Source of the DNA: Tribonema minus
Taxonomy: Eukaryota > Sar > Xanthophyceae > Tribonematales > Tribonemataceae
Assembly (NCBI GenBank): GCA_017506865.1
Contig: JAFCMP010000111.1
Span: forward strand, 181,958 to 245,957
Reading direction: 5' to 3'
Length of the DNA: 64,000 nt
Below the pieces are notes generated by a model. The model was not told where the DNA came from, searched no databases, and worked only from the letters and a program-made list of their open reading frames with translations. This document shows positions 1-64,000 of the stretch, piece after piece. The position numbers were made by a program, and so were the translations under genes. Each line of letters begins with the position of its first letter. The stretch's first letter is position 1.

Positions 1-1429
1 TACAAAGTCAAACTTAATTTGACGACAAACCAAGTGCTTGAAACTCACCTAGGCGTTGAAAAGAGCATGAAATTGGAAACAACGAAGATACAATGACTGA
101 TGAACAGCTCTTGTCCTCTGGCACGCCATCATGTGAAAACTGCGATCCACAGAAAGCCGTCGTCACAGCAGGTCAGATCAAGTCACGCACTTTTGGGGGC
201 TTATTTGTGGTTGTTCACAGTCATGCTTCAGAACCAAGATTTTCCAGTTAGTTTAATGCCGACATGTCTGAGTAAAATTCGATCGGCATTTGATTTATTT
301 GGGTACAGAAGCTGGAACATGATGAGCAGCTTCCATCCTCTGGCACCTCACAAATTTTTGTGTTTAAAACAAAGTGCTAATTATGTGACCGCATCCATCA
401 ACTGGTGTCAGAGTGTAGGTGCTTACGCCGTGTCTGCGCCATACAACGTCGGCGCGCATTTTGCCGCAACCACTGGCTTTGTTGCTTACCCTGGCCATCT
501 ACGGCCTCATTCGCTTCGCTGCCGCACCTACATCCCTTGCATGACCCATGCGGCGCAGCTGATGCTGCGCCGACCAGCGCTTGAGAGCTGCCATACCTAC
601 TGTATGCCTTTGCAATCATGAGCTGCCCATGTCGCCTGGCACCAATTTTTATGTCTCCAGGTTTTCAACTGCTAAGTCTGAATGTTCTGCTAATCCCCTA
701 TTCACCCACGTCCGAGCAGACGCGGCGTCCTTTGGTGCGTGGGCGCTGGCGTGGGACCGTCCACAGCAACGCTCAGCACGCAGCCCACCGCCGCCAGCGA
801 CCAGCACACGCTTGTCGCCACACTCCATAGATGCCGGAAGCCTGGTGCATGAAGACGCCATTTTGGTAGATCATGGCGCTGGCGATGGTGCCGATGCAGG
901 CAAGCGTCGCCTGTCGCGCTAATCATGTGCTATGGCGGCGCGGCTCTGTTCAGCGGAGTCTGTGGCAGTATCTAGATGCATGCGCAGCTCAAAATACCGG
1001 CGGATTGCTCATTTTGCATGGCGTGGGTTGCGTGGGGCATGGCCTCACCTGCTGAGCAGTGCTGCCTGGCGCACCTGCTAGGCACGTGCTTGACCTCACG
1101 ACGTCGCACGTGTCATTAGAGTGTGTGAAGCTGTATGTGTGCGGCACCAACAGCAGCGCTCGGACTGTCTTGTGAGGAGTCAGCTGGGAATCAAATCGCT
1201 CGTATCTGCGCAACACGAATACCTACTCGCATACGGCTCAACCGCTTTGCTGTGAAACTGCAGCCATGCTCCCGCATGTATAGAGCCTGCATTTACAACA
1301 GTGAAATGTGCACCCTCGCCCACCGCATCTGTTTGGTATGTCATGATTATTCACTGACGTCTGCTGAGCACTGTGCTGCAACGAGCTGAGGTCAACCATG
1401 AACGCGCTCCCACTGATTCTGTGCTGCAG
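1..1429. other. no firm gene; upstream of CH-domain gene
   Basis: I see no reading frame here that I can defend as a complete gene. The first coding exon(s) and promoter of the downstream CH-domain gene probably lie here, because its first recognisable exon opens at an acceptor (CAG ending at 1429) with no convincing ATG. One candidate minus-strand exon is listed separately. Confidence 0.4.
775..910 (-). other. candidate coding exon, membrane-segment-like
   Basis: On the minus strand a CAG acceptor precedes 910, and the frame that follows reads a hydrophobic, protein-like stretch (ATLACIGTIASAMIYQNGVF at its start). It runs in frame to a stop near 775, with a possible GT donor before that. 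It resembles one transmembrane segment plus a loop, but I find no partner exons within the window, so it may be the edge of a minus-strand gene extending off the left end or simply a chance frame. Confidence is low. Confidence 0.2.
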
Positions 1430-4400
1430 GCCAAGTTCAACAGGTGCCCATCGGGGTCCTGGACTCCTACTTCAGTGACGCTCCTGCTCAGCACTTCAAG
1501 GCGGCAGCAGCGCACAGCACGTCATCAGCAGCTCAGCAGCCCCGCACGCCAGCGCAGCGCTTCAGCAGCATCATGGACGATTCAACAGACCTGTTTCCTA
1601 GTTGGTACACGGGCGATGGTGCTCTTGAGCGGAGGGGTAACAGCATCGGCAGCAGCGGCGGCAGCGACAACAGCGAAGGCGGTTCCGCTGGCCGCAAGCG
1701 TGCCCGGCGCAGCAGCGCTGGCTGGGAGGTTCCTGCGCAGCGGCCGCTGCCCCTGCCGCCGCAAGACTTGCTTCCGCTGAAGCCGTCACCGCTGCCGTTG
1801 CAACATCACAACCACCAGCATAGGCCGCTGCAGCAGCACCACCACCAGGAGCGACCGCTGCCGCTGCCGCTGCCGCCGTCGCCACCACCGCTGGTGCACG
1901 CCTCCATGACCCAGCAGCGGCAGCAGCGGCAGCGGCAGCGGCAGCAGCAGCAGCAACGGCACAGCCATGCCAATCCCGCGACGCCGCCGCACAGCGGTCT
2001 GGGGCTGCTGCGGCGCCGCCACGCCGCCCCCCCCTCCCCGGACTTCACGTCCACCCCCCAGGGCCCGCCTTACGTGCCCTGGAACACGCTCTCGTGGGAC
2101 GGCAGCGGCGGCAAGCACCGCTGGACGCACGACACCGCCACCGCTTGCGACGACAGCACGCCTTCTTTTGAAGTTGACAGCGCCGCCAAGCCTGATATTT
2201 ATTGTCGTCCCGTTGGCGCTAAGCGGGGCTGGAGACTGAGCACTGCTGCTGGCAGCAGTGACAGCGCTCATCTGGACAGGAGCGGCGGTGGCGGCAGCGG
2301 CGAGTGGCGTCGCGGCCGTTTCAACGCGTTTGACGACTTGTCCCCGAGGCCGCTGCCTTCGCCGCCACGTAGCGAGGTATGTATGCTAGCAAGTAGCGAG
2401 GATGCTGTTAAGAGGTGTGCTTAGAGATTATGTTTCTGGCTTAGGTGTTGTGCACAAACCGATCGTGTAGTTTTTGTGCACGATTACGCTGGGCACACTC
2501 AGGCAATGGCATTGCATGATGGTTAACTTGTACTTCATTGCCGCCATGCCCTCTGTGAACAGTAGTGGCACAGCAGCACTCGCGATCTGAGCTGGTGGAG
2601 TGACATTTTCTGAGCTACCGTCGAGACCATGGAAATGTGTTCACATCTGGCCTTCACTGCCTTGCCGCCCCTTGCTTGTGGCCTCACTTGCCACGCCCGA
2701 TGAAGCGGTGGATGCGGAATCGACATGTCCCTCTGTCAAATCCTACTTCACCTCTCCAGCTCGCCATCATCATTTGCGACCTGACACGCTACCACATTCT
2801 ACATCTGCGTCCCTGGTTGCATTGCACACAGCAGCACTACAGCACGCCTCAGCAAATGCCAGTGGACGGCGACAACCAGCAATGCGAACCGCAGTGGCCA
2901 CCGAGCATCGAAAAAGATGATGAAGACGACTACCCTCTGGTGGATCTGCCGCGTCCTGTTTGCCAGCAGCAAGCCACCTCAGGTATGCCAACAAACTACA
3001 CTGTTGAACTAAATGATGACGTCTCTGCGTCAGCACAATGTGCGCATTTATCAAAGCTGCAATAAGTGCACGCATGACATTTTGTGCTTTTTGATGTGAG
3101 CATCGGTTCATTCCCGATGTCATCATGCTGCACTTGCCATGTGCGAAAGTGTGCTGAAGCAGACTTTGCACTGAAACATGACGTCATCAGAGGACGCTTA
3201 GACTTCTGACAGACCTACTGGTGCAACTTCAGCAGGGGAGCAACTCGGCACGAGTTCATGTCTTTCCCACCTCGTCAGGTGCTTGGGGATTGGTGACATG
3301 ACCTACTTCAACACTTCAATAGCAAACACCAGTGAAATGCGCAGCATTAATTTCGCACATGGTACCATTCCCCATGTCAGTCAAATTGTAACTTGCACCA
3401 ATGGTAGCTACTGATGGATTACTTGTGCATGGCTGAGCACTCAGACCTTTGCAACACTTACAGATCAGCAGTGCCTTTGTGCCGTTGCACGTCGTTGAGA
3501 AGCAGCAGCACGCGTTGTTGGTCAGGCTTGCACTTCCTGCATGTGAATACTTGAAGTATGTGTGACTCTCGACGCTTTTGCAGATGGGCTTGTCAGATGC
3601 AAATGTAGCTTTACCTGGCCTGCCAACTTCCTTCACATGGTTCTCGTCTACCCCAGATTGTGGGCTTTAAACAGTGCTTCGCTACAGCCTGTCTGATGGT
3701 TCCCGTCGCCGATATGCTTGCTTGCCCATCTTCTCAGCACCAGACAACGTCTCTCAGCACAGCCATGACAGTGCAGGCCACAGCGACGCCCCGCCTTTGA
3801 TACCACATGATGAGGGCAACAACCGACGACCGACGACAGCGGCAGATGCACTGTGCGAGGCGCTGTTCTCTAGTCACGGCGGCAGCGCTAGAGGCAGCAG
3901 CAGCAGCAGCAGCAGCGCTCATCACGGGTGTCGCCGCAGGCCCTACCACACAAGTTGTGATGGCGGCAGCGGTGGCGGCGGCAGCGGCGGCGGCGGCGGC
4001 GGCAGCGACGGCAGCAGTCGCAGCAGCAGGAGCCGACGCGCCGGCAGCGGTGACGCTGATGCCGGCACTGCAGTTTGCGATGTGGGTGACGGCGATGCTG
4101 TGCGGCCGTGGTGTTCTGCTCAAGAGGGCACACCGCTTGCACACTGGCAGTCCGCAGTCGACGGTGGCGCCGATGACGGCAGCGCTGCTCAGGTAATTGA
4201 TTCAGTGTGCCGCATCATGCGGACTTGGCTCTGACTGTGAGCAACAGCAGAGATGTGCATTGTCTTAAGCAATAAGACCACATTTAATTGCATGGCAGGT
4301 GCATCGGTAATCGCTGTGATTCGCCACACGAGCCCAGTGTCATTACACTGCTTAGCGCAGTATGATCCAGGATGACTCATCATGTGGGCAGTGTGCGGTG

Positions 4401-7076
4401 ACTTGCTGAGCACTGTCTGGCACACCACGCTGGCAGCTGCACATGGTCAGTCAGCAGCAGCAGTGGTTCATCACAGCGAAGACATAATGTGTTGACGATA
4501 TCTTTAACCGCGTGCGCTCATTTGTAGAGCTCCAGCGCTTTGCAGGTGTGCATGCTCGCATGTGATTGCTCAGCCACACTGGCAATGTACAGCTTAGGCG
4601 CACCATCGCACCATCACTCGAAGACGTCAGTGCAAATGTGCTCACTAGCATTTGCGCATGATGTGCAGTGCCCCAGCGCTTTGCAAGTGGACGCAGCTGC
4701 GGCGTGGCTGCAGGCAGTGGGCCTGCCGCTGCAGCACCCGCACGACCTTACGGAGGGCCCCGTGAGGGTGTTCACTGATGGCATACTGCTGGCCAGGTGA
4801 GCACGTGCACGTGTTTTTGTCATGATTGAGGTGCTGTCCTGTTGCATGAATTTCATACTTGTAGATGTTGTTTGTTATCTCTCGTAGATGTCCATCACAA
4901 ATAGGCGATGTGCATAGACGCTGACGCTGCCGCAGTTGTGTGCTGGCGCCTGCGTGCTTCAAAATTGTCGTGTTGCAATGCAGAAGATGATGTATGTTCG
5001 GGTAGCAAATATCGCATTCATGAGCATCAGCAAATCATTTGCTGATGGCATGTTGTGGTATGTGCACCAACTGGTGTGACACCCGCAATTGTTGGCGCAA
5101 AAGGCTGCATGCAAAAACTTTATCGTGCAAGAACCGCTTCTGCAACAAGGTCGAGTTGAGGTCACCTGTTACTGCGCCTTGCTGCTATAGATGCAGCTAC
5201 TACCAGTGCCGCTCATCATGTCCCATCACCGCTGTATGCGCTCAACACACTATCTGCAACTCATGGGCGCATGATGCATGTTAGCACTTCGGTCTCAAGA
5301 TCTTCTGAAAGGCAGCAATCACCGTGAAATCCAATGGCTGCCCTGGTTGTCATGTTGCTGCCCCCCCCCTCTTTTTTTTGGAGCAGGTTGTGTGCCAAGT
5401 TCTCTGCGCTGGGCCAGGTGCCTGTGGGCGTTGAGATGCGCCCCAAGACCAGGGCGCACCGCCTGCAGAACGTCAGGCGCTCCCTGGCATGGGTGAGTCT
5501 CTCACTTCAAGAGAGAACTTCAAGTGCAGCTTCCCTGAGCCTTGTGAACTGTAGTCCGTCTGAGTGAAGACTGTGAAAAGTGGCGAGCGATGTCGGCTTG
5601 CATCAGGAGGCATGTTTTGGCGACTCGTCGCAGTGGATGAGCGGCTGGCTGGACACTCTGAACACACGTCATAGAGTTTGTTTTCGCTTCACCATGTGTT
5701 CCCGACATTGTGAAGTGCCTGCCGTGTTGCAGCGTCATGTCGTTGCAACTGGAAAACATCACGAGCGACTGTTCCGTGTGGGGATGCTTACAATAATCAA
5801 TGAGCATGCAGGGTCATACGCATGACTCTGTGACTCTGGGTAAGCTGGTAGTGCTCAAAATCATCTCAGTCGGGCAGCTGATGCGGAAGCGCTGGTTGAA
5901 CCTCATTTTCACAGGCCTGCTCACACAGCACGATAATTTTGCACTTGATCCTCGCTCTTTGCATCTGCAGCTTGTTGACGCCAAGAGGCTCCCGGTCACT
6001 GCACGATCAGAGGAGGATGCCGTTCTGCAAGGTAAGGAGCACTGCTCGGACCTTTGGGTCCTCTTAATCGTGAAGCGCGCGTGATGTGTACGCACGCACC
6101 TGCGTTGTTTCCAGCATGGTGCAGGTCGTTGCTCTGTATGCCACCATGTAGGTGTTTGTAGCAATTGACACATTGTGCACTGACAATCAGTTTTATATGA
6201 AAATACTACTGTACTTCCAGCAACCATAGATTCTTCTGCTGGCTGTCCATTTTTGTCACGTTCAAATGTATGATCATACAACAAGATCATGCCCTGGATC
6301 GGTCATTTGGTGGACCCAAAATGATGTATTCGCTGGCGTCTGCCCAAAATATGAGTGACAATCATACTTCATTGTATTGACGCCGTAGTGCCATGCCGAC
6401 GATTAGTCAGCGAATACAACTATTCTACAACCCACGGGTTCCAGGCCTCCGCAGGGTTCCTTCCGGCACATGACCACTCTCTAAACAGACGGAATCTGCT
6501 TCAAATGCATCGACCGTATGGCCATACTGCAGTGGGTACTTCGGCATGTGCCCTTCTGTAGAGTTTCCGCATGGAGCTAGGGTCGCAATGCTTGCGCGTG
6601 GACACAATCTTCGCTCGACATCAGGTGTACAACTCAGCTTTGACAAGCAGCAAAATCACATGGGGGGGGCGCAGAGAATCGCCATGGCGGCCTTTGCTCG
6701 CCCAAAACTTGGTTACACGTGTATGCCGTTCTCTTCCTGTGAATGCGTTGCAATTTTATCTGCTTGCCCCATGGGCGCCAGCTCACTGCTGCCATTGACC
6801 AGTCTGTGCACAGCCATACTCTGCGCTGGTTTACTGCAGTTGACACCGTCCGGCACCAATATGCTGGTAGGCGATGGTGGTAAGCGGACATTGGCAACCC
6901 TAGCGCACTGTTCCTCTTTTTGCATGTCTAGCTCAGCTATTTTCTCAAGCTTCATCGACCATCACTTTGCTGTTGTTAACAACGTTGTTGACGTTTCTGC
7001 AGGCGAGCCATCCGTCATTGTGGCACTGCTGCTGCAGCTCAAGAAGACGTGCTCCCAGTCAAACTTGCCCAAGTAA
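1430..7076 (+). CDS. Calponin-homology-like domain protein (5' end incomplete)
   Basis: Seven exons join in phase: 1430-2376, 2853-2982, 3738-4192, 4669-4796, 5387-5492, 5971-6031 and 7003-7076 (stop TAA). About 630 residues are visible. The first roughly 500 are low complexity: Pro/Leu/Gln/His tracts, then Ser, Gly and acidic stretches, so probably disordered. The last four exons form a compact domain with the calponin-homology signature: AAAWLQAVGLPLQ, then FTDGILLARLCAKFSALG, then RPKTRAHRLQNVRRSLAW, a short LVDAKRLPVT segment, and GEPSVIVALLLQLKK at the end, matching the DG-x-LL-C, 'eN...L' and 'Ge...vl.LL' positions of that fold. CH domains usually bind actin, microtubules or signalling partners. 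The N-terminus is upstream and unknown. The end could instead be a splice donor (GTAACC overlaps the stop), so more exons are possible. Confidence 0.6.
1597..1980 (+). repeat. CAG/CCG trinucleotide-rich coding low complexity
   Basis: Imperfect CAG, GGC and CCG triplets encode the Ser/Gly, Pro/Leu and Gln/Arg runs of the CH-domain protein. The same compositional bias recurs at about 3888-4040 in its third exon (Ser then Gly runs). Such tracts are open in several frames and on both strands, which makes many shadow reading frames. Confidence 0.6.
4526..4700 (+). repeat. Duplicated acceptor/exon-start of CH gene
   Basis: The true exon starts after the acceptor at 4668 and carries CCCAGCGCTTTGCAAGTG. 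A decayed copy with the same layout (CTCCAGCGCTTTGCAGGTG) lies about 140 bases upstream in the intron, at 4530-4550. It fits the junction-copy arrays seen in the other genes. Confidence 0.45.
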
Positions 7077-10000
7077 CCGCTGACTTCTGCTGCCGGGTGG
7101 TATTCTTGTGACCGTTTTTGAGCATGTCCCAAGAGCTGGCAGCAACGCTCTGCAGCAGCCACGCTCTGCGTCTAGCAATCACCTCCGCGGTCCGCTGCTA
7201 ATTTTCCATCAGGGATAATAGCACTATCATGGCGCCAGATGCATCATGGCGCCAGACGTCTATCTTTCCAGTGGCGCCGCCTTTTTCTTGGCCCTTTCTT
7301 TCAATGTCAGTGTCTGTCACATGTACAGCCTACCGTGCACGGTTATGTATGCATGCACCACCACTATTGTCTTTTTGATGAGCAAGTTGAAGCTTTGGCA
7401 TGCCACAGATTGCGAAGGCGATAGCCTGACCTTCACTTGCCAAGGCAGTTGTCGCGGATGGCGATTCAGGGCAGCCACAACTTGAGGCAGCCACCATGAA
7501 CCTTTATGGGCGATGCGTTTAGAATGCATGTCGATCACACCTGGTATACACACTGAGGTTGTCGACGCTTGCATTCCCATTTGTGAACCAGATGACGGCA
7601 CCTGCAATTACTGCAGATTTCATGTGCATGTTGGGTTTGTGTTTCACCCCCGTGCGCCTCAATGTGTTCCGCCGCATGGCACATCGCCATAGTCTCACAT
7701 GGTACTGCACTATTGTGACGTATTGCTACAGTTGCTGCCGTTTCCAACGGTCATGTTGTGGTAGACTTGAACATGAGGCGCTTGAACGTGGCCAGCCAAC
7801 TTGAAGTTCATGCAGTCTTTCATGCAATGCCCGTTCGATGATTTTGCAATGACGCATCACAGCGTTTCAACGCAGATGAGCACCGCGGAGTTTGCGTAAA
7901 GCATTTGTTTCAGCATTGGCACATTGGCTCAGCAGCAACAGGCGAGCACGCACTGGTAGGAGCAGGTCCGGCTTTGGTGGAAATGGGCAGTGATCTACTC
8001 TGTAAACGTACTGACTGCATAGCAATGCTTCAGGAATTTATCATGCCTAATTAACCCTGCCTCGCTTCAGGTGGTGCCTCATTTTGTCAGTGGCATCTTC
8101 AGAAATCTGGAATGTCCAAAGGTGCAGCTTGGGGGTACCCCAAGGGTGCAGTACAACATGCGGTAGAGCACAATAGTTTGAAGTACCTCAAGCATATATT
8201 TTACATCCGGTTGAAGGGAGGAAAAGTGTGCAACATGCAAGCATATGCAGCTCTTGCGCTTGTGCAATGCGTGTGCTCACAGCGCATCTGCAATCTCAGG
8301 TGAAAGCCAGTGTTGCCTACTAGTACGCACAATGTACTTGTGTACAACGCCACCAGCTCGTGCTTCGACCAGCCACAAAATCAAACAGTGACCAGTCAGC
8401 GTTGACGAGAGTACCAAAAGCGCGTGCAAGGAGATAGGGATGTTCAGATGGCAGCTTATTCCAGAAGTGTGGTGTTGAAAAACACCTGTACATTGGTGAA
8501 GCAAGTGCAAACAACAAGGAACCACTCATTCGTGCCCAGTGGCAAAATCACTCCAAAAGGGTGGTGTTTATAAACACCAGTGGGATTCCTCAGGCATTCA
8601 TCCGCATAGCACGTGATAGTGATCGTTGCACAAAGCTGTCAAGAAATGAGCAACGACGGCAACACAGTCAATAAAAAAAATACGCGCTCTGTGGCAATGC
8701 AGGTAACAACCACGATATAATTGGTATTGAGACCCGCTCTTGCTCCACAAACTGAAGTTGTGGTGACTATTATTCGATGGTGGTCTAGCTTCGTCGCGTC
8801 TGAGGTGGCATGCCTCAGCGCTTAAGCCCCTGCACCACGTCAAGGTGAGACCATCGCAGGGGAAAAGAAAGAAATGCCCACCTGCCCAACACAGGGGAAC
8901 ACTACGGACATATCGGCGGCTCAGCAAGGGGGGAACGGCGCGAAGCCCCCGCCGACTACACTGGAGGAAGGCACACAGTCGTAACGACTGCCTGTAAGAC
9001 GTGCATTCCTCGCGAGCTGCTACCCTGAGCTCGCAGACCACTGCCAGTGCCACGCCTCCCTCAGCGGGGTAACGTTTGGGCTTGTGCAGCACTGGCCCCG
9101 CTGCGATGCAGAAGAGTTGGAAAGCGCAAGAATACCGTCCCGTCCAACCATCTTTCAACTGCAGGGGCCGCTGGCAGGCAGATAAGAGCGTATCTTGAAT
9201 GCTGTCAGTCCATGTCCGTTACAGTAATCCCGAGCATCAGGCACTCACCCCAGAAATGTCATTGCTGCTCGGGCCAGAGAGCCGCCCGAGGGGCAGCTCG
9301 GTGGTATCCTCCAAGCAACCGCTAACGCCGAAGTGAACCAGCTGGCGGCCCCAACATGCGCCTAGGCCACGTGAGGGAAGGTGAATGCTCCGTGTGCACC
9401 ACTAGGCTATTGGCTGTAGCCACCGCCACAAGAGCCCCTGCTGCACGCCTGTGCACGGTGTGGCCTGAGAAAAACCACGCCCAGCAGGGATCATCAGACC
9501 TCGTCTGCTCGCAGAAAGCAGGAGAAATCGCGGGCCCCGACCGCCGCAGGTAACTTGATCCTGGGCGCCATAGCCTCCTGGTTCGTAGTTCCATCCACCC
9601 CACGGCTTCCTCCCTCTCCGTGCTTTATTGAGGAACCGGTTTTTGTGCCAGTGTGGGAGGGGGCATCGCTCCCGTTGCTGACTTGGTCTCCGGGAGTGCA
9701 GTGGAAAATGTAGGATCCGCACTCGTCTGGCCGATGCTCTGCTGTAGGCCAAGCTCAGCTGACTGCCGCTGCAGTCCTTGTGCTCATCGGTTTTTCAGAT
9801 GAACCCACCCAGTTCAACTCAGAGTTGAAGTGTGCCTTGTTGGGGGCTATGGGCCCTTTAGCAGAGTTGCTAAGCAACTCTTGGAGCGGCAATGTCAAGG
9901 ACATTCTGTTGTCTTGCAGTCTCCAGCTTCTGGCTGTGTGGATGCGCCACCGCCTTTTCCGCCAGTAGCCTCAATGCGGTAACATCAAGTGCCAGGCGCG

Positions 10001-10305
10001 CAAGCAGGTTGCACAGCAGCGTGCCGGTGAGAGTTGCATATCTGTACTGAGCGGTAAAGCATATTACCAGATTTGTTGTGCAAGTGTGAGTTCCATGTTG
10101 GAATGGTGCGCTTGCTTTCAAGAACTCATTGCTGCCTTCAAGCGATAATTCATGCAAACATCATGAGCCAGACTTCCAAGTGCTGCATGCAGCTTTACCT
10201 TCTGCGTGTTGGCCAGACACGAAGCCTACGTCGCATATGCGTCGCATAACCTATTTTGGAAGGCATTACAGTCAGATTAACCTCATACGCCTTTGCCTGC
10301 TCTAG
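7077..10305. other. gap between CH gene and first clear D27 exon
   Basis: No conserved coding block is recognisable. The 5' exons (transit peptide) and promoter of the D27-like gene should lie in this interval but I cannot pick them out. Between about 8750 and 9760 the sequence becomes more GC-rich and is open on both strands (for example a 186-codon minus-strand frame at 8598-9158); this looks like an inserted segment rather than a typical intron, but I recognise no element domain in it. Confidence 0.4.
8562..8579. repeat. perfect 18-bp palindrome with a diverged partner
   Basis: TGGTGTTTATAAACACCA is its own reverse complement. A related imperfect palindrome (GGTGTTGAAAAACACC) lies about 90 bases upstream near 8470, in similar flanking sequence, so the pair may be an old local duplication or termini of a small element. 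Confidence 0.4.
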
Positions 10306-13300
10306 GCGTCGCCGACACAACCGAGGGAGCCTCTGCCGGATGGGTTCTACCACGAAACAGGCTTGGACAAGCTCTCCCTGGCCTTATTCAGGAATCTGGT
10401 GCAGAGGGAAATAGGCTTCAAGAGCGAGAAGGAGGGATATGAAGGGCTCATTGAGGAGGCACACGTGAGTTTGCTATCAGCTTTGTAACAGGCGTTGCAG
10501 ATGCATTAGGGCTTGTGGCTGTTTCCCTGCAGCTTACTGAGTGTGGTTAGCCAAAAGTGCAGCATGAGGCTAACTTTGAAAGCCCACTCCTTTAGGCGCA
10601 GCAGGATGGTGCAGTGCATGGCTTGTAGAGCTAACTATGAACGACAAATGTGGGGAAGCGTTCGCCCACCCAAGACCAGGTGTTTCGACAGTCGCTGAGC
10701 AAACATTTTTTCAATGCAGCTTGCAGACGCCTCGTCTCAGGAGGGTCATCAAGCCTTAGTCACGCCGCTTGCTGTCTGAATTACGCAGCATGCGTGTTTT
10801 GAAGAACGGTGATCATATGGCCTCCACAATGAGCTATTTAGTCAAATGCCCGGGTTTTCACTTCTCAGGTCGTATGGCACAAGGCAGCGCTATGCATGCT
10901 GGCAATGCATTACATGTAGCGCAAGGCCCCGTGACGTCCTGCTGGCCTCACGGTTCCCGTCAATCTGCTTCAAACTTCATTTGCTCTGGCCGAGCCCACT
11001 TGAACCTGTCGCACTTCAACATTTTCACTGGGGTACCGTACTGAGGTCTTCAACACGCTGGCATCTGGCGCGTCCACCCGTATCTGATGCTGCTGCTGCT
11101 GCTGCTGCTGCTGCCATGTCGCTGTTGCGCTGCAGAACTACATGGTGGTGCAAAAAGCGACGCCGGAGCAGCAGGTTGACATGGTGCAGAGGTGCCTTGA
11201 GGTGAGGGCCCCACAGCTGCTGCACTCTTGAAATTGACGTTTGATTTGATTCACGCCATGAAGCGTTGCCATGGTGCATTTGAAGTTTGTACTTTGAGCG
11301 AGGCGGCGCACCTTCTTCTGTCTCTGCAACCGCGCTGCAAGCGCTTGTGTCATCTGGTTTTGCAGCTCTCACACACACGCCCCAGAGGCGCACCGTCCTC
11401 CGTGACAGGGCTCCCACACATGCGTCACGCATCACGCGCGCATGCGGTTCATCGAAAACAACAAGTCATGCTTTTTCTTCAACTACTCGCACAGCATACC
11501 TCTGCTCTGCCATCGCCTTGCTCATGAGCGCGCCCAAAAAAACAGCGTTGACAGTGCGGAGGGCGCACGATGGTGACAGTGCTCAACCGCAGACGCCCAT
11601 CCCTTGCGCGCACGCTATTGCCGCAGCATTCAATGCACGCCGCGCGACGTGTACACCCGCTGAACGTATCCACGCCTCGTGTGCCAACTACTCTCACGAC
11701 ATCCAGGTGCACAACATACACTCACTCAACACACTTTGCCTCGCGTGCACGCTACTGCCGCAGCATCGGGCTGCGCGACATACACACGCCCACTGACCGC
11801 ACCCATGCCTCGCGTGCGCAGACCATTGCGTGCCCACCACTGCCGCAGCACCGACCTGCACAATCTACACTTCCGCTGAACGCACCCATGCCTTGCGTGT
11901 GTGCGCAGACCATAGCGGGCCCGCTGGTGCATTGAGCTGCGCGATATACATATCTTTTGATTCGTTTTTTATACATACATATACGGCTAACCACACCTTG
12001 TCACCCAGAGCTCTCTGATCTTTTGAATTGTTTTCATACATACCCACTGAACGCACCCATGCCTTGCGTGCGTGCACAGACCATAGCGGGCCCGCTGGTG
12101 CCACCGGTGTACCGCACATTCATGGCGCCGTGGCCGTGGGCACCGTTCCTCACGGCGTTCTTTACTCCCCCGTTCTTCAAGTTCCTGGTGGGGCCTAACA
12201 AGCTAGACATGCGCTCCGACGGCACGGTGAGCGCCCTGTCCGAAGCTCATTTGGGGTGTCTTCTGCAGCCCCTTTGTGGGCACAGTCAGCCCTCTGTCCA
12301 ATACACAAGGGGGAATCCGCTCTGTCTGAAAGCGCATTGCTAACTAATTTCTGGCATCTCCTGAGCCGCGGATGATCTTGCTACAGCGGCGTGTGATACG
12401 CGGCGCGGTGAGTCCCCTGTCCAACACAAGACGGGGGATCGTTAACTAATCTGTAGGCTCTTTCTGGGCCGATGATCATCTTGCTGAAGCGGCGTGGTGA
12501 GCCCCCTTTCCAACGCAAAAGGGGGAAACTGCTATTGAAATTTCTGGTATATGTGGGCTCTTTTTAGGCCAAAGATGGTTCGCTGATGCGCTGCCCTGGT
12601 AAGCCATAGAAGTATCGGAAGGCGCGTCTGGATGCAGAAGTGATGTGGTAGTAGCCCCCACTTCCGCAGTAGAAGAGTTTGCACAATCGGCGCATCATGC
12701 CCTGGCCCGGAGTAAATTCCATCATGCAGGCCCGAAAGCAGGCCCCGGTGGCGTCTCAGCTGGCGACGCGCCAACTGGAGTAGGTGAATTACGGCCTGTT
12801 TGGATTCTGGGGTGCAAACCTGCACATACATGCGCGTGTACACATCTGCATTTATTACGGTCAGGGTTAAAGTTGAGGTAGGGTTAGCCTTCACCGAACC
12901 CTGAGTCGTCCTGAGAGCTGCGCCTACATGCCTACTTGTCTGTGGCTGCTGTGCAATGATTAGTCTGATGGTGGCATGCTCACCAGTGCACAATGCCTGC
13001 GTTGCCCGCTGCGCAACATGTGGCACACCTGTCATTGCGCATACTCGCATACCCGCATTGAGATCGTGGCACTGGACCTGCAGTGTGATGTGGACATCAG
13101 CTGCAGTAGGCTGCTCCTGCGCGCCCTCGCCAGTTGGGTCAACTCACGGCGGCACCCACATCTTCCAATAGTTCAGCAATCGAGGATACAGCAAGGCTTT
13201 CTGTGCATGTTTCTGATCAGCTGGAAAGCCTACTTGCCATTCGCCCCTCTTGTATTATCACGCAACACACCCAGTCCGCTGGCGTACCTCTGCTGACTTC

Positions 13301-14504
13301 GTTGGCCCTGTTTTGCGGTGTGTCGTTGACATCACCAGGCCGGCGGCGTATTTGTGGAGCGCTGCCGCTTCTTGGAGGAGACCAACTGCAAGGGCCTGTG
13401 TACCAACATGTGCAAGCTGCCCACGCAGAAGGTAGGTGCTGCTACTTACTACTTAGAACACACAGCGTGCAACATGTTTGAGCTCAGGCAGTAGGATGGA
13501 GAGGTAGTGGTACTGCGCGCAGCGCAATGGCACGTCTCTCAAGCATGTGACACATGTAGTCGGTTGAAGTTCAATTGGAATCTGGAGTTTGATCTATCGC
13601 CTTTGGGTATTGCAGGACAGAGCATGATATTGTACAGGTCGCACTTCTAATTGGTGTTTTTATCGTCTGCAAAGAGATACTGCTGAAAAGTTGTGCAACT
13701 GTGGTTGCACGCGCCCTGAGACGCTGTGCTGTGCGTGCTGCGACCTGCTGCAGTTCTTCAAGGACACGCTGGGCATGGACATGGCCATGGAGCCAGACTT
13801 TGACACATATGAGTGCCGGCTGAGGTGAGTCGGCCAGGACCATGCCGCATGATTGAACACACACTTGCTCTGCCGTATTCTACCGCCAGAGGCTCTATGC
13901 CTTCGGTCTTGTGTCAGCATTCGTGAAGCAGACCTTTCATCAGCATCGTATAAAATAAAGAGTACGCACCTTTGACCTGCGCAATTTTGTGTGAGGGTAT
14001 TGAAGTAGCTGCCAAGTCCTGCACCTCATTGATGCATGTACTCGGTGGTGCCCCCCCCCCCCCCCCCCCCCCCTGTAGCTGTCAGTGTGCAGAGTTGTCG
14101 ATATTTGCGGCATGCTCTCGGTGCTACGCCACATGCAACACTGCACCAACGCCATGGCTCCCCCCCTGAGGCCCTTTCCGCACTCCATGATGTGCGATAA
14201 CTGCGCCGCTTCCATGCTCCTCCGTGATCACCCTACCGCGCCACCACTTATGCAAGCCCAGGCTGTTTGTTGGTCAAAGATCCACAATACTGCAGTCAAT
14301 ACATGGGGCTGTGTGTTGGTCAAAGATCCACAATACTGTAGTTGATGCATGATGCGCGCGTGCCTTGCCGTGTCTTGTCGTGGCAGCTTTGGGCTGACAC
14401 CTCTGCCAATGGACCAGGATCCTAAGGTCCCCAAAGGCTGCCTGCAGGGGTGCTCAAGCACGGCACTTGGCGCTGAAATAGAGAGAGTGTGCTCAAAGCA
14501 ATGA
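10306..14504 (+). CDS. Beta-carotene isomerase D27-like (DUF4033) protein, 5' incomplete
   Basis: Six exons join in phase: 10306-10464, 11136-11201, 12080-12226, 13339-13431, 13754-13824 and 14387-14504 (stop TGA). About 218 residues are seen. The protein matches plant D27 along its length: an opening block [20 protein letters not shown], a PEQQVDMVQ region, a hydrophobic segment ending in [10 protein letters not shown], then the cysteine core [20 protein letters not shown], followed by [17 protein letters not shown] and Y-E-C, and a tail [13 protein letters not shown] with a final C-x3-C pair. D27 is an iron-dependent plastid enzyme that isomerises all-trans to 9-cis beta-carotene at the start of strigolactone synthesis; algae also carry DUF4033 paralogues of unknown substrate, so the exact reaction is an inference. 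The transit-peptide exon was not identified upstream. Confidence 0.85.
11087..11114 (+). repeat. (CTG)n microsatellite before a D27 exon
   Basis: Nine CTG/GCT units run uninterrupted in the intron and end about 20 bases before the acceptor at 11135, so the triplet run sits where a polypyrimidine tract would be. Confidence 0.8.
11590..12079 (+). repeat. array of decaying copies of a D27 acceptor junction
   Basis: The functional junction at 12079/12080 reads CAGACCATAGCGGGCCCGC. A near-perfect copy lies at about 11908-11933, with weaker copies near 11818, 11748 and 11606. Each is preceded by the same intron sequence (an 'actgaacgcacccatgccttgcgtg'-like block of shorter shared words). The copies contain acceptor plus first exon bases and would give extra 3' splice sites. 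Confidence 0.75.
12219..12610 (+). repeat. array of decaying copies of a D27 donor junction
   Basis: After the functional donor (GGCACG|GTGAGC at 12226/12227) the intron carries further copies: GCGGCGCGGTGAGTCCCC near 12397, GGCGTGGTGAGCCCCC near 12489 and a weak one with GGTAAGCC near 12590. Shared flanks include a 'ctgtccaa...' block and 'gatgatc.tgct'. This is the mirror case of the acceptor array on the other side of the same exon. Confidence 0.7.
14051..14073 (+). repeat. poly(C) tract, 23 bases
   Basis: An uninterrupted C run lies on the sense strand of the last intron of the D27-like gene. Equivalent sense-strand C runs occur in introns of the UAA, Tom40 and cysteine-rich genes. Confidence 0.9.
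14270..14348 (+). repeat. two-copy direct repeat, ~45 bp period
   Basis: The block TTGGTCAAAGATCCACAATA occurs at about 14269 and again at about 14314, with similar flanks, in the final intron of the D27-like gene. Confidence 0.7.
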
Positions 14505-15589
14505 CACGCACATGCATGCAGCCTTACAGCTTTGGTGTATACTTCACATAGATAAATGACAGACCTGTTGTTTGATTGTTCAATGTCGTGCAATCGTTGT
14601 TTTTATGTCACTACGCAAATTCACATCTGCGCTGTTGCCATGCATCGCCGCAATGTTGTGCCAATGTTGGCACGATCACAATGGCCCGGCCCTTGCACGA
14701 ATGTGTGTGGCTGACACGATGGTGACTGGGAGATTGTGATACTAATAGCCCCACTCAGATGCTGCAGATGAAAGCCATAATTTTGTGAATGACGCCCAGC
14801 CACGACTGACAGCGCCATTGCAATGCATGTCCCACCCGTGGATGAAATAGAAACAACTCACCGGAAGGGAGTGTCAAAGAACAACCTTTGCAGCGCCGCA
14901 GCTGCTGATGGTCGAGCTCCAGGGCACATTGAGTTGCTCATGAGCACAAAGCTGTACATCACAACCATGTGGTCGTAATGAGTCTCTTGAAGGCTCCCAT
15001 GAAGGAGTAAAGCCACGACACCACAGGTTGTGAGAGATTACTAATTTACGGCACTGTTAACATTTCTGTCATAAAAGGTTTGGGGTTGCCATATGAGTGA
15101 TGTGGCAAAATGTGTGAAATCAAAGATATGCAATTGTGTGAGCTTCAACAGAAGCCCCTACATCAGCGTCTCATGCTTTTGACTTCAATTGTGCTACAAG
15201 GGAAATGACATACTACAATATGATCGTCTACTTGATGGAATGATGTCTTTCAACTCACCATCTCAAAATTGGTTTGGAAGCACAGCAGGACATATCACTA
15301 GCGAACGCGGCCTTCTGAACAACAAAACTGGTCCCAGTACTTCAAGTGCATGACACTGCGCCAACAGAGACACCAGAACGCAGACGACGCCCATTCTGTG
15401 GTTCACACAGTAAGCCATGGCCGGTGGTATGATCGTCTCTGCGTCTATATATGCACAACAGCAATGAGACTACGCGCGGTGGCAGCAGCAACTGCAGCTG
15501 CCCCATCTGCCCCCTCTCAACAAAACTGCTGCAAAAGAATCACCCGCCCACTGCGCCGCTTGGGGGCTCCAAACAACCTGGCTGCAGAA

Positions 15590-15617
15590 CCCCCCCCCCC
15601 CCCCCCCCCCCCCCCCC
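15590..15617 (+). repeat. poly(C) tract, 28 bases
   Basis: Longest C homopolymer in the window. It has no gene clearly reading through it. Confidence 0.9.
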
Positions 15618-16393
15618 GCGTTTGCCCTCACCAGTTGGTGCAGACCTCTACTGTAGAACGGGGGGCGTCCTAATGAGCGCTGCTGCAGCATTGGCAACCA
15701 TGCGCAGGCGCTTGGAGGGCAAAAGCGAGGACGGAGGCGGTGGCGGCGGCAAGCGCCGGGCTGCAGCAGCTGGCCATGGTACATGAGGAGTATCGCTGCG
15801 CGCATTCTGACCGACGAATGCGTTCGCAAATGGTGTCGCTGCCGCTGCCGCTGCTGCTGCCGATGATGATGATGAATGGTGTTGAACACTGACACGCGGG
15901 CGAGACCGCCTGGACGCGAGTCAGCGAGCGCGCCTGCTGCCGTCGCATCTCACACTGCGCGCCACCGCTCCCCAGGAAGCTAGGACGTCTGTCACAAGGA
16001 GTGCGCGCACGTACATGTATGCAAACGGGGCAGGTTCGTGGAATGGTCAGGCCATAGCGCCGCCGATGCGATATTCGTGGTCATACATACAATGCGGACC
16101 ACTGAGCGCGCTGCTGCGATTTGCAACGAACGGTGCACTGTGTCTCGGTGCTTGCTGATATCAGAGCACAATATTCTCAACAAGCACCAGGCTGAGGCGC
16201 ACTGGTCCCTATTGAATCCGCGACTGATGACACAAGCCGCCAGGCAGCACATGCGGGTGCCTTGCTGCTGGCGTTGTCACTACAAAGATTGTTCGTTTCT
16301 CAGCACCTCAATGCAAATGACATCACTGAAGTTGATTCATATCCCAGCACCTGAATGCAGTTGACATTCTGCTTCTGCCACTCTCCCATTCTA

Positions 16394-16467
16394 ATCACCA
16401 TTGACAAAGCTGGTTGAATTCAGGATGAGGATCACCATTGACAAAGCTGGTTGAATTCAGGATGAGG
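16394..16467 (+). repeat. tandem duplication, 2 x 37 bp
   Basis: Two adjacent, apparently identical 37-base units, each starting ATCACCATTGACAAAGCTGG and ending in AGGATGAGG. The identity implies a recent event. Confidence 0.85.
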
Positions 16468-16674
16468 GTGAGAGCTACAGGTACAAACGGGAACGACAGC
16501 AATGTAGCAGTTGAAGGTTGGTGCAAAGGGCACACCTTCACACCCTCCCACATACAACAAACACTTTGCATATGCGTAATGTGGTACCTTAGAGGATTGG
16601 GAGTGCAAGGTTTGAAAAGTGCCACTGACCGAGCTGTGCAATTGTTGATTTTGCATCTAGAAGTTTAATGGCTC

Positions 16675-16762
16675 CAAGCGAGGCCGGGTGTCCTATACAA
16701 CCATGAAACTTGCTCCCACACGGCAGGCTAGTCTGCACTGCGCCTCAAGAAGAACAACAAGT
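16675..16762 (-). mobile_element. remnant of the 3' end of a reverse-transcriptase element
   Basis: About 80 bases align with the region around the stop codon and 3' flank of the reverse-transcriptase gene at 51945-52025, in the same orientation. Shared words include CCAAG-GAGGCCGGGT and CTAGTCTGC, and the frame retains the counterpart of the last codons and TAG stop. Identity is roughly 70 percent by eye. It looks like a 5'-truncated copy of a related element. Confidence 0.5.
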
Positions 16763-17139
16763 GTTGCAGTTTACAACCTCCTCGTATCCAATGTATACTG
16801 TAGACTCAGGGTCAGGGTAAAACTACGGCCGAAAAACACAGCTCGAACAGAGCGTCTCCGCAAGTAAGAAGTGGTGCTGTGCGCACATCTCTCGCAAGCG
16901 AACATGAGCTCATCACACACGTGCAAATGCGGCATGCATGTACGATACGTACCTTGGTTACAGCGCTCGATAACAACTTCTTACACATGTGTAGGTCTGA
17001 CAGCTTAGTTCTTCCAGCTGATCACTCATGGGGCTAACAACACCTTGGACACGAGTTCAATTCCTACAGGAAGCACAATGTGAACGGTACAAAACAACTA
17101 GTTTCAGCAACCTACAGAAGTATTTGTCTTTATTGTGGT

Positions 17140-20100
17140 CTAATGCACCGTAGGTATGTAAAAACGTACCTTGGTGGCAGTGCTTGCCCGCGCCTCTGCG
17201 GCCTTCCTGGACTGGTTCTTCTGGTGCTTGGACCACATGTTGTCGATAAGCGCGGTGAAGACCATGGCCACGCCCGCCCACTGCTTGGGGCTCATGGGGT
17301 GCCCAAAGAACAGCACGCTGAACAGGATGGTGAAGAACTTGCGCGTTGTCGTAATGGTGGTGCACACGAGCTGCAACGCAGGACGAGAGGTGCAGCGTCA
17401 GTTACGGCAGTTCTGGTGACAGTTACTGTGGTCGATGAGCGCGGTGAACACCATGGCGACGCCTGCTCACTGCTTGGGGCTCATGAGGTGCCCAAAGAAC
17501 AGCACGCTAAACAAGATGGTGAAAACTTGCGCGTCATGGTGATGGTGGTGCACACGAGCTGCGGCAAACACGAGAGGCACAGCGTCAGTTACAGCAGTTA
17601 TGGCAGTTACAGCGTGTAACAGTGCACGCCACGCGGCGAAAAACTTGCGCATCGTGGCCATGGTGGTGCACACAAGCTGCGGCGCGAGACAGCAGCACAA
17701 GGCGCGCAGCGTCAGCTACAGCAGTTACGGCAATTGCGGCATGTATCTGAGCGCCGGGCGGCGAAGAACTTGCGTGTCGTGGTGATGGTAGTGCACACGA
17801 GCTGCGGCGCGGGACAGCACCACAAGGCGCGCAGCGTCAGTTATGGCAGTTACTGCGTTGGCGGTTACAGCGTGTGTGTGTGCGCACCGGGCGGCTGCGG
17901 TAGCAGATTCTGCTCAGCGGTCCTGATAGAGGCTGCAGTGCAGGATCGCTTGTCATTGGGTAAATGTGCAGCCACAAGAGGCAGTAGTGCACGGCTCAGG
18001 TCGCACATAGAGTTGAAACCGCTGCAGACACCTTGTAAGCCCAGACAGTGAGCACTATTGTGGCAACTGAGAGCCATCTGCAGCCGCCTTGCACGATTAT
18101 CACGACAGGAGAAGGCTCGCAAGACCCCACTAGGCTGGATTGTCTCACGACCAAGAGCAGCAGCTGCACACATGCCCGAAGCAGCTTCAGATCCGACTCA
18201 ACTAACAATGGGCCGCGCCACGCGCTGAAAGTTACAGGAACACATTAGCGCCGAAGACCATGAAGGCTGCGCACCCCACGAAATGCTGGAGCGAAATTCT
18301 GCGCAGGTGGCAGGGTTCTGACGCACGTACTGCATCCTCAGTGTGAGTGAAATCAGTTCAATAACGAACTTGAGTCTTTCACTCAAGGTCGTTATTGAAC
18401 TGATTTCACTCACAATGTTCAGGTCGTGCCAGAGTCCCAGATCTCAGGCAACCCTTAAGTTCTATCAACAGACGACAGTGCGCACAAGCGGCGTTGAAGA
18501 CAAATGCGTGCCTATGCACGCCGATCTGAGCCTGCCGAACGCGTCTGTGCTTACCGAGCTGAAGTGGCTGATGGTGAAGTAGATGAAGTTCTGTCCAAGC
18601 GCAGCCGTCAGCGCAAACCCAAACAGGTCCCTGCACAAGAGAAGTTGCGTGCCGCCATGGCCGGCAAGTCGCGTCAACAACCGCAGTGACGCAGTGAACT
18701 GAGATTGCATGACAGGGTAACTATTTCAAGAAGAATGATACCTCAACAAGTACATTCTCTGCGCTGTGTTCTCAAAGGGACAGGCACTATGAGCTCCAGC
18801 AATGAAGCGACTGCCTTCTAAAACGCCCAGTATCCGGCTTAATGCCCTGGTGTTGAACATATTACTGAGGTACACTTGAGCGCAGTAGCAACTGCCTGTG
18901 AGGTAACTGCCTGCCCCGGAACCCAGACTACATTGGGCAACGCTGGCAAACTGAGCTGTGCCATGATCTATCGCACTTTTGATCAGTGAAGCGACTGCAA
19001 ACCTGCCCTGTGTTTGTGTGGGGTGCCCTGGTGTTGAATGCATGCTTGTACAATCAAGGGCAGTGGCAACTGCCTGTGAGGTGACTGCCTACCTACAGGA
19101 GTACTCCAGACTGAATTGGAGGACGCTTATGAATGGAGCTGTGCCATCATGAATCGCACCTGTGAGATTACATCGTCTGCTCGGAATATGTACACCATCA
19201 CACCCAAGTCACGCAAGCTTGCACGATAACACACACATATATATATGATCACTCTGAAGCGGCAGCCATAGCCCCTGCAGACGATACTTATACTCGAGGA
19301 AACATGGTCTTTGTGCCTGCGATGGCCACGCGGCGCCATCAGCCGTGGCGCAGGTGCTGATGTTGGTGCTGCATCAGTCTACACATTCGAATAATCAAAG
19401 CAACCTGCAACAAGTGCTGTACTTGAACTTGAAGTAAACCATGCTTCAAGTTACATTACAAACAAGGTGAGCAACAATTTGCCTCAAGGGGCATCTGAGC
19501 ACAAGTGACTTGCTTTCTTCACCCAGATGTTTCTGGTAATTTCCTGGTCAGCAATGCTGTCAGACATCTTCTGTGAGCCTGCTTGCACGGCTGATGAGTG
19601 ACACTTTGATCTTGCTCGGGCACAGCGTGTTTCCCCCCTTGCAAATCATATGTCCCCCTCCTCCTGTGCCGTGATGACTGCTACCGGCTTGTGTGTACGA
19701 AGACACTGCTTGGTGTTATCATGAAGTAATAATATTTGGGCACATTTGTTCACAACATGCACCCCCTCCACCCCCCATGCCTTGTGAACACCGCAACCGG
19801 CTTGTGAGTACCAATGCACTGTTTGTTGTCATCATGTCGTGATGATAGTTGAAGTCATGTATGCACAAACTCTCACCTGAGCACTGCTGGGTTCTCCTGG
19901 CAGAACGCGAACCCCCCCGCCGCCTGCCCCTTCAACACCGCCACCGGCTTCTGTGTGCCAACACACTGATAATGATAAAATATAATGCCGATGACTGCAG
20001 CGGCGGCGACCACGATTATTGATGGAAGGCACTTGCGGCTAACCACTCCTTGTCACCTGGAGCTCTACGATCTTTTGATTCATTTGCATGATGATTGAAC

Positions 20101-23100
20101 CTATTTGTTTTTCAACAGCTCTCACCTGAGCACTGCGGTGTTTTCCTGGCAGACCGCGTACCCCCCCGCCGCTTGCTCCCCAACACCGCAACTGGCTTGT
20201 GTGTACCAGCACAGTGCTTGTTATTTATGAACAAAAATACTGAAATTGAACACATATTGTGCACAGACTCTCACCTGAGCACTGCAGGGTTCTCCTGACA
20301 AAACGCGTACCCCCCCGCCGCCTGCCCCGTCAGCACCGCCATGGGCGTGAGCACCACCAGCGCCCATGCATTCATCCAGAACATCATCTCGTGCACCGTG
20401 TGCTTGTGCGCGCGCTTGATGTTGTCCTGAGAAGAGCGGCGAGCAGCAGTTGAAACTTCAGAGGCTTCGGCAACGGCGGCAGCGCGCATGTACGTCACTG
20501 ATGGGCGTACCCCTAGCCCTGAGTCTAGAGCATCAGCAACTTAACGCTGTGCTGTTGCATGTGACTCTCACAAAATCACAGTACAATTTATCCCTCCAGA
20601 AAGCAAGGGCGTTATTGAAACGTTGTTTTAACTTAAAAGCTTAGCAGTATTTGAAACAGCATATGAACACTGCATGACGCCACCGTAGCCCAATTCATGT
20701 TAAGCGACGCGCACCAATACACTGATGCTGTACAACAACTCGAGACCCGAAGGCCTCACAAATGCCTTTCCCAAGTACTCTGCCAATCAGCCATCCACAG
20801 TTTTGGCTGCGCTGGCTTCAACATTGCCACCCAACTCTCCGACACTGTGCATGTACCACCAGTGCAGGGCTACAAACAATGCACAACCACATGGATTGCT
20901 CCGGGACAGCGACGCACGCCAAAACTAACTGCAAATGACTGAACTTCAAAACTGAACTTCAAGTACCTGCGTGCTTCCGGTCACTCCGTCCAGCACCAAG
21001 CTCATGAACAGCAGCGCCAATCCATATGTGCTGTTCTCGCGGCCCTGCAAGAGATACGGGTAACAGCGCTCTGCATTATAAACACTTGGCAGCTCAGTGG
21101 CGGTTTCAGCGCTCTGCGTCATGAACATTTGGCAGCTCTGTGGCGGATTGAGGATGGCGAGAGCAGCATGTGAAGTGCAAGAGTGCCGCATTTCAAGAGC
21201 GCAATGGCAACAAGTGCAATTCCTGCTCAGACCATATTCACTGACTTGTGCTTGCCAATGGGTCAAAGGTGACAATGCCCACGGCGACGAGCGCGACGCA
21301 TACTCAGACCCCGACTCACTGACTTGCGCTTGCCGGCGAGGTTAACGGTGACGATGCCCGCGGTAATCAGCGCAACGCCTACTCAGACCCAGACTCCTGA
21401 CTCACCGACTTGTGCTTGCCGGCGAGGTTAAAGGTGACGATGCCCGCGGTAATCAGCGCGACTCCTACGTAGTCGCGCACGCTGTAGCGCTTGCCCGCAA
21501 ACACCACGCCGAAGAGCATGACGGGGATCATCTTGCAGCTCTTGCCGAGCTCCTTGGTGGGGAAGTTGATGTAGTTCAGGGACTCCAGGGAGCAGATCAT
21601 GGCGCTGATGTAGCCCGCTCCCGCCATCGAGAATAGCTTGTGGGGGATCGCCTCGCCGCTGCCCTTGGCTGTTGAGGGGGGAGGGGGGGGGGGGGGGGGG
21701 GGGGGCAGTCGCCAAGGTGCTCATGTGTGTGTGAGCTCGGGTTCTCGGTTACTTCAACAAACCTACCAAGCGGCAACTTCTAATAGTACCTGAACAGTAG
21801 GCACTGCATTAGCAAAGTGTAGTGGTGAAAAGAATCTTCGCAATGGCACTCCTTCTTGCTGTCATTGGCAAGTACTCGTGATGACACCACTGAGCTGCAC
21901 GCCAACCTGCTGTGTAGCAAGAGTGAAGTGTTCCAGCTTGCTTGCTGATGCCTGAGCAGGCTCACAGTTTAGCAATGTTAGAACTGCGCCTGGTCAGCTT
22001 GGCTGGCAGAGCCGGTGTTTCACCAGTATGTTACCAAATATGCTGGAGTACACCAAAGTAGCTTGAGTGGCGTGATGTAGGTCAAAACGAACGTTTGTAG
22101 GCTAAAATCCCTTCCCAGTTAATGGGTTGCAAAGCAGCAACAGAACAGCTGATGCACTTGCGCTTTGCACTGCAAATTATCACTGGTGGCCAACGCACAG
22201 GGCGAGCGTGAGACGCAAGACACGACTGCTGAACCACTCACAAAGGTGAACACAAGTGTTAAAAAGGTACTTTGAAGTACATCATTGTTGCAATTTGTTC
22301 CAACCTGCTGTGTAGCAAGAGTGAAGTGTTCCAGCTTGCTTGCTGATGCCTGAGCAGGCTCACAGTTTAGCAATGTTAGAACTGCGCCTGGTCAGCTTGG
22401 CTGGCAGAGCCGGTGTTTCACCAGTATGTTACCAAATATGCTGGAGTACACCAAAGTAGCTTGAGTGGCGTGATGTAGGTCAAAATGAACGTTTGTAGGC
22501 TAAAATCCCTTCCCAGTTAATGGGTTGCAAAGCAGCAACAGAACAGCTGATGCACTTGCGCTTTGCACTGCAAATTATCACTGGTGGCCAACGCACAGGG
22601 CGAGCGTGAGACGCAAGAAACGACTGCTGAACCACTCACAAAGGTGAACACAAGTGTTAAAAAGGTACTTTGAAGTACATCATTGTTGCAATTTGTTCTG
22701 CATATAGCTGACGTGATTTGATGTGTGGTGCTAATGCGCCACGCTGACATGCCTTGAGTGGCTGCATGCATACGATGTGGAAGTGAGTTGTGCTTGTTGA
22801 GATACTTCTGAATTCAATTGTGCTTTTTGAACTAGGTCTGAATCCAACGTGTGTGCGCGATCATTGAAAAGCAAACAAAAGTACAGGGGGTATGCATTAG
22901 CTTGCCACACCGTGACTCGGCTGTGGGTGCCTGAAGGCATGCCTGCAACACAACACTCAATATGCTCAAGTAGAGAGCTGCGGGCTAGTTGTGAAACTTT
23001 CATGTGCTGCAGTGAGCGCACGCAGTTCATAATCAAAGTCAATAATGCTGTCCTTACTGTTGTGCCTGATTTTAGTGGAAACATAGATGCATGTGGTGGT

Positions 23101-23505
23101 TGTTCCAGCCGGCTATGCCATAAGGTCTGCATTGAAACAAGACACCTAAATACTATACTGGGATGATTTATCAATGAAAATCTCTTCGGCAACACATCGA
23201 CAACTTTCCAACTCACCCAGCATCATGGCAATCCCCGCAAAGATCACGTTCACCACGCACTGCACCCACAGCAGGAACTGCGTCTGGCTGAACCTCCCGC
23301 CGTCCGGGCTCTTGTATGAGTAGATGTGCTCCTGCAGCATGGCGCTCGTCATGTAGCAGCCGTAGATGCCAACCACCGCCACCAACAGCTTCAACTCATC
23401 CCTGCTGCTGCTGCTCTTGACTTTGTCCGCTCCATTGGGCTGCGCCGCGCCAGACCCATTGGCGGCAGCCTTGCTGGCTGCGGCGCGATCTCTCAGCTCC
23501 GCCAT
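17140..23505 (-). CDS. UAA/SLC35B-type nucleotide-sugar transporter
   Basis: Six exons in transcript order join in phase: 23505-23217, 21668-21406, 21044-20967, 20426-20275, 18630-18555 and 17370-17140 (stop TAG). The product is about 360 residues, close to the usual 320-360. Hallmarks of the SLC35B1 branch are all present: CYMTSAMLQEHIYSY near residue 55, MAGAGYISAMICSLESLNYI, YPTKELGKSCKMIPVM-type segment (here INFPTKELGKSCKMIPVMLF), the VLDGVTGSTQDNIKR loop, ALTAALGQNFIYFTI, and TTTRKFFTILFSVLFFGHP near the C-terminus. The family moves UDP-sugars (or ADP/ATP in the ER) across ER/Golgi membranes by antiport with about ten membrane helices; the exact substrate cannot be read here. The last exon may end at a GTACGT donor after ...ASTATK (17169/17170), in which case the final residues lie in an unseen exon. 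Introns are packed with junction copies. Confidence 0.88.
17371..17880 (-). repeat. array of copies of the last UAA exon junction
   Basis: The intron just upstream (minus sense) of the last exon contains several decaying copies of that exon's start: GTGCACACGAGCTGCGGC occurs near 17550, 17673 and 17793, and a copy of the middle of the exon (encoding FTILFSVLFFGH-like sequence) at about 17440-17530. A further trace of the exon's other end (CGTACCTTGGT) lies at about 16949. Copies have lost the reading frame. Confidence 0.75.
18342..18414. repeat. long near-perfect hairpin, 34-bp arms, 5-nt loop
   Basis: The arms are 18342-18375 and 18381-18414, with one mismatch by eye and a CTTTC loop. The left arm begins TGTGAGTGAAATCAGTTCAA. 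It lies in the last intron of the UAA gene, about 140 bases downstream of the donor at 18554. Possible origins are a minimal foldback element, a microRNA-type precursor or a recent inverted duplication; nothing in the sequence decides among these. Confidence 0.85.
19640..20250 (-). repeat. array of copies of the UAA fourth-exon donor side
   Basis: The functional exon end and donor (20275/20274) is followed in the intron by copies at about 20119-20220, 19871-19975, 19750-19850 and 19640-19730. The first two keep CTCACCTGAGCACTGC and the 'cccccccgccg' core of the exon; the outer two keep only the inner block (ACCGGCTTGTGTGTAC) and an 'atgatgataa'-type tail. The graded decay suggests successive duplication events. 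Confidence 0.8.
21241..21405 (-). repeat. three-copy array of the UAA second-exon donor side
   Basis: Functional sequence at 21400-21470 encodes ...IVTFNLAGKHKS followed by GTGAGT. Two further copies at about 21314-21385 and 21234-21310 retain GACTTG-GCTTGCC and GGTGACGATGCCCGCGG with few changes, period about 80-86 bases. Confidence 0.8.
21683..21705 (-). repeat. poly(C) tract (sense strand) before UAA second exon
   Basis: A 23-base G run on the plus strand is a C run in the sense of the UAA gene, ending about 15 bases before the acceptor (CAACAG|CC at 21669/21668). It appears to serve as the polypyrimidine tract. Confidence 0.85.
21903..22698. repeat. tandem duplication, 2 x 398 bp
   Basis: Units 21903-22300 and 22301-22698 differ at only about two positions by eye (CAAAACGAACG versus CAAAATGAACG, and AAGACACG versus AAGAAACG). 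They lie entirely within the first intron of the UAA gene. High identity indicates a recent event or an assembly artefact. Confidence 0.9.
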
Positions 23506-24702
23506 CGTGCTGCTGCTACCTGGGTTGAAGCACAAGTCAAACAACCTCTGAGGTACTGTAATGCCTGAAGATAGACGGCGAAGCGTGAAATGCTGCTGCG
23601 ATTGACATGAGCAACGTAAGTCAAGGCACCTGCTGGCTGCAAAAGGAACAGCAGACAGCCAGGGGCACAGACTGACATGCGAGACTTCGGAAGCTCCGTC
23701 GGATGTTGCCAAAGACGCATGGACGAGGGGTGCGAGCAGCAGACATCTCCAGAGACTAGCAGCTTCATAGATGGCCCATTTTCAACGCCATCATGCCTCC
23801 CTCCGGCACGCCGAGTCAGAAAGCTGAATGGAACAGCCCATGTTGCACCTGGACATCTAGTATGAAGGCTCATGAGTACACACCTGAGGAGGGAAGTGCC
23901 TGTGAAATGACGGTCGGCGCCGCAAGGACTCTCGAGCGGAGCTGTCAAGCACTCCGGCCGCAACTCGTGTGAGAGCAGAAGGCCTTGCGTTTGATGTGCT
24001 TCGATTTGTGAGGTCAACACAAAATCAGAGACGCTCGAACTGCAAGTGCAAGTGTGTTCATATTCATGCCACGTGGCTGAGCAAAGGTGCACATCACTGT
24101 AAGAGCGTGCTTATGCAATCATGAGGATTGATGACAACTGTTGACAGCATGTACCGCAACATGATCATGTTGCTACACAGCAGAATTGCCATCGCTACAA
24201 CATGCAAGGCAACATTTGTTCAGGCACAGCCACAGAATGCACATCTCATGCAGTACCAGATGGCAGCAGGCAGCGCGAACGAGGCAGGTAGATGTGAACA
24301 GGACGTGAGCAGCAGACGAATGCAACATAGAGCTGATGTTTCATGCTTGGTTTCCATGGCGCCACCATACAAGTCTTTGTCTTTGTGGGCTGCACTTGCT
24401 CAACAAGGCGCGTCACATCATGATCACTGCACTGCTCAACGTTCGTCAAGTGGTCCTACTGCTTGTGAGCGTGCAATCAGTCAGCCAACAGCTCAGACCC
24501 TGGCGCAAGTGCACCTCGCCAGCAATGCACGCCTCGCTCGGAGTGCGCCTGAGCCGCTCAGCGCAGCTTACCGCAGGTTGCACATGCTGAGCGCTGTTGC
24601 ACCCTGCACGATTGCACGTCCTGCACGACGCACAACGCTGCACAGCACAGCGGCCCTGCAACAAGCCCCCCACATGCATGCCGTCGCAGGCGGGGTGCGA
24701 CG
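23506..24702. other. intergenic, no gene seen
   Basis: This is the upstream side of the UAA transporter start and the downstream side of the LRR gene. Only short, composition-driven reading frames occur. The UAA promoter should lie in the first few hundred bases; I see no clear TATA box near it. Confidence 0.45.
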
Positions 24703-26720
24703 TCATGTGTCCCGCCAGTGCGCCCGCGTGACACGCGTCCCCGGCAGCGGCGGCAGCGCGTGCACGTACTTGCGACCGACGTGCAGCTCCTTCAGCGAAA
24801 GCGCCGCGAGGTCCAGCCGATGCGTGTAGCTGGCGCCGACGGTCAGGACCTCCAGCCTCGGCGTCAGCGTCAGCGGCGCGTTGAGGCGGTTCCCCAGGTG
24901 CAGCTCGCGCAGCGCACACGGCAGCGCCGCCGGCAGCGCCGCATCGAACACGTCTCCCAGTGCCAGCACCTCGAGGCGCGCGGGGAGCTGCGGCAGCGGC
25001 TGGTCAAATGCGCCGCCGAGGCGCAGCTCACGCAGCGCGTCCGGCAGACCACCGAGCGCGTGATCGCACGCGGCGCGCGTCGTCAGGTCCAGTATGCGCA
25101 GCGCCGCAGGCAGCGGGCCCAGGGCGTGGCTGAAGCAGCCGTCGCGGCCGAAACTGCCCACCTGCAGCTCCGCCAGGCCCTCCGGGAGCGGCCCCAGGGG
25201 GTGGTCAAAGGCCTCCCCGAGGTGCAGCACGGCGAGAGTCTCGGGCAGCCGCGCAGACGCGTCAGGCGCTGGCCGCAGCGGGTCTGCCGCCAGCGCGGCA
25301 TTGAATGCACTGGCAGGCGCCGCTGCCTGCTGGCCCTGCACGGGGGGAGCAGCGCGTGCGTGGGCTGGTGCAGCAGCGGCTGGTTGAAGGCGTCGCCGAG
25401 ACGCAGCTGCCACAGCGCGCGCGGCAGGCGGCCCAGCGGCTGATTGAAGCGGTAGCACTGGTGCAAGTCGAGCACCCGCAACGACGGCGGGAGGACGCCG
25501 AGGGACTGGTTGAAGTAGCAGAAGCCCCATGAGGTCCCCTTGCCGATGCGCAGCTCCGTCAGGGCAGCTGGTAGTGTTCCGAGGGCTTGGTCGAAGCTCT
25601 CGCCGAGGCTCAGGCGCGTAAGGCTCTCGGGCAGCAGGCCCAGAGCGCTGTTGAAGGTGGCGACGCCGGTTGCGTCGAGCGTCTCAAGGGTGTGCCGTAG
25701 CGCGCCGAGCGTGAGGTTTAGGCGTCCATAGCCGCATGAGAGCGGCAGCGCCTCCAGGCTCTGCGGCAGCGCTGACAGGGCCACGGAAATGTCTCGTCCC
25801 CAGCGGTCACTTCTGAAGTGCCACTGGATGTGTAGGTCAGTGAGGCCCTGTGGCACTGGCTGAACTGCCCACGTAGGTTGCAGCCCCGTCAGCCGCAAGC
25901 GGCAGAGATTGGTGCCCTCAACACCGATGCTCGTTCTGGTGAACTGGTCCACACGGCACGAGGTGTCACTGAGGCAGGCTTCCGACACTGACGGCGGCAG
26001 CTGTACGATAGCCTCAAGACAGCACGACTCCAACGTGATGCTGGTGAGAGAGGCAAGCAGAGCGGGGAGCTCACGCAGGCGCGTCAATCTCAGCGTCTGC
26101 AGGCGCGCGGGCAGCGTAAGGTCCGTCAGGTTTGCGTGACACTGACTGGCGTCAAGTGCTAGGCTGCGCACAGTCTCTGGCAGCATGCCAAGGTACGCCG
26201 CTGCATACGCACTGCCCAGTCCTTGCGGCAGCACGAGCGTGAGGGAATGCAGATGCTGCGGCATGTCCTTCACCCTGCTACGTACACCGTGCAGCTCCAG
26301 TGCCCCAATTGTGTTCGGCATGACGTGTGCTCGCGGCATTGCACTGTGGATAATCAGGTGCTTGACTGTCCTGGTGGTCAGCAACGCGCGAAAGACGGCG
26401 GCAGGCATTTCAGTGCGGACGATGATCTTCACCGCCACCTTCACATCGCGCTGCAGCTCCTTGTTGAGGCCCCAAGCGGGCCCAGGCAGCAGCGACAGTG
26501 AGGCCATGATCTTGAACACCTCCACCGTAGCAGTTCCCTTCCGCGTCAGGTCCCCTTCACGGCTGCTGGCACCATTGCGGCGTCTACCCCGCTTTGGTGA
26601 GAGCACCATGCTGGCTGCTTGTGGTACCTGGACAGTTTGCACGCGAAGCCAGTTGAAGTTGGAAAGTTGAAGTGCACACTTGAAGTGGTGAAGAAGTGAA
26701 GTGAAGTGAGAACAGAACAT
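24703..26720 (-). CDS. FNIP-like leucine-rich-repeat protein with apparent frameshift
   Basis: The N-terminal part reads from ATG at 26720 (or more likely the later ATG at 26609, giving MVLSPKRGRRRNG with a basic, NLS-like start). The C-terminal part reads to a stop at 24703 in another frame, about 670 residues in all. The body is built of ~20-residue units of the form F-(N/D)-Q-x-L-G-x-L-P-x-x-L-x-x-L-x-L-G, for example FDQALGTLPAALTELRIG, typical of the FNIP/LRR class; these form solenoid protein-binding scaffolds. The frame breaks between about 25380 and 25330, next to a six-base G run at 25341-25346; repeats continue at once in the new frame (LHLGEAFDHPLGPLPEGL). This may be a sequencing or assembly indel, or a genuine pseudogenising mutation. 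There is no recognisable intron. Confidence 0.7.
25330..25385 (-). other. frameshift position in LRR gene
   Basis: Upstream of this point repeats are in the frame of the 26609/26720 ATG (ending DAFNQPLLHQPTHALLPP); downstream they are in the frame ending at 24703. A homopolymer of six C (sense strand) lies at the switch. An alternative is a very short intron ending at CCCCCCGTGCAG, but no matching donor is convincing. Confidence 0.6.
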
Positions 26721-26779
26721 TTGAAAAAGAAAAAAAGATTTTTGAGTTCACTCACCCAAGGCGTCTGTGTACTTATGAT

Positions 26780-26808
26780 CTTGTATTTATAGCAGCCCCA
26801 AGGTGGCC
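26780..26808 (-). promoter_or_regulatory. TATA-box module upstream of LRR gene
   Basis: Reading the minus strand, GGCCACCTTGGGGCTGC is followed by TATAAATACAAG; TATAAATA occupies 26791-26784, 64 bases before the ATG at 26720. Almost the same module occurs at 51957-51929 ahead of cysteine-rich gene B, which supports a shared promoter element. The alternative is that both are fragments of a dispersed repeat. Confidence 0.5.
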
Positions 26809-27437
26809 TTGATTCGTTGGACAAGAGTGCGTCTGCGTACACGCAATGAAGGACAAACTTTCCGGTGCATTCACCACAAACACACACCAGCCAACGTATT
26901 CGGGAAGCAAGCAATGGTCGCGACTGCGTAAACACCATGCACAACGAAAAATCGAATGGACCGTAAATCTGTTGATATTAGTTTGCGCAGCTGACACGAA
27001 GGACTGTCCCCCGTGCTGGACAGTGGCGGGCGTACCCGTTCGCAGCAGGAAGGAAATGGCACACACTGAAATTCAACTCAACACCATATACCGCGACACG
27101 GTCGCTGGTATGATCCAACTGTTTGCAACAGTTCGCCAAACATACTAGACACCGAACATGAACTTGAACTAGGAGGAGACACGCCGCCACAAAACGTGCA
27201 TGCTGCCGGCAAGTGGCAGAGTACGTAACAAATCCAACGCGCAGTGCTGTCGCGCTCCCTGGCATGAAGCCATGCAGCCACATGGCCAGCACACCAATAG
27301 CTGCTGCCGCGCACTGCAGCATGACCATTCGTAAAAACCAGAAACCGCTGCTGCGACGGCGAGATTGCACGTGGGCAAGTCGCGCCGGCCAGGACCTCTG
27401 CCGACACGCGCGCTGCGCAGCGTAGGTGACGCGCCAG
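26809..27437. other. intergenic, no gene seen
   Basis: Between the LRR promoter module and the stop of cysteine-rich gene A. Nothing recognisable beyond weak composition-driven frames. Confidence 0.45.
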
Positions 27438-30400
27438 CTACATCACCAGCGCCGCAGCAGCGAGCAGCAGCGCCACCAGCGCAGAACCCGCCGTAGCTGC
27501 CCTGAGAGGGGCGCTGCTGGTGCCCTCCGCTGACATCTCCCCCGCTAGCGCGGAGTCTGCGGTGACGCTGGAAGAGCTCAGGCTGAGGCTCGTGGCAATG
27601 GCGGCGGGGAAGGCAGGGGACAGCGCAGCGGCCTGCAGTGCATTGGGCGGGGGGGGGGCGCAGGGGGCTGAAGTGATTGGAATGGATGGATTGGTATTAG
27701 CAATAGCATATGCCTAGAGTGCAACGCGATGTCTCACCAGCGCTCAGCCGACCGCAATCCAAGTCTTTGCCTATGAGGGCGCAGATAGCAACAGTAAACA
27801 CACGGTGGATTCAGGGAATAAGCTCATGCGTTGGGAAGGGCACATGGCAATGCAGTGCCGGCAACTTTCATCAGCCAGGCATCGACTGCACGTTTGTAAC
27901 ATTGGCACACGTTAGCACCGTGACCAACCACGCCGTCATATCGCTACGTCCCAATGATTGACCATGGCTGCTGCTTGCGGCTGCACATGCCGGTGTGCAT
28001 CAGAGCTCAACTGTGCCACACAGTCAGGGCCCGGGTACGTTGAGCTCGGACAAACTGCAACGACCGCCCTGACGTGACACTACGCAGACATAGGCTCCAC
28101 TGGCACCACCCTGTAGCATTTGCATGCAACTGCAGGCGCGTGAAATCTCACCTTGCACGCGTCCATGGCATCGATCTGAGCACTGCCAATGGCAGTTACG
28201 GTGACGCCCACGTCGCTCGTGCCCACGGCCAGGCGTCGCGCATGCAGCACGCGTGTGCGCGCGGCAGAGTACGTGCAGCTTGAGATGGTAACCTGCGCAG
28301 CGTCACACCGAACATGCAGCGTGTTCAGCCATCAGCTGCCGCAACTGTGCAATTCGCAAGTAGAACATCCCTGACGCCATGGGGTACTGGTGGACGGCGG
28401 AGGAGGCAGGTGACAAGCACACTAGCCGCCCACAAACAAGGCTGAGTGACTGGAATTATGTGCCTGTGTCGCGCTTGTACCACGATGCGTGACGCACTGT
28501 GCCTGAGCATGGCTGCCGCATTGAAACGGCCTGCCATTCTGTGCGTGGTGCATGTGACACGAGACACAAGCGCAAGCCCGGCGATGCAGTGGCTCCCTTG
28601 CATGGGAAACGGCTTTCTTACGCTTGACCTGGTCTGCGGCTGCGGTCTCAAAGTTCTCAAAACCATGCCGAGTCCTGCCAGCTCCGACATGCGGCGACAG
28701 ATCTCAGGTAGACGCACACATCGCAATCATGCCGCACCCGCAATCGTTGCGCCTCTTAGCCACCTGCGGTGAGCGACAACATGCGACAGCCTGAGCAAGA
28801 GGGCCAAGGTGGGTGCGCTCTTCACAAAGAAGCTCGAGCCTGGTGCACGCGCGCGCACCTGCGAAGCCTCGATGCTCAGCGCGGCGGCGCTCGCCTCGAT
28901 GACAGCGCTCAGCTTGGCGTCGTCGCTGCACACGTCGGCGCCCGCAATGTGCAGGCCGATGACAAAGCTCTGAGCGCTGCCGTGCGCGTCGGGGCAGAAC
29001 TGCAGCATCGTGTGCGGGTCCGTGTCGGCGAGGTTGAGTCCGCAGGCGGCGTCCACGTCCGTCCAGAAGGCGGGGGCGCCCTGCTGAGCAATGGGGCACA
29101 CATAAGGGGGGGTGACTTGGTCAGGCTTGTAGGAAGCGCGAAGCGTCATGAGCTGAGCGCTGGGTACCTGAATGAGTGCATAAGTTTGAGCCGCTGCATA
29201 TACTCTAATGTTGAAGCGTATGTGGGCGCGCTGCATATACTTCAATGTTGAAGTGTGCAGCAAATCGTGACCACGCCGATCACATGCTACCGCGCTCACC
29301 GATGTATTGCTCACTGTGCTACATGTTTGCGTGTGCTCCGGTAGGGCGGCCTTGGCGGCGCCGAGCCCCCCCTCTGCAGCGAGTGCTGGCAGCTTCTATC
29401 CCCTAATCCTTCTTTCCGCCACTGCCATCTTTACGTCTGTCACCATTACAGCAAACACACAGAGCGCACCCGCACGACAGCAAATGCAGGCCGCAATACA
29501 CTGTTGCAGCAAACGCACCGAGCACAGCAAATGCAGGCAGCAGCGCTCACCATGGGCGGCGCGCCGGCCATGATCTCGCGCATGCAGCACCCGGACTTTG
29601 CCAGCGCGTTGTTGGCGGCGCTGGGGCACAGCGCGGCGACGGTGGCGCTTTTGTCGGTCTCGTTATAGACGCCCGTTATGGTCTCCAGCGTCTTGAAGCA
29701 CGAGACGGGCTGAGCGCTGCTGCCCTTGGGCGGGCTGGAGAACGCGCACAGCAGCCTCAGTACTCCGCGCGCCATGTCCATGCCTGCGCACGCGTTTCGA
29801 GCGAACGTGGCGCAGCGGCTGGTGAGCTGAGTGCGTGTTCCCGTAACGCCGCTGCTCTTACTGCGCACAAAGTACTTCTGATGGCGATGGTGGTGAGAGT
29901 TGTTGGTACAGTGTCCAGTGCACAGCAGCCTCAGTGCTTCGCGCGCCACTTCCATGCCTGCGCACGCATTTTGGGCGCACGTGGCGCATCGTCTGCTGAG
30001 CTGAGCACGGGATGTAGGTATGTGCGTTTCATGTAACGCCATTGCTCTTACTGCGCAAAGTGTGCTTCTGATTGCGGCGGCGGTGAGCGGTGCGCACAGT
30101 GTCCAGTGCACAGCAGCCTCAGCGCTCCACGCGCATCTCCATACCTGCAGCACGGCAGCACAAGGGGCGGCGCGCGTCAACCGCTGCGCTGAGCGCGAGA
30201 CTCACGTGCGTCCTAAATCATGCCGCTGCTCTCACTGTGCACAATGTACTCTCACTATGGTGCTGGCGAGCGGTTGCCATTCACGGCGTCCAGTGTGCAC
30301 AGCAGCCTCAGCGCTCCGCGCATGATGCCCGTGCCTGCGCTGCGCACACGCATTGAGCGATAGCACACACATTCTCTCCATGTACACAGGAGATGAAACC

Positions 30401-32205
30401 ACCAGCGCTGCGCCCGTCAACAAAGACGAGGAGAAAATGCGCGTTCTCCGTCGAGCCGAAACAAGTCCTGCGCGTCAACAAAGTAGAATACAATGTTGTC
30501 TGCCGCACGTGACCCCCCGTGTATTGTGCACACGCGGCAACACGCCACACAGCATACATGCCCCTACGGTGGCCGCTGTCGCAGCGTACCTTCGCCAAAG
30601 CCGCCCAGATCCGTGGCCGAGCTGGTGCTGGCAAAGATGTTGAGGCACGAGCCGCCGTCGTGCATGAGCTTCAGCAGCGCCTGGACAGAGTCGTAGAGCT
30701 GGTTGTAGCAGTGGCCGTCGTTGCAGATGGCGGCGACCATGCCCAGCGTCTCGTCGGTGATCTGGGTCACGTTCAGCGTTAGGTTTAAGGCTAGGGTTAG
30801 CAAGAAGAGTTAGGCATAGGGCCATGTCACAAGCAGTTTAGTGATGTATGTTTCTCTGAGGCAAAACGAGCTGTTCACTCGTGTCAGAAAATGGCACAGC
30901 AGGGCTGCACTGAGTGCTGCACACGTCTCCCAAATGTAAAAGTAATTACATGGCACCGGCATGCAGCTTCCAAGCAATGGCCGTGGTATTTTTCAGAGTG
31001 CGGCAACTCATCCCAGTTCTTCACTGGTGATGCGCGCCTGTAACCTATGAGCCTGTTGCGTATGTGACTGCGGTACAAGTAAGCTGCTGCCCCCGAATGA
31101 GCGCGACCTTGTCAGCAGTGCTCGCCGCTCACCTTCCCCTCGGGGTCCTTGAAAAGTGCGTCGAAGTGCGCGCCGCCGGGATCGTTCTCGTAGTACGGCG
31201 CAAACACCGTCAGGCCGCAGCTGCTGTCGGTCACGAAGCCGTCCTTTTCGTCCACGCACGCGTCAAGCGCAGCCCCCGTTTTTCCCCCACACGTCTTGCA
31301 CAAGTCTTGCACGGGGGTTGTGAAGTCCGTGCTGAAGACGGGGGAGGCCTTGGAGTTGCCCACGTTGCTTGCCAGGCAGTCGAAGAAGCCTGAGCGAGGC
31401 GAACCAGTGGTGGCATTGGGCACCGGCGTTGCGGGCGACGCAGAGAGTGACATGAGATTGGTGATCGGCAAAGGAGGCACGTAGTCGGGTGCTGGTGGTG
31501 TTGATGACGATTTTTGTTTTTTCAGCAACGAGATCACATGCATTCGATTATTGGTGGTACTCTGTAGTAGTGATCATGCTGCAGCATTGGGCATGGCCGC
31601 ATACGCAGCGGACTGCTTCCTTGGTACAATGCCGCATGGTCGACTTTGTCATGTCTTGCCATTTGGACCAGAATCCCACGAGACAAGGCTTGCCATCCTG
31701 CGATGGTATGTGCACAGAAGCCCGCAAAACATGGCCTGTCAGCCTGTGATGTCATGCTCACACCTCGAGTTGCTGCGACTCACCCATTAGAGGCACTCCG
31801 ACGTCGCACAGCAGGCTAAGAACACATTCCCTCGCTGTCTGCAGAACACATAGCGTACACAAGCAATGGCGGTGTGAGATTGACATGATCGAGCTGCGCG
31901 TAGCACAAAATGACATGGCCGCATCATGTGCTCTCGCAAAACCCTTAGTTGCGTGGTTGCCAGCGACATACATCTGCGGCAGCTGTGACAGCGCACGCTG
32001 TACTGGTCCCCAGACTACGCCCTGCGCGCAGTCCCAGCGCATCAAGGTACCGCTTATGGTCCTTTTTGAGGGCGCTCAGAGTGCTGTGCACCATTTCCGG
32101 CGTGAAAGTCACGCCATTGTCCAACATGAGCGGCGCCAGCATGCTGCTGCCTGCCACTGCTGTACTGGTGCCTACAGCCAACAGCGCTGCTGCTGCTCTC
32201 TTCAT
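27438..32205 (-). CDS. Secreted cysteine-rich GPI-anchor-type protein, copy A
   Basis: Eight exons in transcript order join in phase: 32205-31972, 31838-31784, 31389-31133, 30761-30590, 29783-29551, 29083-28859, 28292-28152 and 27632-27438; 503 residues. The start was chosen at 32205 because it gives a clean signal peptide (MKRAAAALLAVGTSTAVAG) and matches the paralogue; an in-frame ATG lies at 32253. The ectodomain has many conserved cysteines (C-x5-LC-DVGVPLMG, FDCLAS, DLCKTCGGKTG..LDAC, ICNDGHCY, CCMREI, AACGLNLADTDP, SSCTY) and NxS/T sites. The C-terminus ends in Ser/Ala-rich sequence and a hydrophobic tail (ALVALLLAAAALVM) with nothing after it, the usual GPI signal layout. I recognise no named family. 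Copy B at 46122-51727 has the same eight-exon plan. Probable site is the cell surface or wall; function unknown. Confidence 0.82.
27646..27657 (-). repeat. C-run polypyrimidine tract before last exon of gene A
   Basis: The plus-strand G run is a C run in the sense strand, shortly upstream of the acceptor TGCACTGCAG at 27633. The paralogue has an even longer C run at the same place. Confidence 0.7.
29784..30345 (-). repeat. four-copy array of gene A exon-5 acceptor junction
   Basis: The junction (29784/29783, exon start GCATGGACATGGCGCGCGG in sense) is repeated upstream in the intron at about 29957, 30144 and 30334, spacing roughly 175-190 bases. Each copy keeps the CAG, the first 30 or so exon bases (plus strand CAGCAGCCTCAG-GCTCCGCGC) and the same intron flank ('gtaacgcc.ctgct', 'acttctgat.gcg'). 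Copies are frame-broken. Confidence 0.85.
30776..30804 (+). repeat. short interstitial telomere-like repeat
   Basis: GTTAGGTTTAAGGCTAGGGTTAGC lies just beside exon 4 of gene A in the intron, a degenerate TTAGGG-type run. Confidence 0.5.
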
Positions 32206-33025
32206 GCTGAGCTGCTGCCGTGATGTATCTCGATGCAAGGCGCTACGCCTCATGCTTAAAGAGTATGGGAACTCTGCAAGATCTCAGCCCGCTGAAAACG
32301 TTTCATCGCGTTCTCGGAAGGAGCACCGTTCCCGGACTGTAAAGATGCCCATATTTTATGTGGCCACCAAGACAACCGTGCGGCCAGAAATCTCATACTT
32401 GAGCATGTGGCCGCCCATTTGCTCATATTTGTATGCGGCCATGGCCATATTGAAAATCACAACTATGCAGGCCGGCCACCTCTTGTGCCCGGCCAAACAT
32501 GACATGTGACAGGTCTTTACACAAAGCTTAAGCGTGCTGGTAAGTTGAACATACAAGCTGTGTGAGAAACGCCTACAGCCACGTTCTGTTCTCACAGCCG
32601 GCCAGCAGACTAGGCAGCGGCAATGGCAGGTTCCAAGCGAACTGCTGGGGTCAGGCCAAGCTCAAGTGGTGCAGGCACAAAAGTGCGCGACGCACAAGCA
32701 ATGCGGAATGGTTAATGTGGTGAATATGATGTGCGAGCTATGCAAGACGCGCGCCAGCATGGGGCAAGCACTGCACCAATCGCGCTGCATAGGTCACACA
32801 GTGAACGGCATGAATAATGTTGTCGCGTTGTGGCGCCCGCTCGCAACACACTTCCCGACATGGCCGCGCTGCACATCACTCAACACAGCAGAGCGGTAGA
32901 GCAGTGGAGGAGGCAGTAGCACACAGCAGCAACGAGAGGTACAACGAGAGTTGTATTGAATGATGTGCACTTCACCGGGTTGCTGCGGCCGTGTCAATGC
33001 AACGCCCTCAATTACTAGCCGCTGC
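32206..33025. other. intergenic, no gene seen
   Basis: Upstream of gene A and downstream of the second LRR gene. It contains a few repeats of an ATGTGGCC / GCGGCCATGGCC-type word at 32356-32450, and nothing coding that I can support. No TATA box like that of gene B is present. Confidence 0.45.
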
Positions 33026-35098
33026 CTAAGCGCAGCGTCTCATTTCTACATCACACAGCATGGGCACATCCCCGAGTGGCTGGCTGAAACTGTGCCCGAG
33101 CTCCACGCTTGCGAGGCCTGCCGGCAGAGGGCCCAGGGCACGATCGAACGCGTCACCGAGGCTCAGGCTCCTGAGGCCCGCCGGCAGAAGGCCTAGGGCA
33201 TGATCGAACGCATTACCAAGGGTCAAGTGCGCCAGGCCGGCCGGCAGCGGTCCTAATGCCGTGCGGAACGCGTCGCCGACGTGCAGCTCGACGAGCGCCG
33301 GCGGCAGCGGCGCCAGCGGCTGGTCGAAGCACGCGCTGATCCTCAGCTCCGCCAGCGACGGCGGCAGCGGACGCAGCGGGCGATTGAAGTCCTCGCCCAG
33401 GCTGAGCACGGCCAGCTTGGGCGGCAGCGCTCCCAGGGACTGGTTGAAGGATGCGCCTAGCTTCAAGTGCATCAGCGCCAGCGGCAGCGCGCCGAGGGAC
33501 TGATCGAAACATTCGCCCATCGACAGTGTGCGCAGCAGTGGCGGCAGCGGCCCCAGCGCCCGGTTGAAATCAGTAACAACAACAATACGAACCAGCGCCG
33601 ACGGCAGCGGACCCAACTCCTGGTCGAAAAACCCGGAACACCCACCGGCACCTCCATCAACCTTGATGTAGGTGAGCGATGCGGGCAGAGCGCCCAGGGG
33701 CTTGTCGAAGTCTCTGCTGCGCACTTTAAGTTCCTGTTCGAGAAACAGATGCAACATGAGAGAGAGAGAGAGATAAATGATGGGAAAGACAATTAGAGTT
33801 GAGAGAGAGAGAGAGAGATACATGATGGGAAAGACGATGAGATTTGAAGATGTATTGCGCGCACCATGCACCACACCGCTGTACAAGTGGTGACAGTTTC
33901 TCACCTTCAGGCCCGCAGGGAGGGCACCCAGCGAACAGGTGAAGGAGCCACTCAGCTTCAGCTTCTGCAATCCAGGCGGCCACGCGCGGGGCAGCTCGAT
34001 TCTGTCGCCGAGGCCAGAGAGGCTGAGCTCGTGCAGGGTCGACGGCAGCTGGCTGAGTGCCCCATGGAAGTCATGTATGTGAAAGAGTACCGCGAGCTTC
34101 TGAAGCACAGGCGGCAGACGTAGTGGCTGGGATATCTTGCCATCCAGGTCCAGCTCACGCAGCGTCGCCGGCAGGACGTCCATCAAGCCATCCTGGCGGC
34201 TAGTCGAAAGGCGCACCACCGTTGAGGGTATGTGCAGTGATGTCTCACTCATAACCTCAAGTTCGTGGAGGCCGATGTGAAGGGAAGGTGGCGTTGCGCC
34301 CGTCTCCGTCGCAGCGGCCTCCGGCGCAACCACTGAATTGAAATCTGATTCTGCGAAGGCTGCTTTAGACTCCTCCGCTCCTGTCTCCGCTCCCGCCGCC
34401 GCTGATGCCCCCGCAGCGACTGCCGCTCGGACTGCTGCCGTTGTCGCTGTCGTCGCTTTCGCCGCCGCCCATATGCGCAGGGTGCTAGGATAGGCACACT
34501 GCTCCAAGCGAAGGGTCCTCAGATCCGCAGGCGGGTGCAGGCTTTCGAACTTGCAGTTCATCAGACTCAAGTCTTTGAGGCCCTCCGGCAGCCTCATTTG
34601 TGGGAGCATCCCACATTCGGCTTCGTCCCTAACTGGCTCAAGGGTGAGTGACAGCAGGCACTGTGGTAGCTGCACCTGCCGCCATTCGCCCTGAGTCAGG
34701 TGACACTGCCGAAGCGACAAGTGCATCAAGCTGCTGGGCAGCCCATCAACCTCCGGCGCGGTCAGCCTCCACAGCTCTGCCTTGAGCAGGGTGCCACTCC
34801 ATGACCGGCTGCAGTACAGGCTGTCAATCTGAGGGCATGGGGAGGGGAGCGGGCCGCTCATCCAGATCGACTCTATGTGCTTGAAGGCGAGGATGCTCTC
34901 GAGCTCTGCCATGGGAGGCAGGCAGGACCCAGGAAAGTGCAGGTGTGTGGGTGCCGCACCCCTCAGCACTCGGCTCAAATCATGAGCGCTGCGTTCAGTG
35001 AGCCATCCGCTGGCGCCCATGACGATGAAAGCTTCGACTGAGCGCACCATAGCGCTGCCGCGAGCATTATGAATATCATCATCTGCAGCTCTCTTCAT
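33026..35098 (-). CDS. FNIP-like leucine-rich-repeat protein, one intron
   Basis: The start is ATG at 35098 (MKRAADDDIHNARG); the frame stays open to the TAG at 33026. I infer one intron at 33904-33734 (donor CTGAAG|GTGAGA, acceptor CGAACAG|GAAC): it is 171 bases, stop-free and a multiple of three, and its translation is simple GA-repeat-derived Leu/Ser sequence that interrupts a repeat unit. Spliced product is about 633 residues. The N-terminal half has degenerate LRRs with an Ala-rich insertion; the C-terminal third is a regular series of 20-residue units such as FNQSLGALPPKLAVLSLGED and FDQPLAPLPPALVELHVGDA. This is the FNIP/LRR type, a protein-binding solenoid. It is clearly related to the LRR gene at 24703-26720 and, unlike it, has an intact frame. 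Confidence 0.78.
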   Translation of the reverse strand: MKRAADDDIHNARGSAMVRSVEAFIVMGASGWLTERSAHDLSRVLRGAAPTHLHFPGSCLPPMAELESILAFKHIESIWMSGPLPSPCPQIDSLYCSRSWSGTLLKAELWRLTAPEVDGLPSSLMHLSLRQCHLTQGEWRQVQLPQCLLSLTLEPVRDEAECGMLPQMRLPEGLKDLSLMNCKFESLHPPADLRTLRLEQCAYPSTLRIWAAAKATTATTAAVRAAVAAGASAAAGAETGAEESKAAFAESDFNSVVAPEAAATETGATPPSLHIGLHELEVMSETSLHIPSTVVRLSTSRQDGLMDVLPATLRELDLDGKISQPLRLPPVLQKLAVLFHIHDFHGALSQLPSTLHELSLSGLGDRIELPRAWPPGLQKLKLSGSFTCSLGALPAGLKVRNCHHLYSGVVHGARNTSSNLIVFPIMYLSLSLSTLIVFPIIYLSLSLMLHLFLEQELKVRSRDFDKPLGALPASLTYIKVDGGAGGCSGFFDQELGPLPSALVRIVVVTDFNRALGPLPPLLRTLSMGECFDQSLGALPLALMHLKLGASFNQSLGALPPKLAVLSLGEDFNRPLRPLPPSLAELRISACFDQPLAPLPPALVELHVGDAFRTALGPLPAGLAHLTLGNAFDHALGLLPAGLRSLSLGDAFDRALGPLPAGLASVELGHSFSQPLGDVPMLCDVEMRRCA
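33195..33570 (-). repeat. 60-bp coding tandem repeats (LRR units)
   Basis: At DNA level the C-terminal LRR region is a 60-base periodic repeat (for example GGCGGCAGCGG-C-CAGCG on the plus strand every 60 bases). The periodicity also keeps the opposite strand open, producing long antisense frames without a gene. Confidence 0.7.
33755..33830 (-). repeat. (GA)n microsatellites inside the LRR intron
   Basis: Two AGAGAG runs, each in an ATGATGGGAAAGAC-A-T-AGA-TTGA context, form a short duplicated block within the 171-base intron. Confidence 0.75.
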
Positions 35099-35124
35099 CT
35101 GGTGCCACACTGCTGCTGCTGAGA

Positions 35125-35395
35125 GAGAGATGAAAGTGGGTGGGGTTTTCCGCCCTCGTTAAGGGCCTGTCCTTCGCATGGCCAGAGTCGCCACCACATC
35201 TCCCCCTGGCCAGCACCCAAGCCCTAATCCTAACCGCCGAAACGGCCACTCCAGTGCCTCAGCAGTGCCCTTTGCAGTGCAGCAGCAGCGGGTATATGTC
35301 ATGTTTGAGAGCCTGAGAGATGAAACTGGGTGGGGTTTCTCGCCGTCGTCAAGGGCTGGCCTCAGATGGCCAGAATCGCCACCACTTTTGCCTCG
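35125..35395 (+). repeat. direct repeat, two ~80-bp copies 190 bp apart
   Basis: The copies at 35125-35207 and 35315-35395 share GAGAGATGAAA-TGGGTGGGG, the CGCC-TCGT-AAGGGC block and CAGA-TCGCCACCAC. The first lies directly upstream of the LRR gene start; the second overlaps the start of a plus-strand frame. Confidence 0.7.
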
Positions 35396-35652
35396 AGTGG
35401 CGAATATCAGACGGGTGCAACGGTCACAACTGCCACTCTTGGTGCGACGAGCGTGCAGGTCTGGCGATTTATTTTCTCAACCTTGGGGCATTGACACACA
35501 GAGTGGCCAGAATGACCATCGCACCCACCCGTCGCAGCACCAGCAGGAAGCAGCAGAAGAGGGCAACACCTCCATTGCTACCGGAAGAGGTGGTCAGCTA
35601 CATTTAGGTCCTCCATGGTTCTCATCAGCACTGGCTCAAGTTCAGGCTGGTG

Positions 35653-36213
35653 ATGTGCGAACTGGAGCTGAACGCATTCGAGCTGCGTGCTGGTCCCTTC
35701 AGTGCCCGCGATGGTCTGCTGTACCCATACCCATCACTGATTCTGGAAGTCATGAGTCTCGATGATCGACGTGCCTTTCCGATCGAACTGGCGAGAAAAG
35801 CTGCTGATAGGGCACAGCGCGCTCGTGCAGCAGCAGAACGTGCACATGGCTGTGCGTACGATTACGATCTGGCGGGGCACCAAGGGGTCGTGATTGAACT
35901 ACAGAGGCTGGCACCAACACTCGAAGATTATAACTATCCCCGTCGACCCAACTTCTTTCTGCCAAGGCCACTGTGGGGCAGGCCTTTAACTCAACTGGCG
36001 CGCGTCTGGAGAGGCTCCTACGATGCCGACTTGTACGACGACATGTTCTTGGAGCATCAGTGCGGCGAATTCAGATGGCCTGCATTCCGCACGAGGGTGT
36101 GGGTTGGGTCACCTACCCCCGCCTCCGTCAACCAGGAGCTGATCCGCTTTACGGGAGCGGCGACAAGTCAAATCATCTGCAAGTGGATTTGCCTACCCGA
36201 AAGGGTCCAGTGA
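35653..36213 (+). CDS. unrecognised intronless ORF, possibly broken upstream
   Basis: From ATG at 35653 to TGA, 187 residues (MCELELNAFELRAG...). It looks protein-like rather than compositional: Asp/Glu/Arg-rich helices (RKAADRAQRARAAAERAHG), then an aromatic-rich segment (YNYPRRPNFFLPRPLWGRP) and WRGSYDADLYDDMF. Just upstream a frame from 35320 ends in TPPLLPEEVVSYI at a TAG; that tail resembles the opening of an F-box-like helix, so the two could be parts of one gene broken by a stop and frame change or separated by an unrecognised intron. I do not recognise a family. Another overlapping frame (35178-35765) is open but less protein-like. Confidence 0.4.
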   Translation: MCELELNAFELRAGPFSARDGLLYPYPSLILEVMSLDDRRAFPIELARKAADRAQRARAAAERAHGCAYDYDLAGHQGVVIELQRLAPTLEDYNYPRRPNFFLPRPLWGRPLTQLARVWRGSYDADLYDDMFLEHQCGEFRWPAFRTRVWVGSPTPASVNQELIRFTGAATSQIICKWICLPERVQ

Positions 36214-36639
36214 TGGTATCGAGTGCACGCAGTCAGGGCCATGGCGGCAACATGTGTAGCCAGGATGTGCAACGCCCCGCACGAACGCTCTTGTCTGCAG
36301 TGAGATGTGTGCTGACACCAGGATCGGGAAAAGTCTCAAACATGTGAATGCAGATAAAAAATTTGCAAGTACACGTCAGATGCGCAAGCAGTCAAAGCAA
36401 GAGCATGGAAGGAACAGAAGAAAATTGCGGCCGAAGCCTCGTTTGTATATACACACACAGCTTGAAGTCCCAGAAGCTCGAATGCGAACAATTGCTAGGG
36501 CGTTGTGGACGCCACAAAAGCTAATTGTCAATGACAGATGTACGATGCACTCAGAAAACGCTGTTCAAACCTCAAAATGAACGTCATGATCAGTTATCAC
36601 ACTGCCCCTGTCAGCACCTCCCCACCAATGCCACCACAC
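36214..36639. other. intergenic, no gene seen
   Basis: Between the unrecognised plus-strand ORF and the stop of the minus-strand multi-exon gene. Nothing recognisable. Confidence 0.45.
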
Positions 36640-39600
36640 CTAGACATCCTCAATCGGTGCTCCCGGCCCGCTCTGCACAGCAGTCAGGCTGTAGGGCATG
36701 TGCCCCTTGGGGAACTCCATGTTGTTGTACACCGCCATGTACAACTGTTTGTTGCCCTCATAGCGGCCCTTGATGGCTTCCAACGCCAGTTTCTTGCTGC
36801 TGCGCTCCACCAAGCACGCGCCGCCCTCGTCCAGCGCCAGCTCCTGCGCCAGAATGATGGGCAGAAGATCAGAGCTCGACAATGAGGCCACACGTACTAT
36901 GTCACATGGGGTTGCAAAGGAACGTATCTGGCTGTGCCAAAATGGCATGCTTGGGGCGTATTTGGTGAACAAAGTACGGCTCAACAAGATTTTGTCATCT
37001 TGGCATGCTGCACAAGGGCTGCATTTTGTGGGGCACGTGGTGAGCATGCATGAATTGCAGCTCAGGAATGACGACAAATGCACTTGAACATGACAATGAA
37101 CATCAAAATACGTTTTTTTGCAACCCTACTGTAGCTCTGTACACAGCTCACATCATCAAGCTAGTTGCAAGCCAGTATGTGCTTTACGTACAATGATCCT
37201 GCGCTTTCACAGAGCACATGCTTCGACATACAGCAATCCTGCACTTGTTACAGGGCTTTGCCAGCTGCTGTGTTAGTGCGCGAACAGAGTCCATTCAGTA
37301 CAACACAGCATCACGCCGAGCGAAGCACAGCCGAGAACCATTGCAGACTCTTGCACAGACGTTTGGCATCTGAAGTAGATTTGTGACGGTCATGCTCTCT
37401 GAAGGCTGTTTGGCAGCAGCAGCTCAGGTTGAGTCTTACGATTGTATTCTACATGCCATCGCTTTGAGGCTTTCTGGCAGGGCACACCTAAGGTGGCCAC
37501 CTGGAGATGTCGCTGGCGCCGAGGACGATGCCACAGCCCTCAGTGCTCTCTATCTCTAGCGTCCAAGGTTTTCTAAAACATAGACTCTAAATCTAGTGAC
37601 ACAACGCCTATGTGTTGCCAACTCAATCGTAGGCTGGTTACCAAGACAATCTACAATCACATGCGGCCTGGACCAATGGTCATCTTCAACCTTACCATGA
37701 TCTCATCGTGGTCCATTTCCCAGAGGGACTTCTTGTGGCCGTCCAGATCCACCCGCATGCTTGCGGCCCATTCCTCCACCTCCTTTGACACTTTGCACCT
37801 CTTTCGTCCTGCGGCACACGACAACGACCAGTTGGCAGAGTCCTACACAAGCACACAAGCACAACCACACAGCTATGTCTGACCAACAGAACAAGCAGGT
37901 CGGATGGATACGCAGCTGCTTGGCGGACTCATTGGCACAGAAGCATTTCTGAATGTCATCAAAACGACCACAGCAATGAGACCAAAGCATTGCCTATGCT
38001 GCTGCGCTCTGCGCCGGTCCGCCGTCACCCATCAGTTGAACTGTCAGCTGAAGTTGCGTCGATGCTGCACCCCCGTACAAGCATACATCGACTTGTACAC
38101 CAGCTGAGACTCACGTGCAAGTCACTGTTGATTCATGCGAGTCGATATTGGCCATTGCCATGTCTGCTAGCATGTGCCTACCTTCCGTTCAGCTACAAAG
38201 TCAACAGCACACGGTAAACGAGCATGTGGCAGTAAGGTCACAAATGTGTCACAGGCCACGGGCGGCATGCGCTGCAATCTACCTCCAAGTATGTTCAACA
38301 AACAGCCCAAAAGCGCCAACGGCAGCCTCTGCACCAAGAGCACCAAGAGCTTGAGCTCATGCTGAACCCAGGTCGCGTGGATTCAAATTAGTTATTGCAG
38401 AACAATTGTCACGTTTTTAGCAATGCCCACAGGTGGTGTCCATGGTGCGAGAACCTGCATGGTGATATGTTTCCACCCACACACAATTGAGTGAGGTTCA
38501 ACTTCAACTGTGTGAATATACTGCCAGTTGCAGTGTCAACTTCAGTGCATACTTTACATCCATGCTGCCCCAAAGTAGAAAAAGAGTGCGAATACGTGTC
38601 GCGACATTAACTTCAGCATTGCCTACGACAATTGCACAGGGTTTTGTCAACAGAGGAGGTGAGGGACCAATCGCCAACAAAGGTAGGAGTTAGCATCAGT
38701 AGGTTGACTGACCGTGAAGCGCCGACATGCTGGTCACCCTCATCTGGTCCAATGAGTAACTCTGATGCTTATTGTACCGTGTGTAAACATGCAACTGCTA
38801 TGTCCGTCGCCCATCGCGTCAACTGCAACCTCAGTTCACATTGTACATAGAGCTTGAGCTCGTGCTGAACACAGCTCGCGTTGATTCAATTGAGTTTTGG
38901 CGCACAACATCACGATTGTTTTAATTGCCACAAGTGGCGTCATTTGATGCAGCATGGTGCCCGGATGATAATGTGTTGCTACCTTCAACAGCACATATTA
39001 CATGGGTGTACAAAAAGCATATCAAAAGTACTTCCACATGCTGCCAGTGACGCTACTTGATAGAACAGCTTACCTGCAAGAAACATGCTCTTGCGAGATG
39101 CCTGCACCAGCAGCCATTGTCATGCTGTATGCACATTGTCATTTACCTGCAGAAGCCCCCTGACGCGCTGCGAATGCACCCTGTACACGACGAAACTGAA
39201 GTGCCAGAATATCCTTAAATGCGTTGTCGAATAGAATGAGGGAGGACACGATACCGACGCGGACAGGCAAGGGCCACTGACTTTGTGTACTGTGTACTAA
39301 CACTTGTTGCTGCTTGCATTTTGAGAACGATATATGCGTCAACCTCAACTGTTGCTGCAGCACAAGCGGGACAAAAGCAGAAGTGTACAATGCATCAACC
39401 GGGCTCACCGTTGGCCCTGCGCTTTTCCGTCGTTTTCGCCACCGCCGCTACAGCAGCCGCCACTGCGACTGCATCGTTCTTGTCCGCCTTGGCGATGCGT
39501 GACGCGTCGCAAGCCGCCTTGCCTGCATGACAGCAGCAAAACGCAACGGTCGTTGAACCCCAAGCAAGTGCGCCATCTGCAACCTCAGCGCGCATTGTAC

Positions 39601-42600
39601 CTAGAGCTTGAGCGCGCGCTGAACACAGCTCACATTGATTCAAATGAGTGTTTTGCAGAAAGTGACACAATGGTTAGAAGTGCCACATTGGCGTCAATTG
39701 ATGCCGGCGCTACATAGTTTCTTCATCAGTAAAGAGGAACATCAAAGAGCACCACGACCTTCACAGATCACAGCAGCAGCACTGCAAACCTCTGCCGAGT
39801 TTGCACCTGCACGGAGCTCAGTTTGGAGCAGTACAGACACCTCAACAGTCAGCACGAGATGTTTCACGCACTCGTCAGTAACGTACTCGTAGAAGCGCAT
39901 GTGCGCTCACATGTCCACGCAGGAGCCGAGGGACAGATAGCTGTTGAAGGTACGACGTATCGTCAATAACCTGACTGACTTTAAAGTGCTGACATGCATG
40001 CTGGAGACGCTCATGTGGTCCAATGAGCACTGTTGATGCAATGCTCAACAGTGTGTAAACTGCAATGCATGTAGCACAACGTCAAAAGCCCCACTAACCC
40101 CAACACAGCACGCCTGGCACCAAGAGGGTGAGCTCGTGCTGAACCCAGCTCGCATAGTTTCAAATTAGTGTTTTGAGGAAACATCAAGTTTATTCCAGTG
40201 GCCACAAGTAGCGTCAATTGATGCTGGCGCTTCATGGATTGGTCATCAGCAAAGAGGAACACAAAGAGCACCATCAGCTCTGGCATGTTGTAATAACCAC
40301 AACAGAGCACCAACTGCACCAATAGCTTGAGCTCGTGCTGAGCACAGCTCGCATTGATTCAAGTGAGTTGTTGGCGCAACATCACAATGGTTTCAATGGC
40401 CACAAGTGGCGTCTATTCATGCAGCATGTTGCCACATGTAACGATGTAGCCATCATCATCTATCAGCAGTAACGGCATCCAGAGCACCAAAAGCTTCAGT
40501 TCGTGTTGCGCGTTGAAAAGTAGGTGTCAACCATCCAATGTAGTACCGGGACATGAACGCGATAGGTGTTTGATGCCAAGAGTTTACAGTGCCACAATGG
40601 TGCCAGTGCCAGCCTGTGACATGTTGCTATCACATGCCCATACAGCATGTGCACGTGTGCAGCATGTGCACGTGTGCGAGCAACCTGATGACGTCATGTC
40701 AAGAGAGAATAGTCGGCAAGTGCCGACGAGGTGCCATTGAACTGCCACATTGACATGTACTCTTCAGCAGGCTATCAGGTGACTGTTGTGTGTACAATGC
40801 CCTGTGCCGCAATACAGGAAACTGGAAGTAATATGCACCGCTATGCGTCAGCAACTGTTGATGTTTGCGTTCAGAAATGCCAAGCATGGCTACTGCGCAA
40901 ATCAAAGTGCCGTACCTTGCTCCCTCTTCTCTGCAGCAGCGTACTCCAACACCTCCTGGCTGTCCGGCAGTTCGCTGTCACTCCCCCCATCAGCATCGGC
41001 GGGGTCCTCATCCGAGCCGGCGCTGGGCTGCCCGGCCGCGCGCTTGTTCTTGCCGCCGCGGCGTTGCCCGCCGCCGGACCGCTTGGCAGCGGGAGTCGAA
41101 TCGCCTGCTGGCGGCTGCTGTGCGACGGCCTGCTGGGCGGCCCGCTCCCTGGAGACGCGCTGCTTGTGCAAACCCAGCTGGTGAGGGGTGAAGCGGTGCC
41201 CCTCGGACGGCTTGTGGGCCTTCTTGCCTGCAGAGAAACATGACGGCAGGTGCAACAACAGATCGGCGTCAGACATGACCCTGCACCACGCTGCAGTCTG
41301 GTCCACACAGCGACTGACAATGCGAGGAGGCCTTTCTTCAGTCCCCACAATTCCTGCCACGGGGGAGGCAGAACGAGTAGAGATCAGTGTCACAGGGGGT
41401 CTTACTGTGTGCGTCAAGCTGTTGGCATTGGGTGCCCACAACCACAAACGCCAGCAGGGAGGTCCAAAAAAACTGTAGGTACGACAGATAAGCTCTTAGT
41501 CAGCGCGTCCCACAAACTGCACCGTTGCACAGAACAACTGGCACACCGCTGCCGCCACATGCTGCCAGCGCAACGTAACAGAAAGCACGCTTGCGTGCTG
41601 CAGATATCATATGACTGATATACATACTGCTGCAGCAGTAACACGCAGCCTGTATCAGCAGGTTACCTGTGCACCATAGCAGCTCCAGAGCGCCCCCTGT
41701 GCCAGCAAGGTCCAGAAGCCGCTATGTTCAGAAGTGTCAATGAATGCCGGTGGCATGTCACCACCGCTGTGTACGATCAGGCTCTGCTGGCGCCACGAGG
41801 TCACCCAAGTACCCACTATGCACCTGGTGCCGCAGGTGCCGGGATGAGATTGAAGATGTCAAGCTCAGAAGCTGAGGACATCTCGGAGGATGTGCTGTGC
41901 ATCATGGCAAACCTCACTTCTGACGCACCTGAAAATCCATGCCCGCCATTACTCTGAGGACGATATATGATGATGTCCGCTTCAGCCGACCGCAATCGTG
42001 ACGACCACTGTCTCGCATGTATGCATGCGCAGAAGTGTAACGAGCAGAGAACACTCACCGTTCTTGCTGTTGGTCTCGCTCAAGTCCAGCACCTGCTCCT
42101 GACTGTCCTCTTTGCGGGACGTAGAGGACGTGCGCCCAGTAAAGCGGATCTGCATCTCACTGAATCGCCGGCCGCCATTGGTCTCCTTGGCCATTGCCAC
42201 GCCCTTTCGCGCTGCAGCAGAAGCACAGGAAAAGCATCAGTAGCCCTAGGCTCAAATCGGCACACATTCATATCAGGCCGAGTATGACAGCAGCACGATA
42301 TTTGTAAGCTCAAAGCAGCACAGACTTGCATTTCCAGCCTGAGTAACAGTTACAGCAGCAGCACTGCAGCGATTTTACGCTACAAATACCATTGACAGCA
42401 TGTTCAAAAAATTACCGTTTCGGCAACCCTAGTCCTGCCGCATAGCTGGCCATTCCAGTGCAAGAGAGGACAACATTTATTGATATCAATGGTCACTGGT
42501 GCTTGATGTTACTTGCAGCTGCGTTCAATTTCGATACTTCAGAGTATACTTTTATAGCAACACACCAGCGTACAGGTGCTGTCCCAACACACTTTGTCTG

Positions 42601-43264
42601 GCGTGCGTGGCAAAGCACAGCTGTTTCACTGCAAACAGGAACACCACATATGCGCTTCTGAACCACACCAAGATCTAAAACATGTGTCAGAAACCGAAGG
42701 TTTCGTGTGTACCACAAAGATGCTCAGCATGCAGGTGCAACAACAGCCTCAGTGACTATACCACAACTTTTACGCCACTGGCAGCGAAATGGGCCAGGTC
42801 GGGCTCTCCTCGTTCAATTCGAAACCCACTGTCGCTTGGATTGAGACGACACTGCCCATTGGGCCGATGCCACATCTGCCATAATGTCTTCAGCCCAGAT
42901 ACTGAACCATAGCCTCCAGCAGCAGCACTCACCTTGTGTCGCCTCCCCCCGCCTTGAAGTCAATGGAATAAACCGGACACAAAGCAGGTAGCGCCCACAA
43001 ACGGCAACGGCGTCCACCGATGAGGACCTCAGCTGCTGCAGATTGTGCTGTGCGTCAGCGTGATGCCAACGTCGATTGCTGGTCAACAATGACGCGCCTC
43101 TGGTTGGCCTGATGCACCACTCTTGCACTCTAGCTGCTCATCACTCACCATTGCTCCTCGCAGTCGGCATGGTCAGTAACAGCCTCTTTGTTGACGTTGG
43201 GAGACGGCTCGCACAAGCCGTCCTTGACTGCCTGCTTGACCGTGTTGCTGCCACGAGCCACCAC
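36640..43264 (-). CDS. multi-exon gene of unknown function (5' exons tentative)
   Basis: In transcript order these exons join in phase: 42211-42059, 41227-40916, 39522-39409, 37808-37696 and 36843-36640 (stop TGA or TAG region at 36640). A further good exon, 43264-43149 (VVARGSNTVKQAVKDGLCEP...), lies upstream, but its phase needs a linking exon; a candidate at about 42901-42810 (IWAEDIMADVASAQWAV) fits on one side only. The readable product is about 290-330 residues: a basic GRRFSEMQIRFTGRTS block, a GHRFTPHQLGLHKQRVSRER segment, a charged disordered region (SGGGQRRGGKNKRAAG then acidic DEDPADADGGSDSE), an Ala/Lys-rich helix (KADKNDAVAVAAAVAAVAK) and a C-terminal domain with VEEWAASMRVDLDGHKKSLWEMD and AIKGRYEGNKQLYMAVYNN. 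Lys/Arg clusters suggest a nuclear protein. No family recognised. Confidence 0.55.
38330..40510. repeat. family of five or more diverged intronic repeats
   Basis: A core of about 110 bases beginning AGCTTGAGCTCGTGCTGAAC, then a 'cagctcgc.ttgattcaa' block and 'ccacaagtggcgtcaattgatgc'-type words, recurs at about 38338, 38850, 39602, 40124, 40320 and, as a trace, 40487. Two copies share a longer left part (CTGACATGC..GCTGG.. and GTGGTCCAATGAG) at 38700 and 39965. All are in introns of the unknown gene, between exons 37808 and 40916, in the same orientation. Confidence 0.75.
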
Positions 43265-43467
43265 CTGCATACACACATCAATGGAAACATGCAGGGCAGG
43301 TCATGTAACATGCATGTCGCAGCATTGACTGAAGTGCCCCCCGTAAACGATGGGTTACTGCTGTAGAGGAGCGCCTGTAATTTGCCAAGCACGAGGTCGC
43401 AACAGTCCGTGCAGACGGTGACGCACGGCGGCTCGAGAAAGCAGTGGCAGCACCGGGACTAAGAATG

Positions 43468-43630
43468 CGACTAAGTGTAAGTCACCTACAGACAATGCAT
43501 GTCGAGCACGCGACTAAGTGTAAGTCGCCAACAGACAATGCATGTCGAGCATGCAACTAAGTGTAAGTCACCTACAGCCAATGCATGTCGAGCATGCGAC
43601 TAAGTGTAAGTCACCAACAGACAATGGATG
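43468..43630 (+). repeat. four tandem ~43-bp units
   Basis: Units contain GCGACTAAGTGTAAGTCACC followed by an 'acagacaatgcatgtcgagca' block and repeat four times with a few substitutions. Each includes a perfect GTAAGT word. They lie just upstream (minus sense) of the 5'-most exon found for the unknown gene. Confidence 0.85.
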
Positions 43631-46121
43631 TTGACGGCCAAGGCATCATGAGCGATACGCAAAGCCTTGTGTAGCGGCATGTCGAACCTAAACCGGCCGC
43701 CAAGCACTGTGATTGGACTCTTTCACATGGTATACTGCTGAAAGGAACATGGCACTAAGGTACTTCATTGCTCAACAACTTCCTGTCATAATCGGCATGG
43801 GCCACACCAATGATTCCAAACACACAGCAGGAATTGATGATGTGCTACAAGGGTATCAACAGCCACCCACGTCTTATCAATGTGCACGCACGTGGCTGCC
43901 AGCAGGCGATCAAAGAGCTGTTCAAAGTGCTGTGAGGAACCTGTATTGAGCCTCTCGGTACCATGACCCGTCGCTGTCGTCAGCTGCGAGGCGCCGCATG
44001 AAATCCAATATGCGGCAAGGCTGTGCAGTGCATTGTCACCTGCGCCTGCCCAATACTCGGCCGGCACTGATGCGGCATTGATGTTTCTGCGCATTTGATA
44101 ATGGAGGTCCTGCTGGTCAACGCATATGTTGCCAACTCTGACAGATCTCTGGGAAATCCCCCCCTAACAACACACAGACCCTTTGGCTGACCTTGATCAC
44201 GGTCGCCAATGCGATCCGGGCGAGGCACACCCCCTTGCCCAGCACTCGCTGGCCTGCAGTTGTTGCGCATACTGCCTGCTGCCAGTCCTCGCCAGGCCGG
44301 ACTTTGCCCCAGTTGCTCACGCTCACGGCGAAGACTTCCGATCCCGTCAGCAGCAGGCGGCCGATGACAGGGCGAGCGTAGCAGTTTACGAGTGGCAGGC
44401 TGCGGGCAGCACATGCGTATGACAAGACATGGTGCTCGATGATCAGATTTGTCCTTCGCGTCTTTCACAGCAGACCATCGCCAAACAGATCACAGGGTTT
44501 TCTTATGCATATCAGTTCTAAAATGCGATGTTGATGACGTCCCAGGGCACCGACCGCCATGCACAGCATGCACGTGAGTGCGCTGCACCTCGTCAGACCA
44601 TAGTATGTAGTAAGTATTACGGACGCTACTGCAAGTTGCACGCTGGCTGCTAATTGAGAGTGTTCTGGCACATTGTAGAGGTACACTTTTATGAAGGAGC
44701 GCTTTATCATCTTGCTCAATGATGCTTGCGTGTTTGAGCGCATTCTGATGGCGATATCACTGGCTGAAAATTTGGTGCCCAATAAACGAAGCCAAAGGGA
44801 GTAGGTGCCACCATTTACCTACTGTCTGCCGTCATCAACCGCGGCAACATCTGTAGTAATGTACTGGCTTAGTTCGCTTGTGCGCGGATGAGGGATTGGG
44901 TCACCATAGTGAGGTAGCTGCTCGATGTAGGGGTAGACGTGCCCGATGAAGAGGGAAAGACTGCGATGTGGTATGCAGAGGACGAGGGGCACATGAATAT
45001 GGTCACACCGCCAGGCAAGAGTACAGCCAATGGCATATACTTTGTCGAGAGTCGGACTGAGCAGGTAGTTGCACAAAATGCTACGAACGCACACGCACAC
45101 GTTGGCGCCCATGCACTTACGTTACAATAGCCTTCCAGACAGCCCCCACTTGCGGCGGCCGGCGCGCCCGCCAGAATGTTATGCAGCACCACAGATGATG
45201 GGGCGCCAGATTGCGCGAGCTCAGAGTTATGAAGAGCAGGCTGCGCAGCGCGCTTTCCTCAGCTCACGTGCAGAGCGTATGTCTGCCCTTGCGCTTGCCC
45301 TTGCGCTCATTACTGCAGGGCGGCACATGTCGGTAGGCTTTACACTAGGTTGACAACTCACAAACGTAAAAAAAACTTGACCAGTAAGAGCCTTTTTTGA
45401 AAGAGTGCATGTGCATGCCAGCCGTGCCATTGCCACTCCAAGAAGACGTGCAAGTGTGCGCGGTGACAGACAACTCCAGCATGCAATGTTCCAATGTGAA
45501 AACCAAACAGTGATGTACACGGCACGGCGTGCATCAGAAACAAATACACCAAAACAAAACGCTTGAGTGGATTGGGATGTATACACACAAGTTTTCACGA
45601 CAACGGCACAGCATGAAGTAGGACATCTAAAGGACGGAGCAGCAGAGCACTTTGTGCAGACTTGTATATTTCACGCGAGTCCGAACCAGGAAGGAGCGAC
45701 AACTGTACGGCCGTGAACCGCACTGCTGGGCATGGGAGGGGCTGAAAGGGGACCTGGCTGGCTCAATATCTTGTGATTTGGGGCAAATGCTCTGCAGACG
45801 GTCGCCGAGCGTTGCTTGGGCTCACAGAGGGACGGATACGATTGACGATCGTTAACGGTGCGCATGTGGAAGCCAATCGCGGAAGACACATAGAACGATC
45901 TATGGGGGGCATGTATACGTGAGGAGCACGCCCACCCCCTCTACCACCCACTTCAACACTCACTTCAACTTGTGACTCAACAATGACCCCGACACGGGAC
46001 GGACACTCCCGGCACCGTCGGTCCCCACTGCTGCCGCACAGCATCGGACAGACGGGGGCTGCGGCGCCGCCGCGATGCTGGGCGCTGCGGAGAGTGCGCG
46101 GCAGTTACAATGACACGACAG
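43631..46121. other. gap between unknown gene and gene B
   Basis: It is mostly featureless. It may contain the promoter or first exons of the unknown minus-strand gene. One candidate exon pair at 44190-44360 is listed separately. The remainder shows only short frames. Confidence 0.4.
44189..44360 (-). other. candidate minus-strand coding exon(s)
   Basis: The minus strand is open and protein-like from about 44360 to 44190 (SEVFAVSVSNWGKVRPGEDW, then GQRVLGKGVCLARIALATVI) and ends at a GTCAGC-type donor after ATCAAG. It could be a 5' exon of the unknown gene downstream or a separate gene. No family recognised and no ATG exon assigned. Confidence 0.3.
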
Positions 46122-49100
46122 TTACAGGATCAGCGCCGCAGCAGCGAGCAGTGCGCCCAGCAGCGCGCTGCCCGCCGTCACCGCCGCGGCGGGGGCGCTG
46201 TTTGTGCCCTGCGCCGACATCTCGCCCACCACAACACTGTCTGAGGTGACGCTGGATGACGTGGTGTTCAGGCTGGTCGCGATGGCGGCGGAGTAGGCGG
46301 GGCTTGTGGCGGCGGTCTGCGATGGGGCGATGGGGGGGGGGGGGGCGCACGGGGGGGGGGAAGCACATGCAGTGCAGCACATTCAGAACTAAAAACCTGA
46401 AGCGTGAACGTCTGCATTGTGAAAACAATGGCTTTGGTGGCATCGAGCTTCAGGTGTTGATGACTGTTGAGGGCGGTCGCCGAAAGCACGGCGTTGCCAG
46501 CGTAGGTCTGCAGTCAGAGGATGACTAGGTCTGGGGTGACATGACTCTGAGCAGCACCTCTGCAAGTCAGCAGACTGAGCATTGCCATAATTTGCAAGCC
46601 TGGTAAGTGCAGGTCAAAGAAGCCGTCAACATTGAAAGCTCGATCGATGCAGGTTTTGAAGTGGCCACAATTTCACGCCAGATGGAGAGAATCCGCCGCG
46701 CACTCGTGCGCAAGGCCTGCGAGCGCCGCCGCCTACGGCACTTGCACCCCCAGCTCTGAAGCAAGACCAATATTCATCATTGACGTTGTCAAGCTCCTCC
46801 ATGTCCGCATCACACCGATCCACAAGCACAGGTGATGACAGGGCGAATGCATTTGCTGCGGTCACCAGCGGTCACCTTGCAGTCGTCCATGAGCGCTGCC
46901 GATGGCAGTTACAGCGACGTCCACGTCGCTCACGCCCATGAATGAATTCACATTGACAAGCCCCTCCACGACTGCATCACACTCATCCACAAGCAGAGAA
47001 GATGATGCATGCGCCGCAGTCACCGGCGCTCACCTTGCAGTCGTCCATGAGCGCGATCTGAGCGCTGCCGATGGCAGTCACGGTGACGTCTACGTCGCTC
47101 ACGCCCGTGGCGAGGCGCCGCGCGTACAGCACGCGCGTGCGCGTGGCGGAGTACGTGCAGCTCGAGATGATGACCTGCGGCGGCGCCAGAGATTGAGCGT
47201 TGAGACGCAGCGCAGCAGCGGAGTGATACATTAGTACTATGCCGGATGTCATATGCGCACTATTGCGCACCTCAGCCCGCATGCGCTTCAAGCACAGGCG
47301 ACGCAGCGCGCGCCCGTGCACCTGCATCGTCACCTCACCCTGGCATTCGCCTCAAACTTCAAACTGCCATCAAACTGCTGACTGAAACGGCGTGCGCGCG
47401 CCTACGGCACCTATCAACTTCAAGCACGTGCGAGCGCGCGAACTTCAAGCGTGTGCGAGCGTGCGTCCGCGCACCTGCGCCGTCGATGCCCGGGTAATTA
47501 ACACCACAATTCAAGCATCCACCATTTTTTTCTTTCTGGGATCGGCGATCGCCACGCATCATACGCAGCGCAACCAACACTTACAGTGCCACATAGCACA
47601 CCTCAGCGCAGCATCAACGAACTTCAAACGCGTGCGACCACGCACCTGCGAAGTCTCGATGCCCAGGTGGTCCGCCGTCCCCTGAATAATCGCCTGCAGC
47701 TGGCCCGCGTCGCCGCACACGTCCTGGCCCGAGACGTGCAGGCCGATGACAAAGCTCTGAGCGCTGCCGTGCGCGCCGGGGCAGAACTGCAGCATCGTCG
47801 CGGGGTCGGTGTCGGCGAGGTTGAGGCCGCAGGCGGCGTCCAGGTCCGTCCAGAAGTCGGGGGTGTCCTCCTGAGCGATGGGGCAGCAGCAGCAGGGGGC
47901 GGGGGCAAGCGCGTGAGCAGCGTAAGAGTGGGGGCGGCGCGGGCGCGATGGCGGGCGGCGGCAGCGCGCGATGGGGCAGCAGCAGCGCGCGCGGCAGCAG
48001 CGAGCGGGGGCGTATGAGAGGCGTAAGAGCGGGCGCGGCGCGGATGCGATCGTAAGCAGCGTGCGGGCTTGTTCTCTGTGATGGGAAGCATCGATTGTGC
48101 TGTCTGCCGTGCATGGCGGCCGAGACCGCGTTGTTGTTGGGGCAGAGCTGCAGTGTGCTGTCAGCGCCAGGAATGTTGAGTACTTGCTGCGTCGGCCCAA
48201 TTTAGTCTGCAGGTCCGATGACAGGGCAGCCAGCAAGGCAGCTTGTGCGGAGGTGTGGCGTTTGAAAGAGCACACATTGCTGAGCATTCATGCAACGGAC
48301 TGCATGTATCAATAAGCACACGCTGCTGAGCAACGCCATCGAGGTGGACGGACCGCAAGCATTGATAGCATTGATGTACTGTAGGCGCGCAAGATGTTCA
48401 AGCTGTTTCCGGACACTCACAGCCGATAGCAGTGGTTGTGCTGGCGCTGCCGCTGAGCATCAGCAAAACAGTGCGCGCAGTCCACGCATCCGGCGTCATG
48501 ACCGCTGCAGCGCTGCCGTGTGTGCTAACAAGCATCACAACTACGAAGTTCCATATCCGTGCAGGCTCCAGCAGCAAGCGCAGGCTGCGCACCTTTTGAT
48601 CTCAACTTGGACTTGAACATCAACCTCAAGTGTGAACTTCGCCAAGAAGGAATGTTCAGATCCAAACTGCAAGGTCAGGGCCTGTCAGCACATCACATCT
48701 GTCGCTGCTATGTACAGCATGTGCCAAACACTACAAAGAGTCGCCCTCTGCACAATCTTCAATTTTGAAGTTCAATATGCGGCAGCGCTCACCATGGGCG
48801 GCGCGGCGGCCATGATCTCGCGCATGCAGCACCTGGACTTGAGCGGCGCGTTGTTGGTGGTGCTCGGGCACAGCGCGGTGATGGTCGTGCTCGTGTCGGT
48901 CTCGTTGTAGGCGCTCATGATGGTCTCGAGCGTGTCAAAGCAGGAGACGGGCTTGGCGCTGGCGCTCGCGGCGGGGGAGAAGGCGCACAGCAGCCTCAGC
49001 GCTGCGCGCGCCATGTCCATGCCTGCGCATTCGTGAGCAGCGGGTGACATCCGGATGAGCTGAGCGCATGCTACGCCTGTGTGTTACGTAACGCCGCTAC

Positions 49101-51727
49101 GATTACTGAGCACAGTGTACTTCTGATTGCGGTGATAGTAAGCGGGTGTGGTGCGCAGTGTCCAGTACACACCAGCTTAGCGCTGCGCGCGCCATGTTCA
49201 TGCCTGCGACAGCGCGCGGGGCGGGTTCATCATCTGTGTTGAGCTGAGCGCGAGATGCGCATGCGTGCTTCGTAACGCCGCTGCGCTCACTGAGCAAAGT
49301 GTACTTCTGATTGCGGTGGTGGTGAGCGATTGTGGTGCACAATGTCCAGTGCACAGCACAGATTGCTGTGCACAGTGTCCAGTGCAACGCGCCCTCAGCG
49401 CTCCGCGCGCCATGTTTGTACCTGTGGCAGCGCACAGGGCGGGCGCGTCTCTGCATGACCTGAACGCGTAACACACGCGCATTTTGCGCAGTGCGGCTGC
49501 GCTCGAACGCGATGCTACGCGTAGCGCAGTGGTGCTCAGAAGCGGAGCCATGCGCTATCGCCGGTGCGCGCAGCAAACGCGGCGCTGCGCGGCGCGCGCC
49601 GCCTCTGCCTGCGACCGCGCGGTGCATGGGCGTGGCGCCGCGGGTCGAACGGCCGTGTCGCAAGCGAGCGCGTCAAAGTGGCAGGTGCGAGTGCGTCAGG
49701 AGCGCTCTCTACAGCGCGTTCGAGGCGTGTGCGCGGTTGAAGCGTGTGCGCGGTTGAAGCGTGTGCGCGGTCGCACAAAACTCTGCACAGACACAACCTC
49801 ACGCCGAACAGAACAGCGTGCGCGCTGCAGACTCCGACGCCAACTTCAAAGCGCACTTCAACGCTGCCTCTATGTACGTACCGTTGCCCAAGCTGCCGAG
49901 GTCCGTCTGACTGGACAACATGGTGGAGTTGGTGCTGCCGCCGCCTCCGTCCGAGGAGTGGAACATGTCGAGGCACGAGCCGCCGTCGTGCATGAGCTGC
50001 AGCAGCGCCTGCACGGAGTCGTACAGCTTGTCGTAGCAGTGGGAGTCGTTGCAGATGGCGGCGACCATGCCCAGCGTCGGCGTTGCGGCCTGCGGGGGCA
50101 GTGCGAGCAATGCGCTTTGCGGGTCAGCATGTGTCGCAAAGTACTGCTGTCCTGCATGTAGTTATTGAAATTGTGGTGAGAATGAAGCGGGCACTGACGC
50201 AGCAAAGTAGAATCACGTACGCCCTTCGCGCCCTGAGCGAGGATGAATGAAGGGCGCCGCCACGAGCTGCAGGGTCATCGTGTGAAGCGCTGATATGTCC
50301 TGAAGTGCTGACAACGATCATACAGCTATGCCGTAGCAGTGCCTGTAGTGATAGGCGGCGACGACTGTGCCGAGTGACGTGGCGCGGCGCCCTGCATGCT
50401 GTGATAAAACACAGAGGCGCATGCATGTATGGGCACTGCATGATCTACGCGTCCCAGGAAAGCACGGTCAAGTGCCCGTTGGCACAGTCATCTCGGTCAC
50501 ACTGCCGCTACCAGCAATGTAGTGCCATCATCACAGTAACAAAAAGGCAAGTGACTGAATACTGCCCTGGCAGGCAGTGGCGGCCACGCAGCACGAACGT
50601 CGCCGCAGTGCCACCTGTATGATGATCATCACCGCCCAACATCTCACCTTTCTGGTGGGATCCTTGAAGAGCGCGTCGAAGTGCGCGCTCCCAGGGTCGT
50701 TCTCGTAGTACGGCGCGAAGACGGTGACGGGGCACGCGCTGTCGGTGATGAACGCGTCCTTCTGCGCGACGCACGCGTCCAGCGTCGAGCCCGTCTTGCC
50801 GTGGCACGCGCTGCACAGGTCGTTGAGCGGCGTGGTGAAGTCCGTGCTGAAGACGGTGGACGCTCCCGCTGCGGTCGTGTGGCTCGCCAGGCAGTCGACA
50901 AAGTCTGGTGAGGGTGGCGGCGGCGGAGGAGAGCAGCGGATCGAGTCAAGTCGGGGGATGAGGGCAGGAAAGTCGGAATGTGGCAAAGTGCTGCGGCCTG
51001 CATGCTAGGATGTCATGTTGCCGCATCAACTGATGATAGTGGTGGGGCAATGCAAAGTTTTCAAACAGGTCCATGATTGTCGTGCCCACATGTGTCAATG
51101 CCTGTGGCTTGCATGTGCCAGCACACGCCGCAAGTTAAATAGCCACCACACTGGCGAGCCACCCTTCGCCGAAGCGCTTGCACGTAAGCGCAGCAGTCTG
51201 TGCTGCACAGGGGGCTTTCTGCAATGCTATGTTGGTGTTACGTGCCATGCACGTGTAGCGCAGAGGCTCCTTTCAGCGAAACGAAGCTACTTACCGATGA
51301 GAGGCACTCCCACCTCGCAGACCAGGTTCATAAAGCACTCCCCGGCGGACTGTGAGAGACACCGCAAGAAACAGGAATAGCAGCGAGTAGCCCGTTGTGA
51401 GTGCGTTTGCTGGAAACCCTTGCAGGTGTATGTAGCACCTGGCTTCAGTTGTGCTGGCGTCAAGAATATATGCTCAGCTTCGGCACTTACGCTTGCAGCG
51501 GCAGCTTGGATCGCTCTCTGCTGGCTGGCACATTGGCTGGTCGCCAGGCTGCGGCCAGCGCGTATTCCAAGCGCACTGAGGTACCACTGGTGGTCCCGCT
51601 TGAGCGCGCTGAGGGTGCTGTGCACCATGTCGGGGGTGAACACGCCGCTGTGGAGCTGTGCGAGAGGCACGCAGTTGCCAGGCACACCCAAGGTGGCCAC
51701 CGCTGCTACCACTGCTGCTGCCCTCAT
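46122..51727 (-). CDS. Secreted cysteine-rich GPI-anchor-type protein, copy B
   Basis: Eight exons in transcript order join in phase: 51727-51491, 51349-51295, 50904-50648, 50089-49882, 49022-48793, 47870-47646, 47174-47034 and 46316-46122; 515 residues. Exons 2, 3, 6, 7 and 8 have exactly the same lengths as in copy A (55, 257, 225, 141, 195). It has a signal-peptide-like start (MRAAAVVAAVATLGVPGNC), then HSTLSALKRDHQWYLSALGI, the same cysteine framework (FVDCLASH, DLCSACHGKTGSTLDAC, ICNDSHCYDKLYDS, CCMREI, AACGLNLADTDP, SSCTY), a Ser/Gly-rich insertion in exon 4 absent from copy A, and a hydrophobic C-terminal tail (ALLGALLAAAALIL) ending at TAA, as in GPI-anchored proteins. Function unknown. 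The reverse-transcriptase ORF ends only about 270 bases upstream of its ATG, in the same orientation. Confidence 0.83.
46332..46360 (-). repeat. C-run polypyrimidine tract before last exon of gene B
   Basis: Plus-strand G runs of 14 and 10 bases are sense-strand C runs shortly upstream of the acceptor at 46317. Confidence 0.8.
46862..47033 (-). repeat. copy of gene B exon-7 donor junction
   Basis: The donor side of exon 7 (plus strand CTCACCTTGCAGTCGTCCATGA at 47030) is copied about 158 bases further into the intron at 46872, followed by the same GCTGCCGATGGCAGT and GACGTC-ACGTCGCTCACGCC blocks. An intervening 'catcacac.catccacaagca' block is also duplicated. Confidence 0.8.
49023..49440 (-). 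repeat. array of gene B exon-5 acceptor copies
   Basis: Copies of the exon-5 start lie upstream at about 49203 and 49421 (plus strand CTGCGCGCGCCATGTTCATGCC and CTCCGCGCGCCATGTTTGTACC). Between them are intron blocks (GTAACGCCGCTGCGCTCACTG, TTCTGATTGCGGTGGTGG) that also occur in the corresponding array of copy A. Confidence 0.8.
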
Positions 51728-51928
51728 GCTGATGGTGCCCTGGTGTAGCTGTTGAGACGTCGCTGGTGTGTGTGCTGCTTGTGTGAATGTGGAGCCTGTA
51801 AAGCCTGTGCAGTGCAGTCGGTGATTGAAGCCTCTTTTTTATCGAGCTCAAGATTTGACCGTTGCATCACCGATCCAGATGATCATGATCTCGATGATCT
51901 TGAATGGTGCACATGCTGTACGTATGGA

Positions 51929-51957
51929 CTTGTATTTATAAAGGCCCAAGGGAGGCC
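51929..51957 (-). promoter_or_regulatory. TATA-box module upstream of gene B
   Basis: On the minus strand GGCCTCCCTTGGGCCTT runs into TATAAATACAAG, with TATAAATA at 51940-51933, about 206 bases before the ATG at 51727. The module matches the one upstream of the LRR gene at 26780-26808. It also adjoins the 3' end of the reverse-transcriptase ORF, so it may partly derive from the element's tail. Confidence 0.5.
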
Positions 51958-51999
51958 GGGTTGCCTATGCAATCGAAAAGCTTGCGTCAACGCAGCAGC

Positions 52000-54900
52000 C
52001 TAGTCTGCGCTGTGCCCTAGGAGTTTGGATACCGGCGCCGCAACACAGCCCAGCATTCGCGCTCCACGTGTGTATGCCATGACGCGCTCCGCCAACTCCC
52101 GCGCCAGCGATATGCTCAGCTCAATGTGGATCTGACGCTTAGCTAACCCGGCCTTGCGTAACACATCTGCCTTCCCCCCCCCTGAGCACAGTGCTGAGTG
52201 CATTGCCAACTCCTTAACAAAAAGGCTTGTCTGCTTGCCCAGCCGTCCGTACGACTCCTGCACGAATGGCACAAAAGCCCAAGATGACGTCAAGGTGCCG
52301 GTGTGGTGCTTGACCTTCGCGTCCTCCCCCACCCCAGCAGCATAGCCGTCCGTGTTCGAGGCATTTGTTTTGCCTGTCAGGTACGAGCTCGCTGTGGGTG
52401 CGCGCACACTTGTGTCTAGCACTATTCCCTTGTTACGGTATGCACTGCTAAAGTGCAGACACCCTGGGTCAATGACTGTGTCCGCCCGATACCCCGGTAC
52501 CTTGAAGACGCTAGCGTCCTCATTGCGGACAATAGAGACATGGTGCTGTCTCAAGATGCGCTGTAGGCACCGCTTTTGGGCAGTGTGTGTCGCGTTGTGC
52601 CCCCGTATGTGCTGGCTGGGGCAGCTGATCGCATGCGTGGAGGTGGGGCTCACGTCACTGCACCGCCATGGGCACACCTCGCCCTGTATGCCCCACCCGT
52701 CTATAAAGATCGCAACCATAATCATCGTGGCTGCTGCCATACTGGACATGGGCGCCGCACCCGGGCGGTCATTGGCAGCGGGTGGCACGCTCATCCACGC
52801 CATTGCGCCGGACGCACGCTGGCTGCGCAGCTGCGCCAGGACCCGCGCGCTAGCCTGTTGGCGGCGGCGGCTGGTGTCACGCAAGTCACCAGTAAGTGTA
52901 GCCTGCGTCGGCTTGCCCACGGCACCAGCCGAGGCAGCCTCTAGGTCCTCCACCAGGCAGTCCTCGTATTGACGTCGAAGAACATTTGAAAGGCCGGCTT
53001 GTAGTCCGTGCGTGAAGTGACCGCGCCGGCGGCGGGGCACTACCTTTCTGCAGATCTCGTCAGCATAGGCCTCCCAGTCGTCGTCGTCGTCCTCCTGCCC
53101 GCCGCTGCAGCTGCTTTCTTCCGCGCTAGTTTGTGTTTTAGCGGGCGTGGAAGAGGCAGCCGCGGCAGCGGCTTGAGGGCCAGGTACGGTCGCCGCCGCA
53201 GCGGCCGCCTCGGCGCCAGGCACAATGCCGTGGGTGTGTGGGGCTGGCTCAGTGGTCCCCGTCTCCGTGACGGCAGTTGCGGCGTAGATCGCTTGCACCG
53301 CAGTGGGGAGCGTCGACGCTGCGGCCGTTGTATCCGCTGCCCACCGTAGCAACGATGCTGGGAGCTGCTCGGCCACAGCTGTGCGTGATTTTTCGCCGCC
53401 ATCAGCTGTCAGCGCTCGCGTAGAGCGTCGCACGGCCTCGATGATTGGCGGCAGTCCCTGGTCCTCGCGTATTGCGCATGAGTGCTGCGCGAACCAGGTG
53501 ACTGCGCCGTGTTCGTCAGTGCCGAGCCTCAGGGCCCCTGCTGCCACAGTGGCATGAATTATTGCAGGCCGCAGTGTTGTGCATGCCTGGGCCGTGTATG
53601 CGGCTGGTGCCAGTAGCCCCAAAAGCGGCATGCCCAGACCGCCTCGTCGCTCCGGCAACCGTGACGCCCGCAGTGGCACTGCGATGTCCGTGAGTTCTGG
53701 CGGGCCCAAGCGCGGCAATACCAGCACGCTGCCACTGCTGGCTACCTCATTGTCACCAGCAGTGCAGGCGGCCAGCAGGTGTGACTTCATGACTGCCGCG
53801 GTAGCGCAGCCGTGCAGGTGCAGCATGCGTTCAAGCGTCCATGCACAGAACCCGTCAAATGCGTGCAGCCATGTCTCACTCAAAGCCGTGTCAACGACCC
53901 GAGCTAAGAAGCCCATGCGCTTCGTCAGTGACCTGCGCAGAATGAACTGTGCTGCCTGTAGGTGATGCCGCGCCATCCCAGCTAGCTGCCACGACAATCG
54001 CCATGTCCCTGCGTCAACAAGATGCTTGCTCATGGCAGCATGCACATAGGCTGGGTGCCCTACCGGTACCCCGACCGACGTAAAGCCCTGACTGGATTCT
54101 GGCATGGTGGCGTCCACAAACGGTATGTCAAGGGCGCGCAGGCGTGCTCTGGCCGCTTCATCAAACACTGTGCCGCGCATGGCAATGGCCAGCGACTTGT
54201 CTGGTCGAACGCGTAGGCCCCCTGCCGCAAGCCGACGGATCACCTCTGCCACCCCAGCGGCCGCTGCATCGTCGAAGTAGGCAGCTTGCAGCACGTTGAG
54301 GTCATCCAGGAAAGCGCAGTGCGGGGCTGGCGGTTCCGCTGTGCTGTGGCCGTAGGCCGGCATACTGCCGGGCGTCGCACTCACTCCATCAGGGTAGAAG
54401 AGTAGGAATGCCGCTGCCACTGCAAAGTACAGCGGCCCTAGAGGGTCCCCTTGCTGGCACCCTAGGTGGGAGCAGATAATGCGAGCTTCACCGTTCACCT
54501 CCACTCGCATCTCTGGGGCAGTGTCACCACAGTATACGGACTCAAAGTGCGGGAGCAGCTCCGGACAGAAGAGCATAAGTCCCCGCACAATGGCGGCGCG
54601 ATCCACACTGTTAAATGCGTTCTCACAGTCCAGCTGGATTGTGGTGCCATACAGCTCGTGCCACACGCGCGCGCGCGCTGCCACATGCTCGACGCCAGAC
54701 CGGTATCCTACGCCAAACTGCGACATGGAGGCCAGCAGCCCCGATATTTTGCCCTTGACACCCCGTGCCGCTGTGGACCCGAGGAGTCTGCGCCAGACAC
54801 TGGAGCAGGCGATCGGACGCCGCTTCTGTCCTATGCCTGAGAGGGCCGCGGCGCGGAGAAGCCGTTGCGATTGCTCCGGCAGCAGTTCGGGCTCAACAAG

Positions 54901-55887
54901 CAGCGTCGTGAACACCTTGGCCAGGTGATGGGCGAATGCCGGTTCCATCACATCCGATTCTAAATCACCAGCTAGTCCTGGCGAGGCACTGCCCACGGGG
55001 CGGGTGGCTGCTTTCACTGGTGCACCAGGCCCAGCGGCCATCAAGAGGTGTTCATAGCGTAGGCCGTCCAGCCCTCCTGCCTTCCCCGCCCCTGCTGCGG
55101 ACAAGGTCGACAGTATGTCTGTCGCCTCCACCTCGAGGCGCCGTCCGGCTGCGCTGGCAGCATCCTCAGGCCTATCGCTGCGATCATGCGCCTGACCCGA
55201 TTCGAAGACGGGACTGCCGCTGCCAGCGGGCCCGGCGGTCGTTGCCACCCCTGCGCCGTGCAAGCAGTGCCGCCGGGCGTCGCGTACCAGGCCGCGCACT
55301 TGCTCCATTGGCGTATCGACTACCCCGGGCCGGGTGCCAGTTTCAGGGTGCTTTGCTGCCAGCACCTGTGCCGTGACCTCGTCTGCTGGGGCGCATGCTT
55401 CACGCGCCTCTAGTCGTGCGGCAGCCAGGCCTACCCCCCGTCGCTTGCCTGAGAGGGCAGCGCATGCTGTTTGCTGCCTGGAGTCAGCCTCCGTCCTGTC
55501 GGCATCGAAGTTCGTTTGTGCCGACGCCGTAGCTGCGTTGTTTGGTTTGGGGGCCCGCAGCGCCGCTGCTGCTGACAGCGTCTTTCTCAGTAGCTCCGCA
55601 AAGTCGCCAGACAGCAACGCTGCCAGCCGGGCCGCAGGCGGCATACCGGTTCCCTCCGGTTGCCTACCAAAGGCCATTGCTGCTAGCAGGTGCAGCAGCC
55701 TGTAGCCGCGCTGCACTAGAGTCTGAGAAACCTGATGAGCAAACGCCCCGGCACCATGGTGGAGGCGCACCCGTGCCGCCTCACGTGCACTGTCTGTGGC
55801 GTCCGCCAGTAGTCGTGTGGCGTGCTCCACTAGCCGTGCCCACTGTACATGAGTTTTGTGACCAGGTGCTAGCAGATACTGAACCAT
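52000..55887 (-). CDS. Reverse transcriptase with C-terminal PD-(D/E)XK-like nuclease
   Basis: A single intact 1295-codon frame from ATG at 55887 to TAG at 52000. RT motifs in order: GGLDGLRYEHLL (about residues 271-282), the RPIA motif (about 357), motif A QLDCENAFNSVD (catalytic Asp about 420), motif B GCQQGDPLGPLYF (about 476), and motif C FLDD in place of YADD (about 526-529). Near the C-terminus (about 1072-1105) a C-x3-C...H-x3-C...GH cluster looks zinc-binding, followed by R-A-D-x-V-I-D, a GIVLDTSV strand and FVPFVQESYGRLG, the pattern of restriction-like endonucleases in some non-LTR retroelements. There is no RNase H, integrase or long terminal repeat. It should copy element RNA at a nicked genomic target. 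The open frame suggests a recently active copy. No poly(A) tail or target-site duplication is evident. Confidence 0.85.
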   Translation of the reverse strand: MVQYLLAPGHKTHVQWARLVEHATRLLADATDSAREAARVRLHHGAGAFAHQVSQTLVQRGYRLLHLLAAMAFGRQPEGTGMPPAARLAALLSGDFAELLRKTLSAAAALRAPKPNNAATASAQTNFDADRTEADSRQQTACAALSGKRRGVGLAAARLEAREACAPADEVTAQVLAAKHPETGTRPGVVDTPMEQVRGLVRDARRHCLHGAGVATTAGPAGSGSPVFESGQAHDRSDRPEDAASAAGRRLEVEATDILSTLSAAGAGKAGGLDGLRYEHLLMAAGPGAPVKAATRPVGSASPGLAGDLESDVMEPAFAHHLAKVFTTLLVEPELLPEQSQRLLRAAALSGIGQKRRPIACSSVWRRLLGSTAARGVKGKISGLLASMSQFGVGYRSGVEHVAARARVWHELYGTTIQLDCENAFNSVDRAAIVRGLMLFCPELLPHFESVYCGDTAPEMRVEVNGEARIICSHLGCQQGDPLGPLYFAVAAAFLLFYPDGVSATPGSMPAYGHSTAEPPAPHCAFLDDLNVLQAAYFDDAAAAGVAEVIRRLAAGGLRVRPDKSLAIAMRGTVFDEAARARLRALDIPFVDATMPESSQGFTSVGVPVGHPAYVHAAMSKHLVDAGTWRLSWQLAGMARHHLQAAQFILRRSLTKRMGFLARVVDTALSETWLHAFDGFCAWTLERMLHLHGCATAAVMKSHLLAACTAGDNEVASSGSVLVLPRLGPPELTDIAVPLRASRLPERRGGLGMPLLGLLAPAAYTAQACTTLRPAIIHATVAAGALRLGTDEHGAVTWFAQHSCAIREDQGLPPIIEAVRRSTRALTADGGEKSRTAVAEQLPASLLRWAADTTAAASTLPTAVQAIYAATAVTETGTTEPAPHTHGIVPGAEAAAAAATVPGPQAAAAAASSTPAKTQTSAEESSCSGGQEDDDDDWEAYADEICRKVVPRRRRGHFTHGLQAGLSNVLRRQYEDCLVEDLEAASAGAVGKPTQATLTGDLRDTSRRRQQASARVLAQLRSQRASGAMAWMSVPPAANDRPGAAPMSSMAAATMIMVAIFIDGWGIQGEVCPWRCSDVSPTSTHAISCPSQHIRGHNATHTAQKRCLQRILRQHHVSIVRNEDASVFKVPGYRADTVIDPGCLHFSSAYRNKGIVLDTSVRAPTASSYLTGKTNASNTDGYAAGVGEDAKVKHHTGTLTSSWAFVPFVQESYGRLGKQTSLFVKELAMHSALCSGGGKADVLRKAGLAKRQIHIELSISLARELAERVMAYTRGARMLGCVAAPVSKLLGHSAD

Positions 55888-57573
55888 CCATGTATTAAGC
55901 CAGGCATGGTCCTCTTTGTTCGCGTCGCCTCAGGGCTGCTCATGCCTAACTGTTGAGCTTTTGCAGTCAGCACTGGCAGTGACTACAGTACAGTGTCACC
56001 GCAACTATCCAAAACAGCACACAGTAAGTAGATTTGATGAGGCCCAGCCGATGATCGTGTGTGTGCACAGATGTCAACGCCAGCTCACTGTATCCCTCAC
56101 ATTACATGGAGTCATCGACCCATGGCACTGGCCCATGCACATAACTTTTGTCGAGTCGATGCTTGGTAAGCCATCACAGGGGAAGCCATGGTGATGATTC
56201 GTCTGCACAGATTTGCGGCACGGGTGGTGGCAGGGGGTGCACAAACAGAAGTGCGCAATGGGAACAGCTCACCAAGCGCAACCAAGGTGGGCTTGTCAGC
56301 GAGCGTGTCTGGCACAGGAACAGCACTTGAGCGTGCACAAGACCTCGTTGAGGGCACGAGCATTTTGCGCGGCCAGTCACAAATACCCTCAAGTCATATA
56401 TATGCTGCTAAAGCATGTTCTTGGTTACACACAAACTCACCAAAAAGTGCAGTTCAACGACGGTACATCGCAGTTCAATAAAAATAGTTGAAGTTGTCGG
56501 CGACCTCCATGTTGAAAGGCGCTGGCGGTGGGGCAGGCTGAGGATCGGCGCCGCTGGATAGCATGTTCAATATAGCGCAGCCTCGAGGCAGACCAGCAAA
56601 ACGCAGTCAACATAGCCCAGCCAGCAGCACCAGCAGAAAGGATGCACCACAGCGACGGATTGACAGGCATATAGCAGACAGCGAAGCAAGAGACGACGAG
56701 CCACACCGTACATCAGTTGTGGTACCACCGCCATCAAGCTTCGTGTATGTACCTCAGCCATTTTTCGGCTCCGTGGCACGATGCGAAGCTGCAGCTCCTG
56801 CGGTGAGAGAATGGTCAAACTGCGCTGGTGTGGATATCAGCGTGTCGCATCTTGTTTGATGGTACTTCAAGGTTAAGCTGAATCCACTTTTCCTATAGCG
56901 CATGGTGAGTGGAAAATTGAGCTTCGCATGCTTTGAGGCCCTCGGGTATTCACTTCCACAATTGCGTGCGTCGCTGGGTGTTGACTGCCGCAGCTGCGGT
57001 CTCAGCAATGGTCTGCAACTTGAGAGCGATGGGATCCGTTGCAAGCAAGGACGATGGCACCGTTACTTGTCGGTCGGCCTCCCAGCGCATAGTGTCAATG
57101 CGCCATGGCTCAAACTTCAACACTGCACTTGACACGCAGCCTGTAAATCCTCGCCCCCATGAAATGTGAATGGCAAGGCGCCGCTCTTCATGCACGCGAA
57201 GAACATACTGCGCCGCCTGCTCTCAGGTCTTGCTCGGCTATCATGAGTGCAAGCTCAAGCAAGCCCTCCCACTGCTATCATGCTGCACACGCGTGCTACG
57301 CAAATGCCAGTCAGAAGCCGGTCATCAGCGGCCATGGCAGCTCACGAACCTCAATCACCCTGCGCGCATGCATCACGGTGCTCATCACGCTACGGCTGCG
57401 GCCGCCCACGTGCCTCTGCGATGGGGGGGGGGGGGGGGGGGGGGGCGCAGCTACGCGGAGATGGCCCGCGCGTCGTTCAGCGTTTTAGCAGGCAGCCTTC
57501 ATGCTTTACGTGTATGGATACCACGTAGACACAGTCAATTGCTTATATATCAGGTAGACAGTAGGCACAGTCA
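55888..57573. other. intergenic, no gene seen
   Basis: Between the divergent reverse-transcriptase ORF and Tom40. Probably contains the 5' flank of the element and the promoter or 5' UTR of Tom40. No convincing coding block. A 23-base G run lies at 57423-57445. Confidence 0.45.
57423..57445 (+). repeat. poly(G) tract, 23 bases
   Basis: An uninterrupted G run about 130 bases upstream of the Tom40 start. Unlike the others it is G on the sense strand of the nearest gene. Confidence 0.85.
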
Positions 57574-60500
57574 ATGTTGACCTCAACGAATCTCCCTACT
57601 TCGCTCCAGCACAACTCAACATCATCTGTTGAACTTCAACTTCTCGCGCGCCGCCAGGAGGACGCGCAGCAGCTGGAAGCAACGCCCACGCTGCTCGAGC
57701 AGGCGGATGAGGCAGTGCTCAGCAAGGCGGAGACAGTGACGACGCCGCCGCTGTTCACGGACCAGTACAACCGCGTGAAGGGGCTGGTGCAGGCGGACAC
57801 GTGGGACGGCGTGCGCGTCGACATACAGCGCGCGCTCACGCCCACGTTCTTCTCGGCGTACAGCGGGCTGCTGGGGTCATCGGTGAGAGCGCACACTTGA
57901 AGTACATGGGTTTAAGCGCGGTCAGTTGAGGTTTGTTGCTGCAGCTTTACGGTGTCATGTAGGCTAGTTTCAACGGCAACACATACAGCGCGCGCTCACG
58001 CCCACGTTCTTCTCGGCGTACAGTGGCCTGCTGGGTTCGTCGGTGAGAGCGCAGCGTCGCGGTCAGCGTCGCTCAGCGAGCGGCAGTTTGTGAGCCTTGT
58101 CAGTTGAGGTTTGTTGCTGCGTATTTACGTCATGTCATGTAGGTTAGTTTCAACGTCAACACATCCAGCGTGCGCTCACGCCCACGCTCTTCTCGGCGTA
58201 CAGCGGGCTGCTGGGGTCATCGTTGAGAGCGCATACTTCAAGTACATGGTTTGAGCGCGGTCAGTTGAGGTTGGTTGCTGCAGGTTTAGGTCAGCTCAGT
58301 GAGCGCATGTAGTTTGAGCGTGGTCAGTTGAATACTTGCTGCTGCAGCAGTTTTGCGTCATGTAATTCAGGCTAGTTTTGACGTTAAGGGCGCGACCGCG
58401 AGACCCGTCGTGCATGAAGCTCGTTCGCGTCATTGTGTCTGTTCGGGTCTGCAAACGCATGCCTTGAGAGCGCGGCGCGCTCGCCAGACCCACTTGCTCG
58501 CGTCATCGACTCTGCATGTCACTCTTCGAGAGTGCTCAGGTGCGTGTGGCGTGGTACTTGCCTACCCTCAGCGGCGCTAGGCGGCGCTAGTGCGCTGGCG
58601 CCAGAGCAGCCCATGTCACGCACTTCGCTGGCCACGCGGTTAGGGTTAGGTTAGGGTTAGGGTTAGGGTTAGGGTTACGCCCTTTGCCGCCAGCCTTGTC
58701 AGCCTCCGTCAGCCGTGGCACTTCAACAAACGGTCATGACGCATCGCCTCCTACTTGCATGGCTGCACGCTGCAGCTACATGCGGCCGCCGCTGCTCGTC
58801 CGCCATGTTTTCAAGATGTGTGCGCCCCCTCTTGAAGTAGGTACTTCAAAGTCCATTGAAGAACTCAAATTGCGCTGCCTTCGATGGTTTCCATGCCTAG
58901 TCGCCTACGTGCTGCAGGCGTGCGCACTGCTGCGCACGCGCTGCGCACCTTTGTAGCACAACACAAATACTTCGCTTCATAGGGATAGGGTTAGGGCTAG
59001 GCGCCAGACGCGCATGCAGTCGCTCCTTCCGCGAGGCAAGGGCCGCCAATGTCTCTCGCCCCCGCACGCCGCTCATGAGATTCACATCAGATCTGTCTGT
59101 CAAACTGCATTCGTCTCATCAATACGAAATTTATCATAGACCTGAAAGGGTGTTTGCGTGCGCCTTTCTGTCCATGTTGTTTTCGCTGTGATGCGCAGGC
59201 GGTGCAAGGCGGTAACGCGCTGACGTTCACGTCCACGGTGGTGTCAGAGGACCAGACGCGCGTGCTCATGGGGCGCATGAGCAAGGACGGCGACCTGGAT
59301 GGGCGCGTCTTCTGTCCCATAGGTACGTAGGTATCGATGCTGCGCCAATCCTCACCCTGTTCCTATGCCACCTTAGTCCTGGCGACCCCTGCACGGGCGC
59401 TTCTTCTGTCCCATAGGTACGTAGGTATAGATGCGGCGCTAACCCTAACCCCAACCCTAACCCGAGACCTTCGTCCTGACCGTAAGAAGCATGCGGCAGC
59501 ATACCCCTTGCACTTGAACAGACGCTAACCTCAACCCTAGCCCAAGCCCTAATTTAACCCTAGAACGTAACTCAAGCCGTAAGAGGCATGCGGCGGCATA
59601 CCGCTTGCACTTGAACAGAAGCGCGTGCTCATGGGTTGCATGAGCAAGGACGGCGACCTGGACGGGCGCGTCTTCTGTCCCATAGGTATGTAGGTATGGG
59701 GGCTGCGCGAAGCATACCCTCTGAATCTTACAAGGCCCACACTGTCTGTGATTTACGTCATCATTGCATCGGGGAGTATTTGCATGCGGCAGCGCACCCC
59801 TGGGTTTTCAGCGAAGCGCATGCTCAGACCATTCGCGTCTATAAATGCATCCAAATGGGTCATCGGGCGCGGCTTCTGTCCCATAGGTATGTAGGTGTGG
59901 GTACCGCGCGCGAAGCATACCCCCTGAACCTCTCGCTATGCCCAGACCATCAGTGTCTTCTTGCGTCACCATTTTCATTGGGAAGTGTCTGCATGCGGCA
60001 GCAGACCCCTTGGTTTTTAGCAGAGCTCATGCTCAGCGTGTGGCGTGTGATTTCCCAATGTGGCACGTCACCGGGCTGCACTTGCGCACTACGCAGTTGC
60101 CCTGACTGATCACGGCGCCCTCTCGACGCGCAGGCAACATACTGGGCAAGGTGCAGTTCACGCTGGGGGCGCAGGACACCATACAGGCGACCGCGGAGAT
60201 GAAGGACAGCAGCTCGGCGTGCCAAGTGACCGCGGGGCTGGGGACGTTCGGGTTCAGCTTCAACCAGGTGACGCCCCTACTGTACCTGGTTGCTTGCAGT
60301 TGTGCAAGTTGAAGTTGAAGAATCTGCTACTGCACTGGTTGTTTTGTCGGTTGTCAGAGCAGTGTCAAGCCTCGCTCAGTTGAACCCTACAGCGCTTGGA
60401 GATCGCTGCAGTAGATGAGTCGAGTGAGTAGTTGAACTTGAAGAACATGTGCGGGCGTCGCCATGCACTGCTGTCATGTTTTATGCCCAAGCTCGCAGCG

Positions 60501-63418
60501 GCAGACAAAGTCAGCTGCCACGGTGGCGCATGCATACAGACATGCATGCATGTAGGCTGGTGCAGTGGCGGTGCGCTGCTGTGTGTATCCGTCTCTCTTG
60601 CAAACACCATTCGAATCAGGAACGCTTCTGTGTAGTACACCATAGGATTCAGAAACGCTACGGGTGTACGGGTATATGGCACCTCATGTTACCTACCGTT
60701 TGTGGCGCCGTGTCTTGTTCGGGCCCACAGCTTGTAGTGGCGAGAGCGAGCGCGTATGGCAAAGTTTGCCTATACAGACAAGTATTTCAGGTACGCATCG
60801 CCATCACCACCTACGAACGTCACTGCGTGCCTCCTGTCTGGCAGGGTCTGACGGCACGCCTCACTGTGGGCTTGAACGTCATTATTATTTGCTTGCTACC
60901 TCTACCCTGGCTCGTAAGACGACAGGAGCCGTGCATGCCATTCTACATGGTGTTTGCTGAGGCATCGCCAGCAGCATGCCCCTTTAGAACCCATGACTGT
61001 GTTTCCTCTGTTTGGCAGGCGCTGACGGCACGTCTCACGGCGGGCATGGGCGTACAGTACTCTCTATGCTAGCCTACCAGCTACTGTAGTACTCTGCTGC
61101 AGCTACGTGCCTACACTTGCTGGACGGCACCAGTCAAGAAGTGGTGCACGCGCTGCTTCCTCCCCCGGGGCTCGTCGCAAAAAGTACACATTCCGAGGCC
61201 TGTTTCCCCTGTCAAAAACTCATGACTGTGTTTTGTTTTCTCTGGTTGGCAGGCGCTGACGGCGCGTCTCACTGCGGGCATGGACTGTACGTACCACGCG
61301 CAGATGGGGGATGCGCCCATTAGCGTGGGGGGGCAGTACCAGACGCGCGACTGGACTGGCAACGTGCTGTACGGGCCGGTGCGTCACCTGTTGAAGTTCT
61401 TATTTGCATTTTGAACTTTATAATTCAGCGGCAAACATGCAGGCCGGGCTGTACAGGTCGGTGCATTGCCTGTTGAAGTTCTTGTTTGCAATTTGAACTC
61501 CGTGCTTCAGAGAAATGTGCCGCACGTGGCGGTACGTCACCTGCTGAAGTACAGTTTGCTCTGTTCTCGTTGAGAGGCGACATGCTGTATGGCACCTATT
61601 GAAGTCGGTTGTTGAGTAGATGAGTGGCCCCTTTTTCGCACCCAAGGCTTGAGTATGAGTGTAAGTATTGACGTGCCATGTTGTCATGTACTGTCTTCAT
61701 TCAGAGGCAGCGTGCTGCACGGGCGAGTGCATCACGTGTTGAAGTGGTTTTTGCTCAGTTGAACAGTGATGCCATCCGCAAAAGGTGACTTGCCCTCTCA
61801 TCACGAAACCGATGCAGCACTTGCGAGCTGCGCACTGCAGTCTTTTGTTGCGTAAGCTGACCTGGCGCAAGCAGCTAATAGATGCACATGTGCACGGCCA
61901 TATATGCACATGTGCACGACCATATCGACAGGCATCCTCCGTCTATGCCTGCTTGCGCTGTTGCTAGTGCCGCCGTCAAGTGTTCTCAATGTTTGGAAAC
62001 GCACCTGTGTGTGCGAAAACAGGCCAGGTTTGCGCGTTGCAGCAACTGTCGCGCCGCGCGTAGGCACTGCACACGCACCACACGCCGCATTGCCTGCAGC
62101 AACCAGCACAGCTGCGGCCAGGTGCACAGAAGCGGCAGTGACGCCTCAGGTACAGCACAGTTACAGTGAGCAGCGCTCTGCCAGCAGCACTCTCCTCCCA
62201 TTGCACGCACGGCATGTCCCCCCCCCCCCCCCCCCCGCCCCCCCTTCTCCCCCCCTTTTCAAGCTCGGGCCGCCAGGGGCATGCCGTTCTGCCGCGGCGG
62301 TCGCGTTCTGCGCACTGACCACTGCTGCTGATGCTGCTGTGCTGTGGTGTGCTGTCTGTCCACTGTCTCCGCAGGGCATGATGCAGCTGCAGTACGCGCG
62401 GCACGTCAACGAGAGGGTGCAGCTCGGCGCGGAGCTCGCGCTCAACCCGCTGCGGCCGCAGGAGAGCGCCGTCGCTGTAGGTGAGCGTTGCCTGATCCTA
62501 ACCCTAGTCCCAACCCTGATCCTAACCCTAATCCTAGGTGACCTAGCCCCTTAGCGTCGCAGCGGGCTCGCTGCTGCGTGCGTAAGGCGGCAGCCTAACT
62601 GCGCATTGCCACGTCTTAGCAAGATGCATACTCGCCTAGGGTTAGGAGTAGGTCAGGATTAGGGTTAGGATTAGCGTTTGCACCCCTGTGCGCAGAGCGG
62701 TGCCTGAGTGGTGGCGACCCACAAGCTAGCGCCTCGTAAGGTTTAGGGTTGGCATGTATGCACAGCGATGTTACTCCACAGCATTTCTACAATCAAGCAT
62801 AGCACGATGATGCTGATGCGCGTTGTAAGCAGAGCAATGCCTTTGATGAATGCGGCGGCTGTCAGTGACGTGTGTCAGCACACGTTAAAGGCAGCGCTGC
62901 CCCCAGGAGAGGCATTTGCGAGCGCCGTTTATTTTGGCCTTGGAGGGATGTCGCTGGTCAACTCGGTAATGAGGGGCTGCCTCAGTGCTGCAACGCACCC
63001 TGCACAAACACATGAGAGACTTTGGGGTTTCGCTCTTGGTAAGATCAGGGTTAGATTTAGGGTTAGGTTAGTCTTGTTGTGATGCTGCAGTGCTGAGGTA
63101 TCCGTGTAACTGTCTCAACATGCAGGCCAGAAGAATAAATCAATAGTTGCACGAACTCCTCTTACCAAACAAAGACCACTGCACGACCCATTACACCAAA
63201 CTCACACTTTTTTGCTCGCTGTGACGCTCGTCTCAGGCGCGGAGTTCAACTTGAAGCAGTCCAAGTTGCACTTTGCGGTGAACGGCAGCGGCACGGTGGA
63301 CGGCAACATTGAAGTGCGCTTCCTCCCCATGGCGAGCGTGTCGTTCGCGGGGCAGTTGAACCACGTCGAAGACAAGCACCGCTTTGGGTTTGGCATGCAG
63401 ATGCACGTGCAGGGTTAG
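57574..63418 (+). CDS. TOM40: Mitochondrial import receptor Tom40 (beta-barrel pore)
   Basis: Six exons join in phase: 57574-57882, 59199-59322, 60134-60267, 61253-61378, 62375-62480 and 63237-63418 (TAG); about 326 residues, normal for Tom40. It shows the family pattern: YNRVKGLVQADTWDGVRVDI near the N-terminus, GRMSKDGDLDGRVF, FTLGAQDTIQATAEMKDS, ALTARLTAGMDCTYHAQ with QYQTRDWTGNVLYGP, LQYARHVNERVQLGAELALN, and a last exon rich in alternating beta-strands (VNGSGTVDGNIEVRFLP). The final strand RFGFGMQM matches the beta-signal (charged-x-Gly-x-x-hydrophobic-x-hydrophobic) read by the outer-membrane SAM machinery. Tom40 forms the channel of the TOM complex for nuclear-encoded precursors. The start at 57574 gives a variable N-terminal extension; an upstream exon is possible. 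Every intron carries junction copies, several also telomere-like tracts. Confidence 0.88.
57883..58390 (+). repeat. array of Tom40 exon-1 donor-side copies
   Basis: The end of exon 1 (CAGCGCGCGCTCACGCCCACG at 57826 through GTGAGAGC) is copied at about 57986 and 58166, periods 160 and 180. Each copy is preceded by GGTTTGTTGCTGCA, a TCATGTAGG and TAGTTTCAACG; two further copies of that intron part occur near 58262 and 58325. The copies still encode most of ALTPTFFSAYSGLLGSS and keep a GT donor-like site. Confidence 0.88.
58638..58677 (+). repeat. interstitial telomere-like repeat (TTAGGG)n
   Basis: About six TTAGGG units, one shortened to TTAGG, in Tom40 intron 1. It is the longest such run in the window; another, AGGGATAGGGTTAGGGCTAG, lies at 58981. 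Confidence 0.85.
59323..59915 (+). repeat. array of Tom40 exon-2 donor-side copies
   Basis: The functional donor (TTCTGTCCCATAG|GTACGTAGG at 59322/59323) is followed by copies at about 59400, 59672 and 59872. The 59630-59700 copy retains about 50 bases of exon, including ATGAGCAAGGACGGCGACC. All keep TTCTGTCCCATAGGTA.GTAGGT, so every copy holds an intact donor-like site. Confidence 0.88.
59439..59563 (-). repeat. degenerate CCCTAA tracts in Tom40 intron 2
   Basis: CTAACCCTAACCCCAACCCTAA at 59439 onward and a looser run at 59523-59563, between successive junction copies. The orientation is opposite to the TTAGGG run in intron 1. Confidence 0.7.
60840..61252 (+). repeat. array of Tom40 exon-4 acceptor-side copies
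   Basis: The functional acceptor (TTGGCAG|GCGCTGACGGC at 61252/61253) is preceded by copies at about 61018 (TTTGGCAGGCGCTGACGGCA) and 60846 (TCTGGCAGGGTCTGACGGCA), spaced about 170-235 bases. Each has the same upstream block ('catgactgtgttt'). Confidence 0.85.
61379..61760 (+). repeat. array of Tom40 exon-4 donor-side copies
   Basis: The exon end GTGCTGTACGGGCCG followed by GTGCGTCACCTGTTGAAGTT is echoed at about 61447 (GGGCTGTACAGGTCGGTGC), 61527 (GTGGCGGTACGTCACCTGCTG) and 61708 (GTGCTGCACGGGCGAGTGC), each followed by a TTGAAGT-TT block and 'gaac'. Both sides of this exon therefore carry junction arrays. Confidence 0.75.
62218..62236 (+). repeat. poly(C) tract, 19 bases
   Basis: A sense-strand C run, extended by further C-rich sequence to about 62258, in Tom40 intron 4, about 140 bases before the acceptor. 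Confidence 0.8.
62492..62752. repeat. degenerate telomere-like tracts in Tom40 intron 5
   Basis: CCTAACCCTAGTCCCAACCC and relatives at 62492-62540 (C-rich strand up), then TAGGGTTAGGAGTAGG at 62636-62677 and GGTTTAGGGTTGG near 62740 (G-rich strand up). A further TTAGGG-type tract lies at 63043-63070. Opposing orientations flank the same intron. Confidence 0.7.
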
Positions 63419-64000
63419 GGGGGGGGCGGGGGAGGGGGGGGGGCACACGAGGCAGCGCCCAACAACACAGCACGCGCCGCATGTCTCATACGCTTTGAAA
63501 AGGGCGCCGCGGTGGCGGCCGAATGTACACACGCGCGCTGCGCGCCGCCGACGCACCGCCCGTATACTTGAAGTTTGCCATGCGCGCACTGCTTTTTGTT
63601 GCCTCACACTGCTCCGGGATTGTCGCAAGCATTCTAGACATGTCCCAGTTCGTTGGGCACTCGATGCAGCATGCTGAGCTCACCAAAGTCGATGTGCTCC
63701 TTGCTCACGAATCGTGCCGCCAACGGTGACTTTGAAGCCGGTGGTGCATTTATCAGCATGCATGCCACCAGTTACTGATCAGTTGTGGCTTTTTTGAAGC
63801 TTTGAGTGCCCAGCAAACTTTCCATGGGTTCACAAGCAGCAAGTGCTCCATTGGCAAATGCAACAACAAAAAGAACAGCATACATCACAGCACTGTGTGG
63901 CCAGTTGGTCATTCTTCACGCTGGTCAACAGGCATGGTCTGCACAGTGCACATCAAGCTGCGCAACCCATGCTGCACACCCAAAGTAAACGCGGCGCGCG
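63419..64000. other. 3' flank of Tom40
   Basis: It opens with G-rich runs (63419-63442) immediately after the Tom40 stop. No gene is recognisable; the poly(A) signal is not obvious. Confidence 0.45.

What the first reader, a model, noticed from the sequence alone, without database searches (positions are those of the whole stretch)
11590..61760. Introns are seeded with tandem, decaying copies of their own exon-intron junctions
Seen directly: at least ten splice junctions in six genes (CH-domain, D27-like, UAA transporter, both cysteine-rich paralogues, Tom40) have two to five copies of the junction (exon edge, splice site, adjacent intron) lying in the neighbouring intron, on the intron side only. 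Both donor arrays (12219, 19640, 21241, 46862, 57883, 59323, 61379) and acceptor arrays (4526, 11590, 17371, 29784, 49023, 60840) occur. Spacing is mostly about 80-250 bases, often 150-190. Divergence grows with distance in some arrays. Tandem duplication of AGGT-containing exon segments is a known route to new introns; repeated duplication of existing junctions as a general mode of intron growth, retaining decoy splice sites, is to my knowledge not a described genome-wide feature. Inference: a replication- or repair-based slippage process acting at splice borders, possibly linked to nucleosome-sized units.
Basis: partly seen in the sequence, partly recalled or inferred. Interest (0 to 1): 0.88.

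Follow-up and report, generated by a model that had tools for sequence, protein, structure and literature searches.

The report
Introns seeded with splice-junction copies
In sampled genes of the yellow-green alga Tribonema minus, about four in ten exon-intron borders have one or more decaying copies of themselves in the neighbouring intron, which points to local tandem duplication at splice borders as a recurrent way for introns to grow.

Summary
The genome is Tribonema minus. In the window 11 splice junctions in five genes carry 1-3 extra copies of their own junction (exon edge, splice site, adjacent intron) on the intron side. In conserved genes elsewhere 63 of 163 junctions have such a copy within 700 bp, against 1 of 163 by chance, 96 of 1,224 inner non-exonic tests and 0 of 89 windows 120-180 bp inside exons. 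Nearest copies lie about 155 bp away (quartiles 124-182) with no frame preference, usually head-to-tail (38 of 57). Decoy splice dinucleotides are kept about as often as the same dinucleotides elsewhere, and a transcript-derived protein uses the true junctions. They look like neutral debris of repeated tandem duplication across splice borders; tests did not support intron birth by AGGT duplication, shared mobile elements, or whole-exon duplication. Part of the junction excess may be anchoring by the constrained exon; whether duplications also arise more often there is unresolved. Nucleosome phasing is not supported. Ten full-text searches listed no description of it as a genome-wide feature.

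The parts
11790..12102 (+). acceptor array of the D27-like gene: true acceptor 12080, copies near 11909 and 11826
   Evidence: D27-like_C domain
17238..17895 (-). acceptor array of the UAA-transporter gene: true exon starts at 17370, copies near 17557, 17684, 17809
   Evidence: true site used in transcript-derived protein
19654..20359 (-). donor array of the UAA-transporter gene: true exon ends at 20275, copies near 20126 and 19877
   Evidence: true site used in transcript-derived protein
21206..21498 (-). donor array of the UAA-transporter gene: true exon ends at 21406, copies near 21320 and 21241
   Evidence: true site used in transcript-derived protein
29746..30345 (-). acceptor array of cysteine-rich paralogue A: true exon starts at 29783, copies near 29957, 30145, 30339
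46779..47109 (-). donor array of cysteine-rich paralogue B: true exon ends at 47034, copy near 46876; no counterpart in A
48985..49504 (-). acceptor array of cysteine-rich paralogue B: true exon starts at 49022, copies near 49206 and 49422
57821..58298 (+). donor array of Tom40: true exon ends at 57882, copies near 58042 and 58222
   Evidence: joined exons equal the annotated protein
59250..59910 (+). donor array of Tom40: true exon ends at 59322, copies near 59414, 59685, 59886
   Evidence: joined exons equal the annotated protein
60830..61294 (+). acceptor array of Tom40: true exon starts at 61253, copies near 61024 and 60845
   Evidence: joined exons equal the annotated protein
61358..61765 (+). 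donor array of Tom40: true exon ends at 61378, copies near 61460, 61531, 61726
   Evidence: joined exons equal the annotated protein

Best explanation
Segments of about 80-250 bp that span a splice junction are duplicated head-to-tail, repeatedly and in many genes of Tribonema minus. The outermost copy stays the working junction because the exon it carries is needed; the inner copies become intron and decay neutrally, so introns grow from their ends. Shown: the copies, their mostly tandem layout, their concentration at true junctions, their limited depth into the exon, decay of copied exon edge and splice dinucleotide at about the neutral rate, and use of the true junction in a transcript-derived protein of one gene. 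Inferred: the DNA-level process (replication or repair slippage), and that the junction excess mixes anchoring by the constrained exon copy with more births or better tolerance near junctions.
For: 63 of 163 conserved-gene junctions copied vs 96 of 1,224 inner points, 1 of 163 by chance, 0 of 89 deep exon windows. Within introns of 600 bp or more, purely intronic windows at the junction 32 of 136 vs 7 of 136 at 300-360 bp, discordant 29:4, p=1e-5. 8.6% of exon bases (1,913 of 22,251) have a copy of 80% identity or more nearby, in 20 of 33 predicted genes. Homology fills the spacing in 38 of 57. Distances show no frame preference, 18:17:15. Exon parts 83% and intron parts 72% identical; GT kept in 23 of 32 copies vs 47 of 65 controls, AG in 33 of 38 vs 73 of 95. 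True sites in transcript-derived protein P0014, 340 of 342 residues. Paralogues differ in one array.
Against: In purely intronic windows the excess fades for the most similar pairs (1 of 178 vs 9 of 1,068 at score 42 or more), as expected of longer survival rather than more births. AG in acceptor copies is kept slightly more often than control AG (87% vs 77%), and a cruder count gave 62 of 75 dinucleotides kept vs 57% expected. Genes differ strongly (permutation p=2e-4), unexplained. Transcript support covers one gene; Tom40 support is an annotation. No reads, no second species.
Confidence: 0.65

Rival explanations
1. Local tandem duplication is uniform along genes. Junction arrays only look special because the exon copy cannot be lost and changes slowly (anchoring and detection), while duplications inside exons are purged.
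For: Inner points are themselves often duplicated (96 of 1,224) and 24% of sampled intron bases lie in local repeats (20,917 of 85,543). The purely intronic excess fades at high similarity. Intron-side-only copies are expected from selection.
Against: Purely intronic windows beside junctions still show 2-3 fold excess at lower thresholds (44 of 178 vs 91 of 1,068 at score 22; 29:4 discordant pairs). Uniform placement predicts deep exon copies that are missing: exon fraction over 0.7 in 86 of 337 simulated vs 1 of 38 observed, although selection could also remove these. A back-of-envelope estimate of anchoring by substitution alone is below 1.6-fold (no call).
Confidence: 0.28
2. The decoys are functional: alternative or regulatory splice sites kept by selection.
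For: 62 of 75 copies keep the splice dinucleotide; acceptor AG 33 of 38 vs 73 of 95 controls; many decoys keep their matrix score.
Against: Donor GT is kept exactly as often as control GT (23 of 32 vs 47 of 65). Distances show no frame preference. The transcript-derived UAA protein uses the true sites at three array-bearing junctions; low-level use cannot be seen.
Confidence: 0.05
3. The arrays are relics of intron birth by duplication of an AGGT-containing exon segment, or of tandem exon duplication.
For: In 11 of 129 introns the first 200 bp match the downstream exon start and in 11 of 129 the last 200 bp match the upstream exon end, against 0 by chance.
Against: None of those matches has the register that birth requires (intron start to exon start, intron end to exon end); they are array copies in short introns or decoys called as exons. 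Copies are exon edges, not exons: 0 of 89 windows deeper than 120 bp. A few decoys are long enough to match a domain model (C5, C51, C135).
Confidence: 0.04
4. Dispersed introner-like or other mobile elements inserted beside junctions.
For: A dispersed repeat of about 150 bp (39 other places scored) lies in a Tom40 intron between two acceptor copies.
Against: Junction windows do not match flanks of other loci (1 of 163; 0 of 131); window self-alignment shows few cross-gene matches outside the paralogues and the FNIP genes. In one search the rest of the 3.9-kb stretch had only two short other hits, but only the 40 best of 192 candidates were scored, so dispersal is not excluded by that call.
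Confidence: 0.02
5. Assembly or consensus artefact.
For: No reads were available; the assembly has apparently duplicated contigs.
Against: Copies diverge by 8-41% with a step in identity at the splice site.
Confidence: 0.01

Closest known systems
Junction-spanning tandem duplication in a potato RdRp gene (PMC4974935; passages seen)
   Same: A tandem duplication copied part of an existing intron-exon structure, including the 3' splice signals
   Different: One gene, one copy, and the copy became a new spliced intron plus exon piece; here many genes, repeated copies, left inside the intron
Intron gain by tandem duplication of an AGGT exon segment (Rogers model; Drosophila cases PMC2891723, passages seen)
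   Same: Short tandem duplications that involve splice signals
   Different: That creates introns from exon sequence; here existing junctions are copied and no birth register is seen
Tandem exon duplication and mutually exclusive exons (PMC9013439; sections 4 and 5 and passages read)
   Same: Exon-like sequence in neighbouring introns
   Different: Whole exons with both splice sites there; here edges only, and 8.6% of exon bases vs 0.06-0.08% in worm and fly and about 2% in human, with different methods and sampling
Introners (PMC9860276 and PMC7789003; passages seen)
   Same: Repeats tied to introns
   Different: Introners share sequence across many genes; these copies are locus-specific in the tests made
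Minisatellites (general knowledge)
   Same: Head-to-tail units, several found by Tandem Repeats Finder
   Different: Placed across splice junctions more often than elsewhere in introns

Membership tests
Junction-spanning tandem duplication (potato RdRp type) | unit contains both exon and intron sequence in original order | tested here: met
Junction-spanning tandem duplication (potato RdRp type) | duplicated splice site is used | tested here: inconclusive
   true sites used at three UAA junctions in a transcript-derived protein; decoy use elsewhere unknown without RNA-seq
Intron gain by AGGT duplication | intron start matches downstream exon start and intron end matches upstream exon end, in register | tested here: not met
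   0 of 129 introns in register; 22 off-register matches
Introner | same sequence in many unrelated introns | tested here: not met
   cross-locus matches 0 of 131 and 1 of 163; whole-genome search of one stretch only, 40 of 192 candidates scored
Introner | target-site duplications or terminal inverted repeats | not tested
   no call
Tandem exon duplication | complete exon with both splice sites, frame kept | tested here: not met
   0 of 89 windows beyond 120 bp; distances 18:17:15 over the three frames; a few longer decoys exist at C5, C51, C135
Minisatellite | head-to-tail copies whose homology fills the spacing | tested here: met
   38 of 57 junctions

The most novel reading that the evidence does not exclude
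Splice junctions are preferred sites of local tandem duplication in this lineage: some feature of the exon-intron border (co-transcriptional splicing, chromatin, a repair intermediate) makes the stretch within roughly 60-90 bp of the border on the exon side, and about as much or more on the intron side, duplicate repeatedly, so that introns grow from both ends by re-copying their own borders.
Probability: 0.4. Interest if true: 0.88.

Novelty: new variant of a known kind. Interest (0 to 1): 0.72.

Why it matters
It gives a visible record of how introns lengthen, with the source sequence preserved beside its copies. It fills introns with near-copies of real splice sites that the spliceosome must ignore, a natural test of how true sites are chosen. 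It also warns that gene finders in such genomes can call decoys as exons, as mine did.

Tried and rejected
Nucleosome-sized units: distances are broad (quartiles 124-182 bp). Decay with distance as a rule: not seen. Functional retention of decoys: not supported for donors, marginal for acceptors. Splice motif itself as the trigger: strong pseudo-sites 11 of 91 and 34 of 261 vs random inner points 33 of 356 and 40 of 356; real junctions 26 of 87 and 24 of 86. TTGAAGT as trigger: enriched near donors but only weakly linked to arrays (9 of 20 vs 23 of 103, p=0.05, one of ten such tests). Intron length per gene: no significant link. Allelic copy of the Tom40 region for a turnover test: none among the scored candidates. 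Donor and acceptor arrays of one intron occur independently. Co-occurrence with telomere-like repeats: too few cases.

My first profiles limited the search to predicted introns, which hid copies wherever the gene finder called a decoy an exon; exon windows 60-120 bp deep then read 1 of 158 and 0 of 136. With a fixed 700-bp flank the same window reads 8 of 145 and junctions 63 of 163, so I use. Six of 169 junctions were dropped there as exons duplicating a better match (listed; with them the count is 68 of 169). In some searches introns with low gene-finder scores or lengths outside 150-3000 bp were left out (one search kept 129 of 249). Gene-finder versions (did not run; tiny exons everywhere; lost the plus strand) were replaced. 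Coding ends as a control: starts 0 of 12, stops 4 of 26, of which two look like misread donors and one like a true stop; inconclusive. One window acceptor (29783) was entered one base off, in opposite directions; one search confirms 29783.

Literature: ten full-text searches (one term was malformed) listed no paper describing genome-wide arrays of junction copies. I saw listings only, capped at 5-20 rows, and passages of six papers; sections 4 and 5 of PMC9013439 were read whole. Subscription papers are not held; the Tribonema genome report is recalled, not seen, and Zhuo et al. 2007 on human introns from tandem arrays was seen only as a reference.

Full report
What it is. The window is the last 64 kb of a 245,957-bp contig of a 158-Mb assembly. 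Protein matches on a contig of the same length name it Tribonema minus, a yellow-green alga, Xanthophyceae.

Observation. Self-alignment shows some twenty local direct-repeat regions. Reading the sequence and aligning each junction to its intron confirms copies of exon edge, splice site and adjoining intron at 11 junctions in five genes: D27-like, UAA transporter, two cysteine-rich paralogues and Tom40. The exon joins are sound: joined Tom40 exons match the annotated T. minus porin over their whole length at 100%, and joined UAA exons match a transcript-derived protein at 340 of 342 residues, across three array-bearing junctions. That protein's name is in the style of the Trinity RNA assembler (recalled); its species is not shown.

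Sampling. It covers 37 segments and 254,260 bp, window included; 95 of 102 domain matches lie in frame in predicted exons, though these matches were also training data. Donors read CAG|GTGAG and acceptors GCAG|GT. The families were not chosen for repeats and the domain-supported junctions all lie outside the window; one locus (C51) had already shown overlapping matches when I extended it.

Main test. In 163 domain-supported junctions a 60-bp window centred on the junction has a copy within 700 bp outward in 63 cases (31 of 78 donors, 32 of 85 acceptors), in 21 of 31 segments. Flanks of other contigs give 1 of 163. Inner points at least 250 bp from any predicted exon give 96 of 1,224 (two directions per point, 69 stretches, gaps between predicted genes included, so not independent). 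Exon windows give 51 of 163 at the edge, 31 of 163 at 30-90 bp, 8 of 145 at 60-120 bp, 4 of 107 at 90-150 bp, 0 of 89 at 120-180 bp and 0 of 44 at 180-240 bp. Intron windows fall from 45 of 163 at 0-60 bp to 15 of 160 at 240-300 bp.

Paired test. In 68 introns of at least 600 bp, with equal 240-bp targets, purely intronic windows at the junction give 32 of 136, against 7 of 136 at 240-300 and 7 of 136 at 300-360 bp; discordant pairs are 30:5 and 29:4. Strong splice-like sites inside introns are not clearly enriched over random inner points.

Prevalence. In 95 domain-supported exons 8.6% of bases (1,913 of 22,251) have a copy of at least 80% identity in the adjoining flank, in 20 of 33 predicted genes (decoys called as exons are included). 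A published survey with another aligner gives 0.08% for fly, 0.06% for worm and about 2% for human (PMC9013439). Methods and sampling differ, so only the order of magnitude counts.

Anatomy. Nearest copies lie 82-308 bp from the junction, median 155, quartiles 124-182, spread 18:17:15 over the three frames (50 junctions). In 38 of 57 junctions with a spanning copy the homology fills the spacing, a true head-to-tail tandem. Uniform placement of duplications across junctions, simulated with the same detection, predicts exon fractions above 0.7 in 86 of 337 cases; 1 of 38 is observed (KS p=0.002). So duplications reach little into the exon. Selection against longer exon copies or a bounded duplication tract could both do this.

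Fate of the copies. Outside the splice motif, exon parts are 83% (3,170 of 3,813) and intron parts 72% (5,923 of 8,249) identical to the true copy, as expected if one side of an exon-intron pair but both sides of an intron-intron pair change freely. The step sits at the splice site. The splice dinucleotide survives in 23 of 32 donor and 33 of 38 acceptor copies; the same dinucleotide elsewhere in the exon part survives in 47 of 65 and 73 of 95. A cruder expectation from mean identity (57%) had suggested retention, 62 of 75. Decoys are therefore not detectably maintained at donors, with a marginal surplus at acceptors.

Turnover. The two cysteine-rich paralogues share an array at one acceptor (29783 and 49022), but the donor array at 47034 has no counterpart at 28152 (score 38 against 14). 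Of the other eight homologous pairs none in A reaches 20 and two in B are weak (24 and 25). The unit tree does not sort cleanly by paralogue, so the age of the shared array is undecided.

What it is not. None of 129 introns has the register expected of birth by AGGT duplication; 22 off-register matches are array copies or decoys. Junction windows do not match other loci. A 3.9-kb Tom40 stretch searched genome-wide found, among the 40 best of 192 candidates, itself, 39 places of an embedded dispersed repeat of about 150 bp, and two short hits in telomere-like sequence. Copies are exon edges, not exons, with a few longer exceptions.

Why junctions. Two causes are entangled. Anchoring: the exon copy cannot be lost and changes slowly, so old junction arrays stay visible. 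In favour, the excess in purely intronic windows fades for the most similar pairs (44 of 178 vs 91 of 1,068 at score 22; 1 of 178 vs 9 of 1,068 at score 42). Birth or tolerance bias: in favour, windows spanning the junction show a rising excess with similarity (50 of 173 vs 95 of 1,068 at score 26; 7 of 173 vs 7 of 1,068 at score 56), part of which is exon constraint. My back-of-envelope estimate of anchoring by substitution alone is below 1.6-fold (no call). The sample cannot separate them. Genes differ more than chance allows (19 genes with at least four junctions: 0 of 12 and 0 of 8 in two chaperonin genes, 4 of 4 in three others; permutation p=2e-4), and intron length does not explain it.

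Novelty. A single-gene precedent for tandem duplication of an intron-exon structure exists in potato (PMC4974935, passages). Repeated, apparently unused copies at about four in ten junctions were not described in anything my ten searches listed. I file it as a new variant of a known kind: local tandem duplication with an unexpected placement and prevalence.

Noticed in passing
introns in general (129 sampled): TTGAAGT is over-represented in introns (70 occurrences, 15 expected from a third-order model) and 24 of the 70 lie within 50 bp of the donor; possibly a splicing signal.
   Followed up: partly
introns in general; e.g. window 58638-58677, 62491-62536: Telomere-like TTAGGG/CCCTAA stretches are strongly over-represented in introns.
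   Followed up: no
window 61060-61209: Dispersed repeat of about 150 bp with at least 39 other places in the genome at 82-91% identity, lying between two copies of a Tom40 acceptor.
   Followed up: no
window 21902-22698: A 398-bp tandem duplication at 99.5% identity inside a UAA-transporter intron, away from junctions.
   Followed up: no
contigs C90/C179 and C223/C144/C278: Kinase matches with identical or nearly identical scores suggest duplicated or haplotypic contigs, which could serve to test array turnover between alleles.
   Followed up: no
window 52000-55929, minus strand: Open frame of 1,309 aa with a reverse-transcriptase domain match just under the curated cut-off.
   Followed up: no
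window 33026-35158 and 25083-26747, minus strand: FNIP-repeat open frame at 33026-35158 and a DNA-similar open frame at 25083-26747.
   Followed up: no
sampled genes: About 10% of predicted donors are GC rather than GT, and poly-C runs are common in introns.
   Followed up: no
sampled genes: Junction copies cluster by gene: some genes have none in 12-20 junctions, others have them at every tested junction.
   Followed up: partly
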